In this document: positions 1 through 64,000 of the stretch, one piece after another
Layout of the letters: each line of letters starts with the position of its first letter
How positions within the stretch are numbered: the first letter of the stretch is position 1
Program-made: the position numbers and the translations under genes
Source: a virus
IMG/VR virus record: IMGVR_UViG_3300044766_000192
Location: 1-64,000 of that record
Reading direction: 5' to 3' (one strand)
DNA: 64,000 nt
The notes under the pieces: generated by a model
What the model saw: the letters and a program-made list of their open reading frames with translations, nothing else
Database searches by the model: none
What the model was told of the DNA's origin: nothing

Positions 1-1
1 A

Positions 2-244
2 GCCCCGAAGTACACACACAACGGGGAAGAGTGCATCGGTCAACCTTCGTATCGGCTCACGATCGCGCTACCGCCCGGTATCGAGCCGTTTCGAGCACGT
101 GCGGGCTACTTATCGCGCAAGAAGTATCAACCGACACGACACATCAAGAGCATTGAACCCGATGGTGAAGCGGAAGTTGTCTGCATCTCCGTCGATGCGC
201 TCGATCAGCTCTACGTTACCGAGCACTGCATCGTCACGCATAAT
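2..244 (+). mobile_element. C-terminal part of an intein in the SNF2 helicase
   Basis: The last 81 residues before the helicase body carry the intein block F (AEVVCISVDALDQLYVTE) and block G (HCIVTHN) followed by Thr as +1 residue. The His-Asn end plus a Thr nucleophile is the standard splice junction. The split falls within Walker A. The N-terminal blocks and any endonuclease lie upstream of the window. Confidence 0.88.
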
Positions 245-1477
245 ACGCTCAGCGCGGCGTACTCTCACGAGCCTCTCATGGGCAAGCTCGTCGTGATCGC
301 GCCGTTGATGGTTCGCGAAGTTTGGCTTGGCTGGCTGCGCCGGGTATTCCCCGGGCAGGACATCGGCATCATGACCGGGCGGCGCTTCGATCCGATCGAA
401 GCTGCCAAGCCGATCGTGTTCGGGCATTACGACATCCTTTATGGCTGGCAGGACGGCGCGCAGATTGGGACGCTGATCCTCGATGAAGCTCACATGCTGA
501 CGAATCGCAACTCGCGCCGAACGCGCGCGGCGGTGTTCCTCGCGAGTCGAGCTGAGCGCGTGATCGCGGCAACGGGCACGCCGATCTGGAACATGCCGCC
601 CGATCTCTGGAGCGTGCTCGGGCTCGTCGCGCCGGGCGCGTTCGGCAGTTATCACGACTTCGGCAATCGCTACGGGGCGCCCGAAGTCACGGAGTACGGC
701 ACGCGATTCACCGGGCTCTCGAACGATGCTGAGCTATCGCTCAGACTCTCCGAGGTCATGTTGCGCCGTCGATGGGTTGACGTCTGCGACGACTTGCCAC
801 CGATCTCGCGTAACGTGATGATCGTCGATCTCGACGAGCGGCAGCGGCGCAAGCTCGATATCGCGGCCGAGAGCCTGCGTCAAGGCGATCGAACGAACAC
901 GGCCGGTGCGCTCGCACGTTATCGCGATGCGCTGTCGATGGCCAAGTTGCCCACGGCGATTCAAGAAGCCGAGCGCTGTCTTGATCGCGGGGATTCCGTC
1001 GTCATCTGGACGTGGCACCGTGAGCTTGCCGATTCGATCGTCGAGCTACTCCTAGCCGGCGAGCGGCAAGCCTTCAAGCTGACTGGCGACACACCGATGA
1101 AGAACCGCGATCAGGTTCTGAACCAGTGGCGCGAAGGCTCCGCTGCGCTCGTCGCAACGATGTCCGTTGCGCAGGTCGGCATCGATCTCAGTCACGCGCA
1201 CCGCGCAATATTCGCCGAGATCGACTACACGCCAGCCATGATTGCTCAAGCCGAGATGCGAACGTTCGCACCGACGCGCCCAATGAACGTGACCTACGTC
1301 GTCGCCGATCACTTCGTCGATCGCAAGATCATCTCGGCGCTGCACCGCAAGCTCGAAGCAGCGTCGCCGCTCGGCGTCGGCTCGGGTGAGGGCGCTATCG
1401 CGTCGATCGACGCCGCGTTTCGTGGGCCCGAGGAGATCGCCGATCTCGATCGCTTCATGAAGGACCTGCTTGCCTAA
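2..1477 (+). CDS. SNF2/SF2 DNA helicase, 5'-truncated, with intein C-terminus
   Basis: This reading frame is open from the window edge, so the gene starts outside. Codons 1-81 are the end of an intein. The helicase extein resumes at Thr (nt 245), which by position should be the Thr of the Walker A GKT. Downstream are motif Ia (LVVIAPLMVREVW), the DEAH box (LILDEAHML), motif III (ATGTPIWNMP) and a helicase C domain ending in QVGIDLSHAH and a QAEMR motif VI. The family is the DEAD/SNF2-like helicase common in phage replication modules, where it remodels or unwinds DNA. The stop at 1475 overlaps the next gene. The N-terminal half cannot be judged. Helicase identity is firm, exact substrate unknown. 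Confidence 0.9.
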   Translation, partial: APKYTHNGEECIGQPSYRLTIALPPGIEPFRARAGYLSRKKYQPTRHIKSIEPDGEAEVVCISVDALDQLYVTEHCIVTHNTLSAAYSHEPLMGKLVVIAPLMVREVWLGWLRRVFPGQDIGIMTGRRFDPIEAAKPIVFGHYDILYGWQDGAQIGTLILDEAHMLTNRNSRRTRAAVFLASRAERVIAATGTPIWNMPPDLWSVLGLVAPGAFGSYHDFGNRYGAPEVTEYGTRFTGLSNDAELSLRLSEVMLRRRWVDVCDDLPPISRNVMIVDLDERQRRKLDIAAESLRQGDRTNTAGALARYRDALSMAKLPTAIQEAERCLDRGDSVVIWTWHRELADSIVELLLAGERQAFKLTGDTPMKNRDQVLNQWREGSAALVATMSVAQVGIDLSHAHRAIFAEIDYTPAMIAQAEMRTFAPTRPMNVTYVVADHFVDRKIISALHRKLEAASPLGVGSGEGAIASIDAAFRGPEEIADLDRFMKDLLA

Positions 1478-1643
1478 GCTGAAGAAACAGCCCTGGCTTT
1501 GCCCGTGCTGCCGTGGGCCATTGAATCGCTGGCGCCAGCGCGTGCAGGCTATTCGTCGAGGCAAGCGGGTAGTTTTTGATCGCTGGTACAGCGTCTGTTT
1601 GGCCTGCAAAGTTCGCGTTGTTTTGCACGCACATCGCGGCTAG
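1470..1643 (+). CDS. small zinc-ribbon-like protein
   Basis: A 57-residue basic protein with two Cys pairs (CPCC near residue 11 and CLAC near residue 43) that could bind one zinc. It starts at TTG inside the helicase stop region, an 8-nt overlap that suggests translational coupling. It ends directly before the class I promoter at 1641. Function is not recognised. The TTG start is chosen because no ATG or GTG precedes the first Cys pair. Confidence 0.55.
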   Translation: MPKLKKQPWLCPCCRGPLNRWRQRVQAIRRGKRVVFDRWYSVCLACKVRVVLHAHRG

Positions 1644-1673
1644 CTGTCAGAGCGATCTGGTAGACCCTAGTTC
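1641..1673 (+). promoter_or_regulatory. class I promoter, TGTCAGA type
   Basis: TAGCTGTCAGAGC is followed 4 nt later by TGGTAGACC, and the GTG start of the next gene lies 16 nt after the TGG. The same arrangement occurs at six other gene starts in the window. The spacing from TGGTAG to the start codon implies a nearly leaderless transcript. Confidence 0.7.
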
Positions 1674-1868
1674 GTGAAGATTCCACCCGAGATCATCGGC
1701 CCTGTCATCACGTTCCTACTGAGGGCCCAAGCTCGGGGTTGGATTGATCTCCGAGGTATCGAGCCGCTGCTCAAGATCATCGTCGAGTCGGGCAACGCAC
1801 CGCACATGCGTCGCGTGCTCGGCGAGATTCTCCAGATGCTCGAACGCGCGGAACAGGGAGGCTCGTAG
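1674..1868 (+). CDS. hypothetical protein, helical, 64 aa
   Basis: First gene after the class I promoter, starting at GTG with almost no leader. The sequence is amphipathic helical (IIGPVITFLLRAQARGWIDL, then two further helices) with no Cys and no TM segment strong enough to call. It heads a run of small overlapping genes up to the RecB-like nuclease. Function not recognised. Confidence 0.6.
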   Translation: MKIPPEIIGPVITFLLRAQARGWIDLRGIEPLLKIIVESGNAPHMRRVLGEILQMLERAEQGGS

Positions 1869-1869
1869 C

Positions 1870-2058
1870 ATGCTTATCCGGTTAACACCCCTGACGAAGA
1901 CGGTTCTCATCGTGTTGTGGATTCTCACGGGCGGGATAGCGGGAACGTACATCATTGGCAACTTCGTCCCGACATTCGCCAGCACGTGCGCGCTCGCCAT
2001 AGTGTTACTCGCGTCTATTGGGCTTCCGGTCGCACTGACCTGGAGGAAACTGAGATGA
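1870..2058 (+). CDS. small two-TM membrane protein
   Basis: A 62-residue protein with two hydrophobic segments (about residues 10-30 and 36-57) and a basic end (WRKLR). It starts 1 nt after the previous stop and its TGA overlaps the next ATG. The phage family is not recognised. Position among early genes and size are typical of small host-modifying membrane proteins, which is only inference. Confidence 0.6.
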   Translation: MLIRLTPLTKTVLIVLWILTGGIAGTYIIGNFVPTFASTCALAIVLLASIGLPVALTWRKLR

Positions 2059-2288
2059 GGGGTGGCAACCGGACAAAGATCAGTCTGATCGCTGGCCTCG
2101 TGTCGGCTATGGCCCCTACAACGCACGGCATCGATATCAGGCGGCACAGAGACAAAGTCGTGCTCAAGCACATCTCGCGCGAGACGCTGAACAATCTGCC
2201 GGGCTCGTGCTCGCCGTTGGTTCGTCGGGCTCGTCGAGCAAGTCGCAAGAGCGTGATGCGCCGTCGCAGGCTCCGAGGATGGCAGTGA
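2055..2288 (+). CDS. small basic protein, 77 aa
   Basis: Start ATG overlaps the previous TGA (ATGA), with a strong ribosome site GGAGGAAAC just upstream, which decides the start. The last 25 residues are very Arg-rich (RRARRASRKS, then RRRRLRG), suggesting nucleic-acid or membrane contact. Its stop overlaps the next gene. No family recognised. Confidence 0.55.
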   Translation: MRGGNRTKISLIAGLVSAMAPTTHGIDIRRHRDKVVLKHISRETLNNLPGSCSPLVRRARRASRKSVMRRRRLRGWQ

Positions 2289-2443
2289 AACGTTGTAAGC
2301 GTTGCGGCAAGAAGTGGTGCGGTACAGACAGGAAGCTCAGGAAGCTCTACGGTGAAAACTACGCCGATGGCGGCTTGGATGGTCGAGTAGCGCGTATCAC
2401 TTTTGGCGCCAAGAGGTGTCGAGACAAGGGCCCAAAGCGATGA
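2279..2443 (+). CDS. small zinc-finger-like protein, 54 aa
   Basis: Begins MAVKRCKRCGKKWCG, with Cys at residues 6, 9 and 14 and one near residue 48, so a zinc site is possible. It is strongly basic. It overlaps the preceding gene by 10 nt and the following one by 4 nt, as expected in this coupled cluster. Function unknown. Confidence 0.55.
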   Translation: MAVKRCKRCGKKWCGTDRKLRKLYGENYADGGLDGRVARITFGAKRCRDKGPKR

Positions 2444-2652
2444 GCTGGACCTGCGAAAAGTGCGGAACGGCGCACGACACGGACGCTCAACGTGAAGACT
2501 GCAAGAAAGCTCAGCGCGTGGTCACGTTCTGGGCTCTCAGCATCTTGCTCGGCCTGGTGATCGTGATCGCTGTTCCCGTGTTCCTGTGGAACCAGTATTG
2601 CTACGGCGACTGGAAGTGCGCGGTCATGCACTGCGTGAAGGTCGTCAAGTGA
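2440..2652 (+). CDS. zinc-knuckle plus TM protein, 70 aa
   Basis: An N-terminal MSWTCEKCGTAHDT motif resembles a short zinc ribbon and is followed by a TM helix at about residues 30-51 and a Cys-containing tail. The ATG at 2440 overlaps the previous stop (ATGA) and is preferred over the GTG at 2416. It may tether a small cytoplasmic domain to the membrane. Function unknown. Confidence 0.6.
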   Translation: MSWTCEKCGTAHDTDAQREDCKKAQRVVTFWALSILLGLVIVIAVPVFLWNQYCYGDWKCAVMHCVKVVK

Positions 2653-5024
2653 ACGAGGCTGCTTGTCTGCTCTGTCAGCGTCGGCTCGACGGTACGACCG
2701 CGCCGGGAATCTATCTTCATGAAGTCGCCGAAGACTGCCTCGTGCGCGTGGCTGATCAGTTTGGTGTCTCGCTCGACGACGACTACGAAGTCAAAGGCGA
2801 TGAGATCTTCTCTAGAGCCCAGAGCGGCTACATCGATCCAGATGACGGCGCGATCGAGCTGACGCAGTTCTTCTCGACGGATCAGGCGATCAGCCAGATC
2901 TTCGCCGAGAAGAAAGTCCCACGACTCGGTGGCATTTCGAGTGGCAGCGGCTGGAGCAACGTCTCGCTGTTCCAGAAATGCCCGTACGCATGGAAGCGAC
3001 GCTACCTCGATCGAGTCGAGCAGCCGAACATCCTCGGTATCGTCGGCGAACCACTCGCGCTCGCGATCGGCTCGCTCACGCACGTGTACCTCGCGATTCA
3101 TTACTACCGGATGATCACACCGGGCTATCCACTCACCGTCGAAGACGTTAACCAGCGGATGCGCGAGCTGGGTTGCAATCCGGCCATCTTCAACGAAGCG
3201 TGGCGGTTGTTCACAGGCTATCGGCTCTACTACAAGAACGAGATACTCGAACCGCTCGCCGTAGAGCACGATCTGAAAGATCCGCGCACCGGCCACTCGT
3301 GCCGCTACGACTTGATCGCGTTCATCCCCGATGAGAGCCCGGGGATCTTGCCGGGGACCTACATCGTCGAAAGTAAATGCTTGACGGGTGACTCGCTCGT
3401 TCACGATTACAATACGAGTCGCTTGGTCAGAATGGACGAGCTGTTCAGACGCGGAATCGCTCCAAAGGTCCTTTCCTATGATTTAGCTACCGGAAGGCTT
3501 GTTCAAGCACAGGCGCTTGTTCCAGTTGCTAACACCGTACGGCCTATTTACGATGTCGTTTCTGAGAGTGGGCGCCGAGTTAGAGCTTCTGATAACCACC
3601 CGATCTTGACGGCTCGTGGCTGGATTTGTGCGGGAGATCTAAAGTCAGGCGATTGGATTGCTGTTGCAAAAAACACGGGCGGCTTGCAACGAGCTTCGCG
3701 TTTCACGGACGCTGAGGTTCGCTTCCTCGGTTTCATGCTCTCTGAGGGCTATCTTACTGATCTCGCGTTTTCGCAGGTGGCTGGGCCTGTGTTCGATGCG
3801 TTTGTTGAGACGCTTTACGCAATGGGGTTCTCTGAGGATGGCAGTACGATTCACACTTTCAGACGAGAGCAGAAGAACTATTCGTTGAAGGACGGCACGC
3901 CATCCACGCTTCACACCATTCGTTTGTCGACGAGCAAAGGCAGCCCAGCGCGAGAACTGATCGGTGATCTCGGTCTATTCGGATTGCGCTCAGCCCAGAA
4001 GCGCGCCCCAGAAGAATTCAACGAGCTATCTGATCATCAAGTTGGAATCTTCCTGGGGGCCTTATGGGATGGCGATGGTTGTCAGTGTGCCGACGAAGCT
4101 CGAACGGACGTGACAATCAAGCACGGATCAAGATCTCGGGCTCTGTGCGAAGCTTCGCGTGATTTGCTCTTGCGTTTGGGTATCCACGCAACAGTTCGAG
4201 CATCGTGGGCTACGTTCAACGGCGTGCGCTACGATGTCTACAACACAACGGTTGTTGGTCGCCCGTCGAAGCGCGTTTTCTTAGATCGTGTGATCGATGG
4301 AACGATTCAATCCGTTCGCTTGATTTCGACTGCCATTGCTCTACGCGAGCGACTAATCGATGGTGATGACACGCTCATACCAGTTGCCTGCATCGTAGAT
4401 GAGCTAACCGAACAGCGCTTGAAAATTCCACGGGTCTACAACGGCACGAGGCAGCTCTCGTCAACGGTTCTCAACAAGTTCAAGAGCCAACCATCGTCTG
4501 CTTTGGAACGTCGAACACTATTCAAGTGGGCCGAGGATCTCCCGTTACTCAAGAAACACGCAGAAACAGAGATCTGGTGGGAACAGATCGAATCGGTTGT
4601 CATTTCAGGCGAGGAACGGACTTACGACTTGACTGTTCCCGGCCAACAAAACTTTGTTGTCAATGGTGTGATCACGCACAACACGACGGCGCGCTTCGAC
4701 TCGAATTCTCTTGAAGGCTGGAGCAACGACGGCGAAGTCTTGGGCCAGGTCGATCTCTGGGACCGGCTTCACCTCGATCGTCGATACGGTCCGCTGCGCG
4801 GCGTGATCATCAACTTGCTCGGCAAGCAGAAAGTCGCCGAGTATCATCGAACGATCGTGAGCCCGTCATCGTGGCAGATCGAACAGCACAGGCTCGATCT
4901 CCGTCGCTGGAATGGGCTCATCCAGCTCGCTAAATCTTCAGACTCGTTTCCTCGCGCTCGAAACAGCTGTGTTGGCCGTTTTGGGAAATGCGGGCACTGG
5001 GATCATTGCGCCTCGGGAGAATAA
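2649..5024 (+). CDS. RecB/Cas4-like PD-(D/E)XK nuclease with intein
   Basis: The precursor is 791 aa and the spliced protein 356 aa. The start GTG overlaps the previous TGA. A Cys pair (CLLC) is near the N-terminus. The segment SNVSLFQKCPYAWKRRYLD is the RecB-family motif, and the catalytic E-x-K strand is VESK, then the intein, then TTARFD. Restoring the extein gives the continuous active-site strand IVESKTTARF. Such nucleases act as phage recombination exonucleases, and this one sits upstream of the Sak4-like and DUF669-like genes, a frequent replication/recombination trio. Nuclease class is well supported. Substrate polarity is not readable. Confidence 0.85.
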   Translation: MNEAACLLCQRRLDGTTAPGIYLHEVAEDCLVRVADQFGVSLDDDYEVKGDEIFSRAQSGYIDPDDGAIELTQFFSTDQAISQIFAEKKVPRLGGISSGSGWSNVSLFQKCPYAWKRRYLDRVEQPNILGIVGEPLALAIGSLTHVYLAIHYYRMITPGYPLTVEDVNQRMRELGCNPAIFNEAWRLFTGYRLYYKNEILEPLAVEHDLKDPRTGHSCRYDLIAFIPDESPGILPGTYIVESKCLTGDSLVHDYNTSRLVRMDELFRRGIAPKVLSYDLATGRLVQAQALVPVANTVRPIYDVVSESGRRVRASDNHPILTARGWICAGDLKSGDWIAVAKNTGGLQRASRFTDAEVRFLGFMLSEGYLTDLAFSQVAGPVFDAFVETLYAMGFSEDGSTIHTFRREQKNYSLKDGTPSTLHTIRLSTSKGSPARELIGDLGLFGLRSAQKRAPEEFNELSDHQVGIFLGALWDGDGCQCADEARTDVTIKHGSRSRALCEASRDLLLRLGIHATVRASWATFNGVRYDVYNTTVVGRPSKRVFLDRVIDGTIQSVRLISTAIALRERLIDGDDTLIPVACIVDELTEQRLKIPRVYNGTRQLSSTVLNKFKSQPSSALERRTLFKWAEDLPLLKKHAETEIWWEQIESVVISGEERTYDLTVPGQQNFVVNGVITHNTTARFDSNSLEGWSNDGEVLGQVDLWDRLHLDRRYGPLRGVIINLLGKQKVAEYHRTIVSPSSWQIEQHRLDLRRWNGLIQLAKSSDSFPRARNSCVGRFGKCGHWDHCASGE
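3378..4682 (+). mobile_element. LAGLIDADG intein in the RecB-like nuclease (435 aa)
   Basis: Residues 244-678 of the precursor. It starts with Cys (CLTGDSLVHD, block A), has block B at ASDNHPILT, two LAGLIDADG-type helices (FLGFMLSEGY and FLGALWDGDG) and ends with a block F/G stretch finishing VNGVITHN before extein Thr. It is inserted directly after the catalytic Lys of the nuclease. All splice residues (C1, TxxH-like His, HN, T+1) look intact, so it should splice and could home. Confidence 0.93.
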
Positions 5025-5026
5025 CC

Positions 5027-5281
5027 ATGTGCGTTGCTCAAGCCATTGCTGATGCCAAGCTCTTTCTTTGGAAGCATCCGCTATCAACCACCGACGTCGA
5101 CAATCCGGTCGAGATCCTCGAAGACATCGTTCGCGAGTACGAGAAGGATGACGACGACGAGGCCGAAGACGATGATCACAACGCGTATCGCTGTGAACGG
5201 CTGCTCACCTTCATCAAGCGCTTGTACGATCAACGGAAGATCTGCGACGCCGAGTATCGAACCGCGTGTGCGATCAAGTAA
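5027..5281 (+). CDS. acidic hypothetical protein, 84 aa
   Basis: Starts at ATG 5027 behind GGGAG and 2 nt after the nuclease stop. It has a strongly acidic middle (EYEKDDDDEAEDDDHN) flanked by helices. Acidic phage proteins of this size are sometimes DNA mimics or partners of ssDNA-binding proteins. Nothing here proves that. Confidence 0.6.
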   Translation: MCVAQAIADAKLFLWKHPLSTTDVDNPVEILEDIVREYEKDDDDEAEDDDHNAYRCERLLTFIKRLYDQRKICDAEYRTACAIK

Positions 5282-5302
5282 CTAACTAGCTACTACTTAG
5301 AG

Positions 5303-5632
5303 ATGTCGCAGCCCGCAAACGCCGCCCGAACCATCGTCGAAGATGACGACGAAGGCCCTGATCTGCTTTCAGATCCGGCATTCGTGCCGTGTCGTGACGA
5401 GTACTGCACGCGCCCGGGGCTTCATCACGCCCATTCCGAGCCACGAACGCGATCGGGTCGTCATCCACATAAGCACTACGACAACTGCCCAAAGTGTCAG
5501 ACCCCCGTGATAGTCACCAGAACCGGACGAATCAGACAAGGGTCTAAACGAAGCCGCGCGATGACCACGGCCTTGTGCCCGGCTTGCGGATGGACCCACA
5601 GCAAAGCTCTCAAGAGGATAACCGATGCGTGA
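5303..5632 (+). CDS. zinc-ribbon protein, 109 aa
   Basis: The C-terminal half has CPKC and CPAC pairs about 30 residues apart, the layout of a zinc ribbon, and an extra CRDEYC motif near residue 33 could form a second site with nearby His. It overlaps the Sak4-like gene start by 8 nt, so it is probably co-translated with it. It could bind DNA or a replication partner. No family recognised. Confidence 0.6.
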   Translation: MSQPANAARTIVEDDDEGPDLLSDPAFVPCRDEYCTRPGLHHAHSEPRTRSGRHPHKHYDNCPKCQTPVIVTRTGRIRQGSKRSRAMTTALCPACGWTHSKALKRITDA

Positions 5633-6614
5633 AATCAACCTCGATCTCCCCGACCAGACCGGCAAGGCGCCGCGCTACACGTTTTTGATCTACGGGCCTA
5701 TGGGATCGGGCAAGACCACGCTCGCGGCGAGCTTCCCACGCCCGCTGTTTCTGTCTGACGTCACGGAGTCGGGCTACGAATCGCTGCGCGGCCTCGACGA
5801 GAGCGTGCTGTTCGAGCCCAACGTTCGACCGCGAGCGCTCGGTATCGAGAAGATGAACGACATGGCGCAGGCACGCGAGATGATCGCGCCGCTCGTCGCG
5901 TCGGGGCAGGTTCAGACGATCGTCGACGATTCGCTCACGTTCTACGCGGATCTCTACCTCAACTCGATCTTCGATATGCAGGGCGCGAACCGCGACAACC
6001 GGAAAGCCTACGGCGAGCTGGGAATTCACCTGCGTGATCTTCGCGTCAAGTGGCAAGGCTTCCAGTGCAACATCGTGTGGCTCTGCCTCGTACGCGATCC
6101 CGACGACGATCGCCCGCAAGGCGGGCCGATGATCCCCGGCGCTGAGTCGGGCAAGTTCGGCGCGGGCTGTGATTATCAGCTGTTCATGCGCCACGATCGC
6201 TTCAAGCGCGGTCAAGAATTCGTCGACAACTATGAGCTGCACTCCAGGAACTGGGGCAAGTACGCCGCGCGCGTTCGCCGTGCAGTCGGCGTGCCCGAGC
6301 TGCCGTCGCCGCTCGTCAACACGACCTATAGCGGAATCTTGCAGGCGATGGGCTTCGATCCAGAGGCCACGCGCGCGGCGCTGCCGCCGTACTTGCCGCC
6401 CAAGCCGTTCGTGATCGCGGCACCGGCACCGCTGGCACCGCCGGTTCAAGCTCCGGTGGCATCTACGGTGCTTCCAAGCACTCCGCGCCCCGCGATGGCG
6501 CCGCACGTCCCCAACGTCGCTCGACCGGTGGCGAACAATAGTGTTCGTCCTCAGCCGGCAGCTCCATCAGTCACTCGCCGCCCGGCCACTCCGGTTGGTC
6601 GGCCAAATAGCTAG
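5625..6614 (+). CDS. Sak4-like RecA-fold ATPase
   Basis: A 329-aa P-loop ATPase with Walker A GPMGSGKTT at residues 24-32 and a Walker B-like strand VQTIVDDSL near residue 100. This architecture (AAA_24/Sak4) is the phage single-strand annealing and RecA-like recombinase group. A Pro/Ala-rich tail of about 70 residues follows the core and may contact an SSB. The next gene is a DUF669-like protein, its usual partner. Expected role: loading or annealing ssDNA in phage recombination. Confidence 0.82.
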   Translation: MREINLDLPDQTGKAPRYTFLIYGPMGSGKTTLAASFPRPLFLSDVTESGYESLRGLDESVLFEPNVRPRALGIEKMNDMAQAREMIAPLVASGQVQTIVDDSLTFYADLYLNSIFDMQGANRDNRKAYGELGIHLRDLRVKWQGFQCNIVWLCLVRDPDDDRPQGGPMIPGAESGKFGAGCDYQLFMRHDRFKRGQEFVDNYELHSRNWGKYAARVRRAVGVPELPSPLVNTTYSGILQAMGFDPEATRAALPPYLPPKPFVIAAPAPLAPPVQAPVASTVLPSTPRPAMAPHVPNVARPVANNSVRPQPAAPSVTRRPATPVGRPNS

Positions 6615-6635
6615 CAAGCAGAAAGAAGACGCGTC

Positions 6636-7184
6636 ATGGCAAACAATGAAACATTCGTAGACCTTCCCGAGATCGAAATCGATCTCACAAACGTCGCAGC
6701 GTGGGACGGCCAACAGGGGCCCAAGCTCCCGGTGGGCGCGTACACGATGGACATCGTGTCAGCCGTTCAGGCTTCGTCGAAGGCCCAACAGCCTGTCCTC
6801 GAAGTGACGTTCAGGGTCGCCGATGAGGGCCCGCAGAACGGTGTCGAGCTGATGAAGAAGTACAGCCTTCAGCAGCAGGCGCTCGGACGCATGGCGCAGC
6901 TGATGGTCGCCTGCGGTGCTCGGCTCGACAAAATCCGCCCGGCCGAGTTGGTCGGCGCACGGATCATCGTCGAGATCACGCACGTCGTGGGTCAGGGCAA
7001 GGTCGATACGCAGGGCGGCGTTCAGCCCGGCGACTTGTTCTGCGAGATCAGCAAGGAGCGAGCGATCGAAGTGGCCGAGCAACCAGTCGCCCCGCCACCG
7101 GCCGCTCGCAAGGCTGCTCCAGCAGCTCAGCCGCCGGCTCAGCCGACGGGACCCAAGAACGGCTCGGTCGCGCGCCGCGCGTAG
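6636..7184 (+). CDS. DUF669-like ssDNA-binding protein
   Basis: 182 aa. The core (residues 25-145, with PKLPVGAYTMDIVSAV and LEVTFRVADEGPQNG) has the look of the DUF669 beta-barrel family that travels with Sak4 ATPases, and the C-terminal 35 residues are Pro/Ala-rich. It is placed 21 nt after the Sak4-like gene. Likely a single-strand DNA-binding or recombination mediator protein. Family assignment rests on pattern and synteny. Confidence 0.72.
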   Translation: MANNETFVDLPEIEIDLTNVAAWDGQQGPKLPVGAYTMDIVSAVQASSKAQQPVLEVTFRVADEGPQNGVELMKKYSLQQQALGRMAQLMVACGARLDKIRPAELVGARIIVEITHVVGQGKVDTQGGVQPGDLFCEISKERAIEVAEQPVAPPPAARKAAPAAQPPAQPTGPKNGSVARRA

Positions 7185-7522
7185 TACGCTTTGCTCGATG
7201 CAAGAGCGTGGATCAGCGTCTTTCCTTTCGCGTTGATCGCGCTTGTCGGCTCCTCATTGCTCCACACTGACGCTGGCCGCATCGAGCGCTTTTCTGGCAG
7301 TTCATCGGCTCGGAGTAATCCGGGCCGTTGATCTTTTCGGAGTCATTGATCTGCGATGAACGCGGTATCACGTGATCTCGGCCGGCACTTTCTTTCGGAA
7401 AAAAGTTGACTCGATCGATCTTGATTCGCTATGTACGTGGCTCGCGGTTTCGCGGGTTCATCTGAAGACCGCAACGGAGTCGGTGCCGTTGCTTCACAAC
7501 ATAGCCAGGGGGCTGGCGTTCA
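7185..7522. other. intergenic region, 338 nt
   Basis: No convincing gene is visible. A sigma70-like element on the plus strand reads TTGACT (7405), 18 nt, then TATGTA, pointing to the wHTH gene at 7523. Several GATC sites and AT-rich patches are present. The region could be regulatory or an origin component, but no repeat family is evident. Confidence 0.4.
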
Positions 7523-7975
7523 ATGCTCGATCTCAATCTTGGTCGCGTCCTAGATCTGTACGGCGAAGTTCCCTGTAACTTCGTCTGTCGTCACGAGTCC
7601 TGCGAGCGGCTAGAGTTGCACGGCTTCCACGAGCTGAGACACAAGCCAGGCATCGGCTACCGCACACGGAGCAGGCGCCACGTAGATCAACCGTGGCGGG
7701 CTCAGAATGCTCAAGTATTGCGAGCTTCGATCTTGGAGGCAGTGTCGATCGTCGAGCCGCGCAACTTCCAGATGATCTTGTACATCGTGCACAACGACTA
7801 CGGCAGTTGTTTGGAGCGTTCGGTCTATCGGCATCTGAAGGCGTTGCGCGAAGGCGGCGCGATCGTTAGGATGTCGTGGAAGCAGATCCACGCGTACCTG
7901 AAACCGGGCTCGAAACTGCTCTCTGATCCCGGGCTCGTCTACGAGCAGATCTTGTCTGCGTCGAGGGCAGTATGA
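7523..7975 (+). CDS. winged-helix-like protein, 150 aa
   Basis: The C-terminal half (residues 67-120) looks like a winged helix: ASILEAVSIVEPRNF, then LERSVYRHLKALREGGAIVR as recognition helix and wing. An N-terminal segment has Cys/His pairs (CRHESC, and His at 35 and 41) that might hold zinc. It lies between the ssDNA-binding gene and the polymerase. It could regulate or nick DNA. It overlaps the next gene by 4 nt. Confidence 0.6.
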   Translation: MLDLNLGRVLDLYGEVPCNFVCRHESCERLELHGFHELRHKPGIGYRTRSRRHVDQPWRAQNAQVLRASILEAVSIVEPRNFQMILYIVHNDYGSCLERSVYRHLKALREGGAIVRMSWKQIHAYLKPGSKLLSDPGLVYEQILSASRAV

Positions 7976-8211
7976 AGGTGAAACCGAGCATCGGCCGGAT
8001 CGTCATCTACCATCTTCTGGATTCGCGGGGCGTTCCAGAAGAGCGCCCAGCCATCATCACAAGCGTTCTTGACGAAGATCGCGTCAACCTACACGTATTC
8101 TCTGAGCCTAGTGATCACGAGCAAGCCTTTTGTTCGGGCGTCACTCTGTGCCACGCAGATCCATTGAGACCGCCGACGCCTTACACATGGTCTTGGCCAC
8201 CAAGGATCTAG
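7972..8211 (+). CDS. conserved small phage protein ending in WPPR
   Basis: 79 aa. The order SIGRIVIYHL, then ERPAIITSV, then VNLHVFSE and the end YTWSWPPRI matches a small beta-rich protein found in many siphophage genomes, usually with a G-x-I-V-x-Y start and a WHWP-type end. Its function is unknown. It overlaps the preceding stop (ATGA) and abuts the polymerase start. Confidence 0.65.
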   Translation: MKVKPSIGRIVIYHLLDSRGVPEERPAIITSVLDEDRVNLHVFSEPSDHEQAFCSGVTLCHADPLRPPTPYTWSWPPRI

Positions 8212-11200
8212 ATGGTTGCCGTTGCCGAGCAACGTGTGAGCTTGCCGTTGCTTCGCGGCAGTGCTGAGGGCGCGGATTGTATGGCGTGCCCTTTCTCGCA
8301 CGAGGGTCAGCCGAATCGCCCCGTGTTCTCGGAGCATCCTGAGAAGCCGCTGTGGATCTTGATTGGCGAAGGCCCCGGCTTCAATGAAGTCCGTTTTGGT
8401 CGATGCTTCGTTGGAGCATCGGGCTCCGAGGTCGACAAGATTCTGACGAAGATCGGCCGCCCGCGCGAAGAGATCTACGTCGGCAACGCGACGCTTTGCG
8501 TTGATGGCTCAACAAATGTTCGACTCGGCGATGGTTCACTTGGGCGCATCGACCAACTCGTCAAGAGTCGATACTCAGGTTTGGTTCAATCAGTAGCGGC
8601 GGATGGAAGCGTCGTACTTCGCAGAGTGATCGGCTGGTACAGGAACAAGCGTGGTCTCCGTGAAATGCGCGAGGTCTCTACGCGAGGGGCTCAGCACACT
8701 GGTGGGCTCGGGCGGATTCATACGACGATGACCGAAGATCATCCCGTTTTGACCCCTGAGGGTTGGAAAGTAGCTGGAGAGCTGAATGGCGGATCGATCG
8801 CAACCGGCGATCTAGATCCAGGACACATTGGGCAACAGATCGCATACGGCACACTGCTAGGTGATGGAACGCTGCAACGAGGATCTCTCATCGTCCGTCA
8901 CGCCGTCGATCAAGCAGAGTACGCCATGCTCAAGGGGCAGGCGTTGTCTGGGATTGGCATTGGTTTGATCGAAGCGCCTCCGCACGGAAATCAGGTTCAA
9001 CGACAAGTCGGATTCAGAACTAAGGCTGGCTTGTGGGGGCATGCACTTCGATCTTCGTTCTATCCCGACGGAAAAAAACGAATCCCAAAAGAAGTCATCT
9101 CAAACGCGAGTATTTTGTTGTTTGCGATCTGGTATCTCGATGATGGCTCGATGAGCCATCGTGCCGAAAGTGGAAGAAAGCCGCGTGCAGAGATTTGCGG
9201 TGTGGCTTTTCCAGAAGAAGATCTGTTGGCGGCATCAGCCTCACTGAGATCTCTCGGCTTCGAGAACCGGGTTTATCGGGGGCGGATTCAGTTTGGTGTT
9301 GAAGCCTCTGCGAAATTCAGTCGAGCCATTGCTCGATTCGTTCCGCCGAGCATGAGCTACAAGTTGAGACCAGAGGATCGTGATCTATACGATCCGACCA
9401 CATTTCAGGCTGCGTCGGCCATTCCGTTTTTCGCTAAGGCTGATAGCGTTTTTGTGAGTCCGCGAGGGAAGCGTGAGCAGTCAGCGGTGTACTGCTTAGA
9501 AGTAGAGGATACGCACAACTTCATCACGCCAGCCGCAGTCATCCACAACTGCATCCCGAAGCCTGGCAGCACCGACGTTCACAGAAACCAAGCCGCAGCG
9601 GCGTGCAGAGAGCGAATGCAGCGAGAGCTGTCGCAGTTCCCCGGCATCCCGATCCTGACGCTCGGCGCTGTCGCTGCGCGCAGTGTCATCCCGAAAGAAG
9701 CGCTCGACGCGATCGATCCGCCAGATGTTCCTGAGTCTAAGCAAAAGCGCCAAAAGAAACGTCAGGGCGCCGAGACCGATGTCAAACAGAAGCGCGAAAA
9801 GCGGCTCGGCAAGCTGGAGCTGCTGGAGCTGCGAATCTTCAGGGAGCTGCTCGACTACCACAAGCGTGGGATCGCCGACGAGATCCGCCAGCGGTTCAAG
9901 AAGAAGGCGACGCACGCGCAGATCGAAGAGAGGCTAGAGCTTGAACGAGCGCGCCAGGGTATTGAGATCAAGGCCAAGGCCGACGCGCTGATCGAGCTGG
10001 AACAAGTCGAGGTCGAGAAGGCGAAGAAGCCCAAGAAGAAAAAGCCGATCAAGATCAGCGACATCGTGAGCACGTGTTTCGACGTCGACGTCGATGGCTC
10101 GGGTCTGCGCCCGGTGATTCCCGGGATTCATCCGGCGGCGCTACTACGCGGTGGCGGGCGCTCGATCGCCGGCAGTCATACGCCCGATCTCGCGTTCGTA
10201 AACCTGATGTACGACTTCGGCAAGATCGACGCGCTCGCTCGTGGCAAAGACGTTCGGCTCAAGCTCAACGTCGAGGTCGAAGGTCAAGACAGCGCCAAAG
10301 CTACGCGGCTATTCGTCGAGGCGATCCAACGGGCTTTCGACGAGGGCGAGGTAGCAATCGACCTTGAGACCTACGTCGATGATCCGTTGCGCCACCACGC
10401 ACTCATGGCCTACGTCGCGAAGATTCGCGCGATCGGCTTGGCAACGAAAGAGAAATCGATCTCGGTGCTCTGGGATCTGATCCAGCCGTGGGGGCTCTCG
10501 TACTTTCAGGCGATGCTGGCTACAGCCGACATCAAGATCGTCACCCAGAACGGGATCTACGATCGAACGGTCTTGCGCGCCAACGGCTACGAGATCTGCG
10601 GCGACAACTTCGAGGACACGCTGTACGCCCATCACTCGGCGTTTCCTGGTTGTGCGCACAACCTCCAGCAAATCACGGCGCAGTTCTTTGCCGTCTCACC
10701 GTGGAAGTGCTTGCAGGCTGATACAGCTGTTTTGCTGCCAGATCGCTCGACGATATCGATTCGCGAGGCAGTTCAACGGCGGATCCCGGAAGTCCTCTCC
10801 TATGAGGATGGGCAGATCGTTCCTAAACGGGTGCTTGGCTGGCACGAGGCGCGTGCTCCGGGTCAAGCGTGGGTCTCCATCAAGACTGAGCGCAGCGACG
10901 CGAAATACAATCGAGGGCTCATCGTTACTCCGAATCATAGGGTGATGACGCAACGAGGGCTTGTAGAAGCTCAAGAGCTGATCGCTGGGCAAGATCGAAT
11001 TGCAATTGATGAGCCACAACTATCGGACGATCAGATTTCAACGGCGATTGGAACGCTCTTAGGTGACTCAAGTGTGTTTGTCAGCCGTTCGTATCATCAT
11101 CGACCTTGGGAAGCCTCAAGAGCTAGTATTCGTGGTGGGCACGCCAACGAGGGGCTCCGCGATTGTAAGGCCGAATCGCTTGCGCTTGGGACCTCCGGGC

Positions 11201-14200
11201 AGTGTGTGCCTGCACATTCTCGCGTGTCGGGGGGCGTGACCATCAACGCTTCAAACTTCTACGCCTACGGTACAAGGTGGGCCTTTCAGTACATGCAGAT
11301 CGCAAAGCTCGTCTACGACGACGAGTGGAAGCGCCGAATCAAAGCCAAAGCGCTCGAAGTTCTTGGTCGTCGTGGGCTTGCCATGATGTACATGGACGAT
11401 GGTGACCTCCATAAGACCAAACAAACTATTGGGGCAGGTTTTGCGACGAACGGCTTTCCGCTAGAAGACGTTGAGCTGTTCGTTGGATGGTTGAAGGGCA
11501 AGTACGGGGAAGTTAGCATCTACAACTCGCGTGGGCCTTACGTGGCGATGTCGACCGTCGCGACTAAAAACATGCTTGAGGATCTTCGCGGGTTCATTCA
11601 CCCATCAGTCAAGTACAAGACCATTTTCGATGATCCATTCAAGCCCGTTATCAAAGGATATGGTGCTTACCACGCCGCGATTAGGTCTGTTGATCGGATT
11701 GATCGTGTGGCCTTGCGCAAGGGTCGTAGCTCACACGCAACTGACTATCGGTATTGCCTGTCCGTCGAGGATACGCAGCTATTCTATACGAACTACGGGC
11801 TTGTCTCGAACAGCGAGTTTCGCAACGCCGAGGAAGACACCGCGCGATTGCTTGCGTACAACGCCAAAGACACGGGCGCGACGCTCGCGATCAGGCCGGC
11901 GATCGAAATCGTCGTCAAGAAAAACGCGAACGAGCGGACCTACGCGATCGATCTAAAGATGGCCGAGATCGCGAGCCGCATGCACCGCGTCGGCATGCCG
12001 GTGTCGCGCGAGGTCAATTCCGAGCTGCTTACGACGTTCAGTAAGAACGTTGCCGAGGGCCGACAGCACGTCGAAGCTATCGCGAACGATCCGAAACTCC
12101 ATGAGGGAATCTTGCATCATCTCTCGTTGGAGCAAGCCAAGATCCAGCGCAAGGCCGACAGCATCGACTTCGAGGAACGCTACAATGCACGCCGCGGCAA
12201 GATTCTGACCGACGAAGCCAAAGGCAAATGGCGCTGGAAGATCTCGGCTGCCAAGCACGTCGCGGCGTTGCTTCAAGCGATCGGCGTGAACCTGCACCAA
12301 GTCACTAAGAACGGCTCGATCTCGACGAAGAAAGAGATCCTAGAGTCACTCGTTGACGTGCCGATCGTTCGTGATCTGCTCTTGTTCCGCGAAAACGACA
12401 AGCTCCTGTCAACGTTCATCTGGCAGATCTTCGATCGAACCGTCGATGGGAATATCATCCAGCACGGCTTCGCTGACGCCAACGATCGCATCCACCCGAT
12501 CTGGAACGTCCACAAGATCTCGGGCCGGTGGGCGAGCTACGAGCCCGTCGTCTCGAACGTCCCGAAGGCCAAGTACAAAAAGCTCGAAGGCGGCAAGCTC
12601 AAGCTCGTGCGGCCCAACTTGCGCCGACAGGTTCAGGTGACGCGCAAAGGTCGCAAGCTCGTTGGCTTCGATTTTTGCTTGGCGAAGGGAACCCTCGTTG
12701 ACACGCCGAACGGTCACACGCCGATCGAGAAGTTGAAAATCGGTGACCTCGTGTTCTCGTACAATCACGAAACGCAGCGTCCTGATTGCTCGCGCGTGTC
12801 ACAGCGCCTTTTCACCGGGATGCAGAAAACATTGAAGGTGATTCTCGACAATGGGGAGGAGGTTCGTTGCACAGCGAACCATCGGTGGCTAACGCGCAAG
12901 TATGGGTCTGGCCGAGCTGTCTTCGAGGTTGAAGCTAGCGATCTGAAGCCCGGAATGCGCCTGCTACCGTTGCGTCGAACGTATTCGGGCCCAGAACGAA
13001 GCTATGAGATCCTCTACTCGTATTCGGCATTCGAATACGTCAAGACGCATGTCGTTGTGGCAAAGGCACATCTTGGAGATCGGCCAAAGGGCCACGACAT
13101 CCACCACCGCAATGAGAACCCTAAAGACAATCGCCCAAGAAACCTCGAATACAAGCTCGAACATGATCATCTCGGTGAGCACAGCGCCTCCAATACCTCC
13201 GCTCAGTGGAAAGATCCGGCTACTCGCCAGAAGATGGTTGAGGGGATTTCAGCTTCGATCAAAGCACGTGGCGGTTATCACGGAGCCAACAACCCAAACT
13301 TTGGGAAGCGCACTGGTGAAGATGGTACGTGCCCGAATTGCGGAGCCGACACTTACTTCGGTGGAAAACACCCGAAGCGCTTCTGCTCTAAGCCTTGCTT
13401 CTACGAATTCAGGCGAACCAATCCTCGAAGGAGAGGTGAGAAATACGATGACCTTAACCACAAAGTGGTCGCCGTCATTGATGACGGGCTCGTCGTTCCT
13501 ACCTACGATATCGAAGTCGAGCGAGATCACAACTTCGCGCTAGCAGCCGGCGTTTTCGTCCATAACAGCCAACTTGAAGCTAGAAATCTTGCGTTGATCT
13601 CCGGCGACGAATTCTTGTGCAAGATCTTTGCAGAGGGCCGCGATATCCATACCGAATGCGCGCGAGTGATCTTCAAGGGCTTCGATCAACGTGAGGAGAA
13701 AGAGCGCAAACAGCTCCGCGATCTCACCAAGCAGATCGAATACGGAACCTTCTACGGTGGTAGCCCTGAGACCTGTTGGAAAGTCCTACTCAAAGATGGC
13801 CACAACGTCAAACTCGTCGATGTCGCTGCGTCGATCGGCACGCTTATGCGGCAGATGCCCGGGATCGTGCGTTGGCAGCGTCAGACTGTCGCCAAGGCGT
13901 CACTACCGCCGTTCACGATTCGCGATTTCGTGCTCGGGCGGCGCCGTGTATTCCCGATGGGTCAGGTTGATCCCAACGAGGCGTTGAATTTTGAGTCACA
14001 GGCGACCGCCGCTGCGATCATGGACACCGGCATGGCCGCGATGGACGCGCGGATTATCGATCAGGGCTACAAAGAGGTCGACTGCATCGTGCAGGTTCAC
14101 GACGCGGCGGTATACGAAGCGTGGGAAGATGATGCCGAAGACATCGCGCAAGACATCCATGAATGCTTCTCGCAGCAATACGAGCGCGATGGCCGGACGA

Positions 14201-14250
14201 TCCCCTACCCCGTCGATGTCAAGATCGGCGACTCGTGGGATCAGATGTAA
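8212..14250 (+). CDS. polA: UDG - exonuclease - family A DNA polymerase fusion with three inteins
   Basis: A 2012-aa precursor, about 996 aa after splicing. The N-terminal domain is a family 4/5-type uracil-DNA glycosylase with CMAC, motif GEGPGFNEVRFGRCFVGASG and a later Cys, which fits a 4Fe-4S enzyme. A charged linker follows. The 3'-5' exonuclease has VAIDLETYVD (Exo I), TQNGIYDRTVL (Exo II) and LLAYNAKDT (Exo III). The Pol A palm has motif A split by an intein (DF, then SQLEAR), a motif B region and motif C IVQVHDAAVYE. It is the likely replicative polymerase. UDG-Pol fusions are known in phages. Three inteins in one gene are exceptional. Confidence 0.93.
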   Translation: MVAVAEQRVSLPLLRGSAEGADCMACPFSHEGQPNRPVFSEHPEKPLWILIGEGPGFNEVRFGRCFVGASGSEVDKILTKIGRPREEIYVGNATLCVDGSTNVRLGDGSLGRIDQLVKSRYSGLVQSVAADGSVVLRRVIGWYRNKRGLREMREVSTRGAQHTGGLGRIHTTMTEDHPVLTPEGWKVAGELNGGSIATGDLDPGHIGQQIAYGTLLGDGTLQRGSLIVRHAVDQAEYAMLKGQALSGIGIGLIEAPPHGNQVQRQVGFRTKAGLWGHALRSSFYPDGKKRIPKEVISNASILLFAIWYLDDGSMSHRAESGRKPRAEICGVAFPEEDLLAASASLRSLGFENRVYRGRIQFGVEASAKFSRAIARFVPPSMSYKLRPEDRDLYDPTTFQAASAIPFFAKADSVFVSPRGKREQSAVYCLEVEDTHNFITPAAVIHNCIPKPGSTDVHRNQAAAACRERMQRELSQFPGIPILTLGAVAARSVIPKEALDAIDPPDVPESKQKRQKKRQGAETDVKQKREKRLGKLELLELRIFRELLDYHKRGIADEIRQRFKKKATHAQIEERLELERARQGIEIKAKADALIELEQVEVEKAKKPKKKKPIKISDIVSTCFDVDVDGSGLRPVIPGIHPAALLRGGGRSIAGSHTPDLAFVNLMYDFGKIDALARGKDVRLKLNVEVEGQDSAKATRLFVEAIQRAFDEGEVAIDLETYVDDPLRHHALMAYVAKIRAIGLATKEKSISVLWDLIQPWGLSYFQAMLATADIKIVTQNGIYDRTVLRANGYEICGDNFEDTLYAHHSAFPGCAHNLQQITAQFFAVSPWKCLQADTAVLLPDRSTISIREAVQRRIPEVLSYEDGQIVPKRVLGWHEARAPGQAWVSIKTERSDAKYNRGLIVTPNHRVMTQRGLVEAQELIAGQDRIAIDEPQLSDDQISTAIGTLLGDSSVFVSRSYHHRPWEASRASIRGGHANEGLRDCKAESLALGTSGQCVPAHSRVSGGVTINASNFYAYGTRWAFQYMQIAKLVYDDEWKRRIKAKALEVLGRRGLAMMYMDDGDLHKTKQTIGAGFATNGFPLEDVELFVGWLKGKYGEVSIYNSRGPYVAMSTVATKNMLEDLRGFIHPSVKYKTIFDDPFKPVIKGYGAYHAAIRSVDRIDRVALRKGRSSHATDYRYCLSVEDTQLFYTNYGLVSNSEFRNAEEDTARLLAYNAKDTGATLAIRPAIEIVVKKNANERTYAIDLKMAEIASRMHRVGMPVSREVNSELLTTFSKNVAEGRQHVEAIANDPKLHEGILHHLSLEQAKIQRKADSIDFEERYNARRGKILTDEAKGKWRWKISAAKHVAALLQAIGVNLHQVTKNGSISTKKEILESLVDVPIVRDLLLFRENDKLLSTFIWQIFDRTVDGNIIQHGFADANDRIHPIWNVHKISGRWASYEPVVSNVPKAKYKKLEGGKLKLVRPNLRRQVQVTRKGRKLVGFDFCLAKGTLVDTPNGHTPIEKLKIGDLVFSYNHETQRPDCSRVSQRLFTGMQKTLKVILDNGEEVRCTANHRWLTRKYGSGRAVFEVEASDLKPGMRLLPLRRTYSGPERSYEILYSYSAFEYVKTHVVVAKAHLGDRPKGHDIHHRNENPKDNRPRNLEYKLEHDHLGEHSASNTSAQWKDPATRQKMVEGISASIKARGGYHGANNPNFGKRTGEDGTCPNCGADTYFGGKHPKRFCSKPCFYEFRRTNPRRRGEKYDDLNHKVVAVIDDGLVVPTYDIEVERDHNFALAAGVFVHNSQLEARNLALISGDEFLCKIFAEGRDIHTECARVIFKGFDQREEKERKQLRDLTKQIEYGTFYGGSPETCWKVLLKDGHNVKLVDVAASIGTLMRQMPGIVRWQRQTVAKASLPPFTIRDFVLGRRRVFPMGQVDPNEALNFESQATAAAIMDTGMAAMDARIIDQGYKEVDCIVQVHDAAVYEAWEDDAEDIAQDIHECFSQQYERDGRTIPYPVDVKIGDSWDQM
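8497..9549 (+). mobile_element. LAGLIDADG intein in the UDG domain (351 aa)
   Basis: Residues 96-446 of the polymerase precursor. It starts CVDGSTNVRL, block B is TEDHPVLTPEG, the two endonuclease motifs are YGTLLGDGTL and IWYLDDGSMS, and it ends VEDTHNFITPAAVIHN before extein Cys. The +1 Cys, in spliced ATLCIPKPG, aligns with the conserved iron-sulfur Cys of family 4 glycosylases. The intein therefore sits at a cofactor ligand. Confidence 0.92.
10708..11811 (+). mobile_element. LAGLIDADG intein in the exonuclease domain (368 aa)
   Basis: Residues 833-1200 of the precursor. Block A is CLQADTAVLLPDRS, block B is IVTPNHRVMT, the endonuclease motifs are AIGTLLGDSSV and MMYMDDGDLH, and the end is LFYTNYGLVSN before Ser. 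Here the penultimate residue is Ser instead of His, an atypical but known variation. The spliced extein reads VSPWKSEFRN, as in other phage polymerases. Confidence 0.9.
12676..13566 (+). mobile_element. HNH-type intein in polymerase motif A (297 aa)
   Basis: Residues 1489-1785 of the precursor. It starts CLAKGTLVDTPNGHTPIEKL, block B is CTANHRWLT, and the end is DHNFALAAGVFVHN before Ser. Between the splicing blocks is an HNH endonuclease (IHHRNENPKDNRPRNLE) followed by a four-Cys zinc finger (CPNC, then CSKPC). This differs from the LAGLIDADG type of its two neighbours. It splits DF from SQLEAR, the catalytic Asp strand of polymerase motif A. Confidence 0.92.
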
Positions 14251-14254
14251 GCGG

Positions 14255-14294
14255 GCTAGCTGTCAGACCCCTCTGATACAGATTGAGCGTTGAG
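14255..14294 (+). promoter_or_regulatory. class I promoter, TGTCAGA type
   Basis: GCTAGCTGTCAGACC followed by TGATAC at 14274. The next ATG is 21 nt after the TGATAC, a slightly longer leader than at the other sites. It drives the small zinc protein and the UvrD-like helicase. Confidence 0.65.
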
Positions 14295-14432
14295 ATGATC
14301 TATTACCTTGACCTCCCTATTTTCGTGAAAGAAAAGCCACTGCGCTGCGTGAAGTGCAACGCAGTTCAGAACGAAGGCCGCTTCCTACCGTCGCATTGCT
14401 ATCGATGTGGCTGCAAAAAGTTGAGGCGCTAG
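14295..14432 (+). CDS. small zinc-ribbon protein, 45 aa
   Basis: MIYYLDLPIF start, then CVKC and, 18 residues later, CYRCGC, the spacing of a zinc ribbon, and a basic end (KKLRR). It is first in the transcript from the class I promoter and stops 1 nt before the helicase ATG. Function unknown. Confidence 0.6.
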   Translation: MIYYLDLPIFVKEKPLRCVKCNAVQNEGRFLPSHCYRCGCKKLRR

Positions 14433-14433
14433 C

Positions 14434-16956
14434 ATGGAGCTGACTTCAGAACAGCAAGCGATCGTCGCCTTCGTTGCAGCGAACAAAGGCAACCTCGTCA
14501 TCGAAGCGCTCGCCGGCACCGGCAAGACGTTTTGCTTGCTCGAAGCGCTGAATGTTCTGCCTCAGAAGTCCGCGCTCGTCTGCGCGTTCAACAAGCAGAT
14601 CGCCACCGAGATTCTTGGCAGGCTCCCAGTTCTGCCCCGAACACGCGTTGTTCACGTCAAGACGTTCCACGCGCAGGGTCTCGCGATCATCAAGAAGCAT
14701 TTTCCCGGTGTAAAGATCGGTGCAGAGGCGACGGAAGACATCATCAACACGGCTGGTACGACGCTCAAAACGCCCTTCAACGCGAAGCGCGCGGCTGTGA
14801 AGATCCTACGCCAGTGGAAAGAGCAGACGACGGCGCCGTTGCTGATCCCGACCGAAGAGGAGATCTTGGCGCTCGGGCTCGATCGAGATTTGTTCGGCCG
14901 CCTTGGCGACATCAACATCCAGGCGACGATCGATGCCGTGCGCCTCGGCTATCGATTGTCTCTAGAGACCAAGGCGCCCGAGACGATCGACTTTTGTGAC
15001 ATGGTGTGGTTGCCGATCGTCAAAGACCTCGCGCCGCCGTCGCGCTATCAGGCGATTCTCGTCGACGAACTACAAGACATCTCGCCGCCGCAGTTCGAGC
15101 TGATGCGCCGGCTTCTGATTCCCGGCGGTCGATTCATCGGCGTTGGTGATCGCAACCAATGCCATCCAGCTGGCGTGCTCATACAAACGACAGTCGGGCA
15201 AATACCGATTGAGCATCTCGATCCGAAACGACACAAGATCATCCCGTGGAATCGAAAGGCGCAACGCTCAACCGGCCAACGATCTTTCAAACTCGCATCG
15301 TGCCGATACGCGGGTGCCTTGCTGAAAGTTTCAACAATCGACCATTCTGTTGAAGTGACCCCCAATCACAAATTCCTTTGCCGCTGGGCGAAGCGGTCCG
15401 ACGTTTATATCACGTACATTATGCATCGTGCTGATCGTGGTTATCGAGTGGGTTGGTGCCAGCTATTCACAAAGGACAAGCACCTGCACTTCGTTACGCG
15501 ATGGCATCTTGAGCAAGCTGATGCTGCTTGGATAGTTGCTGTTCACGATACTCGTGAGAAAGCCTCGATCCATGAGAGCATTCTTGCTGCGAAATATGGT
15601 TTGTTCACCGCGACATTCAAGCCGGTTAATGCTCAGCGGCATCGTGAAGAAGCGGCTATCAAAAAGATCTTCGCTGGAGTTTCGCTTGTTGATCAACGCG
15701 ATCGGGCTCGGCGCTGTCTAACGGAGTACGGTCGAGATCTAGCCCTGCCGTTCTTTCCTAGACCGGGTAAGAATCCGCGAGATCACGATGGTCGGCCGAC
15801 TTACTTCATCACGCACGCGGCCAACTTAATTCCGGGTTTGATGACACTCCCTTTGCCTGATGGTCAAAATCGATGGACTTCGATTACCGGCGTCGAGCGT
15901 CGGATTTTCAAGGGTTTGATTTACTCACTAGATGTCGATATCGATCATAACTACTCAGCAGATGGATTGATCGTGATGAATAGCATTTACGGTTGGCGCG
16001 GTGCTGATGCGGATAAGGCTTTTCGATTTGCTAGGGAACAGTTCGGCGCCAAGTTCTTGCCGCTTACGACGTCGTTTCGTTGCTCGACGACCGTGGTTCA
16101 TGAGGCTCAGCAACGCGTGCCCGATCTCAAAGCGCACCCTGAAGCCGTGCCCGGTAGCGTCTCGCATGCGAGGCTATCGCAGCTGCCGCACCTGCTCGCG
16201 CGCGGCTACTCCGAGACGATCCATACGTTCATCTTGTCGCGCAACAACGCGGCGCTACTCGATGCCGCGATGTACCTGTGGCGCGAAAAGGTCTCGTTCC
16301 AGATCAACGCCGGGCGCGAGATCTTGGAGCCGCTGTACGGGATCATCGACGGACTACGCCTGACCTCGACCGACGATTTCAAGGTCAGCGTCGGGCAATG
16401 GCACGCTGCCGAGATGTTCCGCGCCGAGAGGTCTGGGTCAACAGCGTGGGCCGATCGCATCGACGAGCAGGCGAAGATGTTGCTCGCGACAGCAGGCTAC
16501 ACGGCGCCAAAGAAAATAAAGCAGCTATTCCAAGAGATGCTCAAGGCTAGCGGCTCGGGCGTGTTGTTGTCGACGGTGCACAAGGTCAAGGGCCTCGAAG
16601 CCGATCGCGTTTTCTTGCTCAAGCAGACGTTCGCGTGTGGTCGAGTAGTCGACGACGACGACGATCGCCCGCCACCGCAAGAAGAGATCAACATCGAATA
16701 CGTCGCGATCACGCGCGCTCGCGAGCACCTGACTTGGGTCGACATCGATCCGCAGGCTCGCGTCGTGGTCAATGCCGAGGACGAGCTTGACAGGCTGCCC
16801 GAATGCACCGACGGCCTATCGATAGGCGAGATCGGAGATCTCTTCGTCTACGCCGAGCGTCGAGCGCTGGAGCTGATGGAGAGCGATGAAGCGCTCGCCG
16901 ATCGCTGGATGGCCCGCGCCGAGATGTTGAACAAGGTGATGAAAGAGGCTCGATGA
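14434..16956 (+). CDS. UvrD/Rep-like SF1 helicase with intein
   Basis: 840-aa precursor, 566 aa spliced. Walker A is EALAGTGKTF (residues 24-33), the DExx box is VDELQD (about residue 210), motif III is VGDRNQ then, after the intein, SIYGWRGAD. Motif IV-like TTSFRCS, motif V STVHKVKGLEADRVF and motif VI NIEYVAITRAREHL are in order. It unwinds DNA 3'-5' in replication or repair. The helicase domains are compact, without the large 1B/2B inserts of UvrD. Its end overlaps the next gene (ATGA). Confidence 0.92.
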   Translation: MELTSEQQAIVAFVAANKGNLVIEALAGTGKTFCLLEALNVLPQKSALVCAFNKQIATEILGRLPVLPRTRVVHVKTFHAQGLAIIKKHFPGVKIGAEATEDIINTAGTTLKTPFNAKRAAVKILRQWKEQTTAPLLIPTEEEILALGLDRDLFGRLGDINIQATIDAVRLGYRLSLETKAPETIDFCDMVWLPIVKDLAPPSRYQAILVDELQDISPPQFELMRRLLIPGGRFIGVGDRNQCHPAGVLIQTTVGQIPIEHLDPKRHKIIPWNRKAQRSTGQRSFKLASCRYAGALLKVSTIDHSVEVTPNHKFLCRWAKRSDVYITYIMHRADRGYRVGWCQLFTKDKHLHFVTRWHLEQADAAWIVAVHDTREKASIHESILAAKYGLFTATFKPVNAQRHREEAAIKKIFAGVSLVDQRDRARRCLTEYGRDLALPFFPRPGKNPRDHDGRPTYFITHAANLIPGLMTLPLPDGQNRWTSITGVERRIFKGLIYSLDVDIDHNYSADGLIVMNSIYGWRGADADKAFRFAREQFGAKFLPLTTSFRCSTTVVHEAQQRVPDLKAHPEAVPGSVSHARLSQLPHLLARGYSETIHTFILSRNNAALLDAAMYLWREKVSFQINAGREILEPLYGIIDGLRLTSTDDFKVSVGQWHAAEMFRAERSGSTAWADRIDEQAKMLLATAGYTAPKKIKQLFQEMLKASGSGVLLSTVHKVKGLEADRVFLLKQTFACGRVVDDDDDRPPPQEEINIEYVAITRAREHLTWVDIDPQARVVVNAEDELDRLPECTDGLSIGEIGDLFVYAERRALELMESDEALADRWMARAEMLNKVMKEAR
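15160..15981 (+). mobile_element. intein in the UvrD-like helicase, no LAGLIDADG (274 aa)
   Basis: Residues 243-516. It begins CHPAGVLIQTTVG, block B is VTPNHKFLC, block F is YSLDVDIDHNYS and it ends DGLIVMN before Ser. The penultimate residue is Met, not His. Between blocks B and F there is no LAGLIDADG or HNH motif. A segment WIVAVHDTREKASIHESILA and AAKYGL is of unknown type. It may be a degenerate or unfamiliar endonuclease, or only a linker. Confidence 0.88.
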
Positions 16957-17213
16957 TGCAGGTAGAGATGAAGAACGGCCACTTGAACGGCCACTCGAAC
17001 GGCCACTCGACGAACGGATCAAACGGCCATGGCGGTCGTGACGATGGCCTGCACGAGCCTCAGATCGAGCTGTGCTGCAAGCGCTTGGGTCACGGCTCGT
17101 GGTGCAATCTGCCCGAGAAACATCCGGGCGTGTGCGGGGGCGCTGACCCGAGCTATGATGTGATCGAAGAACGCCCACCGCTCTGGCGAAAGCACAAAGG
17201 CCAGAAGCCCTAG
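16953..17213 (+). CDS. low-complexity NGH-repeat protein, 86 aa
   Basis: The first 30 residues repeat Asn-Gly-His units (NGHLNGHSNGHS, NGSNGHGG). The rest has five Cys (ELCCKRLGHGSWC and VCGG) and an end WRKHKGQKP. It is coupled to the helicase by an ATGA overlap. The His-rich arm could bind metal. Function unknown. Confidence 0.5.
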   Translation: MMQVEMKNGHLNGHSNGHSTNGSNGHGGRDDGLHEPQIELCCKRLGHGSWCNLPEKHPGVCGGADPSYDVIEERPPLWRKHKGQKP

Positions 17214-17243
17214 CTGTCAGAGCGGCGTGCTAGACGAGCGTTC
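17211..17243 (+). promoter_or_regulatory. class I promoter, TGTCAGA type
   Basis: TAGCTGTCAGAGC followed by TGCTAGACG, with GTG 16 nt after the TGC. It overlaps the stop codon of the preceding gene and precedes the Dam methylase. Confidence 0.7.
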
Positions 17244-18182
17244 GTGGAAGCTGTTGCTACTGAAGTATCGCCGCCGCCGAACATCACACCCTGGCTTCGC
17301 TGGGCTGGTGGAAAGCGGCGGCTAGCGGCAAAGCTCGCGACCGAGATCACGGCGATCAAGCCCAAGATGTACGTCGAGCCGTTCCTTGGTGGCGGCGCCG
17401 TCGCGCTCGCACTGCCCGTCGAGCTAAACAAATTCCTCGCCGACGTCAATCCGCACTTGATCGACTGCTGGCTCTGCGTGCAGAAGATCCCAGGCGCGCT
17501 GTTCGCTGAGATCCGCCGCGTCGAGGATCAGTACGGCAACGGCTCGCCTACTGCTCCGCACAGCGAAGAGGGCTACAAGGCCGCGCGCACCGAATTCAAC
17601 ACGATGATCAACAACCCGCGTCCGATGTGGGCTCGCCGGTCGGCGCTGTTCATCTTCTTGAACGCACGTTGCTTCAATGGTCTTTGGCGCACGAACGCGA
17701 GCGGGCGGTTCAACGTGCCGTGGGGCAAGCTCGCGATGCCGCGCTGGCTCGGCGCCGAGGAGATGGCGCACTACAGCTCTGCGTTGAATCGCTGCTCGCT
17801 GTACGCCGAAGGCTACGCGTCGCTCTTGGGACGGCTGGCAACCGCTGCATCGCGCAAGACGCGCGGAACGATCGACGAGCTTCGGCACATGCTCGATGGA
17901 TTCGCCGTTTATTGCGACCCGCCGTACGACACCACGTTCGACGGCTACAGTAAAGACGGCTTCGATGACGCCGATCAGCGCGTGCTCGGCTCGATGCTGT
18001 CGTCGTGGGCGAGCTGCGGCGCTGCCATCTGGGCCACGAACGCCGACACGCCACTGATCCGCGAGATCTACGACTGGGCTCAGATCGAAGCGATCGACGA
18101 ACAGCACTCGGTTGGAGCTACCGGCGATCGTCGAGGCAAGCGAAGCTGTCTGTTGATTAGAGGAGGAGCTGCGATCCGATGA
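17244..18182 (+). CDS. dam: Dam-like adenine-N6 DNA methyltransferase
   Basis: 312 aa, D12 class. The SAM motif is LRWAGGKRR (residues 18-26) with VEPFLGGGAVAL at 44-55, and the catalytic motif is DPPY (225-228). The order matches Dam and T4 Dam, which methylate GATC. GATC is very frequent in this window, so the genome itself would be heavily methylated, presumably protecting it from host restriction. GTG start follows the class I promoter. Sequence specificity is inferred from the family. Confidence 0.9.
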   Translation: MEAVATEVSPPPNITPWLRWAGGKRRLAAKLATEITAIKPKMYVEPFLGGGAVALALPVELNKFLADVNPHLIDCWLCVQKIPGALFAEIRRVEDQYGNGSPTAPHSEEGYKAARTEFNTMINNPRPMWARRSALFIFLNARCFNGLWRTNASGRFNVPWGKLAMPRWLGAEEMAHYSSALNRCSLYAEGYASLLGRLATAASRKTRGTIDELRHMLDGFAVYCDPPYDTTFDGYSKDGFDDADQRVLGSMLSSWASCGAAIWATNADTPLIREIYDWAQIEAIDEQHSVGATGDRRGKRSCLLIRGGAAIR

Positions 18183-18604
18183 AGTGTGAACTTTGCAACG
18201 AGCGTCTTCTCGCCCTGGCGGATCCATCCCGCATCGAGCTGTTCTACGTCGCGCATCCCGTCGGCATGGACCACGGAAAGCGGCTGCTCAACGTCGCGAA
18301 CGCCAAGAAGTGGATCGCTAAGCTCGTCGAGGCCGTTCCTGATATCGGCTTCGTTGCGCCGTGGCTGCCTTACGTCGAAGTTCTCGATGAAGGCAAGTAT
18401 CGAGCCCGTGGCATCCGCGATGATCTCGAAGCACTACGACGTTGCGACGGCATTGTCGCGGTTGGCGGTCAGGGCATGTCCTCGGGCATGAAGGCCGAGT
18501 GGAGCAAAGCGAGCGAATGGGCTTTGCGCCGCGTCGACTATTCGGTGCGCGGACTCGAAGGCGTCGTCGATCCCAGAGACTTCGTATCAGGGTACGTGCT
18601 ATGA
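18179..18604 (+). CDS. nucleoside 2-deoxyribosyltransferase-like protein (DUF4406 type)
   Basis: 141 aa with a strong AGGAGGAGC ribosome site and ATGA overlap with dam. VAHPVGMD near residue 23, then RGIRDDLEALRRCDGIVAVGG and SSGMKAEWSKA form the alpha/beta fold of DUF4406 and NDT-like proteins. Such enzymes cleave nucleotide glycosidic bonds or exchange bases and often sit in phage nucleotide-metabolism clusters. An N-terminal CELC is unusual. Substrate unknown. Confidence 0.72.
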   Translation: MKCELCNERLLALADPSRIELFYVAHPVGMDHGKRLLNVANAKKWIAKLVEAVPDIGFVAPWLPYVEVLDEGKYRARGIRDDLEALRRCDGIVAVGGQGMSSGMKAEWSKASEWALRRVDYSVRGLEGVVDPRDFVSGYVL

Positions 18605-18855
18605 AAATCTCACCCGAGCTTGATCGAATCATCTCGGCCATCGCCGAGGCCAAGATGCACCTGATCATCGCCGTCGCTTGCAAGGCCGGAAGCTCCGAGC
18701 GCGCCAAAGAGATCGAAGGCATCAAATGCTCGACGGCAGCGACGCGCGAGCTGTTGCCGTTGATCGGCGGCTTCGAGCGGCTGCCGAAGAACCTTGCGAT
18801 CGAGCTGCGGACCTGCGAGATGGCCGTCGAGCGGCTCGAAAAGCAAACCGCGTAG
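18601..18855 (+). CDS. helical hypothetical protein, 84 aa
   Basis: Coupled by ATGA to the preceding gene. Mostly helical (SPELDRIISAIAEAKMHL and RTCEMAVERLEKQT) and probably soluble. It resembles small phage proteins of unknown role. It ends the first plus-strand block. Confidence 0.55.
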   Translation: MKISPELDRIISAIAEAKMHLIIAVACKAGSSERAKEIEGIKCSTAATRELLPLIGGFERLPKNLAIELRTCEMAVERLEKQTA

Positions 18856-18862
18856 CGACGAG

Positions 18863-18898
18863 TTGACGACGTGGCCTAGGCTGTGACAGCCTCCTCGC
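18863..18898 (+). promoter_or_regulatory. sigma70-like promoter, leaderless start
   Basis: TTGACG at 18863, then an extended -10 TGACAGCCT (18884) with 18 nt between the -35 and the CAGCCT hexamer. The ATG lies 15 nt after the TG. The spacing matches the class II start sites and adds a recognisable -35. Confidence 0.6.
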
Positions 18899-19027
18899 AT
18901 GGCAAAGCGACGCAGGAAGCACGGATCTGGCTGTTCCCCGAGTGGCAAGAAGAAGAACGGCAGGCTCAAGAAGGGCTACCGTTGGGCCAAGGGTCGCAAG
19001 GGCTGCGCGATTCCGGCGAAGAAGTAA
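18899..19027 (+). CDS. very basic 42-aa protein
   Basis: Nineteen of 42 residues are Lys or Arg, with two Cys (GSGCSPSGKKK and GRKGCAIP). Composition is like viral DNA-condensing peptides such as the adenovirus core peptides. It has its own promoter and is followed by another tiny basic gene. Packaging of DNA in the virion is a reasonable guess but not shown. Confidence 0.6.
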   Translation: MAKRRRKHGSGCSPSGKKKNGRLKKGYRWAKGRKGCAIPAKK

Positions 19028-19048
19028 ACTACTTCGTTCGCACGAAGT

Positions 19049-19084
19049 TTGACGCGCCTTCGTGAATGTGGGATCTTGCTCCAC
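19049..19084 (+). promoter_or_regulatory. sigma70-like promoter, leaderless start
   Basis: TTGACG at 19049, a 17-nt spacer, then GATCTT at 19072 with TG upstream. The ATG of the 30-aa gene is 7 nt after the -10, so the transcript should start at or next to the ATG. Confidence 0.6.
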
Positions 19085-19177
19085 ATGGCAAAGAAGAAAA
19101 CGTGTCCCTTCGGCAAGGTCTCTCGCGGCAAGCGCAAGGGACATTGCCGGAAGCACAAGAAGTCCAAGAAGCACTAG
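19085..19177 (+). CDS. very basic 30-aa peptide
   Basis: MAKKKTCPFG start and KHKKSKKH end. Sixteen of 30 residues are Lys or Arg and there are two Cys. It has its own promoter with a leaderless start, which supports it as a real gene despite its size. Probably a nucleic-acid-binding peptide, by composition only. Confidence 0.55.
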   Translation: MAKKKTCPFGKVSRGKRKGHCRKHKKSKKH

Positions 19178-19271
19178 TTCGTCGTCGCTTAGGACGTAGC
19201 GCAGCCTCGCTGTGCTCGGCCAGGCGTTGCTCGGCAAGGTCTGGCAACGCAATCCAAGGAAAGGCGCCGCG

Positions 19272-19586
19272 ATGCTATCGCTTGAAACCTGGGAGCAAAC
19301 CGCGATCTTCGATCCGGCCGACCCCACGCAGAAGAAGATCGAGAAGTACGTCGGTATCCCTGGCGGGTACGGCACGTTCTACTTCAACAAGGTCCCGACC
19401 ACGAGCCAGTTGCAAGGCCCGTTCACCGACGGAATCTCGACGGGTGCCGGTGTCGGTATCGGCCTCGTGATCGCGAGCGTCGTGCTCGGCGCTGGCGCGT
19501 GGGCCGCGCACAAGACCGGCTTGCTCAAGCGCGGCAGGAAAGCCATCGCCGGACTCGGCGGCTACCGGCGTCGTCGGAGGCGCTAG
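19272..19586 (+). CDS. single-TM protein with poly-Arg tail
   Basis: 104 aa. An N-terminal soluble part (YVGIPGGYGTFYFNKVPTT) precedes a TM helix at about residues 55-75 (GAGVGIGLVIASVVLGAGAW), then a basic tail GGYRRRRRR. ATG 19272 has an AAGGAAAGG ribosome site. The upstream GTG at 19212 is the alternative. This architecture recurs in at least a dozen proteins here and suggests a virion or internal membrane protein. Confidence 0.65.
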   Translation: MLSLETWEQTAIFDPADPTQKKIEKYVGIPGGYGTFYFNKVPTTSQLQGPFTDGISTGAGVGIGLVIASVVLGAGAWAAHKTGLLKRGRKAIAGLGGYRRRRRR

Positions 19587-19589
19587 CTC

Positions 19590-19841
19590 GTGGCGAAGCA
19601 CGGTCCGATTCACAAGATCGCTGGCTATCCGAAGGGCGACAAGATCACAGATTGGCACGGCAAGCCGATCGGAACGATCGTCCACAAGAGCTGCAAGCGC
19701 GTGCGCCCACATGAGCGCGGCGCGTGGATTTCCAACGAGCGCTGCTCGTACACGGTCAAGATCGACGGCCGGCTCTACACGGGGCGCGGTCGTGGCGAAG
19801 GTATTGTCGTCAATCTTCGTCAGATGAAGCGAGGTCTCTGA
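19590..19841 (+). CDS. basic protein, 83 aa
   Basis: Starts GTG 3 nt after the previous stop. The sequence is basic and probably beta-rich (HGKPIGTIVHKSCKRVR and CSYTVKIDGRLYTGRGRG). Two Cys. Its stop overlaps the next ATG. Likely part of the same transcript as the TM protein. Function unknown. Confidence 0.55.
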   Translation: MAKHGPIHKIAGYPKGDKITDWHGKPIGTIVHKSCKRVRPHERGAWISNERCSYTVKIDGRLYTGRGRGEGIVVNLRQMKRGL

Positions 19842-20059
19842 TGTCGAAGTCGCGTCGTCGTATCTCGACGCAGTATTGCGTTGAAACCGGGCGTGCGAGC
19901 TGGCATCAACAGCGCGCCGGGCACATCTCGTCGGGCTCTACGTGCTTCTGGTCCAAAAAGCAGGCGAAAAAGTACATGCGCGGCTTCAAGAAGCATCATC
20001 CCGACGAGCCGGCGTTCATCAGGTCGGAGCGCAAGCTGCGCCATTTCGGGGGGCGCTAG
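19841..20059 (+). CDS. basic protein, 72 aa
   Basis: Overlaps the previous stop by 1 nt (TGATG). Basic, with two Cys (TQYCVETG and STCFWSKKQ) and a Lys/Arg-rich second half ending FGGR. Like its neighbours it may bind DNA or a membrane surface. No family recognised. Confidence 0.5.
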   Translation: MSKSRRRISTQYCVETGRASWHQQRAGHISSGSTCFWSKKQAKKYMRGFKKHHPDEPAFIRSERKLRHFGGR

Positions 20060-20061
20060 TC

Positions 20062-20499
20062 ATGCCAAGCATTCTTACGCTCGAAGGGCCGCGACTGCTC
20101 GGGTTCGGCACGCCGAAGCTCAAACTCCTACGCATGAACGGCGCGATCGGCGATGCGATCGGCTGCGCCGGTTGTCAGCCGCGAGGTTTCGGCGACGCCG
20201 CGAGTGACGATCTAGCACACTTCAACAACGCGCTCACCGCGTACATGGCGCAGGTCGCCGCGGTTAATAAGTCGTCGACGTGGTTGGGCCTCATCGGCGG
20301 CGTTGCGGGCGTGGTCGCGGGTGTTCTGATCAGCCGCCGCGTAAGCAAGCGCAAATACGCCAAGCTTGGCGGCGCGGTCGCTGGCGGGCTCGGGCTCGGA
20401 CTCGGGACGTTCTTCGCGAGCCGATCGATCATGATGCCGGACTTCGTTGCACCGCAGACGACGGCGCAACAGCTGCTCACAAAAGATCTGACGTTCTGA
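20062..20499 (+). CDS. two-TM membrane protein, 145 aa
   Basis: After an N-terminal region with CAGC there are hydrophobic Gly-rich helices at about residues 75-92 (LGLIGGVAGVVAGVLIS) and 102-120 (GAVAGGLGLGLGTF), separated by a very basic loop SRRVSKRKYAK. Probably a virion membrane protein. It shares its stop/start with the next gene (TGATG). Confidence 0.6.
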   Translation: MPSILTLEGPRLLGFGTPKLKLLRMNGAIGDAIGCAGCQPRGFGDAASDDLAHFNNALTAYMAQVAAVNKSSTWLGLIGGVAGVVAGVLISRRVSKRKYAKLGGAVAGGLGLGLGTFFASRSIMMPDFVAPQTTAQQLLTKDLTF

Positions 20500-20996
20500 T
20501 GGCGAAGCGTCGACTACCGATCGAGCCGTATGAAGGCCGTGACAAGCCCTATCACGGTCCATCAGAAGACTACCCGCGCGATCGAAGACCGAGTGGTGAT
20601 GAGGGTCGTGACAAGCCCTATCACGGCCCATCTGAGGACAATCCCCGCAAGGGCCTTCGCGGGCTCGGTATGGAGCGGCTAGTTTGCACGTCCGAACCGA
20701 CGTCGCTCTCGCGTGTGCGCCTCAACCGAGGTGGCTACGTCGCTCCTATGGCCGGTATTCGACGTTGCACCGATCCATCGGGGAAGCCTGGCGGCTCATC
20801 TAGCTACTTCGGCCAGTTCTGCGCGAGCCCGGCGGCGGCCCAGACCTGCGCGTCGGCGAGCGATGGGCTTAGGTCGGGTGGCGTCGGCGGGATCGGCGTC
20901 GGTATGGGGGCCATTCCGCCCATCGCGTTGAAGTCGGCGACGAGCGTCGCCCAGTCGATGCCGTTCGGCGCTTTATCTGCACCTTTGGCGAGCTGA
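20499..20996 (+). CDS. repeat-containing hypothetical protein, overlaps a convergent gene
   Basis: 165 aa. Two copies of GRDKPYHGPSED followed by PR lie in the first 50 residues, separated by a short linker. The last 64 codons overlap the 3' end of the papain-like gene on the other strand by 193 nt. The N-terminal repeats and the overlap with the upstream gene support a real start. The Ala/Gly-rich end may be passive read-out of the antisense strand. Confidence 0.5.
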   Translation: MAKRRLPIEPYEGRDKPYHGPSEDYPRDRRPSGDEGRDKPYHGPSEDNPRKGLRGLGMERLVCTSEPTSLSRVRLNRGGYVAPMAGIRRCTDPSGKPGGSSSYFGQFCASPAAAQTCASASDGLRSGGVGGIGVGMGAIPPIALKSATSVAQSMPFGALSAPLAS

Positions 20997-21715
20997 TCGG
21001 GCGTGAGGATCACGAACAGCTGGCCTCCGACTCCGCGCGCGGCATACTGCGCGACGGCAGGCCACGTGATCGTACCGAATAGGCCCCACGAATCGATCTG
21101 CACGCCGCTCGGATCGTAGCCGAGGCCGATGACGGCGTGCCCGTTGTTTGGATCTGGCTGCCCGGCAACGTCCCACACGAAGCCGTCGGTTGATGGAAAT
21201 GGGTTGATCCACTCATCGGGCAGCTCGATGCCGAACATCAGATTCTCGAACAGGAACATCGCGGCCTGGACTTCAGATTGATCCGTCGCGTCGACGGCGA
21301 GCCAGCCGCAAATCTTCGTACCATCCACGAAGCCTTGGTTCTGCCAGAAGTTCAGCGCGGTTTCTTCGTCGCAGCCCTGATCCGTGTTCGGATCGTTGGG
21401 ATCGTAGCCGCCGATCGCGCTGTAGTCCCCGACGATCTGGTTGTCCGCTGCGGTGAACAGTACGCCGGCATTTCCGGTCTCGACGCCGACGATGTGGTAG
21501 CCGCCTGCGATCACGCAATCGCCGAGGCGATCGTTGCCGTAGATGTTCCGCAGCACCGGCAATGCTTTCGCGCTGTAGTCGCATGAGGCTGGCATGGCCG
21601 GCAGCTTCAGATAGTGCTTCAGACGAAGGCGCATCCCGAGCGCGCGAGGACGCCGACGTCCCATCTTGACGGTGCGGCCGAGGTGCGGAGCGGCGATCTC
21701 TTTGAGGGCTGTCAT
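20804..21715 (-). CDS. papain-like cysteine protease
   Basis: 303 aa. RLGDC places the catalytic Cys at 67, NGHAVIGLGY the His at 193, and IDSWG the third position at 208-211, where papains have NSW. The N-terminus is Arg-rich (GRRRPRALGMRLRLKH). No signal peptide. The C-terminus is Pro-rich. It has its own class II promoter divergent from 21757. It could mature virion proteins or digest host peptide. Asp/Ser replaces the usual Asn. Confidence 0.75.
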   Translation of the reverse strand: MTALKEIAAPHLGRTVKMGRRRPRALGMRLRLKHYLKLPAMPASCDYSAKALPVLRNIYGNDRLGDCVIAGGYHIVGVETGNAGVLFTAADNQIVGDYSAIGGYDPNDPNTDQGCDEETALNFWQNQGFVDGTKICGWLAVDATDQSEVQAAMFLFENLMFGIELPDEWINPFPSTDGFVWDVAGQPDPNNGHAVIGLGYDPSGVQIDSWGLFGTITWPAVAQYAARGVGGQLFVILTPDQLAKGADKAPNGIDWATLVADFNAMGGMAPIPTPIPPTPPDLSPSLADAQVWAAAGLAQNWPK

Positions 21716-21730
21716 GGGCGCAGCCTACAA
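21716..21730 (-). promoter_or_regulatory. class II leaderless promoter (protease)
   Basis: On the minus strand TTGTAGGCTGCGCCC ends directly before the ATG, matching the TGATAGGnT pattern with the same 15-nt spacing. Confidence 0.6.
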
Positions 21731-21741
21731 GAATCTCCTCG

Positions 21742-21756
21742 TGATAGGCTAGCCCC
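21742..21756 (+). promoter_or_regulatory. class II leaderless promoter
   Basis: TGATAGGCTAGCCCC abuts the ATG at 21757. The extended -10 TGnTAGGnT ends 6 nt before the start codon. Confidence 0.65.
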
Positions 21757-22026
21757 ATGGCTAAGCGGTGCCCGATCTCGACCGTCGCACAGACCGTGAT
21801 CTTTCCTCGGGCCTACGGCGTCGCGCGGGCCAAGAAATGGTTGCGCAAGCACAAGCTCAAGGCCAACAAGGTCGACTACGAGGCGAACACAATCCGGTTT
21901 CGGCAGATTTCGCCCAAGAGCTGTCGGCATGGCGACTTCGCGTCGATCCCGATGGGCAAGACGAGCATCCGCAAGATCATCTGTTGTCCCAAGACGAAAC
22001 GTCGGCGCAAGAAAGCGAAGCGCTAG
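21757..22026 (+). CDS. conserved small phage domain, basic, 89 aa
   Basis: VIFPRAYGVARAKKWLRKHK, then YEANTIRFRQISPKSC and MGKTSIRKIICCP follow the pattern of a short domain frequent in phage and large-virus proteins (helix with WLKKH, then YRFRQ). A Lys/Arg tail (KTKRRRKKAKR) is added. Function unknown; basic tail suggests DNA or virion association. Confidence 0.6.
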   Translation: MAKRCPISTVAQTVIFPRAYGVARAKKWLRKHKLKANKVDYEANTIRFRQISPKSCRHGDFASIPMGKTSIRKIICCPKTKRRRKKAKR

Positions 22027-22287
22027 ATGGCGAAGCGTTCAAAGAAGCGTGCGAAGCCTCGCGTGAAGCGGGGCAAGAGCACCACGCGCGTCGTGCGTAC
22101 GATGACACGGACCACGACGACGCTGCGGGGCTCGCCGTCGGATCATGCGCACGAATACATGAACTACGTCGAGCGCGCCGAAGACGCGGTTCGACAAGGC
22201 GAAAAGGCGTCGGCCTGTGACGCGATGTACACCGCCGCGCTTCAGTCGAGCGGAGCCGGGGCAGTTGCAGTCCGCGAGAGCACTTAG
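22027..22287 (+). CDS. basic/helical protein with possible amber extension
   Basis: 86 aa to the TAG at 22285-22287. A Lys/Arg-rich N-terminus (AKRSKKRAKPRVKRGKS) precedes a helical domain (DHAHEYMNYVERAEDAVRQG). After the TAG the same frame stays open for 36 more codons (GSFERKQADARHDKLLKRSI) to a TGA at 22396, which forms an ATGA overlap with the next gene. The downstream part looks like coding sequence without its own start. Either the TAG is read through or it is a recent nonsense change. Confidence 0.55.
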   Translation: MAKRSKKRAKPRVKRGKSTTRVVRTMTRTTTTLRGSPSDHAHEYMNYVERAEDAVRQGEKASACDAMYTAALQSSGAGAVAVREST

Positions 22288-22394
22288 GCGTTCAGCCAAG
22301 GATCGTTCGAGCGCAAGCAAGCTGATGCCCGCCACGACAAGCTACTCAAGCGCTCGATCAGGCTCGACGACAAAATTCGCGCAAAGTGCCTCCG

Positions 22395-22736
22395 ATGACC
22401 ACCGCGAAGCAAACATATCGGCTGCGCATCGGGAAGCATAAAGAGAAAGAGATCATCGCAACGCCTCACCAAGCCGCGCGGCAAGCTGCCCGGTTCGCAG
22501 CGCGCGGCACGCTCGTCCGTACCAAAGGAATGTGGGATCAGCCCGAGGACATGCAGCTACCCGAGAAAACCACGCTCGTCGACGATCACGGCGCCGTGCT
22601 CATGACTTGTGCGCCGTCAGTTGTATCGACAGGCGCAGCGCGTGCTGGGCGGCGGGTCAAGTACAGCTTTGCGCGTTGTACGATCAAGCCGGCGTTCAAG
22701 AAACTGATCCACAAGACCAAGCGCAAGAAGCGCTAG
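22395..22736 (+). CDS. basic hypothetical protein, 113 aa
   Basis: ATG 22395 overlaps the TGA of the open frame that continues after the TAG at 22285. Helical N-terminus (HKEKEIIATPHQAARQAARF), beta-like middle with a Cys, and a basic end (HKTKRKKR). Ends 4 nt inside the convergent gene on the other strand. Unknown function, of the same basic class as its neighbours. Confidence 0.55.
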   Translation: MTTAKQTYRLRIGKHKEKEIIATPHQAARQAARFAARGTLVRTKGMWDQPEDMQLPEKTTLVDDHGAVLMTCAPSVVSTGAARAGRRVKYSFARCTIKPAFKKLIHKTKRKKR

Positions 22737-23032
22737 CCGATCTTTTCGATCTTCCACTTGCGGCCGATGCCACCGTCGTACAACGCCTCTTCGCATGTAG
22801 AACGAATCACGTCGCCGATCGGGCCGTCGTCGTCGAACGTCGTGAGCTGCATCTTGCCGCGCTCTTTGGTGCTCGGGTGTAGGATCGCGTACCAGTCTTT
22901 GCGCCAGCGAGCCCTGAACTGCACGGTCATGCCGACTTTGCTCGGGCACTTCCACTTGCAGATCTTCATGTCGTCGCCGACGTCGAGCCACGGGCGCGTA
23001 CAGACGAGCTTGATGGGAGATTTCTTGGCCAT
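22733..23032 (-). CDS. basic Cys-containing protein, 99 aa
   Basis: MAKKSPIKLVCTRPWL start, CKWKC in the middle and a Lys-rich end (RKWKIEKIG). Probably beta-rich (GMTVQFRARWRKDWYAILH). It is the last gene of the operon led by the class II promoter at 24435 and lies 3 nt after the SGNH gene. Function not recognised. Confidence 0.5.
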   Translation of the reverse strand: MAKKSPIKLVCTRPWLDVGDDMKICKWKCPSKVGMTVQFRARWRKDWYAILHPSTKERGKMQLTTFDDDGPIGDVIRSTCEEALYDGGIGRKWKIEKIG

Positions 23033-23035
23033 TGG

Positions 23036-24094
23036 CTAGCTGGTTGGTTTGGTCAACAACGCATGTACGTCATCCCGGCGCGCGTCATCGATGAATCTAC
23101 CCGGACGCACGGCCCCTTTCACCGGCACGTGCTTGCCGGTCATTGTTTCGATCCAAGTCGTCTCACTGCGCCCCCACTTCCGCCGCCACGCTTCTGCCTC
23201 GGCTATCGTGAGCGGTCGCGGGGCATCTACGATTGCGCGAACCGGGACAATTTTACCGTTACGCCGCGTGACGAGCATATACGCGACACGGTAACCCTCA
23301 GTGCTCGGCCGCGATTCGAGGTTGCGTCGTGCGTCGTACGCCATCAATGCCGGACCTGCGAACTTCGGCGAGATCAGCATCCCGATCGGCCCGAGTAGCT
23401 GGCGCTTCTTGAGCGCGCTCAGCGCGTAGCCGACGACCACGATCCCGACGACGCCGATCCCGGCGATGATCAGGCCCTTCTTGATCTTGCTGCTCGTGCT
23501 CGATGTCGAGGTCAGAGCTTGTGCAAGCGCTTGCGCAGTTGGCAACGCAGCGGCGTACGTGAAATGAACGCCGTCACCGGTTCGGCCTTCGAGCACGGAC
23601 AGTGGCCGAGCATCGATCGTCTTGTCGGCGCCGAAGACGTTCTGCATGACGCTGAAGACGTCGGGCGCGAGCGCGTTCATGCTCTCGCTCCTGCCGACGT
23701 AGGTCATCGGGCCGATTGCCCAGACCTCGGCGCCCATGCCGGCGTACGCGTCGCGGATCTGCGTCATCGCTTGCTGGGTGTTACCGAGATCTCGGCCAAG
23801 ATCGTTGGTCCCGAGCATGACAATGACTTTGGTTGGCTGAAAAGCTGCGTCAGCAGCGACGAGATCATTGACAGGCTCGTTGTAGACGAACGAGATCGCC
23901 GAGCGGCCGATCTTAGCGTCGATCTGAGCCGCGCTGGCACCTTGTTCGAGCAACATGCTCGCGAGCAGGTCACCGGGTACGGAGCTAGCTCGATTCGATC
24001 CTTGTGTGACGATTTGGATTGTCGGCGCAGAATCGGGATCGGGATGGCTGAGGCTATCTCCAATCACAAGTATTCGTTCGCCTTGGACGTCCAC
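23036..24094 (-). CDS. SGNH/GDSL-type hydrolase with TM anchor
   Basis: 352 aa. Block I is VIGDSLSHPDP with Ser14, block III is MLGTNDLG with Asn97, and block V is DGVHFT with Asp174 and His177, a complete SGNH set. A TM segment lies at about residues 207-226, followed by a basic domain. Such enzymes remove acyl groups from lipids, peptidoglycan or polysaccharide. A membrane-bound virion or envelope-degrading role fits its neighbours. GTG start; operon with 24102-24434. Confidence 0.83.
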   Translation of the reverse strand: MDVQGERILVIGDSLSHPDPDSAPTIQIVTQGSNRASSVPGDLLASMLLEQGASAAQIDAKIGRSAISFVYNEPVNDLVAADAAFQPTKVIVMLGTNDLGRDLGNTQQAMTQIRDAYAGMGAEVWAIGPMTYVGRSESMNALAPDVFSVMQNVFGADKTIDARPLSVLEGRTGDGVHFTYAAALPTAQALAQALTSTSSTSSKIKKGLIIAGIGVVGIVVVGYALSALKKRQLLGPIGMLISPKFAGPALMAYDARRNLESRPSTEGYRVAYMLVTRRNGKIVPVRAIVDAPRPLTIAEAEAWRRKWGRSETTWIETMTGKHVPVKGAVRPGRFIDDARRDDVHALLTKPTS

Positions 24095-24101
24095 AAGCTA
24101 C

Positions 24102-24434
24102 CTACGCGCGAGCCTTGCGCTTGCTGATTGCATAACCGATACCCCCGATCAAACCCAACGCGCCGACAAGAATCGCAAGCGGCTTCCAGCCGATGCTTTC
24201 GAGTGACGTCGCCATGCCGGCTTGAGCCGGCCCTACAGCCAGCGCTGGGTAGCAGGCGCCGTTTTGAAGGACATAGCCCGGTGCGCAAGTCCGCGTAACA
24301 GGATCTGGGTCAAATGCGATTTCGCCACCTGTGGCGGTCAGTGCACAGATCGGATCGTTCGGGTCGTAGCTCGGGCTGCCTGGCGTACACGGATCATTCT
24401 CGTCGATGATGTCAGCCAGGCCGATCGTGATCAT
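24102..24434 (-). CDS. Cys-rich single-TM protein with basic tail
   Basis: 110 aa. An N-terminal Asp/Pro-rich part with four Cys, including CAPGYVLQNGACYP, precedes a TM at about 84-104 (KPLAILVGALGLIGGIGYAI) and tail SKRKARA. The C-P-G-loop-C module recurs in 61071-61889 and 63077-63571, so these are probably related virion membrane proteins. Head of the SGNH operon. Confidence 0.65.
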   Translation of the reverse strand: MITIGLADIIDENDPCTPGSPSYDPNDPICALTATGGEIAFDPDPVTRTCAPGYVLQNGACYPALAVGPAQAGMATSLESIGWKPLAILVGALGLIGGIGYAISKRKARA

Positions 24435-24450
24435 GGGCCCCAGGCTATCA
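24435..24450 (-). promoter_or_regulatory. class II leaderless promoter
   Basis: Minus strand TGATAGCCTGGGGCCC directly before ATG at 24434. Confidence 0.6.
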
Positions 24451-24475
24451 CAGGCGGGCTGTCAAGAATGCCAAC

Positions 24476-24691
24476 TCACGCGCGATGAGGGCTTGTCGAC
24501 AAGCTCGCCGGGAATCGACCCAGTGCGCGAAGGATCAGCGCAGCATGATCGGTGTCGTTGTCGCAGCAACCGCACGCGGTGCTGTTCACGATCATGTCGA
24601 GGAGCGTGTCCGTGATGCGATCAAGATTCGCGCGTAGCTTGGCTAGTTCGCCATCAAGGCGTGCAATTTCGGCTTGGTCTGGATTGTTCAT
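24476..24691 (-). CDS. helical protein, 71 aa
   Basis: A coiled-coil-like helix (EIARLDGELAKLRANLDRI) is followed by CGCC. Start chosen at ATG 24691 for its 1-nt overlap with the preceding stop (TGATG). Last gene of the long minus-strand operon. Function unknown. Confidence 0.55.
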   Translation of the reverse strand: MNNPDQAEIARLDGELAKLRANLDRITDTLLDMIVNSTACGCCDNDTDHAALILRALGRFPASLSTSPHRA

Positions 24692-25344
24692 CACTCGCTC
24701 CACATGCGTAGAAGGTTCATCGCGGTCTTCGCGAGCATGTCTGTTTCGGGTGTCTTGCCGTGCCTATGAAACAGGGCGCCACGAGCGGCATCGAGATCGA
24801 GTAACAACTCGCGTTTGTCTGCATCTCGGACGTAGCTCTGAGCCCAGCCGACAGCCGCGAGCCGAGTGCCACGTGTGACCGCATTGACGCGATGGATCGC
24901 CGTCGCAGCGTAGACAAACATGCAACCAGCTTCGAGCTTGATGGTTGTCTCCATGCCAGGTCTCTCGATGACTAGCTCGCCGCCTTCGTAGCTTTCGGGC
25001 TCTGACAAGAACAGCGTGAACGCAACGTCTCGGCGTTGGTCGCCGCCGTTCATCATCGCGTTGTCGACGTGGGGGCCGTAGTAATCCCCGGGTTCGTACT
25101 TCGAGAATAGAACCTGGAATAGTTTTGGGCGAACCGCCGCCTCGAAGATTTTGTTAGCCCTGCAGCTAGAAACTATCGTGTTCCAGTAGTCGAGCACGTC
25201 GGATTGATGTGCTTGCTTGTTGTGTTTGATGGGCGCCGCCGTGACTCCAGCGGTTTGCTTGCCGTCGACGAATCGAGCTTTATCCAGGCCCCTGCGAACC
25301 CCGGCGATCTCGGACGCCGGCAAGATGTCTTTGATTTCGATCAT
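24691..25344 (-). CDS. PKHD-type 2OG-Fe(II) dioxygenase
   Basis: 217 aa. The iron triad is H92-x-D94 (GPHVDNA) and H151 (TAIHRVNAV), and Arg161 (TRGTRLAAVGWAQS) should bind 2-oxoglutarate. YEPGDYYGPH and SYEGGELVIE are typical of the PiuC/YbiX family, for which hydroxylase activity is inferred. Its substrate is unknown; protein or nucleotide are options. It is coupled by overlapping stops and starts to both neighbours. Confidence 0.85.
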   Translation of the reverse strand: MIEIKDILPASEIAGVRRGLDKARFVDGKQTAGVTAAPIKHNKQAHQSDVLDYWNTIVSSCRANKIFEAAVRPKLFQVLFSKYEPGDYYGPHVDNAMMNGGDQRRDVAFTLFLSEPESYEGGELVIERPGMETTIKLEAGCMFVYAATAIHRVNAVTRGTRLAAVGWAQSYVRDADKRELLLDLDAARGALFHRHGKTPETDMLAKTAMNLLRMWSE

Positions 25345-25571
25345 TGGATCACGGTGGTCACTGGTAGCGGCACGGGAGTTTCCTGGACCTCTTTGGCCTC
25401 TGCAAGTTGGGGTGCTTCACCCGGAGCCTGCAAGCGCAGTTGATCTTTCAGCTGTTCGATCTCTAGCTGAAGCCGATATTCAAGTGCGTCCGTACGCCGT
25501 CGCGTCCATTCGACCGCGAACAACACAGCAAAAAACACCGTCAGAGTTTGAAACAAAGTTGTTACGAGCAT
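25341..25571 (-). CDS. single-TM coiled-coil protein, 76 aa
   Basis: N-terminal TM (residues 3-20, LVTTLFQTLTVFFAVLFAV) and then a coiled coil (TDALEYRLQLEIEQLKDQLR) and a Pro-rich end. ATG 25571 has GGAG 5 nt before it. The layout is that of an inner-membrane spanin or a holin regulator, but lysis genes are elsewhere. Function unclear. Confidence 0.55.
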   Translation of the reverse strand: MLVTTLFQTLTVFFAVLFAVEWTRRRTDALEYRLQLEIEQLKDQLRLQAPGEAPQLAEAKEVQETPVPLPVTTVIQ

Positions 25572-25573
25572 GG

Positions 25574-25720
25574 TCACTCCACGAGATAGACTTCAAGCAA
25601 GATGACGTAGCCGAGCAGGATGAGCGGAAACAGCACGGCTTCGCCGATGAGCGCAGCGCCGAACAGCCCGGCACGTGTGCCGTCGTTCAGACAGTTCAGC
25701 CACCAGCTCATCGGGTTCAT
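25574..25720 (-). CDS. 48-aa hydrophobic membrane peptide
   Basis: Two hydrophobic stretches (AGLFGAALIGEAVLFPLILL and GYVILLEVYLVE). ATG 25720 overlaps the TGA of the upstream gene (ATGA), and its stop lies 2 nt before the next ATG, which supports a genuine small gene. Function unknown. Confidence 0.5.
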   Translation of the reverse strand: MNPMSWWLNCLNDGTRAGLFGAALIGEAVLFPLILLGYVILLEVYLVE

Positions 25721-25989
25721 GGCGCCGCCCACCCACTCGGTAGTTCGCGATCATCGACGAGCGCGCAATGTCGTGCGAGCGCACGTTTGATCTCGATCGG
25801 TGCGTCGTCACCGAGCAGTCGCGCGGCATCGAGCACGACCCGAGCCGCATCAAGCTCCATCATCATGGACGCGATAGCGTTGAACGCTTCGTGCTGAACG
25901 TGCCAGGGCTCGCTGTGCCGCAAGATTTCGATCTGCATGCCACTGCTCTTGTTGAACGTGTACTTTCCGTTGTCGACGCGAACGCTCAT
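25717..25989 (-). CDS. hypothetical protein, 90 aa
   Basis: Starts at ATG 25989 behind AGAGGAG, so the longer reading from 26028 is rejected. A beta N-terminus (SVRVDNGKYTFN) and long helices (EAFNAIASMMMELDAARVV). Operon member with 4-nt overlaps on both sides. Not recognised. Confidence 0.55.
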   Translation of the reverse strand: MSVRVDNGKYTFNKSSGMQIEILRHSEPWHVQHEAFNAIASMMMELDAARVVLDAARLLGDDAPIEIKRALARHCALVDDRELPSGWAAP

Positions 25990-26168
25990 GGCTTTCGACT
26001 CCTCTTTATTTCGGTGAGCAAGATCCACGCGCAGGCCGGACAGAGCCTGATGCGCTGTGCCTGTACGGGATCATTTCCTTGCCCGACCTCGATCGTATTT
26101 GTCGGCTCGGCGCTGCAACCGTTGCAACCGCCTTGTTGCTTGCCTGTGGGGTACCAGCGGACGCTCAT
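25986..26168 (-). CDS. Cys-rich small protein, 60 aa
   Basis: CNGC near residue 15 and CPAC near residue 44 form a possible zinc-binding pair of knuckles. The end is basic (TEIKRSRKP). Overlaps both neighbours by 4 nt. Unknown. Confidence 0.5.
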   Translation of the reverse strand: MSVRWYPTGKQQGGCNGCSAEPTNTIEVGQGNDPVQAQRIRLCPACAWILLTEIKRSRKP

Positions 26169-26434
26169 CGAATGATTCTCCTGTCTGGCGCCATGGTGAT
26201 GTGTTCTGGCGGTCCGACATCCATTCCATATTGCCGTGTAGGGACGAACGGGATGAATGCGAAGCGTCGCCCGTCCTTTTGCACTGAGCCGTACTCCGCA
26301 GATGTCGAATCGACGACGACGCCTCGTGCCTGCGTTTCAACGATACGATGTGCGATTAGCTTGAGGCCCCACGTGACTACATCGCCAACCTTGAATTTCT
26401 TGGCGAGCTTTTTCTGAACGGCTCGACAACTCAC
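26165..26434 (-). CDS. hypothetical SH3-like beta protein, 89 aa
   Basis: GTG start overlaps the integrase TGA. FKVGDVVTWGLKLIAHRIVE suggests a small beta-barrel of the kind found in phage and restriction-related proteins. The rest (RFAFIPFVPTRQYGM) is also beta-rich. No named family. Confidence 0.5.
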   Translation of the reverse strand: MSCRAVQKKLAKKFKVGDVVTWGLKLIAHRIVETQARGVVVDSTSAEYGSVQKDGRRFAFIPFVPTRQYGMDVGPPEHITMAPDRRIIR

Positions 26435-27321
26435 GGTTTCTTCCCCTTCCTGAATTCGGCGAGCTGGCCGGCAACGGCCTTGCCGCGCGAGCCTCGGTCG
26501 TATCGACGGGTCGTCTTGGAGTCACTGTGATGGACCGATGCCTGGATCTCGTACTCTGGGAGCCCGGCGTCGTAGCAAGCCGTGATGAACGCAGCACGGA
26601 AGCAGTGCGGATGAACGTTCTTGGCTCCGACGGCTTTGGCGCGTTCGTTGACGAGCTTGTTGATGGTGAGGGGATTCAGCGGTCGAATACCATCGGCGCC
26701 CGGAAACATGAATTCGGACGGTGGGGCAAGCCCTAGCCAGCGATCGATCGCTTCGATCGTGCTCTCGGGTAACTTGCTCTCGACTTCGTTGTCACCTTTG
26801 ACGATGGCTCGCAGAATCCCATCGAAGTAGTCGGCTCGCTTGAGTGCCGCGATAGATGCACGGCGCAGCCCAGTGTCATAGAGCAGCCGTAGGATCGCCG
26901 CATCGCGCGCTCCGCGAGTCTTGTCGAGATCTGCGACGGCGTTTGCGATCATCGCCTCGGCGTCGTCAGCCGCCACGAGCCGCGTCTTGTTGACTGTGGA
27001 CTCGGGGGGCCACGCCAGGACGCTGGGATGGAACGGGTTCGAGGTGACGACGCGACCCGCTAGCAGCACGCGGTAGATTCCCGATAGCGATGCGAGCGCG
27101 CGGCGGGCGCTCCCACGCGACAAGCCATCCCGAAACGCCGCTGCTGCGCTGAGCGGTGGCGAAATCGGCTTGCATCCGAATCGCTTGCAGAATTCAACCC
27201 AGTGATGCAAATCGGCTTGATACGCCTTCCGAGTGTTATCGGATCGTTTCGCGGCGATCAACGAAAGCGCTGCGCTTTCGAATTCGTCGACGGAGATTCG
27301 GATGAGAGCTTGGTCGGACAT
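26431..27321 (-). CDS. int: tyrosine recombinase (integrase/XerC-like)
   Basis: 296 aa. An N-terminal SAM-like core-binding domain (NTRKAYQADLHHWVEFCKRF) is followed by the catalytic domain with Arg in LYDTGLRRASI, HxxR in HPHCFRAAF, and HHSDSKTTRRYDR containing the last His and the Tyr nucleophile. All catalytic residues look present. It may integrate the genome, resolve multimers or invert a segment. Its upstream region shares two adjacent 11-mers with the iteron region at 35.4 kb, possible binding sites. Confidence 0.9.
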   Translation of the reverse strand: MSDQALIRISVDEFESAALSLIAAKRSDNTRKAYQADLHHWVEFCKRFGCKPISPPLSAAAAFRDGLSRGSARRALASLSGIYRVLLAGRVVTSNPFHPSVLAWPPESTVNKTRLVAADDAEAMIANAVADLDKTRGARDAAILRLLYDTGLRRASIAALKRADYFDGILRAIVKGDNEVESKLPESTIEAIDRWLGLAPPSEFMFPGADGIRPLNPLTINKLVNERAKAVGAKNVHPHCFRAAFITACYDAGLPEYEIQASVHHSDSKTTRRYDRGSRGKAVAGQLAEFRKGKKP

Positions 27322-27343
27322 GGGGGATCGAAATAACTCCTAG

Positions 27344-27378
27344 TTATGTTAATGGCCCTGATCTACTAGTAAACCATG
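27344..27378. repeat. composite site A shared with 35416-35438
   Basis: TTATGTTAATG, g, CCCTGATCTAC, ta, GTAAACCATG. The two 11-mers recur, one inverted relative to the other, at 35416-35438, and the 10-mer recurs inverted at 35521-35530. The site spans the end of the endonuclease VII gene and the region upstream of the integrase. Confidence 0.55.
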
Positions 27379-27816
27379 ACGGTTTTTAGACTGCCCGGCC
27401 TTCACTGTCACACGGATAATCTGAGCGGGATCTCGCTTCAGATATCGGATTGCAGCTTTCAGGCTTTTAACCGAGTCGTGAAAGAAGCCAATTCCTAGGT
27501 TGCAGCGCAAACAAAGCAAGCCTCGAATCCGATTGGTCGCGTGGCAATGATCCAAGCTCAGGCGGCGTGTTTCGGATCTCTTACAGATTGCGCATTGACC
27601 CTTCTGCTTTTTGAACAAGTAGGCGTACAGCCATTTGCTTTTCAGCCCCTTGTTGGTGTGCTTGCGCTGATACGCAGCGGCCCGCAACTTTGCGGCCCCG
27701 CGCGCTACACCTGCAGCGATCTCACGTTCAATGATTGATTCGTCGCGTTGTTTCGCTAAAGCCCTGAGGCGTGCCTTGAAATCACGTCGAAATCTCTTCA
27801 GTTTTGCCTGTTCCAT
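27349..27816 (-). CDS. recombination endonuclease VII family
   Basis: 155 aa. The core LFKKQKGQCAICKR, LSLDHCH, GLLCLRCNLGIGFFHDS has the zinc Cys pairs 75/78 and 102/105 and the His-Asp core near residues 89-92 of the endonuclease VII fold (HNH-related). T4 endonuclease VII resolves branched DNA before packaging. The N-terminus is a helical arm. Upstream of the integrase in the same operon. Confidence 0.85.
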   Translation of the reverse strand: MEQAKLKRFRRDFKARLRALAKQRDESIIEREIAAGVARGAAKLRAAAYQRKHTNKGLKSKWLYAYLFKKQKGQCAICKRSETRRLSLDHCHATNRIRGLLCLRCNLGIGFFHDSVKSLKAAIRYLKRDPAQIIRVTVKAGQSKNRHGLLVDQGH

Positions 27817-27825
27817 AAACAGTTC

Positions 27826-28158
27826 CTAGTTCCGAGCTTTAGCTACTACCGCATCGTGTGTGGCTACCCACTGCTCGCAGAGCTTGTCGATCAGCTTCTT
27901 ATCGGTCACGAGCTTGCCGTGAATTGCATCCGGTGGCGGCACGCACAAGTCAACCGTGTTGGCCTGCACTTCGCCACCAGGGTTCACACCGAGTGCGTGC
28001 GAGAGCTGAACGGCTGTGATCATCCCGCGAGCTTGAATGATCGTGACGCCGAGAAACCCGGTGTCATCAGCAAATGAAAGATGCCACCACAGCGCGGGTT
28101 CGCTTGTTTCTTTGGCCAGATACTCCGCGATGCGCTTTTGGCGTTCCTTGTCTTTCAT
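27826..28158 (-). CDS. hypothetical protein, 110 aa
   Basis: ATG 28158 overlaps the previous stop. It contains LWWHLSFADDTGFLGVTII, which resembles a small phage domain seen with DUF-type proteins of unknown function, then helices and CVPPPD. No confident family. Confidence 0.5.
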   Translation of the reverse strand: MKDKERQKRIAEYLAKETSEPALWWHLSFADDTGFLGVTIIQARGMITAVQLSHALGVNPGGEVQANTVDLCVPPPDAIHGKLVTDKKLIDKLCEQWVATHDAVVAKARN

Positions 28159-28979
28159 GATTTGGGCTCTCCTGGGTACTGGCCTTGCTTGATCCGAGCC
28201 TTGCGCATAGCTTCCGTGCCCTTCCGATAGGATCGGATGCGTTCCAAAAGCTCGTAATAGGGCCCAGGAAGCGATACGGCTACCCAAGATGAGATCGCGC
28301 CTTCGACTTGAGCGAGTAGTCCGTCGACTCTGATTCGTTCATCAGCGAGTCCAAGCGAGTAATCCTGTGGTTGAATGTGATTGCGTGATTCGATACACGC
28401 ACAAAGTACTTTCAGTTCCTCGGCGAGAGCATCACGTTGTGTCCTAGCCTCATCGCGCTCTTTGCGGAATATTTGTTCGCAAGAATGAGCGGCTTGCATC
28501 GATGCGAATGCCCCATCGAACTGCGCTCTGGCCTCATCGCGCTGTACCTTGACCGCTTCGCGTTCTTGACGCAGTTGTAGCGCCCGTTCCGAGTTGGCGC
28601 GAGAGTCCTTAGAAAGAGTGCTGACAGCGACGTCGAGCTGCTTCACGCGCACGCGGAGACGATTGATCTCCGCATCGCGCTCGGCAAGCAATTGAGCGTT
28701 GATCAACGGTTGATCGAGCCACGGCATCCGACGCCACTCTTCTTTCGTCTCGGGCTCTTCGCCTTCGGGCAAGAACACGAGCGTGTCGAATATGAGCCCA
28801 TGGCTGTTGTGCTCGATGACCCAAGCGAGCAGCCGAGTATGGGATGGAAAGCTCGATCGCTTCGTGATGCACTCGCCGCCGGGATGTCCGTAGGCACCGC
28901 CGAGATCGGTTCCCTGCCACGGCATCTGATCGCCACAGCGAGAACAGGTGATCGTTCCCCTTTCAATGGACGAGGGCAT
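28155..28979 (-). CDS. coiled-coil protein with N-terminal zinc motif, 274 aa
   Basis: An N-terminal CSRCGDQMPW plus a later Cys/His pair (HPGGEC) may bind zinc. Residues about 95-200 are a long coiled coil (ERDAEINRLRVRVKQLDVAV and onward). ATG 28979 has GGAG 5 nt upstream and is preferred to GTG 28985. It overlaps the upstream gene by 17 nt. Function unknown. Confidence 0.55.
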   Translation of the reverse strand: MPSSIERGTITCSRCGDQMPWQGTDLGGAYGHPGGECITKRSSFPSHTRLLAWVIEHNSHGLIFDTLVFLPEGEEPETKEEWRRMPWLDQPLINAQLLAERDAEINRLRVRVKQLDVAVSTLSKDSRANSERALQLRQEREAVKVQRDEARAQFDGAFASMQAAHSCEQIFRKERDEARTQRDALAEELKVLCACIESRNHIQPQDYSLGLADERIRVDGLLAQVEGAISSWVAVSLPGPYYELLERIRSYRKGTEAMRKARIKQGQYPGEPKS

Positions 28980-29478
28980 GTTCACTCCAGAACTTGGTTG
29001 AAGCTTCGAGATCTTTGCAGCTCGGATCGCCGGGCTCTTGCGGTGTCAACGGGCCACCAAACGCTGTGAACAGGATGCAAGCGTGCTTGATCTTGCCGTT
29101 GTGGTCGCACATCGGGCAGCCTTCGTGCCCTGACTGGAGCCCGGGAATCGGGCCAGAGAAGATAGGGATCATCGGACAAGGTTCTTCGTGCGGCCCTGCG
29201 ATCACGGTGACGAGCCGCGTCGTGCGAACGCCGAGTCGCTGTACGATGCGCGACTTCCACGCACGCGATCCACGCACGCCGTAGCTGACCTCAGACTCGG
29301 CGATCGGCTCGTCGCCCATGATCGGCCCGTAGAGCCCGCACGGCACCGAGCCCAGCTCTGGGGGCAACTCGATTGTCTCGATGAAGAACGAGTCACGAGT
29401 CGCGAATCGCTCGAAGATGTAAGCGATCTGAGCCTCGGTGAGCCCGTGGTCTAGATGCGATTCGGGATGGCGCTTCAT
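28963..29478 (-). CDS. hypothetical protein, 171 aa
   Basis: Start at ATG 29478 by ATGA overlap. Likely alpha/beta, with a CPMCDHNGKIKHAC stretch that could be zinc-binding and a GLYGPIMGDEP loop. Reminiscent of conserved phage proteins of unknown function near the end of early operons. Not recognised. Confidence 0.5.
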   Translation of the reverse strand: MKRHPESHLDHGLTEAQIAYIFERFATRDSFFIETIELPPELGSVPCGLYGPIMGDEPIAESEVSYGVRGSRAWKSRIVQRLGVRTTRLVTVIAGPHEEPCPMIPIFSGPIPGLQSGHEGCPMCDHNGKIKHACILFTAFGGPLTPQEPGDPSCKDLEASTKFWSEHALVH

Positions 29479-29786
29479 TTCTTGGTGCTCCGCGATTTGT
29501 AGGTTGGGGCTCCGTAGACTGGCGGCTCTTGGATGGACCAACGTCGAGGAGACGCTGAATGGCCGAAGACTTCAGGCTTGGCGTCCTTCGCTCGCGCTAG
29601 TCCAGCCACTGCGATCAGCGCGAGCCCGAGCTGTTCGGCTTCGTCTGGGGTAAATGTCCCTTCGAATGAGGGTGTAACGGCATTCATCGTGAACATCGTG
29701 ACTACGCGCTCGTTATCAAGCGAAACGGTCTCTTCGACGCCGATCTCAGCGCCATTATCGAGCCTAACGATTCGTTGAGCGCTCAT
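29475..29786 (-). CDS. hypothetical beta-rich protein, 103 aa
   Basis: ATGA overlaps on both sides. The N-terminal half is beta-rich (IVRLDNGAEIGVEETVSLDN) and a helix (TPDEAEQLGLALIAVAGLAR) follows. No family recognised. Confidence 0.5.
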   Translation of the reverse strand: MSAQRIVRLDNGAEIGVEETVSLDNERVVTMFTMNAVTPSFEGTFTPDEAEQLGLALIAVAGLARAKDAKPEVFGHSASPRRWSIQEPPVYGAPTYKSRSTKK

Positions 29787-30007
29787 CGGCGCTCCTTGCG
29801 GTAGTCATTGACGAACTTGTAGCCCTGTGCTGACGCGACGTCTTGATCAGGGGGATGCGCGACGACCTTGCAGCGAATCTCGTGGCCGTATGCATGGGGT
29901 AACGCGTGGGTCATGATGCTGTGCGCGCGATCGTCAGTCAGATCAAAACCGTCTTCGACCCACGTCTCGCTGACTTCGATCTCGACGGTCCACTTGAAGA
30001 ATTTCAT
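29783..30007 (-). CDS. hypothetical protein, 74 aa
   Basis: ATG 30007 overlaps the upstream TGA. MKFFKWTVEIEVSETWVEDG and a helical MTHALPHAYGHEIRCKVV. Compact alpha/beta protein. Unknown. Confidence 0.5.
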   Translation of the reverse strand: MKFFKWTVEIEVSETWVEDGFDLTDDRAHSIMTHALPHAYGHEIRCKVVAHPPDQDVASAQGYKFVNDYRKERR

Positions 30008-30183
30008 TTGCACGCCTCCTCGCAGCGCTCGCACGGATGGTGCAAGCAATGGATGTGGTGATCGGGCTTCGCGCAGCACGCTGCGCCCGCAGCCATCGGC
30101 GGATACTTGAATCCGCACGTGTGGCAGACGAGCCGCCAGTGCTTGGGCAAGATTCCGCACGTGTGCTCGTTTCTTGTTCTCAC
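30004..30183 (-). CDS. Cys/His-rich zinc protein, 59 aa
   Basis: Eleven Cys-and-His-rich positions: CHTCGFKYPP and then ACCAKPDHHIHCLHHPCERC. It probably binds two zinc ions. GTG start overlaps the stop of the 28-aa peptide upstream. The longer frame that reaches 30585 is not used. Function unknown. Confidence 0.5.
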   Translation of the reverse strand: MRTRNEHTCGILPKHWRLVCHTCGFKYPPMAAGAACCAKPDHHIHCLHHPCERCEEACK

Positions 30184-30266
30184 GTGCGAATCTTGATCAT
30201 GAGCTGGGTTGATGCCGCGAGCGGCGCGCTGATGTCGTTGCTCCCCGGCCGTTCGCAGAGCTTCAC
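30180..30266 (-). CDS. 28-aa peptide in a GTGA overlap chain
   Basis: GTG at 30266 overlaps the TGA of the lipoprotein and its own TGA overlaps the GTG of the next gene. The composition (KLCERPGSNDISAPLAASTQ) is unremarkable. It may be a small real gene or simply a bridge that couples translation between its neighbours. Confidence 0.35.
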   Translation of the reverse strand: MKLCERPGSNDISAPLAASTQLMIKIRT

Positions 30267-30646
30267 GGAGATACACTTGCGTCGATCTGCCTGCCACAGA
30301 CGCTGATCTTCGTGAATCCGCCATCTGGGTTTGGGCAGATGAAGACGCCGCACGTATTGTCGGGGAAGCTTGGTAGCGCGCACGCGCGCAGGGCATCTTC
30401 ATCGGGCAAGAGCGCGCAGCACGGATCAATTGCAGTCGCGTCGAGCTTGCTGTCGATCGCAGCGTCGGGCTCTGAGCCAGATAGTACGCACTGCGATCCG
30501 TTGCATTCGCAGACGTGTCGCGACGTGCAAGGCAAAAAACCTGTGCAGCCAAGCTCGGCGCAGGTTTCAAGCTTGTTGTCGCCACATGCTTGCAGCGTGA
30601 GCACGATGAAGAACCACATCCATCGAATAAGCTTTTTGATGATCAC
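30263..30646 (-). CDS. Cys-rich lipoprotein, 127 aa
   Basis: A signal peptide (IIKKLIRWMWFFIVLTLQAC) ends in a lipobox, so Cys21 or nearby is lipidated. The mature part has about 13 Cys (CAELGCTGFLPCTSRHVCEC) and an Asp/Ala-rich linker (SEPDAAIDSKLDATAIDPCC). GTG 30646 has AAAGGAGA before it. This style is common in myxobacterial genomes. It could be a virion or host-surface protein, or an o-spanin-like part. Confidence 0.7.
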   Translation of the reverse strand: MIIKKLIRWMWFFIVLTLQACGDNKLETCAELGCTGFLPCTSRHVCECNGSQCVLSGSEPDAAIDSKLDATAIDPCCALLPDEDALRACALPSFPDNTCGVFICPNPDGGFTKISVCGRQIDASVSP

Positions 30647-30665
30647 GGTTGTCTCCTTTTGGGAT

Positions 30666-30983
30666 CTAAACGCACTCGATGCAGCAGAGACCGCTGACGA
30701 CGACCCCGAGCGCGCAATGGTCCATCGATACGCAGCATTCGTTTGGGTTGATCGCGGCGCACTCCGCGTTCGTCGTGCAAGAAATCGGGCTGTCGATCGG
30801 CGGCGCGTCTGGTACATGACTATCTGTTCGTCCATCCGAGCAGGCATCACATGGCAGCGCGTCGTAGTGGATCTCCTGTAGGTTGAACAGCTGATCGCAC
30901 GCCGCGAGCGCAAACAGCAACCCAGCGTACGCCCAGAATGCGTACAGCCCAGTAACGCGCTTGAATCCGGCACGTGGCTTCAT
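30666..30983 (-). CDS. Cys-rich lipoprotein, 105 aa
   Basis: Signal segment GLYAFWAYAGLLFALAAC is a lipoprotein signal, followed by DQLFNLQEI, a form widespread at the start of myxobacterial lipoproteins, and then PDAPPIDSPISC and CCVSMDHC. ATG overlaps the TGA of the gene upstream. The pair of lipoproteins suggests host-derived surface proteins. Function unknown. Confidence 0.7.
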   Translation of the reverse strand: MKPRAGFKRVTGLYAFWAYAGLLFALAACDQLFNLQEIHYDALPCDACSDGRTDSHVPDAPPIDSPISCTTNAECAAINPNECCVSMDHCALGVVVSGLCCIECV

Positions 30984-31180
30984 CGGTATTGACCCTTCGA
31001 GATCGTCAGGGCCATGTCGGCGATGTCTTCATAGATTTTGGCGGCGGGATACGCGACATCCTGTTGATGCTGTTGCTCCTCGGCTGTGCCGTGCAGTGGC
31101 ACGCTGTTGATCAGCTTGGTTGCTTTGCCGCGCAGCATCCCAGCGAACGCGCGCCAGTCTTCTGATGGATGCCGGCTCAT
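30980..31180 (-). CDS. hypothetical protein, 66 aa
   Basis: Start ATG 31180 chosen by ATGA overlap. Helical (EDWRAFAGMLRGKATKLINS and KIYEDIADMALTISK). No family. Linked to the lipoprotein genes by overlap. Confidence 0.5.
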   Translation of the reverse strand: MSRHPSEDWRAFAGMLRGKATKLINSVPLHGTAEEQQHQQDVAYPAAKIYEDIADMALTISKGQYR

Positions 31181-31353
31181 CTGAGTCTCCATGAAACATC
31201 GACGTTGTTGCGCTTGCCGAATCGCCGTGCGGCTTGCTCGGCACCTTTTGGTGTCTTACGAATCGCAACCCGCACGCCACTAGCGTTGCAGGGAAAGTAC
31301 GCAAACACGTGATAGCGGAATCCCGCAGCGGCCTGTAGACGTTCGCCTCTCAC
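31177..31353 (-). CDS. hypothetical protein, 58 aa
   Basis: GTG 31353 overlaps the upstream TGA (GTGA). Basic, probably alpha/beta (FRYHVFAYFPCNASGVRVA and helical KGAEQAARRFGK). Unknown. Confidence 0.5.
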   Translation of the reverse strand: MRGERLQAAAGFRYHVFAYFPCNASGVRVAIRKTPKGAEQAARRFGKRNNVDVSWRLR

Positions 31354-31622
31354 GCGATCTCCCTTCGGCAAGCCTGACAGTAAGTCACGCCGTGCTCGAT
31401 ACACGGTCGCGGTGACTTGTCGGGAGGCAGGTACCGCGTGTCGCGCTCGAACTTGATTCGCGCTACGTGTGACGCACCGATGACTTTGCGCGTGTTGGCG
31501 TGCCGGCACTTCTCACCGGGGCCAACTTGGCAAGTCGGGCACTCGAGCGCCGCTTCGTGCTCGTTGCCCGCGTTCGCGGCGAGCTTGAGCAGCTTTTGGA
31601 TCCTGTCGATGATCTTGCTCAT
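31350..31622 (-). CDS. DUF2786-like/zinc protein, 90 aa
   Basis: ATG 31622 overlaps the upstream stop. SKIIDRIQKLLKLAANAGNE matches the DUF2786 helix pair and a CPTCQVGPGEKC zinc knuckle follows, with another CQAC near the end. A small phage or actinobacterial protein of unknown function. Confidence 0.6.
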   Translation of the reverse strand: MSKIIDRIQKLLKLAANAGNEHEAALECPTCQVGPGEKCRHANTRKVIGASHVARIKFERDTRYLPPDKSPRPCIEHGVTYCQACRREIA

Positions 31623-32308
31623 GACTGCGCCTCGCTTTCGTTCGGCCGGTCCGCCATCTGCTCGGCGACCCACGCGAGCGACTCGACGTCGGCGAGCGCA
31701 TAGCTCGCCGTGGTGATCTGGGTGCCGTTGCTGCGATCAGTGCCGCCGTAGTCGACCGTGCGGTAGGTGCCGCAATGCGAGCAGACGCTCGTGCAGCGGA
31801 CCGAGCCGTGATCGCTGCCCCACACACCGGGGTTTTCCTTGACGCCGCCGACGACCGAATACGGCGAGCGCCAGTCGTGCTCGCGCTCGTCTGCGCAGTC
31901 TGGCTCCGTGGGGTCGATCGTGATCGTGTCCGTGTCCGTCTCGTCGATCAGGTCGTTGGTGACGCGGATCGTGATCCGAAAGGTCTCCTCGACGTCGCCG
32001 TAACAGCTAGCATCGTAGTCGGCGGTGGCGATTTCAAGTGCCTCAGCGGACGAGGAGGCCCACACGGTACGGTAATCGTTGCCCTCCTCGGACACGTCCC
32101 ACTCGATTTCCTCATCAGAGTGCATCAGTATGTTGCGCGCCGCGACAACGGCCTTGTCGGCCGCAAGCGAGGCCAGGTAGGTCGGCGCAGTCTCGTCGTC
32201 GGCGTCTGCTGAGTCGTCCTCCTGCCACGCCTGCTCGGCGAGCTTGGCAGCCGCAACGGCGCACAGTAGAGCCGTCGCGAGCGGGCCGTTCGTGTGGATG
32301 GTGCTCAC
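31619..32308 (-). CDS. acidic hypothetical protein, 229 aa
   Basis: GTG 32308 overlaps the upstream stop. A helical N-terminus, an acidic middle with beta strands (EETFRITIRVTNDLIDETDT) and a CSHCGTYRT motif. Helices close it. Not recognised. Acidic composition might suggest protein mimicry of DNA, but this is weak. Confidence 0.5.
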   Translation of the reverse strand: MSTIHTNGPLATALLCAVAAAKLAEQAWQEDDSADADDETAPTYLASLAADKAVVAARNILMHSDEEIEWDVSEEGNDYRTVWASSSAEALEIATADYDASCYGDVEETFRITIRVTNDLIDETDTDTITIDPTEPDCADEREHDWRSPYSVVGGVKENPGVWGSDHGSVRCTSVCSHCGTYRTVDYGGTDRSNGTQITTASYALADVESLAWVAEQMADRPNESEAQS

Positions 32309-32487
32309 GACTGCCCCCTATGGTTGTCGACGAACGAGGTAACGACCTGTCCGCAGTTGTTTGCGATCTCGTCGGCGAGATTCGCGCATTCGATCGGTCC
32401 GACGGCGCCGGGGAGTTTGCGTTCGAGCACGGCGAGCGCTGAGGCTCGCATCGCCTCGGTGATTCGTTTGAGTAGATCGGAATTCAT
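32305..32487 (-). CDS. hypothetical protein, 60 aa
   Basis: Start ATG 32487 has the leader AAGGAACACCCCATG, which recurs at 32844 and, in near form, at 35323. Helical (SDLLKRITEAMRASALAVL). Unknown. Confidence 0.5.
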   Translation of the reverse strand: MNSDLLKRITEAMRASALAVLERKLPGAVGPIECANLADEIANNCGQVVTSFVDNHRGQS

Positions 32488-32571
32488 GGGGTGTTCCTTC
32501 GTTGGGTTTGACTTCGTCAGTGCGCCGGGGACCATCCGAACGCAGACCCGGCACGTTGCCGGGTTTCGTCG

Positions 32572-32844
32572 CTAGTTCGTGCCCTCCGCAGAACACCCCT
32601 GCACCACGGAGGGTGAAATAGCTGACGAAGTAGTAGCGCGAGCCATCGCGTCGATCACTTGCCACGCCTCGGCGAGCGCGAACACGTGACGAGCGACGAG
32701 CAGGGCTCGATCAAACGAAGTCTCGCCGGGCTCGAATGGGGCCGTAGCCAGCTCCGTGATTTCTTGCGCGGCGCGATTAGCTTGATCGACGGCTGCTGAG
32801 ATCAGCCCGCTCGGCGATAGGTCTGTGACGATGACGGTAGGCAT
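32572..32844 (-). CDS. hypothetical protein, 90 aa
   Basis: Leader AAGGAACCACACCCCATG decides the start. Helical (DQANRAAQEITELATAPF). A Cys is near the end. No family. Confidence 0.5.
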   Translation of the reverse strand: MPTVIVTDLSPSGLISAAVDQANRAAQEITELATAPFEPGETSFDRALLVARHVFALAEAWQVIDAMARATTSSAISPSVVQGCSAEGTN

Positions 32845-32894
32845 GGGGTGTGGTTCCTTGGTTGCTTGACGCTTGTAGCTCGCAGATCTGACAA

Positions 32895-33149
32895 CTAGCC
32901 GAACGTGGCCGTGGTCGAGTTAGCGTGTGCTCGCCGTGCGCTCGCGCTCATCGGTGTTGCGCGATACGCACCACACGCGTATCCCGTGCGGTTAGTGGTC
33001 TGGTACCAATGACCTCCGGATCCTGCACGATGTCCGTACGCATCTAGAAACCGGACGTGCTTGATCGCTTCGCGCCATGCTTCACGGGCGCTACGCCGCG
33101 TAAAGCTGGCGACAAGTCGAGACACTCGATACACGTAGATTGTGATCAT
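32895..33149 (-). CDS. hypothetical protein, 84 aa
   Basis: ATG 33149 has GAAAGGA 8 nt upstream. A 12-codon longer form from 33185 overlaps the stop of the gene upstream by 1 nt. Basic (VYRVSRLVASFTRRSAREAW, then a Gly-rich turn and Tyr/Arg). Unknown. Confidence 0.45.
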   Translation of the reverse strand: MITIYVYRVSRLVASFTRRSAREAWREAIKHVRFLDAYGHRAGSGGHWYQTTNRTGYACGAYRATPMSASARRAHANSTTATFG

Positions 33150-33184
33150 CGTAGAGATCCTTTCATCGAGGTACGGCGTTCTCA

Positions 33185-35323
33185 TCAGTCAAGATCCAGC
33201 TCCACAAAGTCACAGAGCGAGTTGAGCAGTGCACGCAGCTCGTCAACGGCAACCTTGAGCGGCGCGTGCGCCTTTGGGCCGATCAGCTCGCGAAAGCCTT
33301 CGACGCGTGCCGCGACCTTGCTCAAATCCTTCACGCGGTTTGCAGCGGCTTCCGGCGACGCATCGGCGCGACGAGCGGCTAGCTCTTGCTCGGCCGTGCC
33401 AAGACAACTTTCGAGCGCTTTGCGCGCCGCTGCTTTGCCAGCGTCGGCTTTGTTGTTCTCGTACGCCTTGCGCACGGCGGCGATCTCGGCTGACAGCGTG
33501 CGAGCGATGCCATCGGCCATCCCCGCTTTGCTGGCCAGCTCTCCCACGCCGATACCGCGCCCGAGGAACGGCAATGCCGCGTTGACGAAGTTTCGAATCT
33601 TGGTGCAATGCTCATCTGACCCGGGGCAGTAGATGAAGCCATCAGACTTGACCGCGTAGAATTCATTGTGCAGCTTGCGCTTGAGCCACCCGAGCAAGTC
33701 ACTCGCGGTGTAGCGCTCGCCGTCGATGCGCTCGTCAAACGCGGCAACCACGCGCTCACGTAGCTCCGTGGTCCCACCAACGAAGCGGATCTCGTCGTCG
33801 GCCGTCAGCTCGGCGATCAACTCCTTATCACCGGCTGAACCCAGCACAGCGGCATCATTCGGGCGATCCACGATCCATCGGCTCGCGACATCCGCCGGCC
33901 ACGCCGTAGCGTGCTTCTTTTTGGCGGCACGTGTCCGCAACCCGCCGCCGTTGAGCGTTTGCATCACGGCGCCAAACTGCGCTTTGTTGCTCTTGACGCC
34001 TGGCGCTAGGTCGCGGAAACCGGCTTCAGTGAGCGCAGCGACGAGCGGCGCGCGTTCTTGCGATACGCCACGATGCGCATCGCCTGGGGCAATCACGATC
34101 CCCATGCCATCAGCAACGAGCCCAGCGATCAACATGCTACGCATCTCGTCGGAGCGCGTCTCGGCCGCACGCGTCTCGGCTCGGGCGATCTCCGTCGCAT
34201 TTTGAGCCGTAGGCGTAGCCGTTGTTTTCCACAGCGCACGGCGTTGCGCGGCGGTCATGTCCATCGCGTTGACGCTCGGCGTGTGCGTGATGCCAACCCC
34301 GACAGGGAGTGTTGACTCGGGGATGATCGTCACGGTGAGCGCGTCGATCTGAGCCTGTGTGTAGTGGTAGGCCCTGCGAAGAATGCTCTTGTAGCTCTCG
34401 GCAGTCGCTTGCTTGACTCCATGCGCAAGCGCCGTCACGTAGCCTTGTGCCGTCGAGAAACCAACACCGCGAAGCTGGCCACCGGCCATCGATCCGAGCG
34501 TCGTACCCGCCGCGTTGCTCGCGCCTTCCGTCGCGATGCCGGTCAAGTCGCCGATGAGCGTCGAGCCCGAGCTAGTTGGCTCTTGCGCCGACTCGGCGGC
34601 AATCTCGACGGGCGCGGCAACATAGCCCGCTGATTGCGCTAGCGCCGCTAGGTAGCCCGACTCGGAGGGCAAGCTCACAGCCGGGGTAGGTGAAACCGGG
34701 CTAGCGCTGCCCACGTATTCCGACTCGGGGACTACAACGCACGCACGCTCACCATTGGCGCGCGTCGTGACGACTGCCGTCACGATCTGGTAGCTCACGC
34801 GCCCGCCCTTCGTAGTCACGCGTAGCCGTGAGCCTACGGTGGCCGGGCCCGTCGTGAGGGCATGGAATGCACCGCCACCGGCCGGGATCCAACGGGCCGC
34901 GAGCGGCGCGGGCTGTGCTACGGGCGCGAGTGCAGCGGCGACGGGAGCCGGGGTAGGAGCCGCGACGGCGACGGGCGCAGGGGCCGCGACGGGGCGCCCG
35001 AAGAACGCGAGCGCGCCAGGTTGCCCGAGCGCAGCCCCGAACGAGCCCCACAGGCGAGCCCACACGAGCGCGAGCACGGTGAGCGGCGTGGGCGCTACGG
35101 GTGCCGTGCAGCGCGCTTGCGCGGCGGCAAGTGCAGCGCGTACGGCGGCTTTGCCTGCACCCTCGGACTGTGCACGGATAGGCTCGATGATCTTGGCGAT
35201 CTCGCTACGCGAGGTAGCGCCGTCGAGCATATCCACTGCGTTGCGAGCCCACGGGGGAAGCGGTAGGGCGTCCATTTCGAGATCGAGCACGTCGTCGGGA
35301 ACGGGGGTGTTTGCGGTCGCCAT
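33185..35323 (-). CDS. DUF6744-like large phage protein, 712 aa
   Basis: ATG 35323 has the AAGGAAAACACCCC leader. A Pro/Ala-rich region (residues about 95-150) precedes a helical body, and residues about 485-660 (ASRWIVDRPNDAAVLGSAGD, TASDLLGWLKRKLHNEFYAV) match the order of the DUF6744 family of actinophage proteins. Function is unknown in those phages; it lies in early regions. It is the head gene of the minus operon beside the iterons, so it may be an early regulator or replication protein. Family call is moderate. Confidence 0.6.
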   Translation of the reverse strand: MATANTPVPDDVLDLEMDALPLPPWARNAVDMLDGATSRSEIAKIIEPIRAQSEGAGKAAVRAALAAAQARCTAPVAPTPLTVLALVWARLWGSFGAALGQPGALAFFGRPVAAPAPVAVAAPTPAPVAAALAPVAQPAPLAARWIPAGGGAFHALTTGPATVGSRLRVTTKGGRVSYQIVTAVVTTRANGERACVVVPESEYVGSASPVSPTPAVSLPSESGYLAALAQSAGYVAAPVEIAAESAQEPTSSGSTLIGDLTGIATEGASNAAGTTLGSMAGGQLRGVGFSTAQGYVTALAHGVKQATAESYKSILRRAYHYTQAQIDALTVTIIPESTLPVGVGITHTPSVNAMDMTAAQRRALWKTTATPTAQNATEIARAETRAAETRSDEMRSMLIAGLVADGMGIVIAPGDAHRGVSQERAPLVAALTEAGFRDLAPGVKSNKAQFGAVMQTLNGGGLRTRAAKKKHATAWPADVASRWIVDRPNDAAVLGSAGDKELIAELTADDEIRFVGGTTELRERVVAAFDERIDGERYTASDLLGWLKRKLHNEFYAVKSDGFIYCPGSDEHCTKIRNFVNAALPFLGRGIGVGELASKAGMADGIARTLSAEIAAVRKAYENNKADAGKAAARKALESCLGTAEQELAARRADASPEAAANRVKDLSKVAARVEGFRELIGPKAHAPLKVAVDELRALLNSLCDFVELDLD

Positions 35324-35808
35324 GGGGTGTTTTCCTTCGTTCGGGGTGTTGTCGTCGGTCATGGGGGGCTGTGCTTTTTCCGTCTCACCAACCAACCCAC
35401 CAACCGAAGTCAACTGTAGATCAGGGGTTATGTTAATGCAATCTTTTTCGACGGTCGGTGTGTAAGTATCGGATATCTATCCGAAAATAGTTACTTGCCC
35501 AAACCGATCCGATCCCCTACCATGGTTTACAGAATCATCCGAAATATCTGTAATAGTTTCCGAAAGTTATGAAATAGTTTCCGAATTCATCCGAGTTGTT
35601 TCGGATACTTACGAATCGACATCCGAAAGCCATCCGAAATGTCCAAAAACGCCCCGATCCAGGCTCGGATCTGACTCGGATCTGGCTCGGATCCAGCCCC
35701 CTATCTACTGATCCAAAAACCCCCAAAATCCCCCATCCGACTCGGATTTCGTAGCTCTCCAGCGAGCCGAATCCTCTCCAGCTAGCAACATCGTTTGAGG
35801 TCAAACTA
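35324..35808. repeat. iteron-like intergenic region, candidate origin/control region
   Basis: 485 nt without a gene, between the minus-strand operon and the plus-strand RHH gene. TCGGAT/ATCCGA occurs about 13 times from 35469 to 35747: paired at 35469-35484 and 35736-35747 as inverted repeats, and three copies of CTCGGAT at 35664, 35675 and 35686 exactly 11 nt apart. ATAGTTTCCGAA is also repeated (35554 and 35574). The segment is AT-richer than its surroundings. It could be a replication origin, partition site or operator for the adjacent RHH protein. Confidence 0.65.
35416..35438. repeat. composite site B shared with 27344-27378
   Basis: GTAGATCAGGG, g, TTATGTTAATG. The same two 11-mers with the same 1-nt spacing occur upstream of the integrase, but there GTAGATCAGGG is inverted relative to TTATGTTAATG. 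The 10-mer CATGGTTTAC is nearby at 35521-35530. Confidence 0.55.
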
Positions 35809-36141
35809 ATGCCGCGTTTCAGAAAAGGCGGGCTCTACTCCAGTCGCGATCCATCCGCCAGAACGATCGCCGTTCGACTCTCCGGGGACCTGTGTTCTGC
35901 CGTCGAAGAGGCGTGCTCCGCGCAGGGGATCACGGTCAGCGAATTCTTGCGCGAGATGATCCACGCGTGGTGCTACGGGCAATCGCAACTCCAGAGCCCG
36001 AGCGACGGCTACCGCCAAGCACGATCGATGGCGACACAACTCGCGAACGCCGCGATCAGCCGCGCGCTCGCGGATCTGCCGGATACGCCCGAGGGCGCGA
36101 CGCAGATGCTCGGCGAATTCTACGGGCGGCGCAGTGGTTAG
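35809..36141 (+). CDS. ribbon-helix-helix DNA-binding protein, 110 aa
   Basis: TIAVRLSGDLCSAVEEACSA then GITVSEFLREMIHAW fits the RHH fold: a beta strand with basic residues, a helix, a GIT-VSEF turn and a second helix. The C-terminal half is helical. Directly next to the TCGGAT iterons, it is the best candidate for the protein that binds them, as a repressor, replication initiator partner or partition CenC/ParG-like protein. Role is inference. Confidence 0.7.
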   Translation: MPRFRKGGLYSSRDPSARTIAVRLSGDLCSAVEEACSAQGITVSEFLREMIHAWCYGQSQLQSPSDGYRQARSMATQLANAAISRALADLPDTPEGATQMLGEFYGRRSG

Positions 36142-36730
36142 CGCCTGGCCCCAAGTCTTCGGGCTCATGCCGACGATACCGAGCCGCGCAGACTTCGTCA
36201 CGCGTGCAACGCGGTTCTGGGCGGCACAAGACTACGAGGGCAAGATGCAGCTCGTGATCGAGGCGTCGAGCGAAACCATCCCAGCCAAACTCGACAGGAT
36301 GATTGCCGAGCGCGCCGACGTCGAAGGCGCGATCTTCTTTCGATGGGACGACGATGACTATCACGGACCATCGCGCGTGCGCCGCCAAATCGCGGCGCTA
36401 CTCGCCGATCCAATTGCAGAGGTTTGCGGCTTGCGGCCGGCGCTCTACTACCATCGAGCGCAAGCCAAGGTCCTGAGCTTCGTCACGCGATCATTCGACG
36501 CAACGATCGCATTTCGTCGCGCGTACTGGGCTCGCGGGCCGCGAGATGCCGAGCCCTGGCAAAGACTCGCGCGCCAACCAAAGGACACGATCGTAACGAT
36601 TGACGGCGCGCTCGACTACGTCTGGGTTCGACACGGAATGAACTACTCACCCGATCCAGAGACGAACGATGCACGCTGGCGACCAACGACGGTCACCGCA
36701 GATGAGATCGAGCGCTTGCTAGCTAGCTAG
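36134..36730 (+). CDS. glycosyltransferase family 2-like protein, 198 aa
   Basis: GTG start overlaps the RHH stop. LMPTIPSRADFVTRATRFWA and then IFFRWDDDDYHGPSRV carry the nucleotide-sugar binding DXD-type motif of GT2 enzymes. The family transfers a sugar from an NDP donor. The target could be a virion protein, a modified base or a host glycan. No TM segment. The other virus glycosyltransferase is at 44229. Confidence 0.75.
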   Translation: MVSAWPQVFGLMPTIPSRADFVTRATRFWAAQDYEGKMQLVIEASSETIPAKLDRMIAERADVEGAIFFRWDDDDYHGPSRVRRQIAALLADPIAEVCGLRPALYYHRAQAKVLSFVTRSFDATIAFRRAYWARGPRDAEPWQRLARQPKDTIVTIDGALDYVWVRHGMNYSPDPETNDARWRPTTVTADEIERLLAS

Positions 36731-36897
36731 CCAGCCTTGCGTGTGTATTTGATCGCAAGCCGCTCGCACTTCGGGCACTGCCTTGGCTTCAAGACGTAGA
36801 CGTCAGCAACCGTTCCTGATGGGAGCTTGATCGCCCCAACAACAATCTCGATCGTCTCCCATGTGTGCCCGGCCGCGCATGTTGCAACACGCGGCAT
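36727..36897 (-). CDS. zinc-ribbon protein, 56 aa
   Basis: RVATCAAGHTWE and CPKCERL form a possible zinc site, with beta strands between. ATG 36897 overlaps the stop of the small upstream gene (TGATG). The gene overlaps the GT2 gene end by 4 nt on the opposite strand. Unknown function. Confidence 0.5.
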   Translation of the reverse strand: MPRVATCAAGHTWETIEIVVGAIKLPSGTVADVYVLKPRQCPKCERLAIKYTRKAG

Positions 36898-36986
36898 CAA
36901 GCACGCTCCGCGGGTTCGATCTCGTCGTGCGCCATCGTCAATACGGGAACGCCCAAGTAGATCCAAACGAGAAACAGCGCCAACAT
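36897..36986 (-). CDS. 29-aa membrane peptide
   Basis: MLALFLVWIYLGVPVLTMAH is one hydrophobic helix, followed by an acidic end. Coupled by a TGATG overlap to the zinc protein. It could be a small inner-membrane or signal-like peptide. Modest confidence because of size. Confidence 0.4.
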   Translation of the reverse strand: MLALFLVWIYLGVPVLTMAHDEIEPAERA

Positions 36987-37019
36987 GATCGAAGCCTACA
37001 GCATCGATCCGACAATGCG

Positions 37020-37448
37020 CTATGTCGTGCCGATTGCGCCGAGATCGATGATGTCGAGGTACGCCACGCTAGAGCTGGCGTTGATCGTCGCCTCGACCGT
37101 TGGCTTGCCGTTGACGTCGACGTTCGCATCGACCCAGACATCATCGGATCCCGAGCGTGGCGTCGTGATCATCTTCGCGCGCGGTGCGTTCTTGTTGCCG
37201 ACGCTGGCGCCCGAGTTGTCTGCGCACAGGATGTCGCGAGCTTGATCCTGCGTGAGCGGCGTGCCGGCCGGTATGGTTCCGATACCGTCATCCTTTGCAC
37301 GAGCAATCTCTCGAAGCTCTCCGGCGAGGGCATCGGTCTGGAGCTGGGCGTTCGAGATCGTTACCGTGCCGCCTCCCTCCCCGTCCGATGTGATGAGGTA
37401 GCGGAGATGATCGTGGCCCTGGAAAACGAGTTGCGCGCTGATGCCCAT
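37020..37448 (-). CDS. tandem paralogue 3, beta-rich structural candidate (142 aa)
   Basis: Shares with the two genes upstream the order FQGHDHLRY, NAQLQTDALAGELREIARA, IGTIPAGTPLTQDQARDILCADNSGASVG and VDANVDVNGKPTV. An AAGGAG site precedes it. It is Gly/Asp/Asn-rich, with no signal or TM. Third copy in a row, probably with the same promoter. High copy and tandem duplication suggest a virion protein such as a decoration or spike subunit. Confidence 0.65.
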   Translation of the reverse strand: MGISAQLVFQGHDHLRYLITSDGEGGGTVTISNAQLQTDALAGELREIARAKDDGIGTIPAGTPLTQDQARDILCADNSGASVGNKNAPRAKMITTPRSGSDDVWVDANVDVNGKPTVEATINASSSVAYLDIIDLGAIGTT

Positions 37449-37485
37449 AGTGATCTCCTTGTCTCCTTGAACGCTTGCGAGGTGC

Positions 37486-37920
37486 TTACGCGCCGATCCC
37501 GCCGATGAATTCTACGTCGACGTAGCCGATCTCGCCGCCGGTTGCCGCGCCTTTGTTGACGACGATCGTCGGATTGCCACCACCGTCGACGTTTGCATCG
37601 ACGTCCCAATCGCCGGCACCGCGGCCCGTGACGATCAACGCAGCTCTTGGAGCCTTGTTGTTGCCGGCATTGGCGCCGAAATCATCGGCGCAGAGAATCG
37701 CGCGCGAATCGGCTTGCGTGAGCGGCGTGGCCGGCGGGAACAGCCCGAGCCCGTCGATCGCCGCGCGAACGATGGCGCGAAGCGGTCCGGCTTGCACGGC
37801 AGCGAGGAGCTGCGCGTTGCTGATGATCGTTTGCGCACCCCCCAAACCGGACCCGCATACGATCTTGAAACGGAGGTTGTTGTGCCCGGCGAACGCGAGT
37901 GAGGCGACTCCTGCGGTCAT
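37486..37920 (-). CDS. tandem paralogue 2, beta-rich structural candidate (144 aa)
   Basis: FAGHNNLRFKIV, LTQADSRAILCADDFGANAG and DVDANVDGGGNPTIVV align with the other copies. GGAGCG upstream. The core after LTQ carries a repeated DI/AILCADD motif. See the first copy for context. Confidence 0.65.
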   Translation of the reverse strand: MTAGVASLAFAGHNNLRFKIVCGSGLGGAQTIISNAQLLAAVQAGPLRAIVRAAIDGLGLFPPATPLTQADSRAILCADDFGANAGNNKAPRAALIVTGRGAGDWDVDANVDGGGNPTIVVNKGAATGGEIGYVDVEFIGGIGA

Positions 37921-37922
37921 GA

Positions 37923-38363
37923 CTACGCTCCAATCCCGTCGATGAAGTCGACGTCGAGGTAAGTGACACCATCTTCGGTGCCGGTGATGATGATCTCCGG
38001 GTTGGCGCTGCCGTCGACATTGACGTCAACCGAGAACCCGGCCGCGCTGCGCGGCGCGAGCTGAAGTCGCGCACGTGGAGCCTGACGACTACCGACGCTG
38101 GCGCCGGTATCGTCGGCGACGAGGATGTCGCGGCACTCGGCCTGCGTTAGCGCAAGCGGTGCGACCGTTCCGATGCCGTCGACACCTGCACGAGCGATCT
38201 CGTGGATCGGTCCGGCGAGCGCATCGGTCTGAAGATCCGGCGTCGCGCCGCCCGTACTCGGGATGGTCACGGTACCACCGGGGGCTGTTCGACCGCCCTC
38301 CGTCGTGATCTTGTAGCGCAAGTTGTTGTGGCCCTGATAGACGAGCACGGCGGTAGTGGGCAT
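37923..38363 (-). CDS. tandem paralogue 1, beta-rich structural candidate (146 aa)
   Basis: First copy, immediately downstream of a sigma70-like promoter at 38398-38427. YQGHNNLRYKIT, LTQAECRDILVADDTGASVG and DVNVDGSANPEIII match the other copies. Three paralogues could form a hetero-oligomer. No homologue is recognised by eye. Abundant virion or surface protein is the most economical guess. Confidence 0.65.
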   Translation of the reverse strand: MPTTAVLVYQGHNNLRYKITTEGGRTAPGGTVTIPSTGGATPDLQTDALAGPIHEIARAGVDGIGTVAPLALTQAECRDILVADDTGASVGSRQAPRARLQLAPRSAAGFSVDVNVDGSANPEIIITGTEDGVTYLDVDFIDGIGA

Positions 38364-38397
38364 AGATTCAGGTTCTCCTTACGCGTTCTTCGCTTGG

Positions 38398-38427
38398 AGA
38401 ATACGTTGAAAACCCAAGCCACGTCAA
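38398..38427 (-). promoter_or_regulatory. sigma70-like promoter for the tandem paralogues
   Basis: On the minus strand TTGACG, 18 nt, TATTCT. Among the clearest -35/-10 pairs in the window. The first start codon is about 35 nt further down. Confidence 0.7.
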
Positions 38428-38443
38428 ATGCTTCGACTGGCGT

Positions 38444-39193
38444 TCACTTGTGGATGTTGTTGCGCGTCCAATCGATCGCGGCTTTGCCGCCACCCGCAAC
38501 GATGACCGCTGTGATGTCAGCGGGCCCGGGCCCCATCGGGCTCGACGTCGGGTAGCCCTTGAGCAAACCGCCGTCGGGATCTCCGCAGTACTGCCATCCC
38601 CACGGCGTCGGCATCGCCGCCGGATTCTGAAGCCTCCAGCCGATACGCTGATAAATCGTCGACGGGAGATCAGCTGCATAGTGAGCGACTTCGAGCAAGC
38701 CGCAGCCCATCGTCGCCTTCACGCCGCGCTCAGCAAGGTAGATGTTGCCGTAGAGCATTATCGATCGGCCAGTGACCGCACGGATCCTCGCGGCGAACGT
38801 CGAGACCGAGTCGATGATCTGTTGTGCGCTCGCGTTGGGCGGATTCTCCGCGCTCTCGACGTCGATCATCAATTGCAGATCCCCGGGGCCTTCACCGCCA
38901 GCCTCGGCGAGTAGCTGAAGCAGCTTGTTCGCCTGTAACAGCGGATCTTGATCGACGCGATGATAGTGATACGCCTGGCGGAAGAAATCGATGCCGTAGC
39001 GGGCTCCGGCAAGAATTCGTGCCGGCAGCCAGTGCTTGAGGAACCATTCTTTCTCGGACTGCCGCGGGTAGTACGTCCCCTCGGTGGCCTTCATCGAGAT
39101 GCCGTGCCAGGGCGGGCCAGCGGCGACGAGCTTCGCGATGTCCACGACGGGCGACTTGGCATACACGTCGACGATCAGGGGATCTACGACCAT
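38444..39193 (-). CDS. GH25 lysozyme (muramidase)
   Basis: 249 aa with IVDVYAK (Asp9), ISMKATEGTYY, FRQAYHYHRV and LMIDVESAE (Asp111, Glu113), the GH25 barrel with its catalytic acids. Cleaves the N-acetylmuramyl-N-acetylglucosamine bond of peptidoglycan. No signal peptide, so it depends on a holin or is a virion enzyme. Starts leaderless from a class II promoter. The neighbouring 40141 gene is a holin candidate. Confidence 0.85.
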   Translation of the reverse strand: MVVDPLIVDVYAKSPVVDIAKLVAAGPPWHGISMKATEGTYYPRQSEKEWFLKHWLPARILAGARYGIDFFRQAYHYHRVDQDPLLQANKLLQLLAEAGGEGPGDLQLMIDVESAENPPNASAQQIIDSVSTFAARIRAVTGRSIMLYGNIYLAERGVKATMGCGLLEVAHYAADLPSTIYQRIGWRLQNPAAMPTPWGWQYCGDPDGGLLKGYPTSSPMGPGPADITAVIVAGGGKAAIDWTRNNIHK

Positions 39194-39231
39194 GCTTCCA
39201 TCCTAACACCGGCTCGCGCTATAACGCCGCC
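39194..39231. promoter_or_regulatory. divergent class II leaderless promoters
   Basis: Minus strand TGTTAGGATGGAAGC ends at the GH25 ATG (39193), and plus strand CGCTATAACGCCGCC (39217-39231) ends at the lipoprotein ATG (39232). The two are only 8 nt apart, so they would compete. Confidence 0.65.
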
Positions 39232-39684
39232 ATGAAAATCGCAGCTCCGATCACCTTGTTCACCCTCATACTTCTGCTCTGCTTCGCCGCCGTTGCGGTC
39301 CCATCCTGCGGGAGCATCGACTGCAAAGATCCGAAGAACGGCAGCAACGCCAAGTGCGCCATCGAGAACGCAGTCATCGACTGCACGACGAAGACCGCGC
39401 AAGACTTCGTCGCGCAGCACGTCGGCGACGTCTCCAAGTTCTTTGGGCCCAACGGAATCGACTGGGCTGCAATCGAGCAAGCGCTCGTTAATCTCGTTCT
39501 ACCCGAAGCGATCTGCGTGCTCGAAACGGCGTGGGATAGCTACTTTGCGACGATCGCCCCAACACCGACGCTCGCAGATGATCGTGCAGCTTCATGGGCA
39601 CGCCGGCATGCCTCGGCTGACAAGGCAAAGAAGGACGCGCTCAGCGGCAAGCTCTGGCCTGGCAAGAAAGCTAGGCTCCGCTAA
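39232..39684 (+). CDS. lipoprotein, 150 aa
   Basis: Signal peptide (APITLFTLILLLCFAAVAVP) with lipobox VPSC, so lipidation at about Cys26. Then a disulfide-capable region (CKDPKNGSNAKCAIE, CTTK) and helical parts, with a basic end (WPGKKARLR). Divergent from the lysozyme. Lipoproteins next to lysozyme genes are often outer-membrane spanins, but this one is larger, so the role is open. Confidence 0.72.
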   Translation: MKIAAPITLFTLILLLCFAAVAVPSCGSIDCKDPKNGSNAKCAIENAVIDCTTKTAQDFVAQHVGDVSKFFGPNGIDWAAIEQALVNLVLPEAICVLETAWDSYFATIAPTPTLADDRAASWARRHASADKAKKDALSGKLWPGKKARLR

Positions 39685-39688
39685 CGAA

Positions 39689-40144
39689 TCAACGAATTCG
39701 GCAGCTCTTGCCGTAGCGCGCTCGTTCATCGTCGAAGAATCGTTGCTCTGGCTTGAGCAAGCGAACGCCGCGCATCGCGTGCTCGGTGAGCTGCAACATG
39801 ACCTCGGCATCGCGACAAGCCCCACGATCGAGCGCGCGGCGCAGCCCTTTGATACCGTCTCGAATCGACTGGTAGCACCGCGTCTGCGGCCCGATGTCAC
39901 GCAGCCCGTGAGACATCGACGTCCACATGCGCTCGCGATTCTCTGAGCGTTGCTCGTGAGCCTGACGGATTAGCTTTACGATCTGGTTCGGGCTGACCCG
40001 CCTGTGGATGCGCGTGTAGATCTGCGCTAGCTTCTTGGCCGGCAGTGGTCGCGCCTCGCCCGCGTTCCACGCTTCAGCCCGGCGCGCGAATTCGACAGGC
40101 GACCGCGCCTCGCGCGCGATCATCATAGGGATCGAAGCAGTCAC
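39689..40144 (-). CDS. helical protein, 151 aa
   Basis: Basic and almost entirely helical (ARSPVEFARRAEAWNAGEAR, IVKLIRQAHEQRSENRERMW). Overlaps the stop of the preceding membrane gene by 4 nt. No signal. Function unknown. Confidence 0.5.
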   Translation of the reverse strand: MTASIPMMIAREARSPVEFARRAEAWNAGEARPLPAKKLAQIYTRIHRRVSPNQIVKLIRQAHEQRSENRERMWTSMSHGLRDIGPQTRCYQSIRDGIKGLRRALDRGACRDAEVMLQLTEHAMRGVRLLKPEQRFFDDERARYGKSCRIR

Positions 40145-40404
40145 GCTGGCGGAATGGTAACAGTTAGCGGAACCTTGATCACAGCCGACGGGAGCACCGA
40201 AGTGATCGGCACAGCGCGCTTATGAGCCGTCATGAGGTCCGTGACGCTCGTTGCGGTCTTACCGATGACGTAGGACCCAAAAATGATCTGCGCGAAGCTC
40301 ATCCACTGATCGGTGGCCATCTTGCCGAGAGCCGCCAAGATCGTCGCCGCGATGATGAGCGAGATCGCGAAGATCTCGCGAAATAGATCGGTCGCTACAC
40401 TCAT
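40141..40404 (-). CDS. two-TM protein, holin candidate, 87 aa
   Basis: Hydrophobic segments at about residues 9-28 (REIFAISLIIAATILAALGK) and 34-52 (WMSFAQIIFGSYVIG), then a short polar tail. The size, the topology and the neighbouring lysozyme fit a holin. No family assigned. Class II leaderless start. Confidence 0.55.
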   Translation of the reverse strand: MSVATDLFREIFAISLIIAATILAALGKMATDQWMSFAQIIFGSYVIGKTATSVTDLMTAHKRAVPITSVLPSAVIKVPLTVTIPPA

Positions 40405-40419
40405 GTCGCGAGCGTATCA
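40405..40419 (-). promoter_or_regulatory. class II leaderless promoter
   Basis: Minus strand TGATACGCTCGCGAC directly before the ATG at 40404. Confidence 0.6.
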
Positions 40420-41067
40420 CAGCTCGGGCGGCGGCAGTACGAGGCGCTCGGGCTCGGCTAGAACATCAATGACGTCGTCGTCGGCATCATCGTCCATCTC
40501 GTCGGTGCCGTCTGACTCGGGCAGGAAGCCCGAGCGATCGACGCGCCCGAGCACACGGCTATCTGATGCGCCGGCCACGACTGCGAGCCCGGCAAGGCCC
40601 GCGATCGTCACGCCACTCGCGATTAGCCGTTTCTTGGTGAACACGCGCTTGGCAAATGCGATCGGATCTTCGGGCTGAGGTTGAGTCAGCGGCGGCGGCG
40701 AGCGCACGGCGTTCGAATCGCGCGCGAGAATCTGATCGATGTAGCCCGTGAGCATGTCCGCGTGCTGAGCGATCCCGATGATCGTCTGCTCGGCTGGCGC
40801 GTAGATTAACGCGCCCAGATCGCGCAGCACGCCCGGATAGCCCTGTGCGATACGCGCGACGATCATCTGCAAGCCGAGCGCGACCGACGGTCCGATGATG
40901 CCGTCGATGACGATCGCCGTTTTGGGCGGCCCGGGAATCTGCGGGAGCAGCCGACTGAGCTGGAGCTGCAAAACTTTGTACGTGCTCACGACTTCAGGCG
41001 TGAGCGCCGTGCAGAGCACGATCCCAGATCGCAACTCGCAGGCAAAATCTTGATCGCGCGTGAACAT
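40417..41067 (-). CDS. peptidoglycan-binding-like single-TM protein, 216 aa
   Basis: STYKVLQLQLSRLLPQI, then VIDGIIGPSVALGLQMIVAR resembles a peptidoglycan-binding (PG_binding_1) repeat. A TM helix (IASGVTIAGLAGLAVVAGAS) lies at about residues 156-175 and the C-terminus is acidic (DGTDEMDDDADDDVIDVL). ATG 41067 follows the previous stop; the frame upstream overlaps another gene. With 41073 and 61071 it forms a set of TM proteins bearing this fold. Confidence 0.6.
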   Translation of the reverse strand: MFTRDQDFACELRSGIVLCTALTPEVVSTYKVLQLQLSRLLPQIPGPPKTAIVIDGIIGPSVALGLQMIVARIAQGYPGVLRDLGALIYAPAEQTIIGIAQHADMLTGYIDQILARDSNAVRSPPPLTQPQPEDPIAFAKRVFTKKRLIASGVTIAGLAGLAVVAGASDSRVLGRVDRSGFLPESDGTDEMDDDADDDVIDVLAEPERLVLPPPEL

Positions 41068-41072
41068 CAATT

Positions 41073-41615
41073 TTAGCGCCAACTGGCGACAGCTGTACGC
41101 TGGTGCTTCTTTACGTGCGATGCAATGGCTGCGATTACGCCGACGACGAGAACCACGCCGCCCGCGTAGGGCGCCCACGATGGGAGCCCGAGCCCGAGAA
41201 AGCTCGTGGCCTTGTCAATCTTTGCCTTCGTAGCAGCCAAGATGATCCCGCGGGTTGCCGGGGGTTTCTTCGCAACTATGATCGTCGTCGGTGGTGGCGG
41301 CTGAACGGCCCCGAATCCGAGGGTATCAGCCGCCTGGCTGAGATTCGCCAGAAGCGCGGCGGCGTTCGCCGTCACATCTGCTGGGGTGTTGATCGCGCCC
41401 CAAAGCGTGGTGGCGTCTGCGCTGAGCTGCAACATCGCCGGATTCGGGCAGTTGTCGAATGAGGGGCATCCGGCCTGCACGATGTCGAGCGCCATGATCG
41501 CGCCGGCATAGGTATCAGGGCCGATGACGTCGTCGACGCCGATTCGGTCGAAGCCGATCATGGAGTCACCAGAGAAACGGTTGATCGCGTTCTGTAGATC
41601 AGCGGCTACGCCCAT
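41073..41615 (-). CDS. peptidoglycan-binding-like TM protein, 180 aa
   Basis: DLQNAINRFSGDSM, then GVDDVIGPDTYAGAIMALDI, the PG-binding-1-like order. A Pro/Lys linker and then a TM helix (LPSWAPYAGGVVLVVGVIAA) at about 145-164, followed by a basic tail (SHVKKHQRTAVASWR). Probably a virion membrane protein. Class II promoter upstream. Confidence 0.62.
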   Translation of the reverse strand: MGVAADLQNAINRFSGDSMIGFDRIGVDDVIGPDTYAGAIMALDIVQAGCPSFDNCPNPAMLQLSADATTLWGAINTPADVTANAAALLANLSQAADTLGFGAVQPPPPTTIIVAKKPPATRGIILAATKAKIDKATSFLGLGLPSWAPYAGGVVLVVGVIAAIASHVKKHQRTAVASWR

Positions 41616-41662
41616 GCCCTGAAACTATCACAGAGACTCAGGCTTGCGGTAACCTACGGGAG
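41616..41662. promoter_or_regulatory. divergent class II promoters
   Basis: Minus strand TGATAGTTTCAGGGC ends at the ATG at 41615. Plus strand CGGTAACCTACGGGAG (41647-41662) ends at the ATG at 41663 and contains TAACCT. Confidence 0.6.
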
Positions 41663-42337
41663 ATGACCTTCTCTCAGCGAGTCGAGGACTGGCGCCTGAT
41701 CGCAGAGGCGTTTGCTGCTGACGCCCCAACTGATTTCTTGCTCGACTGGATAGCCAAGGAATCAGGTGGCAATCGCTGCAACCTGACGACGAGTGCAGGG
41801 TTCCCGGAGGTCGGCCTGCTCCAGCTCGATCCCGGGAACATGGCTCGTGCCGGCACCGACCAAGCTACACTACGCTCTGGCTGCTACGGTCAAACCGACA
41901 ACGGCACGGCAGACGATCAGATTACTGCAATGTCAACCGGCGTCGACTACGTGAACGCGTTGAAGGCACTCGCGCATCAGAAGCTCAGCAGTGTCGGCGT
42001 CGACTGGGACGAGAGCACCGCCGACTTCTGGTCACTCGTTCGTTTGCTGCACGCAGCTGGTGAGAGCGCCGCCGACTCGTGGCTTGGGATCGCCGTCGCC
42101 AATCTTGGACGAGGCCCTCAGAGCTGGGACGAATTCATCGCGAATGGTTGCTGCGATGGACGCGGCCAAAACTACTTCAGCCACTGGACCGGCGTTGCCG
42201 CCGAGAACGGTACGTGGGGCGCGGGCTATATGAAGCCGTCTTCAGCGGCCGAAGCGATTTTCATGACGATTTTGGGGCTCGGGCTCGGGGCGCTCGCGGG
42301 GCGCTGGGCCGCGAAGCGCTATCTGCACTCGGTGTGA
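41663..42337 (+). CDS. lytic transglycosylase-like membrane protein, 224 aa
   Basis: LLDWIAKESGGNRC has the catalytic Glu at 33, and EVGLLQLDPGNM continues the SLT/lysozyme-like fold, as does the later SLVRLLHAAGESAADSW. A TM helix at about residues 195-213 (AIFMTILGLGLGALAGRW) precedes the tail AAKRYLHSV. It would cleave glycan strands of the cell wall during entry if it is in the virion. Class II promoter. Confidence 0.78.
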   Translation: MTFSQRVEDWRLIAEAFAADAPTDFLLDWIAKESGGNRCNLTTSAGFPEVGLLQLDPGNMARAGTDQATLRSGCYGQTDNGTADDQITAMSTGVDYVNALKALAHQKLSSVGVDWDESTADFWSLVRLLHAAGESAADSWLGIAVANLGRGPQSWDEFIANGCCDGRGQNYFSHWTGVAAENGTWGAGYMKPSSAAEAIFMTILGLGLGALAGRWAAKRYLHSV

Positions 42338-42349
42338 TAGGCTTGGGCC
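42335..42349 (+). promoter_or_regulatory. class II leaderless promoter
   Basis: TGATAGGCTTGGGCC ends directly before ATG 42350 and overlaps the stop of the transglycosylase gene. Confidence 0.65.
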
Positions 42350-42454
42350 ATGAGCACCTCGCCCCTACCCAAACCACCACCGCCCGTCAAGCAACCGCTC
42401 CAGCCGATTCGATCAGGCAAGCAGGGCTGTTGCACGCGGCCGATCAAACGTTGA
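42350..42454 (+). CDS. 34-aa Pro/Cys peptide
   Basis: MSTSPLPKPPPPVKQPLQP, then CC and a basic end (RPIKR). Leaderless start from its own class II promoter supports a real small gene. A TTGATAC element just before the next ATG is also present. Function unknown. Confidence 0.4.
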   Translation: MSTSPLPKPPPPVKQPLQPIRSGKQGCCTRPIKR

Positions 42455-42464
42455 TACTCAGCGC

Positions 42465-42650
42465 ATGGCAAAGCGAAAGAAGCGTCGGAAGGGTACGAAG
42501 CGGGCTCGCCGTGGTGGTGGAGGCTCGCAGCGCGCGAAGTTCAAGAGTGCAGCAGCCACATGCCGCCGAAAAGTCGGAGAGAGCGGTGCTGTCGCCTTCT
42601 CGCCGAAGTCGTGGAGCATGTTCGGCAAGTGCATGAAGTCCGAGCTGTAG
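42465..42650 (+). CDS. basic protein, 61 aa
   Basis: MAKRKKRRKGTKRARRGGGG start with Cys at residues about 33 and 56 (ATCRRKVGESG, FGKCMKSEL). Arg/Lys-rich arm plus a small core is the same type as the DNA-condensing candidates at 18899, 19085 and 55643. Confidence 0.55.
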   Translation: MAKRKKRRKGTKRARRGGGGSQRAKFKSAAATCRRKVGESGAVAFSPKSWSMFGKCMKSEL

Positions 42651-42657
42651 CAGTTCG

Positions 42658-42930
42658 CTAGAAATCTTCGACGTCGACATTCGGATCGGTGGGCTCATCC
42701 TCGGGCTCACCGAACGATTCGACGCTCGCGCGTTCTAGTGCCTCAGCTTCGATCTTGAGCAGCTCGCCAGTATCGCGCTCGTTGGGGGTAAAGCAGATCG
42801 GGCATAGGTGCTCGTCGAGCTGATGATCGCGGCTCGCAAACGCGCCCGAGATCGGCTTGCCGCACGCAGTCTTCGTGCCCTGGCGGCGATGCCAGAGCCC
42901 GTCAGGGCCGATCTTGATCTGATAGTTCAC
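42658..42930 (-). CDS. zinc-binding-like acidic protein, 90 aa
   Basis: HRRQGTKTACGKPIS and LCPIC give a possible zinc pair; the C-terminus is acidic (EPEDEPTDPNVDVEDF). Follows the TM coiled-coil protein by 3 nt. Unknown function. Confidence 0.5.
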   Translation of the reverse strand: MNYQIKIGPDGLWHRRQGTKTACGKPISGAFASRDHQLDEHLCPICFTPNERDTGELLKIEAEALERASVESFGEPEDEPTDPNVDVEDF

Positions 42931-42933
42931 GAA

Positions 42934-43545
42934 TCAGCATCGAGCTGCGAGGAGCGTGATCAACGTCGAAATGATCGCGACGATCGAGCTGACAATCGCT
43001 GCGAACTTGAGTTTGAGCTTGCGCTGCGCCTTACGCTCGTCGCTCGTATCGCGGATCTCGCTGATCGCCTTTTCCTTGCCGACGTCAATCTCGCTGATCG
43101 CGCGCTCCTTACCGACGTCGACTTGAGCCGCGAACGTCACGCGCTGGTGGTGTTCGAGTGTCTTGACGAGCGTCGGGAGGATGTCGAGCTTGCCGTTCAC
43201 CTCAGCGACGGCTTCACGCATGTCGCCGACGTGGCCGCTCAACGCTTTTACGTCACCTTTGACGTCGGCGACGTTACCTTTGACCTCCGCAATATCGGTC
43301 TTCAATTCCGTGCGAACAGCGGCGATCTGCCCGCTAGTTTCCCTGCGCAGATCTTCGATGATGACCAACGTCGTGCTCGCGGTCTGCTTGATACCTCGTG
43401 CGCGAGCATCGAGATCTTCGTTGGACACCGTTCCGGGCGGCGCCGGCTTTGGGGTCAGGTCGTCATCCCACGAATCCGCGGCTGACTGCGCGCGTACGCT
43501 GGCCGGTGGGGTCTTCTCGGTACGTACATCTCGCTTGTCGGCCAT
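42934..43545 (-). CDS. coiled-coil protein with C-terminal TM, 203 aa
   Basis: A long coiled coil (TELKTDIAEVKGNVADVKGD) runs through the protein, with two near-identical units VDVGKERAISEI and IDVGKEKAISEI, and a final TM helix (FAAIVSSIVAIISTLITLL) ending in Cys. An N-terminal disordered region is Pro-rich. Membrane-anchored fibre or tether, by structure only. Class II start. Confidence 0.6.
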   Translation of the reverse strand: MADKRDVRTEKTPPASVRAQSAADSWDDDLTPKPAPPGTVSNEDLDARARGIKQTASTTLVIIEDLRRETSGQIAAVRTELKTDIAEVKGNVADVKGDVKALSGHVGDMREAVAEVNGKLDILPTLVKTLEHHQRVTFAAQVDVGKERAISEIDVGKEKAISEIRDTSDERKAQRKLKLKFAAIVSSIVAIISTLITLLAARC

Positions 43546-43560
43546 TCGCCGATTCTAGCG
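43546..43560 (-). promoter_or_regulatory. class II leaderless promoter
   Basis: Minus strand CGCTAGAATCGGCGA directly precedes ATG 43545. TAGAAT is close to the sigma70 -10. Confidence 0.6.
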
Positions 43561-43564
43561 CAAG

Positions 43565-43789
43565 TCAGCTGAGGGCTGTGATGCGGCATTGCGGGCACGG
43601 CATTCGCTTGACCCCATGATGAACATCAGCTCGATTTTGTACGAAGACGGCGTCGGGCACCTGAAGTACAGGCGCGCTCGTCGCGTCGTAGTTTTTGCCG
43701 CAGTAGGTACCGATCTCAATATGGAGCCGCACGCGGCCCGTTGATCGAATCACGTGGAGTGCACCGTCTCGATCGATTGCAGCAATCAT
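43565..43789 (-). CDS. hypothetical protein, 74 aa
   Basis: Start ATG 43789 by ATGA overlap with the thioredoxin-like gene. Beta-rich (LHVIRSTGRVRLHIEIG) and a CPQC end. Probably a small zinc or redox partner. No family. Confidence 0.5.
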   Translation of the reverse strand: MIAAIDRDGALHVIRSTGRVRLHIEIGTYCGKNYDATSAPVLQVPDAVFVQNRADVHHGVKRMPCPQCRITALS

Positions 43790-44151
43790 GTTTGGGCTCC
43801 GTGGGCCATCATCAAAATCCACTGAATCTGATTGTTCGCGAGCGAGCCTTCAGCTTTGAACGAGCCGATGCCGCGCGATAGCACGAGCGTCGTCGGCGTC
43901 GCCGTGACGCCATACTTGTCGGCGAATGCCTGCACGTCGACGTTCGGGCTTGCTGCGTCATAAACCAAAACCGGGATCGCTCCTTGCGGGATCGGTTGGC
44001 CTTCCACGTAGACGACAAACGGGAAGCCCTGTTGCCGGAGCGCTTCGACCTCGACGAGAAACCGCGGCAGATAGCTTTCACACGCCGGACACTCGCCCAT
44101 CGCGAAGATCGCGATCACCACGTGCTGACCGTTCAGCTCGATTTGACTCAC
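43786..44151 (-). CDS. thioredoxin-fold protein with CPAC, 121 aa
   Basis: FAMGECPACESYLPRF has the redox-active CPAC at 21-24, and VTATPTTLVLS carries the cis-Pro (residue 86). The overall size fits thioredoxin. CPAC is an uncommon variant. It may keep virion or membrane Cys-rich proteins in the correct state. Class I promoter, start GTG. No signal peptide, so cytoplasmic. Confidence 0.75.
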   Translation of the reverse strand: MSQIELNGQHVVIAIFAMGECPACESYLPRFLVEVEALRQQGFPFVVYVEGQPIPQGAIPVLVYDAASPNVDVQAFADKYGVTATPTTLVLSRGIGSFKAEGSLANNQIQWILMMAHGAQT

Positions 44152-44186
44152 GCTCCATGATCTAGCAGATTGCTCTGACAGCTAGC
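44152..44186 (-). promoter_or_regulatory. class I promoter, TGTCAGA type, minus strand
   Basis: Minus strand GCTAGCTGTCAGAGC, then TGCTAGATC, with GTG (44151) 16 nt after the TGC. It is the only class I site found on the minus strand. Confidence 0.7.
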
Positions 44187-44208
44187 AGCACGGGGTGTCG
44201 GAGAGTTG

Positions 44209-44228
44209 TGATAGGAGCATTCAAGCCG
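44209..44228 (+). promoter_or_regulatory. class II promoter
   Basis: TGATAGGAGC, then 10 nt to ATG 44229. A GTG that starts inside this motif (44208) is therefore not used as start. Confidence 0.55.
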
Positions 44229-47141
44229 ATGAAGCTGACTCTCGTCACAGCCCTCTATGATCTCAGCAAGCGCGGTGCCGACAAGCATCGAACCATCGAT
44301 TGGATGCTCGCGAATGGTAGCTTCGTCCTCGGGCAGCCCCATCACCTCGTGATCTTCACCGAGCCCGAGCTAGCCGATGAATTGAAGGCTCGGCGCGGCA
44401 ATCGGCCGACGACGATCCTGACGCCGCCGATCGAGGTACTCGTTGATCCAGAGCGAACGGCAGCGATTTTTCGCGGACAAATCCAGCACAACGCAACACG
44501 CGACAAGGTCACGCCACACTACATCCACTTGATGTGGGCCAAGTACGGGATGCTTGAGCACGCATTCGAGCGCGTAGACGTACCGATGACTCATCTCGGC
44601 TGGATCGACTTCGCGATCACGCATGTCGCCAAGCTGCCGCCGGCCGACATCGACATTTTCGTGAATCCGCCAGAGCCGCCTCGTGTCCACATGCTTCGCT
44701 ACTTCGACGCGAGTGATACAGCAAAGCCCGAATATCTGCACAACGTTCAAGGGCATCTTGCTGGCGGCCTCGTCGTCGGTCATGCCGGTCAGATGCATCA
44801 ACTCGTGCGCGAATTCTGGCAAGCAGCGGACGCTGCAATTCTACATGGGCTCGCGCCGCTCGATGAGGGCTTGCTCTCTGCGATCGTTGCGCAAAGCCCG
44901 AAGCGCTACTCGTACAGCTGCGGCGACTACTGTGACATCTTGCAGAACCACGACACGATCCGAGGGGGGCGCGATCACATCCGGTGGATGTACGACGATG
45001 CCGTTCAGCGTGGGGGGCAAGCCCGAAAATGGGCGGTAGAGCTTGCGCGATCGACGGTCACGAAATCGCCGCCAACGGCAGCCGTAGCAAAGAATTCGCT
45101 GCTCGGGCTCGTAATGATCGTCAAAGACGAAGCTCACGGAATCCGTGAAACGCTTGCCTCGTTCGCGCACTTCATCGATCGGTGGACGATCCTGGACACA
45201 GGGAGCACTGACGGCACGCAAGCCATCATCCGTGAAGCGCTCGTTGGTATCCCCGGCGAGCTTCACGAAGAACCGTTCATCGACTTCGCGACGTCGCGGA
45301 ACCGCGCGCTTGAGTTGCACAACAAGAAAACCACCTACACGATCATGCCGGACAGCGACGATCGCCTCGTCAACGGCTTGGCGCTGCGCGAGTTTCTTAT
45401 CACCGACGATACATACCAAGCCCGCACCGACGCAGCGTACATGGTCAACCTGCGCCGCGGTGACCTATCGTATTTCTTGCCGCTCGTGTTGCGAGCTTCG
45501 GCCGGTTGGCGCTATCGCGGCGCCGTTCACGAGTATGTTGGCCCAGTCACGGGTGAGGGCTTTGCGTCGACGAAGATTCCCGAAGTTCAAATCGTCCAGG
45601 ATCACGTACCACAGAGCCTCGAAGCTTCGCGCAAGCGCTGGGAGCGTGATCGGGTTCTGCTCATAGCCGAGCTGGCTATCAAGCCTGACGCCCCTCGCGC
45701 GTTGTTCTATGCAGGGCAGACTCACGAATGCCTCGGCTATCCAAAGACCGCGCTCGGCTTCTACAAGCGGCGCGTCGTCGTCGGTGGCTGGGCTGAAGAG
45801 ACCTTCGAGAGCTACCTACGCATCGCGAAGATCTTGCAGGCACTTGACCAGCCGTGGCCGGAAATCCAGCAAGCATACCTTGATGCGCACGGCTTCGATC
45901 CCAAGCGTGCCGAGCCGCTGTTCAAGATCGCCGAGCACTGGTACGCCAAGCAAGTCCACGCGCTGTCATACCTGTTCGCTTCGCGCGCCGCCGAGCTACC
46001 GCGCCCGGCATCGGTGCTGTTCGTCGACGAGGAGGTCTACGCGTGGAAGGCCGCTGATACCGCGGCGATCAGCGGCTACTACCTCAACGATGCTAACGCG
46101 AAGGCTAAAGGCCGCGTGTTCGCCGAGCAGTGCGTGCGCGCCAAGCCAGGTGACGAGCGGCTTCGCGCTAACCGAGCATTTTATGCGCCGCCGGCTCGCG
46201 AGATGTTCGATGGTTACGAATCAAGGGTGATCGGCTTCGTCCCAGAGGAGTCATGGAGTGCCACCAACCCATCAATCTTCTACGATGGCGCTAGCTGGCG
46301 CTGCATCGTCCGCACGACGAACTACAAGATCGTCAACGGCCAATACTTGACTCCCAGCGACAATGTCATCTACACGCGCAACTTCATGTTGGAACTTGAT
46401 GACAACCTCAACACGACGCGTGCCGTCGAGATGATCGACGCTACCGGCTTTCCGCGATCGAGCTATCCGGTTCACGGCTTCGAGGATTGCCGACTGTTCA
46501 AGCACGAGGGCAAGCTCTGCTTCACGGCGACGGTTTGCGATTTCGATCTCGAACGAGCCACCGAAGGCCCACGTGAGATCGTGCTCGGTGATCTAGATCG
46601 CGACTACAAGATCGTCGGCGCGACACCACTGCGCGGCCCGTGGAGCGATCGAGCACAAAAGAACTGGATGCCTCGAAGCGGCGACGGCGTTGATTGTCGG
46701 GCCGATCTCATCTACGCGCTGTCGCCTAATGGTGGGGTACAGCCGACCGTGTTCAATCTCAGCTTCGATCTCGATGGGGCCGATCTCGATGGGGCCACGA
46801 TCACGGCAGACGCGACGAACTTTGATCACGGGCGGCTACGCGGCGGCTCGCAGCTCGTGCGCGTGCCCGAGGGCTGGCTCTGTATCGTTCATGATGTCTC
46901 GTGGCCAGGTACCGGGCGGATCTACCTGCATCGCTTCGTATTGCTCTCCGGTCACCACAAGATCCTTGCAATGACCGATCCGTTCTACTTCGATCGCAAG
47001 GGCGTCGAATTCTGCGCTGGGCTCGCCTACGACAGTAAGCGGCTCGTCGCGAGCTTTGGCGTTGAGGATCGTGAGGCACACTTCGGGATCTTCACGCTCG
47101 AAGCCGTGCGCGCCGCGCTTCGCGTTGACTATCAGATCTAA
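44229..47141 (+). CDS. multidomain glycosyltransferase (YibB-like, GT2, propeller), 970 aa
   Basis: Residues 1-270 (KLTLVTALYDL, LVIFTEPELADEL, HLGWIDFAI) resemble the HtrL/YibB family. A GT2 domain starts near residue 290 (LGLVMIVKDEAHGIRETLAS, DTGSTDGTQ, MPDSDDRL). A helical, TPR-like region follows. The C-terminal 300 residues (NPSIFYDGASWRCIVRT, FEDCRLF) look like a five-bladed GH43/GH130-type propeller. It could build or trim a glycan, perhaps on a virion protein or the cell envelope. Domain borders are approximate. Confidence 0.78.
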   Translation: MKLTLVTALYDLSKRGADKHRTIDWMLANGSFVLGQPHHLVIFTEPELADELKARRGNRPTTILTPPIEVLVDPERTAAIFRGQIQHNATRDKVTPHYIHLMWAKYGMLEHAFERVDVPMTHLGWIDFAITHVAKLPPADIDIFVNPPEPPRVHMLRYFDASDTAKPEYLHNVQGHLAGGLVVGHAGQMHQLVREFWQAADAAILHGLAPLDEGLLSAIVAQSPKRYSYSCGDYCDILQNHDTIRGGRDHIRWMYDDAVQRGGQARKWAVELARSTVTKSPPTAAVAKNSLLGLVMIVKDEAHGIRETLASFAHFIDRWTILDTGSTDGTQAIIREALVGIPGELHEEPFIDFATSRNRALELHNKKTTYTIMPDSDDRLVNGLALREFLITDDTYQARTDAAYMVNLRRGDLSYFLPLVLRASAGWRYRGAVHEYVGPVTGEGFASTKIPEVQIVQDHVPQSLEASRKRWERDRVLLIAELAIKPDAPRALFYAGQTHECLGYPKTALGFYKRRVVVGGWAEETFESYLRIAKILQALDQPWPEIQQAYLDAHGFDPKRAEPLFKIAEHWYAKQVHALSYLFASRAAELPRPASVLFVDEEVYAWKAADTAAISGYYLNDANAKAKGRVFAEQCVRAKPGDERLRANRAFYAPPAREMFDGYESRVIGFVPEESWSATNPSIFYDGASWRCIVRTTNYKIVNGQYLTPSDNVIYTRNFMLELDDNLNTTRAVEMIDATGFPRSSYPVHGFEDCRLFKHEGKLCFTATVCDFDLERATEGPREIVLGDLDRDYKIVGATPLRGPWSDRAQKNWMPRSGDGVDCRADLIYALSPNGGVQPTVFNLSFDLDGADLDGATITADATNFDHGRLRGGSQLVRVPEGWLCIVHDVSWPGTGRIYLHRFVLLSGHHKILAMTDPFYFDRKGVEFCAGLAYDSKRLVASFGVEDREAHFGIFTLEAVRAALRVDYQI

Positions 47142-47731
47142 CGCCCGCTTAAGAACTGCCAGCGGTTGAGGCCAACAGCAGGGTCACCGTTGTAGCGCAA
47201 CCACAACGTCGTCTGCGGCGGCAGCGTGTAATCGACTATGCTGTCCGTAAGAATCCGATTCGCAGCGTTCGACAGCTCATCGTTACCGAAGCGTGTCGCT
47301 AGGCTACCCGGGATCTGGTTGATCGCGATCGTCTTCCCGTCATCGGCGGGCGTCATGTCGGCGCCGTTGTTCGTGATACCCGTGATGACGCTGCTTCCTG
47401 CGACGTCGACCATGTTGATCGTGACGAACGTGTTTTGCCCGAGCACACCAAAGTTGACGTTGTTGTAGATCGTGCCAATGCCCGTGTTGAATGTCTTTGT
47501 TGGGAGAATCGTGTCGAACAGCGGCCCAGCACCACCGCCAGCCGGACCCGTCGGGCCTGTCGAACCAGCACCCGTTGCGCCCGTCGCGCCCGTTGGTCCT
47601 GTCGGTCCTGTTGGACCTGTCGAGCCCGCTCCTGTTGGACCTGTCGGCCCAACAGAACCTGCACCGCCGGGCCCGGTTGGACCCGTGGCACCTGCACTGC
47701 AACAGCCTCCAGCTTCTATCGGTGATTGCAT
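47138..47731 (-). CDS. collagen-like fibre protein 2, 197 aa
   Basis: After GGCCSAG come about 17 Gly-X-Y triplets ([16 protein letters not shown]), then a beta-rich C-terminal head (FNTGIGTIYNNVNFG, TLWLRYNGD). Collagen-like repeats in phages form trimeric fibres. Two Cys at the start may crosslink chains. It is downstream of the TM spike and resembles 49310-49834, so both probably belong to the same appendage. Confidence 0.75.
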   Translation of the reverse strand: MQSPIEAGGCCSAGATGPTGPGGAGSVGPTGPTGAGSTGPTGPTGPTGATGATGAGSTGPTGPAGGGAGPLFDTILPTKTFNTGIGTIYNNVNFGVLGQNTFVTINMVDVAGSSVITGITNNGADMTPADDGKTIAINQIPGSLATRFGNDELSNAANRILTDSIVDYTLPPQTTLWLRYNGDPAVGLNRWQFLSGR

Positions 47732-47789
47732 TACGCGCTCGGCGGTGTGGTGTCTGCTTGGCTTGGCATGTTCTTAGGAAAGTTATGAA

Positions 47790-49840
<2,051 letters not shown>

Positions 49841-50827
49841 TCAGTCGTAAGCGGTGAGCTGAAAGAGAACGGTTCCCGGAGCCGACATCGTCACGTAGAG
49901 GTTCGTGTAGTCGACATCTTCTAGCTCGGCGCACGGCCCGACGATCACAGGCGTGTTCGGCGAAATTGCTTGCGCCCGATCAACGGGCTGCTCCTGTAGA
50001 TCGGTGGTCTGACTGATCGCTCGAATCGCGCCGACACGATAGTCAGCAACCTGCGACGCCATCATCATGATGTGGATGCGCTTGCGGCCGAACGTCGGGA
50101 TCGCCGCGATGAGTCGCTCGGCGCCGACTGCTACGGGCGTGTGCGAACCGACTGTGCCTTGAACTTGAAGTGGAAAGCGCTTCTGTGGAGCATAGACGAT
50201 CGGCGCCTTGAGGTAGAGGTAGAGGTGCAACCTCGGAAATAGGTTGTTGCCGTCAACATTGGTGCCGAAATTAACCCCAGCGCCGCCGGAAGCCGGGCGA
50301 TACGTCTGCGGCAAAACTGTCGTCTCTTGGAGCTTTGGAAACTCGAACTGACTTTGATTCCCGGACCCGAAGTCATCAGCAAATGGGAACACGTACAACG
50401 AGCCGTCCACGACCTGTGAGAAAAGCGGATTGTCGGGTGCTCCCGGAAGATCTTTCTTACCTGGATTCGCGTTCTGCGTGAACATCAGCGGCGTATCGAC
50501 CGATAGTCGATGCAGACGATTGGTGCGCAGCGAAGCCTGTGTCGCGAACGTCGGACTCTTCCCGAGGTTGAAGCTCACCCAGCAGCGATCGACCGTGCTC
50601 TGCGGGCCGATCGCGATTCCGGCGAGTGCTGTTGGAACAGAAACCTCCGTTGGACCATTTGGGGTTGCCGTGTCGACGCTCGTCGGGGGCCACTGCAAAT
50701 TCTTGTAGTCGCCGGTTGGATCTCCGGGATCTCGAAAACCCCACTCGTTGAAGATCACTTCGTATAGATCGTGCCCGCGCGCGATAGCGTCTTTGATGCC
50801 AAATTCTGGATTGTTACTCCACGGCAT
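49841..50827 (-). CDS. capsid-type protein candidate, 328 aa
   Basis: No TM or signal. Beta-rich with an SVDTPLMFTQNANPGKK loop, LYLYLKAPIVYAPQKRFPLQ and a C-terminal strand set (NLYVTMSAPGTVLFQLTAYD). It sits among the virion genes, 6 nt before the collagen-like gene. Size and composition suit a capsid or spike-base protein, but no family is recognised. Fold assignment is not possible by eye. Confidence 0.5.
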   Translation of the reverse strand: MPWSNNPEFGIKDAIARGHDLYEVIFNEWGFRDPGDPTGDYKNLQWPPTSVDTATPNGPTEVSVPTALAGIAIGPQSTVDRCWVSFNLGKSPTFATQASLRTNRLHRLSVDTPLMFTQNANPGKKDLPGAPDNPLFSQVVDGSLYVFPFADDFGSGNQSQFEFPKLQETTVLPQTYRPASGGAGVNFGTNVDGNNLFPRLHLYLYLKAPIVYAPQKRFPLQVQGTVGSHTPVAVGAERLIAAIPTFGRKRIHIMMMASQVADYRVGAIRAISQTTDLQEQPVDRAQAISPNTPVIVGPCAELEDVDYTNLYVTMSAPGTVLFQLTAYD

Positions 50828-51148
50828 CTACGCCCTCACCAATGCTTCGGGGAATGCCTCGGAGACAGAGATCGAAACTACTCCATCACCTCCGAGGCTA
50901 ACAGCATAGATGCCCTGCTTGGGCGCAAGCACGAAGACTTCCGATCGATCTGACGGCAGCTGAAACTGTCCCGCTAGTCCGGCAGAAGCCTCGACGAGAT
51001 CCGACGGCGAGAATGCTAGAAACACGAGTGCGGGCCCCACATTTCGCACGACGATCCGCAGCGGGTTTACCGTCGCGACGTAGAGCGTCGCCGGGTCTTT
51101 GAACCCGGAGATCGGTACGGCAACGGTGTTCATTAGAGACTCGCGCAC
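50828..51148 (-). CDS. small beta-rich virion candidate, 106 aa
   Basis: GTG 51148 follows GGAGG by 7 nt. Beta-strands (TLYVATVNPLRIVVRNVG, EVFVLAPKQGIYAVSLGG) make up most of it. It abuts the 328-aa gene. Could be a capsid cement or fibre-base protein. Unrecognised. Confidence 0.5.
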   Translation of the reverse strand: MRESLMNTVAVPISGFKDPATLYVATVNPLRIVVRNVGPALVFLAFSPSDLVEASAGLAGQFQLPSDRSEVFVLAPKQGIYAVSLGGDGVVSISVSEAFPEALVRA

Positions 51149-51184
51149 TGTCAGACCTCCATGCTAGGGCTAGCGAGCATGCCT

Positions 51185-51682
51185 TTAGCGCGATTCAGAA
51201 GGCGGCGCGACGACGATCAGGAATCCCTGGAACATCCACGCGAGGCGCAGCGTGACGAGGTCGGAGAAGTTCGTGAACGCAAGCGCGTCCACGACGATCT
51301 GAAAGCTCTCCGCTCGCACGATCGTGTAGGGCTCGGCCCATTCCCACGTCTGCTCGGCCGTGCCTTTGGTCAGCAGCGGAAGCGCGGTCGGAGCCTTGGT
51401 CATCAGCTCGTTCTTGCCGAGGTCGGAGATCCGAACCCGCAAGAGCGATTGAAGGACCACCTGATCCGGCTGGTTGTCCAGCACGTCGCCGTTGGTGTCG
51501 AGCGCGATGCAGAATGGCTTGCAGCGATGGATCTCGAACGGCTTGTCGACGTTGTGCAGGAACGTCGCATCCGGGAACTGTTGGCCCACCTGGGCTGTCG
51601 TCATCGGAACTTCCCCGGCCATCTCGTAGGGAATCCGCATCGTGATCTTGCGACCAGCCCAGGAATCAGGAAGGCGACCCAT
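51185..51682 (-). CDS. jelly-roll-like capsid candidate, 165 aa
   Basis: Beta-strand rich (RKITMRIPYEM, PFEIHRCKPFCIALDT, FQIVVDALAFTNFSDLVTLR, FQGFLIVVAPP) with a good GGAG site. The size matches small single-jelly-roll capsid proteins (about 170 aa), but no characteristic motif is present. In the middle of the virion module. Confidence 0.45.
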   Translation of the reverse strand: MGRLPDSWAGRKITMRIPYEMAGEVPMTTAQVGQQFPDATFLHNVDKPFEIHRCKPFCIALDTNGDVLDNQPDQVVLQSLLRVRISDLGKNELMTKAPTALPLLTKGTAEQTWEWAEPYTIVRAESFQIVVDALAFTNFSDLVTLRLAWMFQGFLIVVAPPSESR

Positions 51683-51762
51683 TTTCTTTCTCCTAAACGC
51701 CGACGTTTACATTTGATGAAGGCGCGTTGATCCCGACACTATCACAATAGGAAGGACTCCTC

Positions 51763-52107
51763 ATGGATCAGGACGATTACGTCAGTAGCTTCACGCGCCC
51801 CACCGTTGGACTCAAGGTCTACCTATCGCGCGGTCCATCGGGCTTGCCCGAGACCTTCGAGCGCAAGAGTGCCGATCGCGAGCTAGAGGTGTACCTCGGG
51901 CGCGTCAAGGTCAAGATCGCCATCGACAGCTTCATCAGGCGCATGTTGCTCGAACGCCGCCGCGAAGAATGGGGTGACGTGATCGAGCATCTCGCCGGGC
52001 TGACCAAGCTCGACGCCGAGATCGTGCCGCTCGATGCCGCCGTGGCGTTCTGGGCTCAGGTCAACCAGTCACGTGAAGCCGCGAGCCGAGCCAAAGCTCA
52101 GGCATAA
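51763..52107 (+). CDS. hypothetical protein, 114 aa
   Basis: The only plus-strand gene in the virion module. A possible class II element (AATAGGA) with an AAGGA site precedes it. Amphipathic helices (IDSFIRRMLLERRREEWGDV, HLAGLTKLDAEIV). Basic. It could be a regulator of the cluster. Unknown. Confidence 0.5.
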   Translation: MDQDDYVSSFTRPTVGLKVYLSRGPSGLPETFERKSADRELEVYLGRVKVKIAIDSFIRRMLLERRREEWGDVIEHLAGLTKLDAEIVPLDAAVAFWAQVNQSREAASRAKAQA

Positions 52108-52112
52108 GGAAA

Positions 52113-52346
52113 TTACGGCTGCACGTGCGCGAACGGCTGCGCCCAAGTCTTGAGCGCCGCGAACGCCGCTTGCACAGCGATCTCGATGTCTTCTTGGGGC
52201 ACAGCATAGGCCGCTTTGAAGAGGGCGATGCCTTCCTGCAAATTCGCGGTGGCCCAACGAGCTGCGACGGCATCAGGCAATCCGCTCTCGATCTTGTACG
52301 CCGTGAGCGCACGAAGAACGCCAGCTTCGAGATTCAACAGCTCCAC
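52113..52346 (-). CDS. helical protein, 77 aa
   Basis: GTG 52346 lies 4 nt after the stop of the spike gene. Helical with a hydrophobic face (LRALTAYKIESGLPDAVAAR, EIAVQAAFAALKTWAQP). The longer frame that overlaps the spike is not used. Perhaps a spike chaperone. Unknown. Confidence 0.5.
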   Translation of the reverse strand: MELLNLEAGVLRALTAYKIESGLPDAVAARWATANLQEGIALFKAAYAVPQEDIEIAVQAAFAALKTWAQPFAHVQP

Positions 52347-52350
52347 GATC

Positions 52351-54078
52351 TTACTGGTAGAGCCGCGAACCAGTCCCGGTTGCGCCCGTCGCCGCTGCTG
52401 CGGTGATGTCGTACTCGTTGTCGACGGGCCGACCATCGGCTCCCGACAAGAAGTTGGCCCAGGTTCGAGCGGCACCGTCGCCAACCTTCATCTGGCCGGC
52501 TGTCCCGTTCGGTGGCGGCGTTCCCGCTGCCGACGTCACGGCGTCGACCTTGACGAACATACCGTCATCGACGTGAACACCAATACCCGTGTTGGCCGCG
52601 CCGGTCGTGCCGCAACTCAGAAGCTCCAGGACGCCGCTTCCGAGCGTGGCCGCGATCCCGTCGCGACCGCAGCCATAGACGTCGAGCTTGTTGAAGCGAC
52701 CACGCGAGCCGTGGAAGCGAATGCCGTCGCCCGTTGCGCCCGGCGTGTTGCGGACGATGCAGTTGAGGAAGCCCATGAACGGCGTCGCCGTTGGGATGCC
52801 CGCACCGTAGCCTGGCAACGATGACAGGACCTCGATCGGATCACAGGCATCGAAGCATTGCACGCGAAAGCTCGGCAGGCTCGGCGCGATCGAGAAGATG
52901 CCTCCAGTGCAGGCGTCCATGAGCCCGGCTTGCACGGTGCAGTAGCCGCCGAGAAACGGCGTGCCGATGATCCAATCGCGCACGAGGCGGCTGATCGCTC
53001 GCGTCGCCATGTCGACGTTCGGGCTTTGCAGCTTGCACATCTGCACGGCGATCTCTCCGACGCCAACGCAGGCGAGCCCGGGATTCGCGAGGCCGCCCGT
53101 GTTCGTAACTTCGAGCCCACTGAACGAGAGCGAGTCGGTGTTGAAGGCTCGAAGCGATCCGGCGCCGCCACCACTCGGTACGATGCCCGGCGTGTTCGAT
53201 CCCGAGATGTGAGCGCTCGGTTCCATGACCAGGATCGGCGTGGTGAGCGCCGTGTTCGTCGCGAGCAAGATTGAATTGTTGGTGCTCTCGATGATCACCG
53301 CGTTCTCACCACCACCGGTCGCACCGACGACGAATTTGCCCTTGAGCGCATTCGCGGCCCACGATGCGCGTGCAACGTTGAGCGTAAGTCTGATGAGCCC
53401 GGAGACTGCGACTGGAACGGCGGATAGGATATCGGCGCCGGCAATCGTTGCATCGGCGGGCGAGATCGCCGCCATGAGCTGAGGGATCGCTTGGATCCCG
53501 ACCGCGGTGGCGAACAGGAACCACTGGCTGCCAACGTCGACGGCGATCGTCCGTGGCGTTTTCCAAGCCGGTAGCGTGTAGTCGGCCGGCAGGACTTCCG
53601 TGATGCCGGTGACGTCGACGATGTAGCGCACGCCCGGCGGCAGAATCTCCGGGACGTCGCGAACAGCACGTTGAAGTGTCAAATACGGCGTCGCGAGCGA
53701 GCCGTTGCCGGTCGCGTCCGAGCCGGTAATGCGCGCGTAGATGATGATGGTTCCCACCGAGAACGGCGGGGTCGGGACGCCACCGGCACCACCGCCGCCA
53801 TCGGCGATAAACGGGTGCGGTGTGAGCGCGAGCGTAGCTACGTCGCCGAAGACGCGCTCGATCGAGTGCCAATACTCGACAAGCACGTCGACGTCGCCAT
53901 CGCCGCTGACCGTGACGTTCGTAGCATCCGCAGTGATCACGAACCCGGACTTGGAGGCTTCGATGTGGTCGGGGATGACCGCGCGGCCATTCTGCACGAT
54001 CAAGCCGTGTGGCAGAGAGACAGAGCCGCCACCGGGGGTGACGACGAAGTGCAGGATGTTTTTGAGTCTCGTTGCCAT
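52351..54078 (-). CDS. beta-helix spike or receptor-binding protein, 575 aa
   Basis: An N-terminal anchor domain (RLKNILHFVVTPGGGSVSLP), a linker around residue 100, and from about 120 a repetitive Gly/Ala-rich region with short strands (DATGNGSLATPYLTLQRAV, VGEIAVQMCKLQSPNVDM, GIAATLGSGVLELLSC) typical of right-handed beta-helix spikes. Probably depolymerising or host-binding. The promoter just upstream has a 9-bp inverted repeat. Confidence 0.65.
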   Translation of the reverse strand: MATRLKNILHFVVTPGGGSVSLPHGLIVQNGRAVIPDHIEASKSGFVITADATNVTVSGDGDVDVLVEYWHSIERVFGDVATLALTPHPFIADGGGGAGGVPTPPFSVGTIIIYARITGSDATGNGSLATPYLTLQRAVRDVPEILPPGVRYIVDVTGITEVLPADYTLPAWKTPRTIAVDVGSQWFLFATAVGIQAIPQLMAAISPADATIAGADILSAVPVAVSGLIRLTLNVARASWAANALKGKFVVGATGGGENAVIIESTNNSILLATNTALTTPILVMEPSAHISGSNTPGIVPSGGGAGSLRAFNTDSLSFSGLEVTNTGGLANPGLACVGVGEIAVQMCKLQSPNVDMATRAISRLVRDWIIGTPFLGGYCTVQAGLMDACTGGIFSIAPSLPSFRVQCFDACDPIEVLSSLPGYGAGIPTATPFMGFLNCIVRNTPGATGDGIRFHGSRGRFNKLDVYGCGRDGIAATLGSGVLELLSCGTTGAANTGIGVHVDDGMFVKVDAVTSAAGTPPPNGTAGQMKVGDGAARTWANFLSGADGRPVDNEYDITAAAATGATGTGSRLYQ

Positions 54079-54084
54079 GGCCCT

Positions 54085-54114
54085 AGTAAATACTTGATCG
54101 CGCTTGCGATCAAG
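54085..54114 (-). promoter_or_regulatory. promoter with palindromic operator for the spike
   Basis: Minus strand TTGATC, 17 nt, TTTACT, with the ATG 6 nt after. CTTGATCGC and GCGATCAAG (54093-54114) form a perfect 9-bp inverted repeat with loop GCTT, covering the -35 and spacer, so a bound repressor would block the promoter. Confidence 0.6.
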
Positions 54115-54130
54115 GAACTAGAAACGACAA

Positions 54131-54152
54131 AGGCGCCCCCGAAGGAGCGCCT
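54131..54152 (-). terminator. rho-independent-like terminator after the 236-aa gene
   Basis: Minus strand reads AGGCGCTCC, TTCG, GGGGCGCCT and then a T-rich stretch (TTGTCGTTTC). Nine base pairs (one G-U) around a UUCG tetraloop. It lies 37 nt after the stop of 54189-54899. The T run is interrupted, so efficiency is uncertain. Confidence 0.7.
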
Positions 54153-54188
54153 CTTATGATTGCCGAGAGGTCGAATCGCGCGTTGCGA

Positions 54189-54899
54189 TTAGACGACCGA
54201 GCGTCGGATCAGGCCGTAGAAGTAGACCTTCTCGTCGGCGAAGTTCAGGTCGTCACCAGCATCCGATGCGTCCTGGGCGATCTGCAACGCCGCTTCCGGT
54301 TGGAAGCTGAACGTGTAGCCGAGGTTCTCACGCATCCACACCGGCAGCACGAGCGCGTTGCGATCACGCGGGCTCGGGATGCCGTTCTGGGCGATCTCGA
54401 AGAACGCGTTGGTCGAGAACACCGCGAAGCCGTGACCCTGCGGATAGTCCTGGATCACACCCGACGTGTAGACCTTGCCGTTGTAGTTGTACTCCAGGAA
54501 CGTCACGCGATCGACCTGGAACAACGTCACGAGCTGCGGAGGATCCGACAGCGCGCCATTGGTGTCCGGCAGCTGCGGATCGCTCTTGCCTTCGGCGGGC
54601 CGCATGACTCGCGTCATCTTGCAGCCGACGCCGTAGACGTACATCTCCCAGTCCTTCGGGAGACCCGCCGATCCCGCGCGCGGGATGTTCGTGTCGACAC
54701 GCGTGCTCGTACGCGTGCCACCAGGGATCTGCTGCGATCGTCCGGCCGAGAACGCCTCGACGGGGCCGTTCTGCTGGTTGTTGAACTGGACCGTCGAGTA
54801 GAGCTTGTCGTCGATCCAATCCGAGATCTGGATCGTCTGCCCGTTGTCCATCGTGATCGTGGTTGTGCCTGGTGCTACGCCAACAGTTCCGCCTGCCAT
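54189..54899 (-). CDS. major capsid protein candidate, jelly-roll-like, 236 aa
   Basis: A beta-rich, soluble protein with no signal. The order DDKLYSTVQFNNQQNGPVEAF, then RVDTNIPRAGSAGLPKDWEM, and the end KVYFYGLIRRSVV has the look of jelly-roll capsid proteins in tailless viruses (TNIP, LP, then long strand runs). AAGGAGAGAGTC precedes the ATG and the gene has its own strong terminator, as expected of a highly expressed capsid gene. Homology cannot be established by eye, so this is a candidate only. Confidence 0.5.
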   Translation of the reverse strand: MAGGTVGVAPGTTTITMDNGQTIQISDWIDDKLYSTVQFNNQQNGPVEAFSAGRSQQIPGGTRTSTRVDTNIPRAGSAGLPKDWEMYVYGVGCKMTRVMRPAEGKSDPQLPDTNGALSDPPQLVTLFQVDRVTFLEYNYNGKVYTSGVIQDYPQGHGFAVFSTNAFFEIAQNGIPSPRDRNALVLPVWMRENLGYTFSFQPEAALQIAQDASDAGDDLNFADEKVYFYGLIRRSVV

Positions 54900-55002
54900 G
54901 ACTCTCTCCTTGTGAAGACTTGGTTTTTGGCTCGCGTGGGAGTCGTCCCCCGCACGAGCAGTGAGCTTTGTCGATCTCGTTCAGTGAACGAGAGTGATCG
55001 GC

Positions 55003-55626
55003 CTAGTGATGCTGGCCGTAGAGCGTCGCGCCGTAGCGCGCCGAGAGCCCCGAGATGTTCGGGCCGCCCGCCGCGAGCTGCTGACCGAGCAGATTCACCG
55101 GAGGCCGAGCACCGCCACCGCGCGCTGCGCCGAAGCCCGAGACTTGCGGACCGGCAACGCCAGGGATCGTGCCTTGCGGATGGCTGGTTGCCGAAACCGA
55201 CGGCAGTCCGAACTGGCCACCGTTGAGAGCACTGATCTGTGGCAGGCCCATCTGACCGTTGAGGGCGTTGATCATCGGCATGCCCATGCCCTTGACCGGC
55301 TGAGCTGGCGCCGATGGCGCGAACAGCACGCCTTCGAGCCACTTCAGGCCGCTCGCGAGGAACGCACCCGCGAACGCGCCCCACGATGCGTGACGTGTGG
55401 ACTTCATCGCCCACAGCGCACCGCCACTCGCGAGCCCGACGAGGAAGCCGATCAGATCGGCATTCTGTTGCGCAGCGCTGCCCGGTGTGCCGCGTGACAG
55501 AGCCATCGAGGTGACGCTTGAGACGCCGCCGCCGATGAGCATGCCGTAGAGCGGGTTCATGCCGGGGTTCTCACCGAATTCGTTGAGGCCGAGCAGGTCG
55601 ACGTTTCCGAGCAGCTTGGTGGTCAT
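55003..55626 (-). CDS. multi-TM membrane protein, 207 aa
   Basis: ATG 55626 follows AAGGAG. Hydrophobic segments at about residues 25-42 (YGMLIGGGVSSVTSMA), 57-72 (LIGFLVGLASGGALWA) and 79-98 (SWGAFAGAFLASGLKWLEGV), then a Gly/Pro/Asn-rich tail of 90 residues. It precedes the capsid candidate. Could be the major membrane protein of the virion. Confidence 0.6.
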   Translation of the reverse strand: MTTKLLGNVDLLGLNEFGENPGMNPLYGMLIGGGVSSVTSMALSRGTPGSAAQQNADLIGFLVGLASGGALWAMKSTRHASWGAFAGAFLASGLKWLEGVLFAPSAPAQPVKGMGMPMINALNGQMGLPQISALNGGQFGLPSVSATSHPQGTIPGVAGPQVSGFGAARGGGARPPVNLLGQQLAAGGPNISGLSARYGATLYGQHH

Positions 55627-55642
55627 GAGATCTATCGCTCCT

Positions 55643-55831
55643 TCAGGGTTTTTTCGGGGCTGGGCAGCTGCCCTTGAACAGCCAGCCACTTCTTGTCTTC
55701 GCGCTCTTGCCGACGAAACAAAGGCGGGCCCCTCGTTTCGTCCTCGTATTGAAAACGCACTTGCACTCGCCGATGCCGAGCTGCTTTCGGCCGGATTCGC
55801 CCGAGCCCGAGAGCGTCATGATGCTCGGCAT
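55643..55831 (-). CDS. basic Cys protein, 62 aa
   Basis: GAGGAGATCACG precedes the ATG. Four Cys with basic residues (GECKCVFNTRTKRGARLC, KGSCPAPKKP). Same class as other small basic proteins. Virion core or membrane binding is a guess. Confidence 0.5.
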   Translation of the reverse strand: MPSIMTLSGSGESGRKQLGIGECKCVFNTRTKRGARLCFVGKSAKTRSGWLFKGSCPAPKKP

Positions 55832-55841
55832 CGTGATCTCC

Positions 55842-56387
55842 TCAGTGCCAAGGCCAGCGCAGGCCCCGCCACATCATCATCGTGGTCTTGTCGATTCCCT
55901 CCTGCATGTTCGGCGGAAGGTTCGATGATCGGCCGTACGCCTGCGCGACCATCTGATGGATCTGCCGTTGCGGCCCGCCCCACGGACCGATGCCGGCAGC
56001 CGGGCCGTACGCACTTTGCTGTACAGCGACACCACCGCCCGGAACCGAAGAGTCGGCGAACCCCACCGGAGCGCTCGCTTGCATCTTGCGCATCCACGCG
56101 CGAGCCCGAACACCCGCCCACCAATTCCGCAGCCGCGGAAATAGTGGAGCACCGAGCCCGCGCAGCACCGGGCGATAGACGCCGGGGCCTGACAACGTCA
56201 TGCCGCTCTGCGGGCCGGTCGTGAACGCATTCGCGACCATCTGAACGTCTTGTCCGGGGTTGTAGCCAACCATCGGCGAGAGAACGCTCGTGCGCATCAC
56301 GCGATCGGGCCGCATGAAGTGCGAGCCGCCGCCGTGCCGAGGAACTGCGTCACCGAGAAGTGAAATCTGGTGCATGAACGCGAGCAT
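55842..56387 (-). CDS. virion-module hypothetical protein, 181 aa
   Basis: Met-rich N-terminus (QISLLGDAVPRHGGGSHFMR), a basic TrpArg segment (FPRLRNWWAGVRARAWMRKM) and a Gly/Gln/Pro-rich end (WGGPQRQIHQMVAQAYGRSS). ATG 56387 is one of three possible starts (TTG 56411, ATG 56375). First gene of the virion block. Not recognised. Confidence 0.45.
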   Translation of the reverse strand: MLAFMHQISLLGDAVPRHGGGSHFMRPDRVMRTSVLSPMVGYNPGQDVQMVANAFTTGPQSGMTLSGPGVYRPVLRGLGAPLFPRLRNWWAGVRARAWMRKMQASAPVGFADSSVPGGGVAVQQSAYGPAAGIGPWGGPQRQIHQMVAQAYGRSSNLPPNMQEGIDKTTMMMWRGLRWPWH

Positions 56388-56500
56388 GCAGATCTGGATC
56401 TCGCCGGGCAACTAAGTTGTTTAGTGATTCTCGCCAGTTAAATAGACGCTGTGCTAACAACTGCGATGACGATTAAAACTAAATCAGTGAAGTTACGTGC

Positions 56501-56533
56501 TGAGTGTCAGAGCAATCTGATAACGAATCCCCC
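56501..56533 (+). promoter_or_regulatory. class I promoter, TGTCAGA type
   Basis: TGAGTGTCAGAGC, then TGATAACG, with GTG 56534 16 nt after the TGA. A GTG at 56504 would start inside the promoter and is rejected. Confidence 0.65.
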
Positions 56534-57532
56534 GTGGGAAGACCGAAGATTCACGGTCGAAGTAAGCTACCAGAATATGTAGTTTGGTCGGGAATGCTTC
56601 AACGCTGTACAAACCCTAACAACTCCGGTTGGAAAAACTATGGTGGGCGAGGCATCAATGTTTGCGAGCGTTGGCGGTCGTTTGAAAACTTCTTTGCCGA
56701 CATGGGAGTACGACCGAGCCCCGAATTTACAATTGATCGTTTCCCAAACAACAACGGTGACTACGAGCCCACAAACTGCCGTTGGGCGACGCGATTAGAG
56801 CAAGGTCGAAGCACCCGTCGAGTAAAACTCTCAGTTGAGCGTGTTCAAGAGATCTTTCTGTTATCAAAACAAGGCGCAAGTCTTCGATCAATTGCTCAAC
56901 GCTTTGGAGTATCAGACTCTACTGTTAGCTCGGTTCTAAACGGGACAACTTGGTGTCCACCAGGACAACCAAGAAAACAACCAGGCTACAAAAAACTGAT
57001 GCTAGTAATCGGTTCCAACACCGCACAGGCACTCGCGCCGCATACTATAGAGCATTCATGGGTGATGTTCGTTCAAGTGGCATCACCGGGCGGCGTCATC
57101 GGCCCAATCAAGATTGAAGGTGTGCGCGGGTCTCAAGTAAGCAAACGCTTGTTCGCAATCTCCGAGGACAATCCCTATCCAGCGTACTTGATCGGGCTCG
57201 TCGAAACGCCGACGCCCGCTGAGCATGCGCAAGCAATCTGCGAGCAGTACAGCACAAGTCATTTACATGACGGTTGGTTCGAACCGACGCCGGTCTTGCT
57301 GCAATTCATTCAGCATGTCGGGCAAAGCGCGCTCGCGAGCTTGATCGCAGCGACGCGGCCTGGCGGCGTGCCTGATGCTGTTGTCGGCATCGAAGAAATT
57401 GCTACTGTGCTTGATGTTTCAGTGCCGACGATTCGCAGACTTGTCACAGCCGGTGCGATCCCCCACTTTCGTGTCGGTCGTCAGCTGCGATTCGTCGTCG
57501 AAGATGTGCTTGCATCTATGAACCGCGGCTAG
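56534..57532 (+). CDS. HNH - HTH - GIY-YIG-like - HTH_17 fusion, 332 aa
   Basis: From GTG 56534. An HNH nuclease (RCTNPNNSGWKNYGGRGINV, FTIDRFPNNNGDYEPTNCRW) is followed by a helix-turn-helix (ASLRSIAQRFGVSDSTVSSV). After QPRKQPGYKK comes a second part that could begin at ATG 56999 (MLVIGSNTA). It has a T5orf172/MUG113-like stretch (GPIKIEG, KRLFAISEDNPYPAYLIGLV, GWFEPTPVL) and an excisionase-type HTH (IEEIATVLDVSVPTIRRLVT). The AT-rich 5' half looks newly acquired. Confidence 0.72.
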   Translation: MGRPKIHGRSKLPEYVVWSGMLQRCTNPNNSGWKNYGGRGINVCERWRSFENFFADMGVRPSPEFTIDRFPNNNGDYEPTNCRWATRLEQGRSTRRVKLSVERVQEIFLLSKQGASLRSIAQRFGVSDSTVSSVLNGTTWCPPGQPRKQPGYKKLMLVIGSNTAQALAPHTIEHSWVMFVQVASPGGVIGPIKIEGVRGSQVSKRLFAISEDNPYPAYLIGLVETPTPAEHAQAICEQYSTSHLHDGWFEPTPVLLQFIQHVGQSALASLIAATRPGGVPDAVVGIEEIATVLDVSVPTIRRLVTAGAIPHFRVGRQLRFVVEDVLASMNRG

Positions 57533-57561
57533 CTGTCAGAGCTGCGTGGTAGCCCTTAGAT
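57530..57561 (+). promoter_or_regulatory. class I promoter, TGTCAGA type
   Basis: TAGCTGTCAGAGC, then TGGTAGCCC, with GTG 57562 15 nt after the TGG. Overlaps the stop codon of the fusion gene. Confidence 0.7.
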
Positions 57562-57855
57562 GTGGGGCCAACCCTCGTCGTCAATTGCCGTCGCGAGCCC
57601 TTTGACGTCTACATCGGACGAGGATCGATTTGGGGTAATAGGTTCGTGCACCTTGTAACAGGACGCCACCAAGGTGTGATCGGCGTTGCGACACGCGATG
57701 AAGCGATCGATCGCTACGCTGAGTGGATCCAAACACAGCCGCAGCTTCTCGCGTTGATTCACACGCTCCGTGGAAAGCGTCTCGGTTGCTACTGTCTGTA
57801 CAACCAACGCTGTCACGGCGAAATCCTCGCGGATCTCGCTGACGGCCTTCGCTAG
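57562..57855 (+). CDS. DUF4326 protein, 97 aa
   Basis: PTLVVNCRREPFDVYIGRGS and IWGNRFVHLVT followed by CYCLYNQRCHGEILA are the DUF4326 signature (IGRGSxWGNPF, CxCxPxxCHG-like). Frequent in phages and thought to act in nucleotide or RNA metabolism; activity unproved. GTG start suits the promoter. Confidence 0.8.
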   Translation: MGPTLVVNCRREPFDVYIGRGSIWGNRFVHLVTGRHQGVIGVATRDEAIDRYAEWIQTQPQLLALIHTLRGKRLGCYCLYNQRCHGEILADLADGLR

Positions 57856-57884
57856 CTGCCAGACCTCGATGCTACGCCTCGAAA
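57852..57884 (+). promoter_or_regulatory. class I promoter variant
   Basis: TAGCTGCCAGACC, then TGCTACGCC, with ATG 57885 15 nt after the TGC. One base differs in TGTCAGA. Confidence 0.6.
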
Positions 57885-58016
57885 ATGCGAATCAACGTCT
57901 ACAGCCAAGAACTGACTAGCGAGGTCATCCGGATGCCGCATTCGCAGAGTCGTCGTGAGGAAATGGCAAAGGCGTTCGAGCAGATCGCTAAGCTGTTCCG
58001 CACTGAAGGGAGGTAG
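57885..58016 (+). CDS. hypothetical protein, 43 aa
   Basis: MRINVYSQELTSEVIRMPHS, then a helix (EEMAKAFEQIAKLFRTEG). Leaderless start. It carries the GGGAGG ribosome site of the ThyX gene in its end. Such short leader genes are common before thyX in phages only by analogy. Function unknown. Confidence 0.5.
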   Translation: MRINVYSQELTSEVIRMPHSQSRREEMAKAFEQIAKLFRTEGR

Positions 58017-58018
58017 GG

Positions 58019-58708
58019 ATGGGCCACATCGTCATCAATGGTAACGAGATCCCCTGCCTCGACCACGGATACGTGGCTCTCGTCGACGTGATGGGCGACG
58101 ACCGCACGCCGGCTCAGACCGCGCGCACGAGCTTCCGCAATCGCAAGGAGCGAACGGCCGAAGAGGACGCCAAGCTCACAGACTACTTGATCCGCAATCG
58201 CCACAACACGCCGCTCGAATTTGTGAACCTGCGTTTCTATATGAAGATGCCGATCTTCGTCGCGCGTCAGCTCGTGCGCCACCGGATGGCGAGCATCAAC
58301 GAGATCAGTTATCGCTACGTGCAAGCTGCGCGCGAATTCTACGTACCAACGTCCGATCGCATGCAGCGAAAGGCCGAGACGAACAAGCAGGGCTCATCAG
58401 AGGAGATCGTCGACGATCCGCTCATGTGTAACCGGTTGATGGTCGCCGTCGGGCACCAAGCGTTCGACGCGTACGAGAAGCTCCTCGCACACGGGCTTGC
58501 CCCAGAGATCGCGCGTAGCGTATTGCCGCTCGGCACGTACACCGAGTGGTACTGGGCCGCTGATCTCCACAACACGCTCCACATGCTGAGCTTGCGGCTC
58601 GACCCACACGCGCAGTACGAGATCCGCGTCTACGCCGAGGCGATGTTGAATCTCCTCAAGCCGATCTTTCCGACGATCATCAGCTCTTGGGGGAAAATCC
58701 GTGGCTAA
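58019..58708 (+). CDS. thyX: flavin-dependent thymidylate synthase ThyX
   Basis: 229 aa with the ThyX motif RHRMASINEISYRY (residues 87-100) matching RHRxxSxNExSxRY. HNTPLEFVN and VRHR precede it, and ARSVLPLGTYTEWYWAADLHN, HAQYEIRVYAEAM follow. It makes dTMP from dUMP with FAD, NADPH and methylene-THF. Together with a uracil-excising UDG domain in the polymerase it suggests the virus controls uracil and thymine levels in its DNA. GGGAGG upstream. Confidence 0.95.
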   Translation: MGHIVINGNEIPCLDHGYVALVDVMGDDRTPAQTARTSFRNRKERTAEEDAKLTDYLIRNRHNTPLEFVNLRFYMKMPIFVARQLVRHRMASINEISYRYVQAAREFYVPTSDRMQRKAETNKQGSSEEIVDDPLMCNRLMVAVGHQAFDAYEKLLAHGLAPEIARSVLPLGTYTEWYWAADLHNTLHMLSLRLDPHAQYEIRVYAEAMLNLLKPIFPTIISSWGKIRG

Positions 58709-58829
58709 GGATCGTTCGGCGATCGTTGAGCTTCAACCGGCAGACAAGCAGGTTGAGCGCACGCGAACTTGGTACCGCCGCCGAAAGAAGTTGGCGATTC
58801 CTGAAAACCTACGATGGCTAGAAGAATGA
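58701..58829 (+). CDS. hypothetical protein, 42 aa
   Basis: GTG 58701 overlaps the ThyX stop by 8 nt. Basic and helical (TWYRRRKKLAIPENLRWLEE). Its stop overlaps the next start (ATGA). Unknown. Confidence 0.45.
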   Translation: MAKDRSAIVELQPADKQVERTRTWYRRRKKLAIPENLRWLEE

Positions 58830-59110
58830 TCATTCACAAGAATCGACCAAAATCAGAGCCCGACACGTTTCGCATCAGTGGCAAGCCTCCAACAGAAGAG
58901 GCGGTTGATCATCCCGCGCACTACGGCGGCGAGAACAATCCGTACGAAGCGATCAAGGTGATCGAGGCGCTCGGTCTCGGATTCAATCTCGGAAACGCTT
59001 TCAAGTACATCGCGCGAGCGGGCAAGAAAGATCCCGCGAAAGCCCTCGAAGACTTGAAAAAGGGGGCGTGGTATTTGAATCGAGAAATAGAGAACAGATC
59101 GAAAAAATGA
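58826..59110 (+). CDS. DUF3310 protein, 94 aa
   Basis: VDHPAHYGGENNPYEAIKVIE and FNLGNAFKYIARAGKK and WYLNREIE match DUF3310 (phage nucleotide kinase-like, MazG-adjacent). ATG 58826 overlaps the previous TGA; ATG 58814 is a 4-residue longer alternative. Usually found with thymidylate and nucleotide genes, as here. Confidence 0.85.
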   Translation: MIIHKNRPKSEPDTFRISGKPPTEEAVDHPAHYGGENNPYEAIKVIEALGLGFNLGNAFKYIARAGKKDPAKALEDLKKGAWYLNREIENRSKK

Positions 59111-59313
59111 GCGAGCGCTACAAGCCGAAGGATCTCCTCCGAGCACGCGGCACGAGCCCCGTGAAGACTCAACCCAAGCCAACGGCGATCGACTATCACC
59201 AACAGCTACTACGAAAACGAACAGCTGAGCGGATCGGTGGAAGCCCCGTCGAGTGCAGTCACGGCGTGCCGTGGGTCGACTGCACGATCTGCTCGAAACC
59301 GATCAAGCGCTAG
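59107..59313 (+). CDS. Cys-containing hypothetical protein, 68 aa
   Basis: ATGA overlap with DUF3310. A KTQPKPTAIDYHQQLLRKRT segment, then CSHGVPWVDCTICSKP, a small Cys/His site. It ends the plus operon and overlaps the convergent gene by 4 nt. Unknown. Confidence 0.5.
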   Translation: MSERYKPKDLLRARGTSPVKTQPKPTAIDYHQQLLRKRTAERIGGSPVECSHGVPWVDCTICSKPIKR

Positions 59314-59738
59314 CGACGGCGCTTTTTCTTGCCGCCGAGATGCTTCGCGAGGAACCAAGCACCCGTGCCGAGCGCCGCGACGATGCCGAGCTTGGGAACC
59401 CAGCCCCATGTATCTGGGAACACGCCCGCGAGAGCTGGATATGGACGGAGACCTGGAGGATGCTTCCAACCGATCTTCCTATCAGACCCCCAGACGGTTC
59501 CCCCGCCGAGCGAGCTGACGAAGCGCTTGAGCGGCGGATCGACCATCGTGATCCCGAGACCTGCAAGCCCGCGACGGTCGCTCGTTCCGGGGCCGAACGT
59601 CCCGAACACCGTCGGGTTGAGGGGCTGAACAGTCGTCTGCATCACGCCCTCGGGCATCACGAGATTCCGGTTGAGGTTGTAGTTGACGGTGGGATCTGGC
59701 GAGAACTGCCAGTCAGGAATGATGCCGAGCGAGATCAT
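59310..59738 (-). CDS. single-TM protein with basic tail, 142 aa
   Basis: Gly/Pro-rich soluble part (FGTFGPGTSDRRGLAGLGI), a TM at about 113-131 (WVPKLGIVAALGTGAWFLA) and tail KHLGGKKKRRR. Member of the TM-plus-basic-tail group. Last gene of the operon led by 60317-60331. Confidence 0.62.
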   Translation of the reverse strand: MISLGIIPDWQFSPDPTVNYNLNRNLVMPEGVMQTTVQPLNPTVFGTFGPGTSDRRGLAGLGITMVDPPLKRFVSSLGGGTVWGSDRKIGWKHPPGLRPYPALAGVFPDTWGWVPKLGIVAALGTGAWFLAKHLGGKKKRRR

Positions 59739-59740
59739 GG

Positions 59741-60055
59741 TTAGCCCTTCCTTTTCTTGCGGCGCGGTGGGCGTACGATCACGCCAGTCATTCGACGATT
59801 GTACTCAGCGTATTCGCTGATATCGGGTCGTGCAAAAGAGATAGCCGCCGACGCCGCATCCCGCATTGCACGAGGATCATCAACGGCGATTCGCCGATCG
59901 TGAGCACTGCGTGCACCTCCGCTGGGATTTCGAACGTAGACAATCTCGCAACGCTCGCCCTTCACAGTCGGGCAGATCTTCACCCTGTACTGATCCGTTC
60001 GATCGTTCCACGCGACGTCCATCTTAAGCCGCCCGCTGATAAAACGTTTCGCCAT
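59741..60055 (-). CDS. basic protein, 104 aa
   Basis: Beta N-terminus (FISGRLKMDVAWNDRTDQYR) with Cys pair (KICPTVKGERC), a helix, and a basic tail (PPRRKKRKG). Operon member between two membrane proteins. Unknown. Confidence 0.5.
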   Translation of the reverse strand: MAKRFISGRLKMDVAWNDRTDQYRVKICPTVKGERCEIVYVRNPSGGARSAHDRRIAVDDPRAMRDAASAAISFARPDISEYAEYNRRMTGVIVRPPRRKKRKG

Positions 60056-60058
60056 AGC

Positions 60059-60316
60059 TCAAGCCCTCTTCGGTTTGCCGTAGCCTTCAGCCAGGGCGAT
60101 GGTTGGAACGATCACCGGGAACAACCCACCGAGGATGAACCACAAAATCCCCCACCCGATCGACTTGTTGCGACGGTAGCCGTGGAAGCCGCTGACCGCC
60201 GCTGACGCCGTTGCGAGGTAGGCGAGCCACGGAATCTTTGGCGGCATCGGAACAGGCGGCATCGCAGCCGGATCGATCAACGAAGGATCGTCGCTGAGCC
60301 CGATGAGAGTGATCAC
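60059..60316 (-). CDS. two-TM membrane protein, 85 aa
   Basis: Pro-rich start (MPPVPMPPKIPWLAYLATA), TM1 at about 29-45, a turn FHGYRRNKSIG and TM2 at about 53-74 (WGILWFILGGLFPVIVPTI), then EGYGKPKRA. GTG start follows a class II promoter. Small hydrophobic virion-membrane candidate. Confidence 0.6.
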   Translation of the reverse strand: MITLIGLSDDPSLIDPAAMPPVPMPPKIPWLAYLATASAAVSGFHGYRRNKSIGWGILWFILGGLFPVIVPTIALAEGYGKPKRA

Positions 60317-60331
60317 AGCGTCATCCTACAC
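60317..60331 (-). promoter_or_regulatory. class II leaderless promoter
   Basis: Minus strand GTGTAGGATGACGCT directly before GTG 60316, with TAGGAT as -10. Confidence 0.6.
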
Positions 60332-60338
60332 CAAAACG

Positions 60339-61055
60339 CTATGCGTCAAAATCTGTGATCCGGCCGACCGGCATCTCGACGCCGAAGTTGTTCTTACCGG
60401 GCAAGGTCGAATCGAGCGCGAGCCATTTCGTCGGCGCGACCTTGGGCAAGCCCGCCACCGCGTAGATGTGCGAATCTTCCCCGCGCCGTGTCTCGGCGAC
60501 CACGCGCAAGCGCGGCGTGATGCCGTTGAGTGCGAGCAGCGTCGCCGAAAGCGCAGAGTGATCGTCGCAGTCGCCACCACGAAATTCGTTGGTGCGCTTG
60601 GGGCTCTGGAACAGATCGATACCTTCGACGGGACCGTTGCGGCCAAACTTCACCGGAGCGATGTCGCCCGTGTAGCGCACACGACCCTTGACGTAGTCAT
60701 AGACGGCCTTGGCTTCGCACGTCCCATCACGCTCGGGACAGTGCTGCGTGATCCCGAGCGCGAGCTTACGCATCTGCGGATCCTGCACGCCTTTGTAGAC
60801 GAGATCTTGGATCGACGCGACGCGCTCCTCGATCGGCATCAGGGCCGAGCGCCGATGCTCCGTCCGCATGCCGCCTGATTCAGTAGACCCAACGAGCGGC
60901 GCGGGCGAGTAGCGCTTGGTGACGAGCCGATACTTCGGCTTGAACAGCCCCAAGCCCGCGAGCTGCCGCTGGCGCCGGCCAAAATAGACCAAACCGCCGA
61001 TGATCGCGATGGCGCCGACCGCGATGCCGAGGCGCTTCTTGTTCCGAGACGTCAT
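60339..61055 (-). CDS. transglutaminase-like cysteine enzyme, TM-anchored, 238 aa
   Basis: N-terminal TM (KKRLGIAVGAIAIIGGLVYF, residues 6-25) flanked by basic residues. Catalytic triad: FRGGDCDDHSAL with Cys163, EDSHIYAVAG with His196 and WLALDSTLPG with Asp215. The fold cleaves or crosslinks peptides. Viral members may process capsid proteins or act on peptidoglycan peptides. Its own class II promoter and location among TM proteins suggest a virion enzyme. Confidence 0.8.
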   Translation of the reverse strand: MTSRNKKRLGIAVGAIAIIGGLVYFGRRQRQLAGLGLFKPKYRLVTKRYSPAPLVGSTESGGMRTEHRRSALMPIEERVASIQDLVYKGVQDPQMRKLALGITQHCPERDGTCEAKAVYDYVKGRVRYTGDIAPVKFGRNGPVEGIDLFQSPKRTNEFRGGDCDDHSALSATLLALNGITPRLRVVAETRRGEDSHIYAVAGLPKVAPTKWLALDSTLPGKNNFGVEMPVGRITDFDA

Positions 61056-61073
61056 CGTGGCTCTAGCCTATCA
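61056..61073 (-). promoter_or_regulatory. class II promoter
   Basis: Minus strand TGATAGGCTAGAGCCACG before ATG 61055. Three nt longer than the usual spacing. Confidence 0.6.
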
Positions 61074-61889
61074 CGCGCGCTTGTGGTGGCTGAAGATGAG
61101 AGCGAGCGTACCGAGTAACGCGAGGCCAGTCGGGACGTACCAATAACGAGCCGCTACTTCTGGAAGGGAAACACCCATACCGGATTTGCACTCGTTCGAC
61201 CAGCACCACCACGGTCGCGGCGCCATGCAGCCGTCGCCTGTGGGCGTAGGGATCATTCCAGAAGGACACGTCATCGTCGACGGCGGTGTCATCGTCGACT
61301 GAGCGCCAGCGGTCGGTGGCGGGCACAGGCTGATGTCCTGCGCTGAGCTTCCATCTGGACACAAAACGAAAGACGCCGGTTGTTGATCCTGTGGCAACGG
61401 CGGTGGTGGTGGCTGATAGATCGGCACTACGAGCGGCGGCGGCGTGGCAATCAGTGTCGAGGGATCAACGCCGAGATACGACGCGTAGCTCTGTACGAGC
61501 GCCTCTACGTTCGCTGCGATCCAATCAGCATTGACGCTGACGTCGAACAGCGCGAACTGCGGGATCCCGGTGTTCGCCATAAACAGGATCGCGTTGATGG
61601 TCGTCTGTCCGATGTTGCCGTCGACACTGATCGACGGAAAGCTCTGACCTGCTGGAAGATTTGCAGCAACTGCCAGGTTGAGCAGCACTTGAAGCTGCTG
61701 GACGCAGTAGCCTGGCGTGCACGCGTAGCTCGGTGGCGGGGCGTAGCTCGTCGACGGTACGAGCGCGCTCGTACTTTGTGAAGCAGCCGCACGCGTTGGA
61801 AATGATCTCGTCGGCAATAGCGCTGTAGCCGGATCTGATGGATCTGCTGTGCCGCCTGGTGCCATCCCGAGGCTCGTAATCGAGAGCAT
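61071..61889 (-). CDS. PG-binding-like, Cys-rich single-TM protein, 272 aa
   Basis: After an Ala/Pro-rich start comes YCVQQLQVLLNLAVAANLPA and VDGNIGQTTINAILFMANTG, a PG-binding-1-like repeat. A Pro-rich linker has CPDGSSAQDISLC and CPSGMIPTPTGDGC, a repeated C-P-G-loop-C unit. A TM (YVPTGLALLGTLALIFS) at about 250-268 and tail HHKRA close it. Probably exposed on the virion membrane. Confidence 0.65.
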   Translation of the reverse strand: MLSITSLGMAPGGTADPSDPATALLPTRSFPTRAAASQSTSALVPSTSYAPPPSYACTPGYCVQQLQVLLNLAVAANLPAGQSFPSISVDGNIGQTTINAILFMANTGIPQFALFDVSVNADWIAANVEALVQSYASYLGVDPSTLIATPPPLVVPIYQPPPPPLPQDQQPASFVLCPDGSSAQDISLCPPPTAGAQSTMTPPSTMTCPSGMIPTPTGDGCMAPRPWWCWSNECKSGMGVSLPEVAARYWYVPTGLALLGTLALIFSHHKRA

Positions 61890-61954
61890 GTTGCGAGCCT
61901 ATCACGAGCACCGTGAAGCTCGCAGGCGTCTCGTACTTGGGATAGGGTAGGCTC
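61890..61954. promoter_or_regulatory. divergent class II promoters
   Basis: Minus strand TGATAGGCTCGCAAC (61890-61904) before ATG 61889, and plus strand GGATAGGGTAGGCTC (61940-61954) before ATG 61955. Both leaderless. Confidence 0.65.
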
Positions 61955-63064
61955 ATGCTCTCGTTCTCGCTCTTGGGGGCGCTACCTACCGATGCGATCT
62001 CGCTCATCGCCCATCAGGCGACGTTTCTTCCGGCACGGCAGCCACTGACACCCGGCATGTGCTCGGCAGACGGGCAATTCATTTGGAACGGTCCTGACCC
62101 CGGCGGCTACTGGTCGCGGCTCGTAGCAGGTCAGCAATGCACGAGCCTCTCGACAGTTGGCCCAACGGTTCAGACGGAGCCCCAAGGCGGTATCGGTCCG
62201 ACGTTGTGTTATGCGCGCGGGACCCACGACATCGTCGAGTGCCCACCTACGGATCCCAACGCCCCCGCGAACGTGCCAAAGCCCGTCGATTCAAAACCGA
62301 TGAAGATGATCCAGGTCGGGCCGTTCACGATTCCCTATCAGGCGCAGCAATTCACGATCCACTGGAGCACTGCTCTGCCGTCGGACTGGCAGACCTTCAT
62401 CAACAAAGAGCTAGCGCACGACTGCGACAACTGCGTCGTCAGCTCGATGAAGGACGCGAGCGACATCCCCTACCTGAAAGATTTTCTCGGCGGGGGCATG
62501 CCGGCACAGTTCAACCAAGATTTCGTCGTCGGTGCGAAGGGCACGATCCACGGACAGTTCACCGGTCAGATCACTGTCACCCCGGACACGGATCTGTCGA
62601 GCTACAACCCGATCGTCCTGACTCAGCACCCGGATACTGGCGAAGACTTCGGCATCTACATGGCGCTCGGTGTTCAAGATCTATCGCGCCCCTACGACGC
62701 AAAGACCAACCCTGCGGTCCTACAACTCCTGTGGCGAAAAGTTGAGCGGACCTGGTACGCCGCAGCGTGGAATTGGATCAAGCACATTGTCGCCAAGATC
62801 ATTGAGATCGGCGGCGAGCTGATCTGCGGCTACGTCTGTACGCCAGATGCCGTCGACAAAGCCGTCAAAGCGGCGATGGCCAGCAAGAATCCGTACGCCG
62901 TGGCTGGAGCTGTGATCGGTTCTGCCATCGCCGTCGGAAACTGCACGTGTCCGCTTCCGCCGTTGGTGCCCGTCGTGCCGCCGCCGGCAAGCTACACGGG
63001 GTGGATCATCGCCGGGCTCGTTGCAGTAGGCGTCATCGGCGCAGTCGTATACCGGCAGTCATGA
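61955..63064 (+). CDS. large single-TM virion-type protein, 369 aa
   Basis: MLSFSLLGAL start like 63077. Soluble region with Pro/Cys stretches (ECPPTDPNAPANVPKPVDS), beta segments (FNQDFVVGAKGTIHGQFTGQ), an amphipathic helical part (YAAAWNWIKHIVAKIIEIGG), Cys motif (CTCPLPPLVP) and a TM (WIIAGLVAVGVIGAVVY) near the end. Unrecognised. Membrane-anchored virion protein is the likely type. Confidence 0.55.
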   Translation: MLSFSLLGALPTDAISLIAHQATFLPARQPLTPGMCSADGQFIWNGPDPGGYWSRLVAGQQCTSLSTVGPTVQTEPQGGIGPTLCYARGTHDIVECPPTDPNAPANVPKPVDSKPMKMIQVGPFTIPYQAQQFTIHWSTALPSDWQTFINKELAHDCDNCVVSSMKDASDIPYLKDFLGGGMPAQFNQDFVVGAKGTIHGQFTGQITVTPDTDLSSYNPIVLTQHPDTGEDFGIYMALGVQDLSRPYDAKTNPAVLQLLWRKVERTWYAAAWNWIKHIVAKIIEIGGELICGYVCTPDAVDKAVKAAMASKNPYAVAGAVIGSAIAVGNCTCPLPPLVPVVPPPASYTGWIIAGLVAVGVIGAVVYRQS

Positions 63065-63076
63065 TAGGGTAGCCCC
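63062..63076 (+). promoter_or_regulatory. class II leaderless promoter
   Basis: TGATAGGGTAGCCCC directly before ATG 63077, overlapping the stop of the preceding gene. Confidence 0.7.
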
Positions 63077-63571
63077 ATGCTCGCTTTCTCGTTGCTCAGC
63101 GGCCCGCTCACTGTTCGCCTGCTTGGGAACGCGTCCATCGGGTTTCGTGGTGTTCTCGGTAGCCTCGGCGCCGATGTCGATCAGAATGCCGGAGATGGGA
63201 GTAGCTGTCCCACAGAAGAACCCGTGTGGAGCGACTTCTATGGATCATGCGTCGTCGCCTGCCCCGCGGGGCAGACATACGACAACAGCGGCAACTGTGT
63301 CGGCGGCGGCGGTGGTGGAGCACAGCCATCACAACCATCCAGCGGCGGATCATGGTGGTCACAGGCGATCACGGCGTTCACGAAGGGCGCGGCGCAGGGC
63401 GCACTCGCACCCAAGACGCCCACGCCGACGTACCCGAAGCCGATCGCCGTCGCGCCCTGGTACACGCAGTGGTGGGGCATCGGTGCGATTGCCGTCGGTG
63501 TACTCGGCGCCGGAGCGCTAATCTTGAGCCCAAAGAAGTCGACTGCTGTTGCGGGGCATCGTCGCAGGTAG
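63077..63571 (+). CDS. Cys-motif single-TM protein with basic tail, 164 aa
   Basis: MLAFSLLSGPL start, a CPAGQTYDNSGNC unit, Gly/Ser linkers and a TM at about 132-152 (WWGIGAIAVGVLGAGALILS), then a basic end (PKKSTAVAGHRRR). The C-P-G-loop-C unit is shared with 24102 and 61071. Virion membrane protein candidate. Confidence 0.62.
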   Translation: MLAFSLLSGPLTVRLLGNASIGFRGVLGSLGADVDQNAGDGSSCPTEEPVWSDFYGSCVVACPAGQTYDNSGNCVGGGGGGAQPSQPSSGGSWWSQAITAFTKGAAQGALAPKTPTPTYPKPIAVAPWYTQWWGIGAIAVGVLGAGALILSPKKSTAVAGHRRR

Positions 63572-63577
63572 GAAGCC

Positions 63578-63997
63578 ATGGGACTTTCACATCCCTACAA
63601 CTATGAGCCGCTCTGGCAGGCACGCCGTGCAGAGCTTCGCGAAGCGCGCGAGCTTCACAACCGGACGCTCGGCGACGCCGCCAGCACCATCAGTCAGGCG
63701 ATCAACGTCATCAACGATTCGGGTGAGTATCTGGGAACGATCCAGCACATCCTTGAAGATCCAGATCTGCCGGGGTTGATCCAACGTGTCGAGACGCTTC
63801 GCTCGTTCGAGCCTCCCGCGGATCCGTACGCGCCTGATTCGGGGCCGGGACCGGGCATCGGGCTGCACCAATTTCTCGGGCCGTTCGATCTCTATCTCAA
63901 GATGAAGCAGTATCCGATTCTCCCGTGGCTCGCTGTCGCTGGGATCCTGACGCTGATCGGCGGTGTCGGTTATGCCATCGGAAAGCGTCGAGGATAG
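63578..63997 (+). CDS. single-TM protein with basic tail, 139 aa
   Basis: A helical N-terminus (QARRAELREARELHNRTL), an acidic/Pro part, and a TM at about 117-135 (YPILPWLAVAGILTLIGGVG) with tail KRRG. Starts 6 nt after the previous gene. Ends just before the window edge. Same class as its neighbours. Confidence 0.6.
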   Translation: MGLSHPYNYEPLWQARRAELREARELHNRTLGDAASTISQAINVINDSGEYLGTIQHILEDPDLPGLIQRVETLRSFEPPADPYAPDSGPGPGIGLHQFLGPFDLYLKMKQYPILPWLAVAGILTLIGGVGYAIGKRRG

Positions 63998-64000
63998 ATG

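What the first reader, a model, noticed from the sequence alone, without database searches (positions are those of the whole stretch)
2..15981. Six inteins in four replication genes within 16 kb
The SNF2 helicase, the RecB-like nuclease, the UDG-Exo-Pol protein (three) and the UvrD-like helicase all carry inteins. Each lies on an active-site motif: Walker A, the E-x-K strand, the iron-sulfur Cys, the exonuclease region, polymerase motif A and helicase motif III. Three have LAGLIDADG motifs, one is HNH, one has neither and one is truncated by the window. The density is extreme, and all splice residues look usable. If splicing is regulated it could act as a joint switch on viral replication.
Basis: partly seen in the sequence, partly recalled or inferred. 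Interest (0 to 1): 0.9.

Follow-up and report, generated by a model that had tools for sequence, protein, structure and literature searches.

The report
Six mobile inteins in phage replication genes
A virus of microbes carries six self-removing protein inserts (inteins) at the active sites of four DNA-replication and repair proteins; its relatives carry different subsets, so these look like independently spreading selfish elements rather than one shared switch, and one of them appears to carry a type of DNA-cutting domain not previously reported in inteins.

Summary
The six inteins are real. The window is bases 1-64000 of an 80,419-bp IMG/VR record whose ends overlap by 148 bp (one silent mismatch), so the genome is circularly permuted and the 'truncated' SNF2 intein is complete: a class-3-type intein with LAGLIDADG motifs. 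The corrected set is four LAGLIDADG inteins, one HNH, and one (UvrD site) with a probable GIY-YIG-type domain. All six sites are empty, in register, in at least one viral relative. The closest relative (polymerase 82% identical) lacks four of the six and has an extra intein elsewhere. At least ten insertion sites are used sporadically across about ten relatives. The SNF2 intein differs by 41% between two viruses whose SNF2 exteins differ by 7% (intein synonymous sites saturated, extein dS 0.54), so it was exchanged horizontally. The RecB intein is under strong purifying selection, nuclease part included (dN/dS 0.05-0.06). These are independently mobile homing inteins that should splice to active enzymes; splicing was not tested. 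A joint replication switch is not supported. The density is high but not a record: one unrelated viral record has 13-14 intein C-termini. New here: several apparently undescribed sites and a likely GIY-YIG nuclease in the SPO1-type helicase intein.

The parts
2..1477 (+). SNF2-family helicase gene, 3' part; the gene starts at record position 79145, across the record's ends
   Evidence: PF00176 and PF00271 hits; record-end overlap of 148 bp; joined ORF 867 aa
2..244 (+). C-terminal part of SNF2 intein (whole intein 346 aa, record 79478 through the overlap to window 244), class-3-type, LAGLIDADG, site GK|T in Walker A
   Evidence: W(DHLW)-C(EHC)-T(THN) motif; same site in Erythrobacter phage L02 and PhiPA3
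2586..5024 (+). RecB-like PD-(D/E)XK nuclease gene
   Evidence: PF12705 weak (E 0.0057); intein-free homologues in L015, L016, L040-L045
3378..4682 (+). RecB intein, 435 aa, class 1, LAGLIDADG, site ESK|T
   Evidence: PF14890 E 4e-20, LAGLIDADG_3; 92.6% identical copy in G001; dN/dS 0.048
8212..14250 (+). UDG - 3'-5' exonuclease - family A DNA polymerase fusion gene with three inteins
   Evidence: PF03167, PF00476, PF01612; four cysteines C23, C26, C96, C114 invariant in relatives
8497..9549 (+). UDG intein, 351 aa, class 1, LAGLIDADG_2, inserted before the third conserved (Fe-S type) Cys, NATL|C
   Evidence: same site in L042 and L044, empty in G001, L015, L016
10708..11811 (+). Exo intein, 368 aa, class 1, LAGLIDADG_2, site PWK|S, ends SN|S
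   Evidence: same site and same SN ending in L042; empty in G001, L015-L017, L040
12676..13566 (+). PolA intein, 297 aa, class 1, HNH, in polymerase motif A, DF|S
   Evidence: PF14890 E 6e-13, HNH_3 E 1e-10; same site in L040; empty in G001, L015-L017
13042..13152 (+). HNH_3 endonuclease motif inside PolA intein
   Evidence: intein residues 123-159
14434..16956 (+). UvrD/Rep-like helicase gene
   Evidence: PF00580 E 1e-18
15160..15981 (+). UvrD intein, 274 aa, class 1, helicase motif III, GDRNQ|S, ends MN|S
   Evidence: full-length match to the annotated SPO1 gp34.33 intein, same site; AF2 pLDDT 85.7; Foldseek hits are inteins/BIL/Hint
15406..15597 (+). domain inserted in UvrD intein (intein residues 83-146), beta-beta-alpha-beta-alpha, probable GIY-YIG-type nuclease

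Best explanation
Each of the six inserts is an independent mobile intein. A Hint domain should splice it out of the precursor after translation, so the helicases, nuclease and polymerase are made active (inferred). A nuclease domain (LAGLIDADG in four, HNH in one, probably GIY-YIG in one) cuts the empty allele of a co-infecting relative, and recombination repair copies the intein in (inferred from architecture and distribution). Insertions sit at conserved motifs because these give conserved DNA targets and imprecise loss is lethal. The replication genes of this lineage of environmental viruses are an intein hotspot with at least ten used sites, filled differently in each virus. The six are not one regulatory unit.
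For: Hint and nuclease profile matches and intact open frames. Empty alleles in register at all six sites. Sporadic presence: SNF2 site filled in window, G001, L040/L043, L044 and empty in L015, L016, L042, L045; RecB site in window and G001 only; UDG site in window, L042, L044; Exo site in window, L042; PolA site in window, L040; UvrD site in window, L016. Further sites filled only in relatives: primase-like ATPase Walker A (G001, L044's record), UvrD Walker A (L041), Pol STF|C (L044), Exo ED|T (L045). Horizontal exchange: window versus G001 SNF2 extein 93% but intein 59% identical; window versus L040 extein 62% but intein 75%. Intein synonymous sites saturated against extein dS 0.54. Extein tree rejects window+L040 (AU p 3e-6); intein DNA tree disfavours window+G001 (p 0.027). 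RecB intein dN/dS 0.048 overall and 0.062 in the nuclease part, with dS (0.80) near that of its extein (0.64). Same-site relatives in cultured phages: SPO1, PhiPA3, Erythrobacter L02.
Against: No splicing or cleavage experiment. Two inteins lack the penultimate His. The intein-tree AU test is only marginal (0.027 for DNA, 0.09-0.11 for protein; the L040 copy is half length). Relatives are metagenomic fragments; host and ecology are unknown, so co-infection is assumed.
Confidence: 0.9

Rival explanations
1. The six inteins act as a joint conditional switch: a common signal blocks or permits splicing of all four precursors and so gates viral replication.
For: All sit in replication and repair proteins, mostly at active-site motifs, so failure to splice would inactivate them; conditional splicing is established for single inteins (M. 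smegmatis DnaBi1, PMC6195587).
Against: Members are lost and gained independently; four of six are missing in the closest relative and all six in L015. The inteins belong to different classes and families. The DnaBi1 Cys48 toggle position is Val here.
Confidence: 0.04
2. One or more inteins, most plausibly the class-3-type SNF2 intein in Walker A or the Exo/UvrD inteins with non-His penultimate residues, modulate splicing speed of their own protein.
For: The penultimate residue affected splicing in mycobacteriophage Bethlehem RDF (PMC5050341). SN ending conserved in Exo inteins 63% identical; penultimate residue variable (M, H, L, G) in the UvrD family.
Against: Sequence cannot show regulation; sporadic distribution argues against a function the virus needs.
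Confidence: 0.15
3. The inteins are kept because their nucleases damage intein-free competitors during co-infection (marker exclusion), so the load is partly adaptive for the virus.
For: Proposed for BsV and described for some phage intron endonucleases (PMC5871332 and references there). Purifying selection on the RecB nuclease part. Relatives differ in filled sites.
Against: No fitness data; neutral homing predicts the same pattern.
Confidence: 0.25
4. Some of the inteins, first of all UvrD (MN|S) and Exo (SN|S), are decayed and no longer splice.
For: Loss of the penultimate His; weak Pfam score of the UvrD intein.
Against: Open frames; conserved or naturally variable endings across homologues; UvrD family keeps a block F Asp-His, and PMC5050341 notes a block F His can take over. 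Exteins intact and essential-looking.
Confidence: 0.07

Closest known systems
Bacillus phage SPO1 gp34.33 (UvrD-type helicase) intein; also CampHawk, Klebsiella phage KP2025 and Justusliebigvirus (phi92-like) helicase inteins
   Same: Same insertion site (GDxxQ|S in SPO1), same length class, 34% identical over the whole intein to SPO1, same inserted domain with invariant Tyr/Gly/Arg/Glu
   Different: Window copy ends MN instead of HN; lies in an unrelated virus with five other inteins
Class 3 inteins of phage SNF2-type helicases (PhiPA3 gp233, Erythrobacter phage L02) and M. smegmatis/M. chimaera DnaB-1 (6bs8, 6rix)
   Same: GK|T Walker A site in the phage proteins, WCT triplet, non-nucleophile first residue
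   Different: First residue Gly; two LAGLIDADG motifs, while DnaBi1 lacks a nuclease; DnaBi1 Cys48 position is Val
T5-like phage DNA polymerase inteins (Gostya9, SelmaRatti)
   Same: LAGLIDADG inteins in the exonuclease domain of a family A polymerase; 25% identity over the whole Exo intein, 24% over the UDG intein
   Different: T5-type site is PYA|CKDTDAT; the window Exo site is about 16-18 residues upstream, and the UDG site is in another domain
Mycobacteriophage C1 RecB-like (PD-(D/E)XK) inteins
   Same: Intein in a conserved PD-(D/E)XK motif of a RecB-like nuclease (PMC5050341)
   Different: No similar mycobacteriophage extein found by sequence; exact site not compared
Zeta crAss-like phages
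   Same: Many mobile self-splicing elements in core genes (PMC7886860)
   Different: Mostly group I introns with up to 3 inteins; here six inteins; introns were not searched for

Membership tests
Intein (Hint protein-splicing element) | Hint/intein splicing-domain homology | tested here: met
   PF14890, TIGR01445 or TIGR01443 for RecB, UDG, Exo, PolA; PDB class 3 hits for SNF2; fold match for UvrD
Intein (Hint protein-splicing element) | In-frame insertion with an exact empty site in homologues | tested here: met
   Empty alleles in register at all six sites
Intein (Hint protein-splicing element) | Terminal residues: Cys1 (class 1), C-terminal Asn, Cys/Ser/Thr at +1, penultimate His usual | tested here: met
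   Cys1 in five, Asn in six, +1 T, T, C, S, S, S; penultimate His in four, Ser and Met in two
Intein (Hint protein-splicing element) | Precursor splices to ligated exteins | not testable with these tools
   Needs expression and mass spectrometry
Class 3 intein (SNF2) | Non-nucleophilic first residue and Trp-Cys-Thr triplet in blocks B, F, G | tested here: met
   Gly1; DHLW, EHC, THN; same family as 6rix/6bs8
LAGLIDADG homing endonuclease (SNF2, RecB, UDG, Exo) | Two LAGLIDADG helices with acidic residue | tested here: met
   PF14528 or PF03161 hits (SNF2 by its G001 homologue); motif list plus YLDDGSM (UDG) and YMDDGDL (Exo) read in the sequence
HNH homing endonuclease (PolA) | HNH motif | tested here: met
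   PF13392 E 1e-10
GIY-YIG nuclease (UvrD) | beta-beta-alpha-beta-alpha core | tested here: met
   Secondary structure of AF2 model: strands 83-90, 94-101, helix 110-118, strand 122-129, helix 132-146
GIY-YIG nuclease (UvrD) | Tyr in first strand, YxG in second, Arg in first helix, Glu in second helix | tested here: met
   Y86, (Y/F/W)95-R-x-G98, R114, E139; Y86, R96, G98, R114, E139 invariant in ten homologues. The second motif is Y-R-V-G, one residue longer than YIG.
GIY-YIG nuclease (UvrD) | Significant profile similarity to known GIY-YIG families | tested here: inconclusive
   hhalign beats 200/200 and 199/200 column shuffles, but 2-3 of 50 unrelated profiles score as high on shorter stretches; no Pfam hit, no PDB GIY-YIG hit
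Conditional splicing switch | Splicing rate changes with a physiological signal | not testable with these tools
   Only the known DnaBi1 Cys48 toggle was checked, and it is absent

The most novel reading that the evidence does not exclude
The UvrD motif-III inteins (window, SPO1, phi92-like, Vibrio RYC) and a related Streptococcus phage methylase intein carry a GIY-YIG-type homing endonuclease inside the Hint domain, a combination reported absent in 2006 (PMC1564403) and not found in the literature held here.
Probability: 0.6. Interest if true: 0.6.

Novelty: new variant of a known kind. Interest (0 to 1): 0.48.

Why it matters
It gives a natural set in which closely related viruses have different combinations of inteins at ten or more sites of the same genes, so gain, loss, replacement and selection can be measured site by site. 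If the UvrD intein nuclease is GIY-YIG, a further nuclease superfamily has combined with inteins, including in the cultured model phage SPO1, where it can be tested directly. It also shows that active-site clustering of inteins need not mean regulation.

Tried and rejected
First AF2 model of the UvrD intein with three sequences was unusable (pLDDT 36); six sequences gave 85.7. A fold search with the poor model was started by mistake and not collected. Pfam and PDB profile searches did not name the inserted UvrD domain. Profile scores against GIY-YIG sets looked strong against shuffles but were weaker against real unrelated profiles, so the claim is kept as probable only. The idea that the SNF2 intein is truncated was rejected. 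The idea of decayed UvrD and Exo inteins was rejected as less likely. A polymerase search of bacterial and archaeal genomes found no relative and so gave no host. A mycobacteriophage record asked for to compare the RecB site was not held.
Full report
WHAT WAS CHECKED. The window is bases 1-64000 of an 80,419-bp IMG/VR virus record. The last 148 bases of the record (L013) repeat the first 148 of the window with one synonymous mismatch, so the genome is circularly permuted and the SNF2 gene runs across the ends. Joined, the gene encodes 867 aa with a complete 346-aa intein.

THE SIX INTEINS. Boundaries were set by reading the splice junctions and checked against intein-free homologues. SNF2: GK|G...VTHN|T, 346 aa. 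RecB-like nuclease: ESK|C...ITHN|T, 435 aa. UDG domain: NATL|C...VIHN|C, 351 aa. Exonuclease domain: PWK|C...LVSN|S, 368 aa. Polymerase motif A: DF|C...FVHN|S, 297 aa. UvrD motif III: GDRNQ|C...IVMN|S, 274 aa. The spliced proteins restore Walker A (GDDPRVGKTL), the ExK strand (VESKTTARF), the third of four cysteines invariant in the UDG domain (C23, C26, C96, C114), the region before Exo III (SPWKSEFRNAEEDTARLLAYNAKDT), DFSQLEAR and GDRNQSIYGWRGA.

PROFILE EVIDENCE. RecB, PolA, UDG and Exo match intein or nuclease profiles significantly. The SNF2 intein was found by no Pfam Hint model over its cut-off but matches mycobacterial class 3 DnaB inteins in the PDB (E 1e-8) and has the class 3 WCT triplet with Gly in place of the first nucleophile. 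The UvrD intein scores below the Pfam cut-off, but it matches the annotated SPO1 intein over its whole length at the same site, its profile matches solved inteins (E 6e-4) and its AF2 model (pLDDT 85.7) is closest to BIL and intein folds.

DISTRIBUTION. A polymerase-based search of IMG/VR gave about a dozen relatives. G001, with polymerase 82% identical, has the SNF2 and RecB inteins, lacks the UDG, Exo, PolA and UvrD inteins, and has another intein in the Walker A of a primase-like ATPase whose site is empty in the window's virus. L015 has none of the six. L016 has only the UvrD intein. L040 (and L043, apparently the same population) has SNF2 and PolA. L042 has UDG and Exo. L044 has SNF2, UDG and a new polymerase site (STF|C), and its record also has the ATPase intein. 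L041 has a UvrD Walker A intein. L045 has an Exo-domain site (ED|T). Every one of the six sites is filled in some relatives and empty in others, and no fixed combination recurs.

HORIZONTAL EXCHANGE AND SELECTION. Between the window and G001 the SNF2 extein is 93% identical and its intein 59%; between the window and L040 the extein is 62% and the intein 75%. Synonymous sites of the intein are saturated between window and G001 while the extein has dS 0.54. The extein tree places window with G001 with full support and rejects window with L040 (p 3e-6). The intein tree at DNA level disfavours window with G001 (p 0.027), although protein-level tests are not significant (p 0.09-0.11). In the same pair of viruses the RecB intein is 93% identical with dS 0.80 against 0.64 in its extein, and dN/dS is 0.048 for the intein and 0.062 for its nuclease part. 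So one intein was replaced while another was inherited, and the nuclease of the latter is under purifying selection.

SPLICE RESIDUES. The Exo and UvrD inteins lack the penultimate His. The Exo ending LVSN is identical in L042, and the UvrD family shows M, H, L and G at that position. Mycobacteriophage inteins also vary here (Gly, Lys, Ser; PMC5050341), so these are better read as natural variants than as decay. Splicing itself is inferred, not shown.

THE UvrD INTEIN'S INSERTED DOMAIN. Residues 83-146 form beta-beta-alpha-beta-alpha in the model. Ten homologues, including SPO1, phi92-like phages, Vibrio RYC and a Streptococcus phage methylase intein, share invariant Tyr and Met in the first strand, RxG in the second, Arg in the first helix, and Trp, Ala and Glu after it. 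That is the GIY-YIG layout. hhalign against GIY-YIG sets beats 200/200 and 199/200 column shuffles, and against a combined set aligns 61 columns covering the strand and helix motifs, but 2-3 of 50 unrelated profiles reach such scores on shorter stretches. The call is probable, not proven. A 2006 survey found GIY-YIG in no intein (PMC1564403), and none of the searches of the held papers found a later report.

DENSITY. Six inteins in 80 kb is high. Mycobacteriophages average 1.4 per intein-positive genome (229 in 161; PMC5050341), and zeta crAss-like phages reach 3 inteins plus 14 introns (PMC7886860). But an unrelated IMG/VR record, IMGVR_UViG_3300017971_000207 (145 kb), has 13 intein C-terminal matches over the family cut-off plus one below it, three of them in one PolA gene or its neighbourhood of motifs, one at the same motif A site.

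CONCLUSION. The mechanism best supported is independent homing inteins at conserved sites of replication genes. A joint switch is not supported. The parts that may be new are the UDG and Exo sites (none of the junctions inspected among the nearest inteins of 50,697 phage records lay at the same site), the RecB ExK site in this nuclease family, and the probable GIY-YIG domain of the SPO1-type helicase inteins.

Noticed in passing
IMGVR_UViG_3300017971_000207 (G010; L048, L074-L076): 145-kb viral record with 13-14 intein C-terminal matches; its PolA gene (43080-47960, minus strand) appears to hold three inteins, one at the same motif A site as the window's but of a different type.
   Followed up: partly
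L013 18273-18420 and window 1-148: Record ends overlap by 148 bp with one mismatch, so the genome is circular or circularly permuted.
   Followed up: yes
L040 polymerase, around locus 13262: The residue after the PolA intein is Cys (HN|CQLEAR), where uninvaded relatives have Ala, Ser or Gly; the extein residue appears to follow the needs of the intein. UvrD empty sites likewise carry Gln or Gly instead of Ser.
   Followed up: no
G001 ATPase intein (L024 2760-5207, minus strand) and L041 UvrD Walker A intein (9862-10887): Two inteins about 52% identical sit in the Walker A motifs of unrelated ATPases, suggesting a jump between genes with similar target sequence.
   Followed up: partly
L013 11872-13548 (minus strand): HerA/DUF87-like ATPase with a match to a phage terminase family is the only packaging-like protein recognised; no capsid protein was recognised among the proteins scanned. 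Virion type is unclear.
   Followed up: no
window 26431-27321 (minus strand) and 17244-18182: Phage-type integrase and a D12-class adenine methyltransferase.
   Followed up: no
window 56504-57532: Protein with HNH endonuclease and DNA-binding domains, possibly a free-standing homing endonuclease.
   Followed up: no

What the first reader, a model, noticed from the sequence alone, without database searches (positions are those of the whole stretch)
8212..14250. Uracil glycosylase domain fused to a polymerase, with an intein at its Fe-S cysteine
Joining UDG, proofreading and polymerase domains places uracil removal on the replicative enzyme, and the virus also encodes ThyX. The first intein's +1 Cys is the presumed cluster ligand, so cluster assembly would require splicing first. 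This could link iron-sulfur state to polymerase maturation.
Basis: partly seen in the sequence, partly recalled or inferred. Interest (0 to 1): 0.75.

Follow-up and report, generated by a model that had tools for sequence, protein, structure and literature searches.

The report
Mobile intein inside phage uracil-repairing polymerase
A soil-type phage makes a DNA polymerase with a built-in uracil-repair domain, and a self-splicing mobile element (an intein) interrupts that domain exactly at an iron-sulphur cysteine; the fusion is already known, but the same intein also sits at that cysteine in several other phages and in cyanobacterial repair enzymes, which points to a spreading parasite rather than an iron-sensing switch.

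Summary
ORF 8212-14250 (2012 aa) encodes a family-4-type UDG domain, a DEDD exonuclease and a family A polymerase, split by three inteins; removing them gives 996 aa. Intein-free relatives, one of them 83% identical, confirm every junction. Intein 1's +1 residue, Cys96, aligns with the third [4Fe-4S] cysteine of family-4 UDGs. All four cysteines and the main catalytic residues are conserved. A fold search with an intein-free relative returned solved UDGs.

The UDG-polymerase fusion is not new: SPO1-type phages, PaBG (published) and phiLo (PDB 9QHS) have it.

What I could not find described is the intein site. Related inteins occupy the same UDG cysteine in at least five other phage loci (PolA fusions and one DnaE fusion) and in stand-alone UDGs of 4 of 292 cyanobacterial genomes. 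Occupancy is sporadic. Phage inteins are more alike than the polymerases carrying them, and the homing endonuclease motifs are intact. Intein 1 is best explained as a homing element targeting a near-invariant codon. Splicing before cluster assembly is chemically reasonable, but nothing supports iron-sulphur state controlling polymerase maturation. UDG activity, cluster binding and splicing are inferred, not measured.

The parts
8212..14250 (+). Precursor of UDG-exonuclease-PolA polymerase, 2012 aa, 3 inteins, 996 aa after splicing
8212..8496 (+). N-extein: first part of UDG domain; cluster Cys23 (8278-8280) and Cys26 (8287-8289); motif 1 GEGPGFNE (E53, G54, E59), F66, N92
   Evidence: residue roles from PMC5387724
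8497..9549 (+). Intein 1 (351 aa): class 1 splicing blocks (C1, TEDH, VYC block F, HN|C) with LAGLIDADG_2 endonuclease; inserted immediately before cluster Cys96
9550..9699 (+). Second part of UDG domain: Cys96 (9550-9552, +1 residue and third cluster ligand) and Cys114 (9604-9606)
9700..10056 (+). Lys-rich, predicted helical insert (about 119 aa) inside the UDG domain, clade-specific (absent in L021)
   Evidence: dN/dS 0.032
10057..10224 (+). Last part of UDG domain with motif 2 IHPAALL (catalytic His289 codon at 10129-10131)
10312..10707 (+). DEDD 3'-5' exonuclease domain, first part
10708..11811 (+). Intein 2 (368 aa): LAGLIDADG_2, non-canonical end SN|S, between PWK and SEF
11812..12675 (+). 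Rest of exonuclease (YNAKD motif, 11857-11871) and start of PolA domain up to motif A DF
12676..13566 (+). Intein 3 (297 aa): HNH_3 type, inside polymerase motif A (DF|SQLEAR)
13567..14250 (+). PolA domain, C-terminal part, including the VHD motif
2586..5024 (+). PD-(D/E)XK (RecB/Cas4-like) nuclease with an intein at 3378-4682 inserted at its E-x-K motif (ESK|T); shared with L003
14434..16956 (+). UvrD-type helicase with an intein at 15160-15981 in GDRNQ|SIYGWRGA; absent in L003
58019..58708 (+). ThyX, flavin-dependent thymidylate synthase

Best explanation
The gene encodes a phage replicative family A polymerase with an N-terminal family-4-type [4Fe-4S] uracil-DNA glycosylase domain. The precursor carries three independent inteins, one in each catalytic domain. 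Intein 1 is a LAGLIDADG homing intein whose insertion point is the codon of the third cluster cysteine of family-4-type UDGs. Its endonuclease would cut intein-free UDG modules at this near-invariant sequence and copy the element in. After translation it excises itself using Cys1 and Cys96 as nucleophiles and leaves Cys96 intact, after which the two halves of the UDG fold can meet and bind the cluster. The mature domain would remove uracil from DNA handled by the polymerase, with ThyX supplying dTMP. The intein is a tolerated mobile element that uses an indispensable cysteine, not a dedicated iron-sulphur switch. Shown: domains, junctions, empty sites, conserved ligands and catalytic residues, sporadic occupancy, related inteins in other hosts. 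Inferred: splicing, homing, cluster binding, glycosylase activity, action during replication.
For: Domains and junctions. UDG fold: AF2 model of the intein-free L003 UDG domain gives Foldseek PDB hits 1L9G, UdgX and 1UI0 with probability 1.00, E about 1e-7. Catalytic set of Tth UDG (E41, G42, E47, F54, N80, H155) present as E53, G54, E59, F66, N92, H289; dN/dS of UDG 0.086. Mobility: L003 (83% aa identity) lacks inteins 1-3 and the helicase intein but shares the nuclease intein; 4 state changes on the tree; same-site phage inteins 62-71% identical while their polymerases are 42-60%; intact GDG and DDG endonuclease motifs. Same site in other hosts: L014, L016, L021, L069 UDG-PolA and L063 UDG-DnaE, and cyanobacterial stand-alone UDGs, 4 of 292 genomes, with full, degenerate and mini forms. 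Possible co-conversion: identity to L003 falls to 63-67% at intein 2, against a median of 85%. Phage inteins commonly sit at invariant motifs (PMC5050341).
Against: No splicing, cleavage, cluster or glycosylase assay exists. The AF2 UDG model is modest (mean pLDDT 64), and it is of L003 because the spliced window protein could not be submitted. The Tth N89 equivalent is Gly101, and N92 is Thr or Tyr in three relatives. Two cyanobacterial UDGs keep mini-inteins without an endonuclease, so persistence does not always need active homing. No identity dip is seen around intein 1 itself.
Confidence: 0.75

Rival explanations
1. Conditional splicing switch. Intein 1 senses thiol redox or iron state through Cys1, the block-F Cys and Cys96, and holds back the uracil-repair domain, or the whole polymerase, until conditions are reducing.
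For: Block-F Cys (intein position 333), in place of the usual Asp, is kept in all eight UDG-site inteins aligned. Redox control of splicing is documented for DnaB inteins and reported for the iron-sulphur scaffold SufB (PMC6195587). Two cyanobacterial UDGs keep endonuclease-free mini-inteins.
Against: Empty site in most relatives including the 83%-identical L003; occupancy scattered; the intein travels between unrelated UDG hosts; intein 1 lies outside the polymerase domain.
Confidence: 0.06
2. The UDG domain is a DNA-binding, uracil-sensing or processivity module rather than an active glycosylase, comparable to vaccinia D4 in its polymerase holoenzyme (comparison from general knowledge).
For: SPO1-type polymerases keep the domain without cluster cysteines; the UDG part fused to DnaE in phage nickie has lost the motif 2 His; Tth N89 is Gly here; N92 varies in three relatives. 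Fusion to PolA and DnaE separately suggests a replication role.
Against: In this clade motif 1 GE[GS]PG (one SEGPG), E59, the motif 2 His and four Cys are invariant, under purifying selection; the H155S change that cripples Tth UDG is not seen here.
Confidence: 0.25
3. The domain is UdgX-like and cross-links itself covalently to uracil sites.
For: NCBIfam UdgX model scores best among UDG models on the unspliced protein (1.5e-14); UdgX structures among the fold hits.
Against: Motif is GEGPG, not the GEQPG of UdgX, and there is no KRRIH R-loop between Cys3 and Cys4 (UdgX features from the PMC10359453 abstract). The UdgX match is far below that model's cut-off (54 vs 190 bits).
Confidence: 0.02

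Closest known systems
UDG-domain family A polymerases of phages (PaBG gp205, Thermus phage phiLo / PDB 9QHS, SPO1-type)
   Same: N-terminal UDG, exonuclease and PolA in one chain
   Different: Those examined here have no intein at the UDG cysteine; SPO1-type lacks the cluster Cys; this clade has a 119-aa Lys-rich insert inside the UDG domain
Family-4 UDG (T. thermophilus UDGa, 1UI0)
   Same: Fold, four cluster Cys, motif 1 GEGPG, motif 2 His
   Different: Fused to a polymerase, large insert, N89 replaced by Gly, interrupted by an intein
Cyanobacterial stand-alone UDG with intein (L031 Cyanosarcina radialis, L060, L061, L062)
   Same: Same insertion codon (K|C..HN|CRPP) and related intein with block-F Cys
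   Different: Stand-alone UDG; inteins 25-36% identical to the phage ones; two are mini-inteins; found here, no published description located
Haloquadratum walsbyi PolB with three inteins (PMC10643990)
   Same: Replicative polymerase with three endonuclease-bearing inteins at conserved sites
   Different: Family B polymerase, other sites, no UDG domain
Inteins in SufB and mycobacterial DnaB
   Same: Intein in an iron-sulphur or replication protein; redox effects on splicing
   Different: Different host proteins; no splicing data for the present intein

Membership tests
Family-4 uracil-DNA glycosylase domain | UDG superfamily fold and sequence profile | tested here: met
   PF03167 3e-13 after splicing; Foldseek to 1L9G and 1UI0, probability 1.00, on the L003 domain
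Family-4 uracil-DNA glycosylase domain | Four [4Fe-4S] cysteines C-x2-C ... C ... C | tested here: met
   Cys23, 26, 96, 114; invariant in intein-free relatives and aligned to 1UI0
Family-4 uracil-DNA glycosylase domain | Motif 1 E-G doublet, E47, N80, motif 2 His | tested here: met
   E53, G54, E59, N92, H289
Family-4 uracil-DNA glycosylase domain | N89 water-positioning Asn | tested here: not met
   Gly101 here; N89A costs Tth UDG only about 6-fold in k2, so this lowers rather than excludes activity; hence 'family-4-type', not strict membership
Family-4 uracil-DNA glycosylase domain | Cluster binding and uracil excision | not testable with these tools
   needs purified protein
UdgX | GEQPG motif and KRRIH R-loop with His109 | tested here: not met
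   GEGPG; Cys3-Cys4 segment CIPKPGSTDVHRNQAAAAC, not conserved in relatives
Family A DNA polymerase with 3'-5' exonuclease | PolA profile, motif A D-F-S-Q-x-E, exonuclease profile | tested here: met
   PF00476 2.6e-45, PF01612 3e-5; AF2 of L003 resembles Bst PolI
Class 1 intein with LAGLIDADG endonuclease (intein 1) | Cys1, block B TxxH, terminal HN, +1 Cys/Ser/Thr | tested here: met
   C1, TEDH, HN, +1 Cys
Class 1 intein with LAGLIDADG endonuclease (intein 1) | Two LAGLIDADG motifs with acidic residues | tested here: met
   GTLLGDGTL and IWYLDDGSM; PF03161
Class 1 intein with LAGLIDADG endonuclease (intein 1) | Empty allele in close relatives | tested here: met
   L003 and others
Class 1 intein with LAGLIDADG endonuclease (intein 1) | Splicing and homing activity | not testable with these tools
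   needs expression and cleavage assays
Redox- or metal-conditional intein | Splicing changes with redox state or metal | not testable with these tools
   only the cysteine inventory is visible

The most novel reading that the evidence does not exclude
One intein lineage has specialised on the [4Fe-4S] cysteine of UDG modules, in stand-alone bacterial enzymes and in viral PolA and DnaE fusions, and its splicing (Cys1, a retained block-F Cys, and the cluster Cys as +1) is thiol-redox dependent, so that uracil repair is switched off in oxidising or iron-poor cells while polymerisation continues. The distribution part is supported here; the conditional-splicing part is not excluded but has no direct evidence.
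Probability: 0.05. Interest if true: 0.8.

Novelty: new variant of a known kind. Interest (0 to 1): 0.5.

Why it matters
UDG-polymerase fusions and inteins at conserved motifs are both known. The addition is a recurrent intein site at a metal-cluster cysteine of a repair enzyme, shared by phage polymerases of two families and by cyanobacterial repair enzymes. It gives a tractable system for asking how inteins cross between hosts and viruses, and whether splicing and cluster loading on one cysteine are ordered or regulated. It also shows that phage polymerase genes with several inteins can be under-annotated: intein 1 alone splits the UDG match.

Tried and rejected
Reading the UDG as UdgX: rejected on motif and R-loop. 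Treating the fusion as new: rejected. Assuming the UDG-site intein was unique to this window: rejected. T5-like polymerase inteins as the same exonuclease site as intein 2: rejected, SelmaRatti's lies at the YACKDT motif, downstream of the intein 2 position. Streptococcus phage GXN1 does show an intein-like start at motif A (PDFCLTG), so the motif A site is not unique. RcKickapoo gave no motif A junction. Plasmids gave no match to the cyanobacterial UDG intein. dUTPase (PF00692) was not found in the 80-kb record. The spliced window protein itself could not be folded (tool rule), so the intein-free L003 was used. No paper found in the held library describes an intein in a UDG; that search covers open-access text only.
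Full report
What is in the sequence. The window is the first 64 kb of an 80,419-bp virus record. ORF 8212-14250 (+) is one open frame of 2012 aa. It contains a UDG match at its N-terminus, two LAGLIDADG_2 regions, an HNH_3 region, intein splicing signals and a family A polymerase C-terminus. Reading the splice signals gives three inteins: 96-446 (NATL|CVDG...VIHN|CIPK), 833-1200 (SPWK|CLQA...LVSN|SEFR) and 1489-1785 (GFDF|CLAK...FVHN|SQLE). The spliced protein of 996 aa scores better on all three domains: UDG 3e-13, exonuclease 3e-5, PolA 2.6e-45. Four intein-free relatives from IMG/VR (L003 83%, L004 60%, L005 58%, L006 58% identical) align straight across all three junctions, so the boundaries are not guesswork.

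The UDG domain. Searched against the PDB, the spliced N-terminus matches T. thermophilus UDG 1UI0 (1.4e-14), T. maritima UDG, UdgX and 9QHS. Cys23, Cys26, Cys96 and Cys114 are invariant in the intein-free relatives, which answers the second. Residues important in Tth UDG (PMC5387724) are present as E53, G54, E59, F66, N92 and H289; N89 is Gly101. Between the first and last parts of the domain the clade carries about 119 residues of Lys-rich helix, missing in the more distant L021. dN/dS against L003 is 0.086 for the first UDG part and 0.032 for the insert, so both are maintained.

The fusion is known. The SPO1L1 polymerase has UDG+exo+PolA but no cluster cysteines. phiLo has the cysteines, and its polymerase is PDB 9QHS. 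Rctr197k, Brevundimonas phage MaInes, Xanthomonas phage phiXF1, ctSAF950 and L018 are also fusions. The PaBG paper (PMC7412058) states that its DNA polymerase I contains a UDG domain, modelled on 1UI0. The DnaE-type polymerase of Pseudomonas phage nickie carries a UDG-superfamily domain at its C-terminus.

Intein 1 is one of a set at the same codon. In IMG/VR, L014 and L016 (same polymerase clade) and L021 (a 221-kb contig, polymerase only 42% identical) have an intein at the same UDG cysteine. L069 (UDG-PolA) and L063 (UDG fused to a DnaE-type polymerase; its intein is cut by the contig end, so only the N-junction is seen) have a further related intein there. A genome scan brought up Cyanosarcina radialis L031, where a stand-alone family-4 UDG is split at GNVVK|C...HN|CRPPGNR. 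In 292 cyanobacterial genomes, four have it; the three others were read out and show the same junction. Their inteins range from 358 aa with LAGLIDADG motifs (L060) through a degenerate 255 aa (L031) to mini-inteins of 173 and 164 aa (L061, L062). All eight aligned share C1, a T-x-D-H block, a Cys in block F (VYC) and HN. No published description of an intein in a UDG was found in the held library.

Evidence that it is mobile. The 83%-identical L003 is collinear with the window at about 84% nucleotide identity. It has the nuclease intein but lacks all three polymerase inteins and the helicase intein. On the tree of 12 polymerases the UDG intein needs four changes. Same-site phage inteins are 62-71% identical while the polymerases carrying them are 42-60%, so in the phages the intein is more alike than its host. 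In cyanobacteria it is the reverse (exteins 64-72%, inteins 41-55%), consistent with older residence. Identity to L003 falls to 63-67% around intein 2 against a median of 85%, and stays near 60-65% from residue 729 to the end, with intein 3 after residue 769 (dS 2.46 there against 0.5-1.1 elsewhere). This fits exchanged flanks, though ordinary recombination would also do it, and no such dip surrounds intein 1.

Mechanism. The most likely course is translation of the precursor, splicing of each intein on its own, then cluster loading of the restored UDG domain. Because Cys96 is both the splicing nucleophile and a ligand, and the site is split by 351 residues before excision, splicing should come first; this is inference. 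The three inteins each interrupt a different activity: uracil removal, proofreading and polymerisation. Relatives carry other combinations (L014: UDG and exo; L016: UDG and another site; L012: motif A only; L017: another exo site; L021: UDG only), so the set does not look like a designed system. Intein 1 need not affect polymerisation, which weakens the proposed link to polymerase maturation. Redox-sensitive splicing is known elsewhere (PMC6195587), and the block-F Cys makes it conceivable here, but nothing measured supports it.

Setting. Inteins also interrupt the RecB/Cas4-like nuclease at E-x-K (3378-4682) and the helicase at GDRNQ|SIYGW (15160-15981), giving five in about 14 kb. Kelley et al. 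(PMC5050341) report a PD-(D/E)XK motif site in mycobacteriophage RecB-like proteins, insertions next to invariant motifs as a theme, and frequent loss of the penultimate His in phage inteins, as in intein 2 (SN) and the helicase intein (MN). ThyX is present; a dUTPase was not found.

Verdict. Observation confirmed. The fusion is a known kind. The intein at the cluster cysteine is a real, recurrent and apparently undescribed site, best explained as homing into an invariant codon. The iron-sulphur maturation idea remains untested and unlikely.

Noticed in passing
L063:559-3900: Viral DnaE-type polymerase with a UDG domain that carries a related intein at the same UDG cysteine, so the intein follows the UDG module rather than the polymerase family.
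   Followed up: partly
L060, L061, L062, L031: Cyanobacterial chromosomal UDGs with inteins at the cluster cysteine in full, degenerate and mini forms, a ready series for studying endonuclease loss.
   Followed up: partly
L042:621-4010: Pseudomonas phage nickie DnaE-type polymerase has a C-terminal UDG-superfamily domain whose motif 2 His is replaced by Asn.
   Followed up: partly
window 3378-4682 and 15160-15981: Two more inteins in neighbouring replication genes; L003 shares the first and lacks the second.
   Followed up: yes
window 13567-14250: From about residue 729 the polymerase diverges sharply from L003 (dS 2.46 against 0.5-1.1 before), suggesting a recombination tract that includes intein 3.
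   Followed up: partly
L012:2917-4719 and L013:9721-12567: Apparent inteins near the Walker A motifs of an AAA ATPase and a UvrD-type helicase in related phages.
   Followed up: no
L039:3402-6347: Virus Rctr197k polymerase has an insert of roughly 70 aa between the third and fourth cluster cysteines of its UDG domain.
   Followed up: no
window 26431-27321 (-): Phage integrase (PF00589, 1.2e-19), suggesting a temperate phage.
   Followed up: no
L021 and L023: Identical 13-kb stretches in two IMG/VR contigs from differently numbered metagenomes.
   Followed up: no
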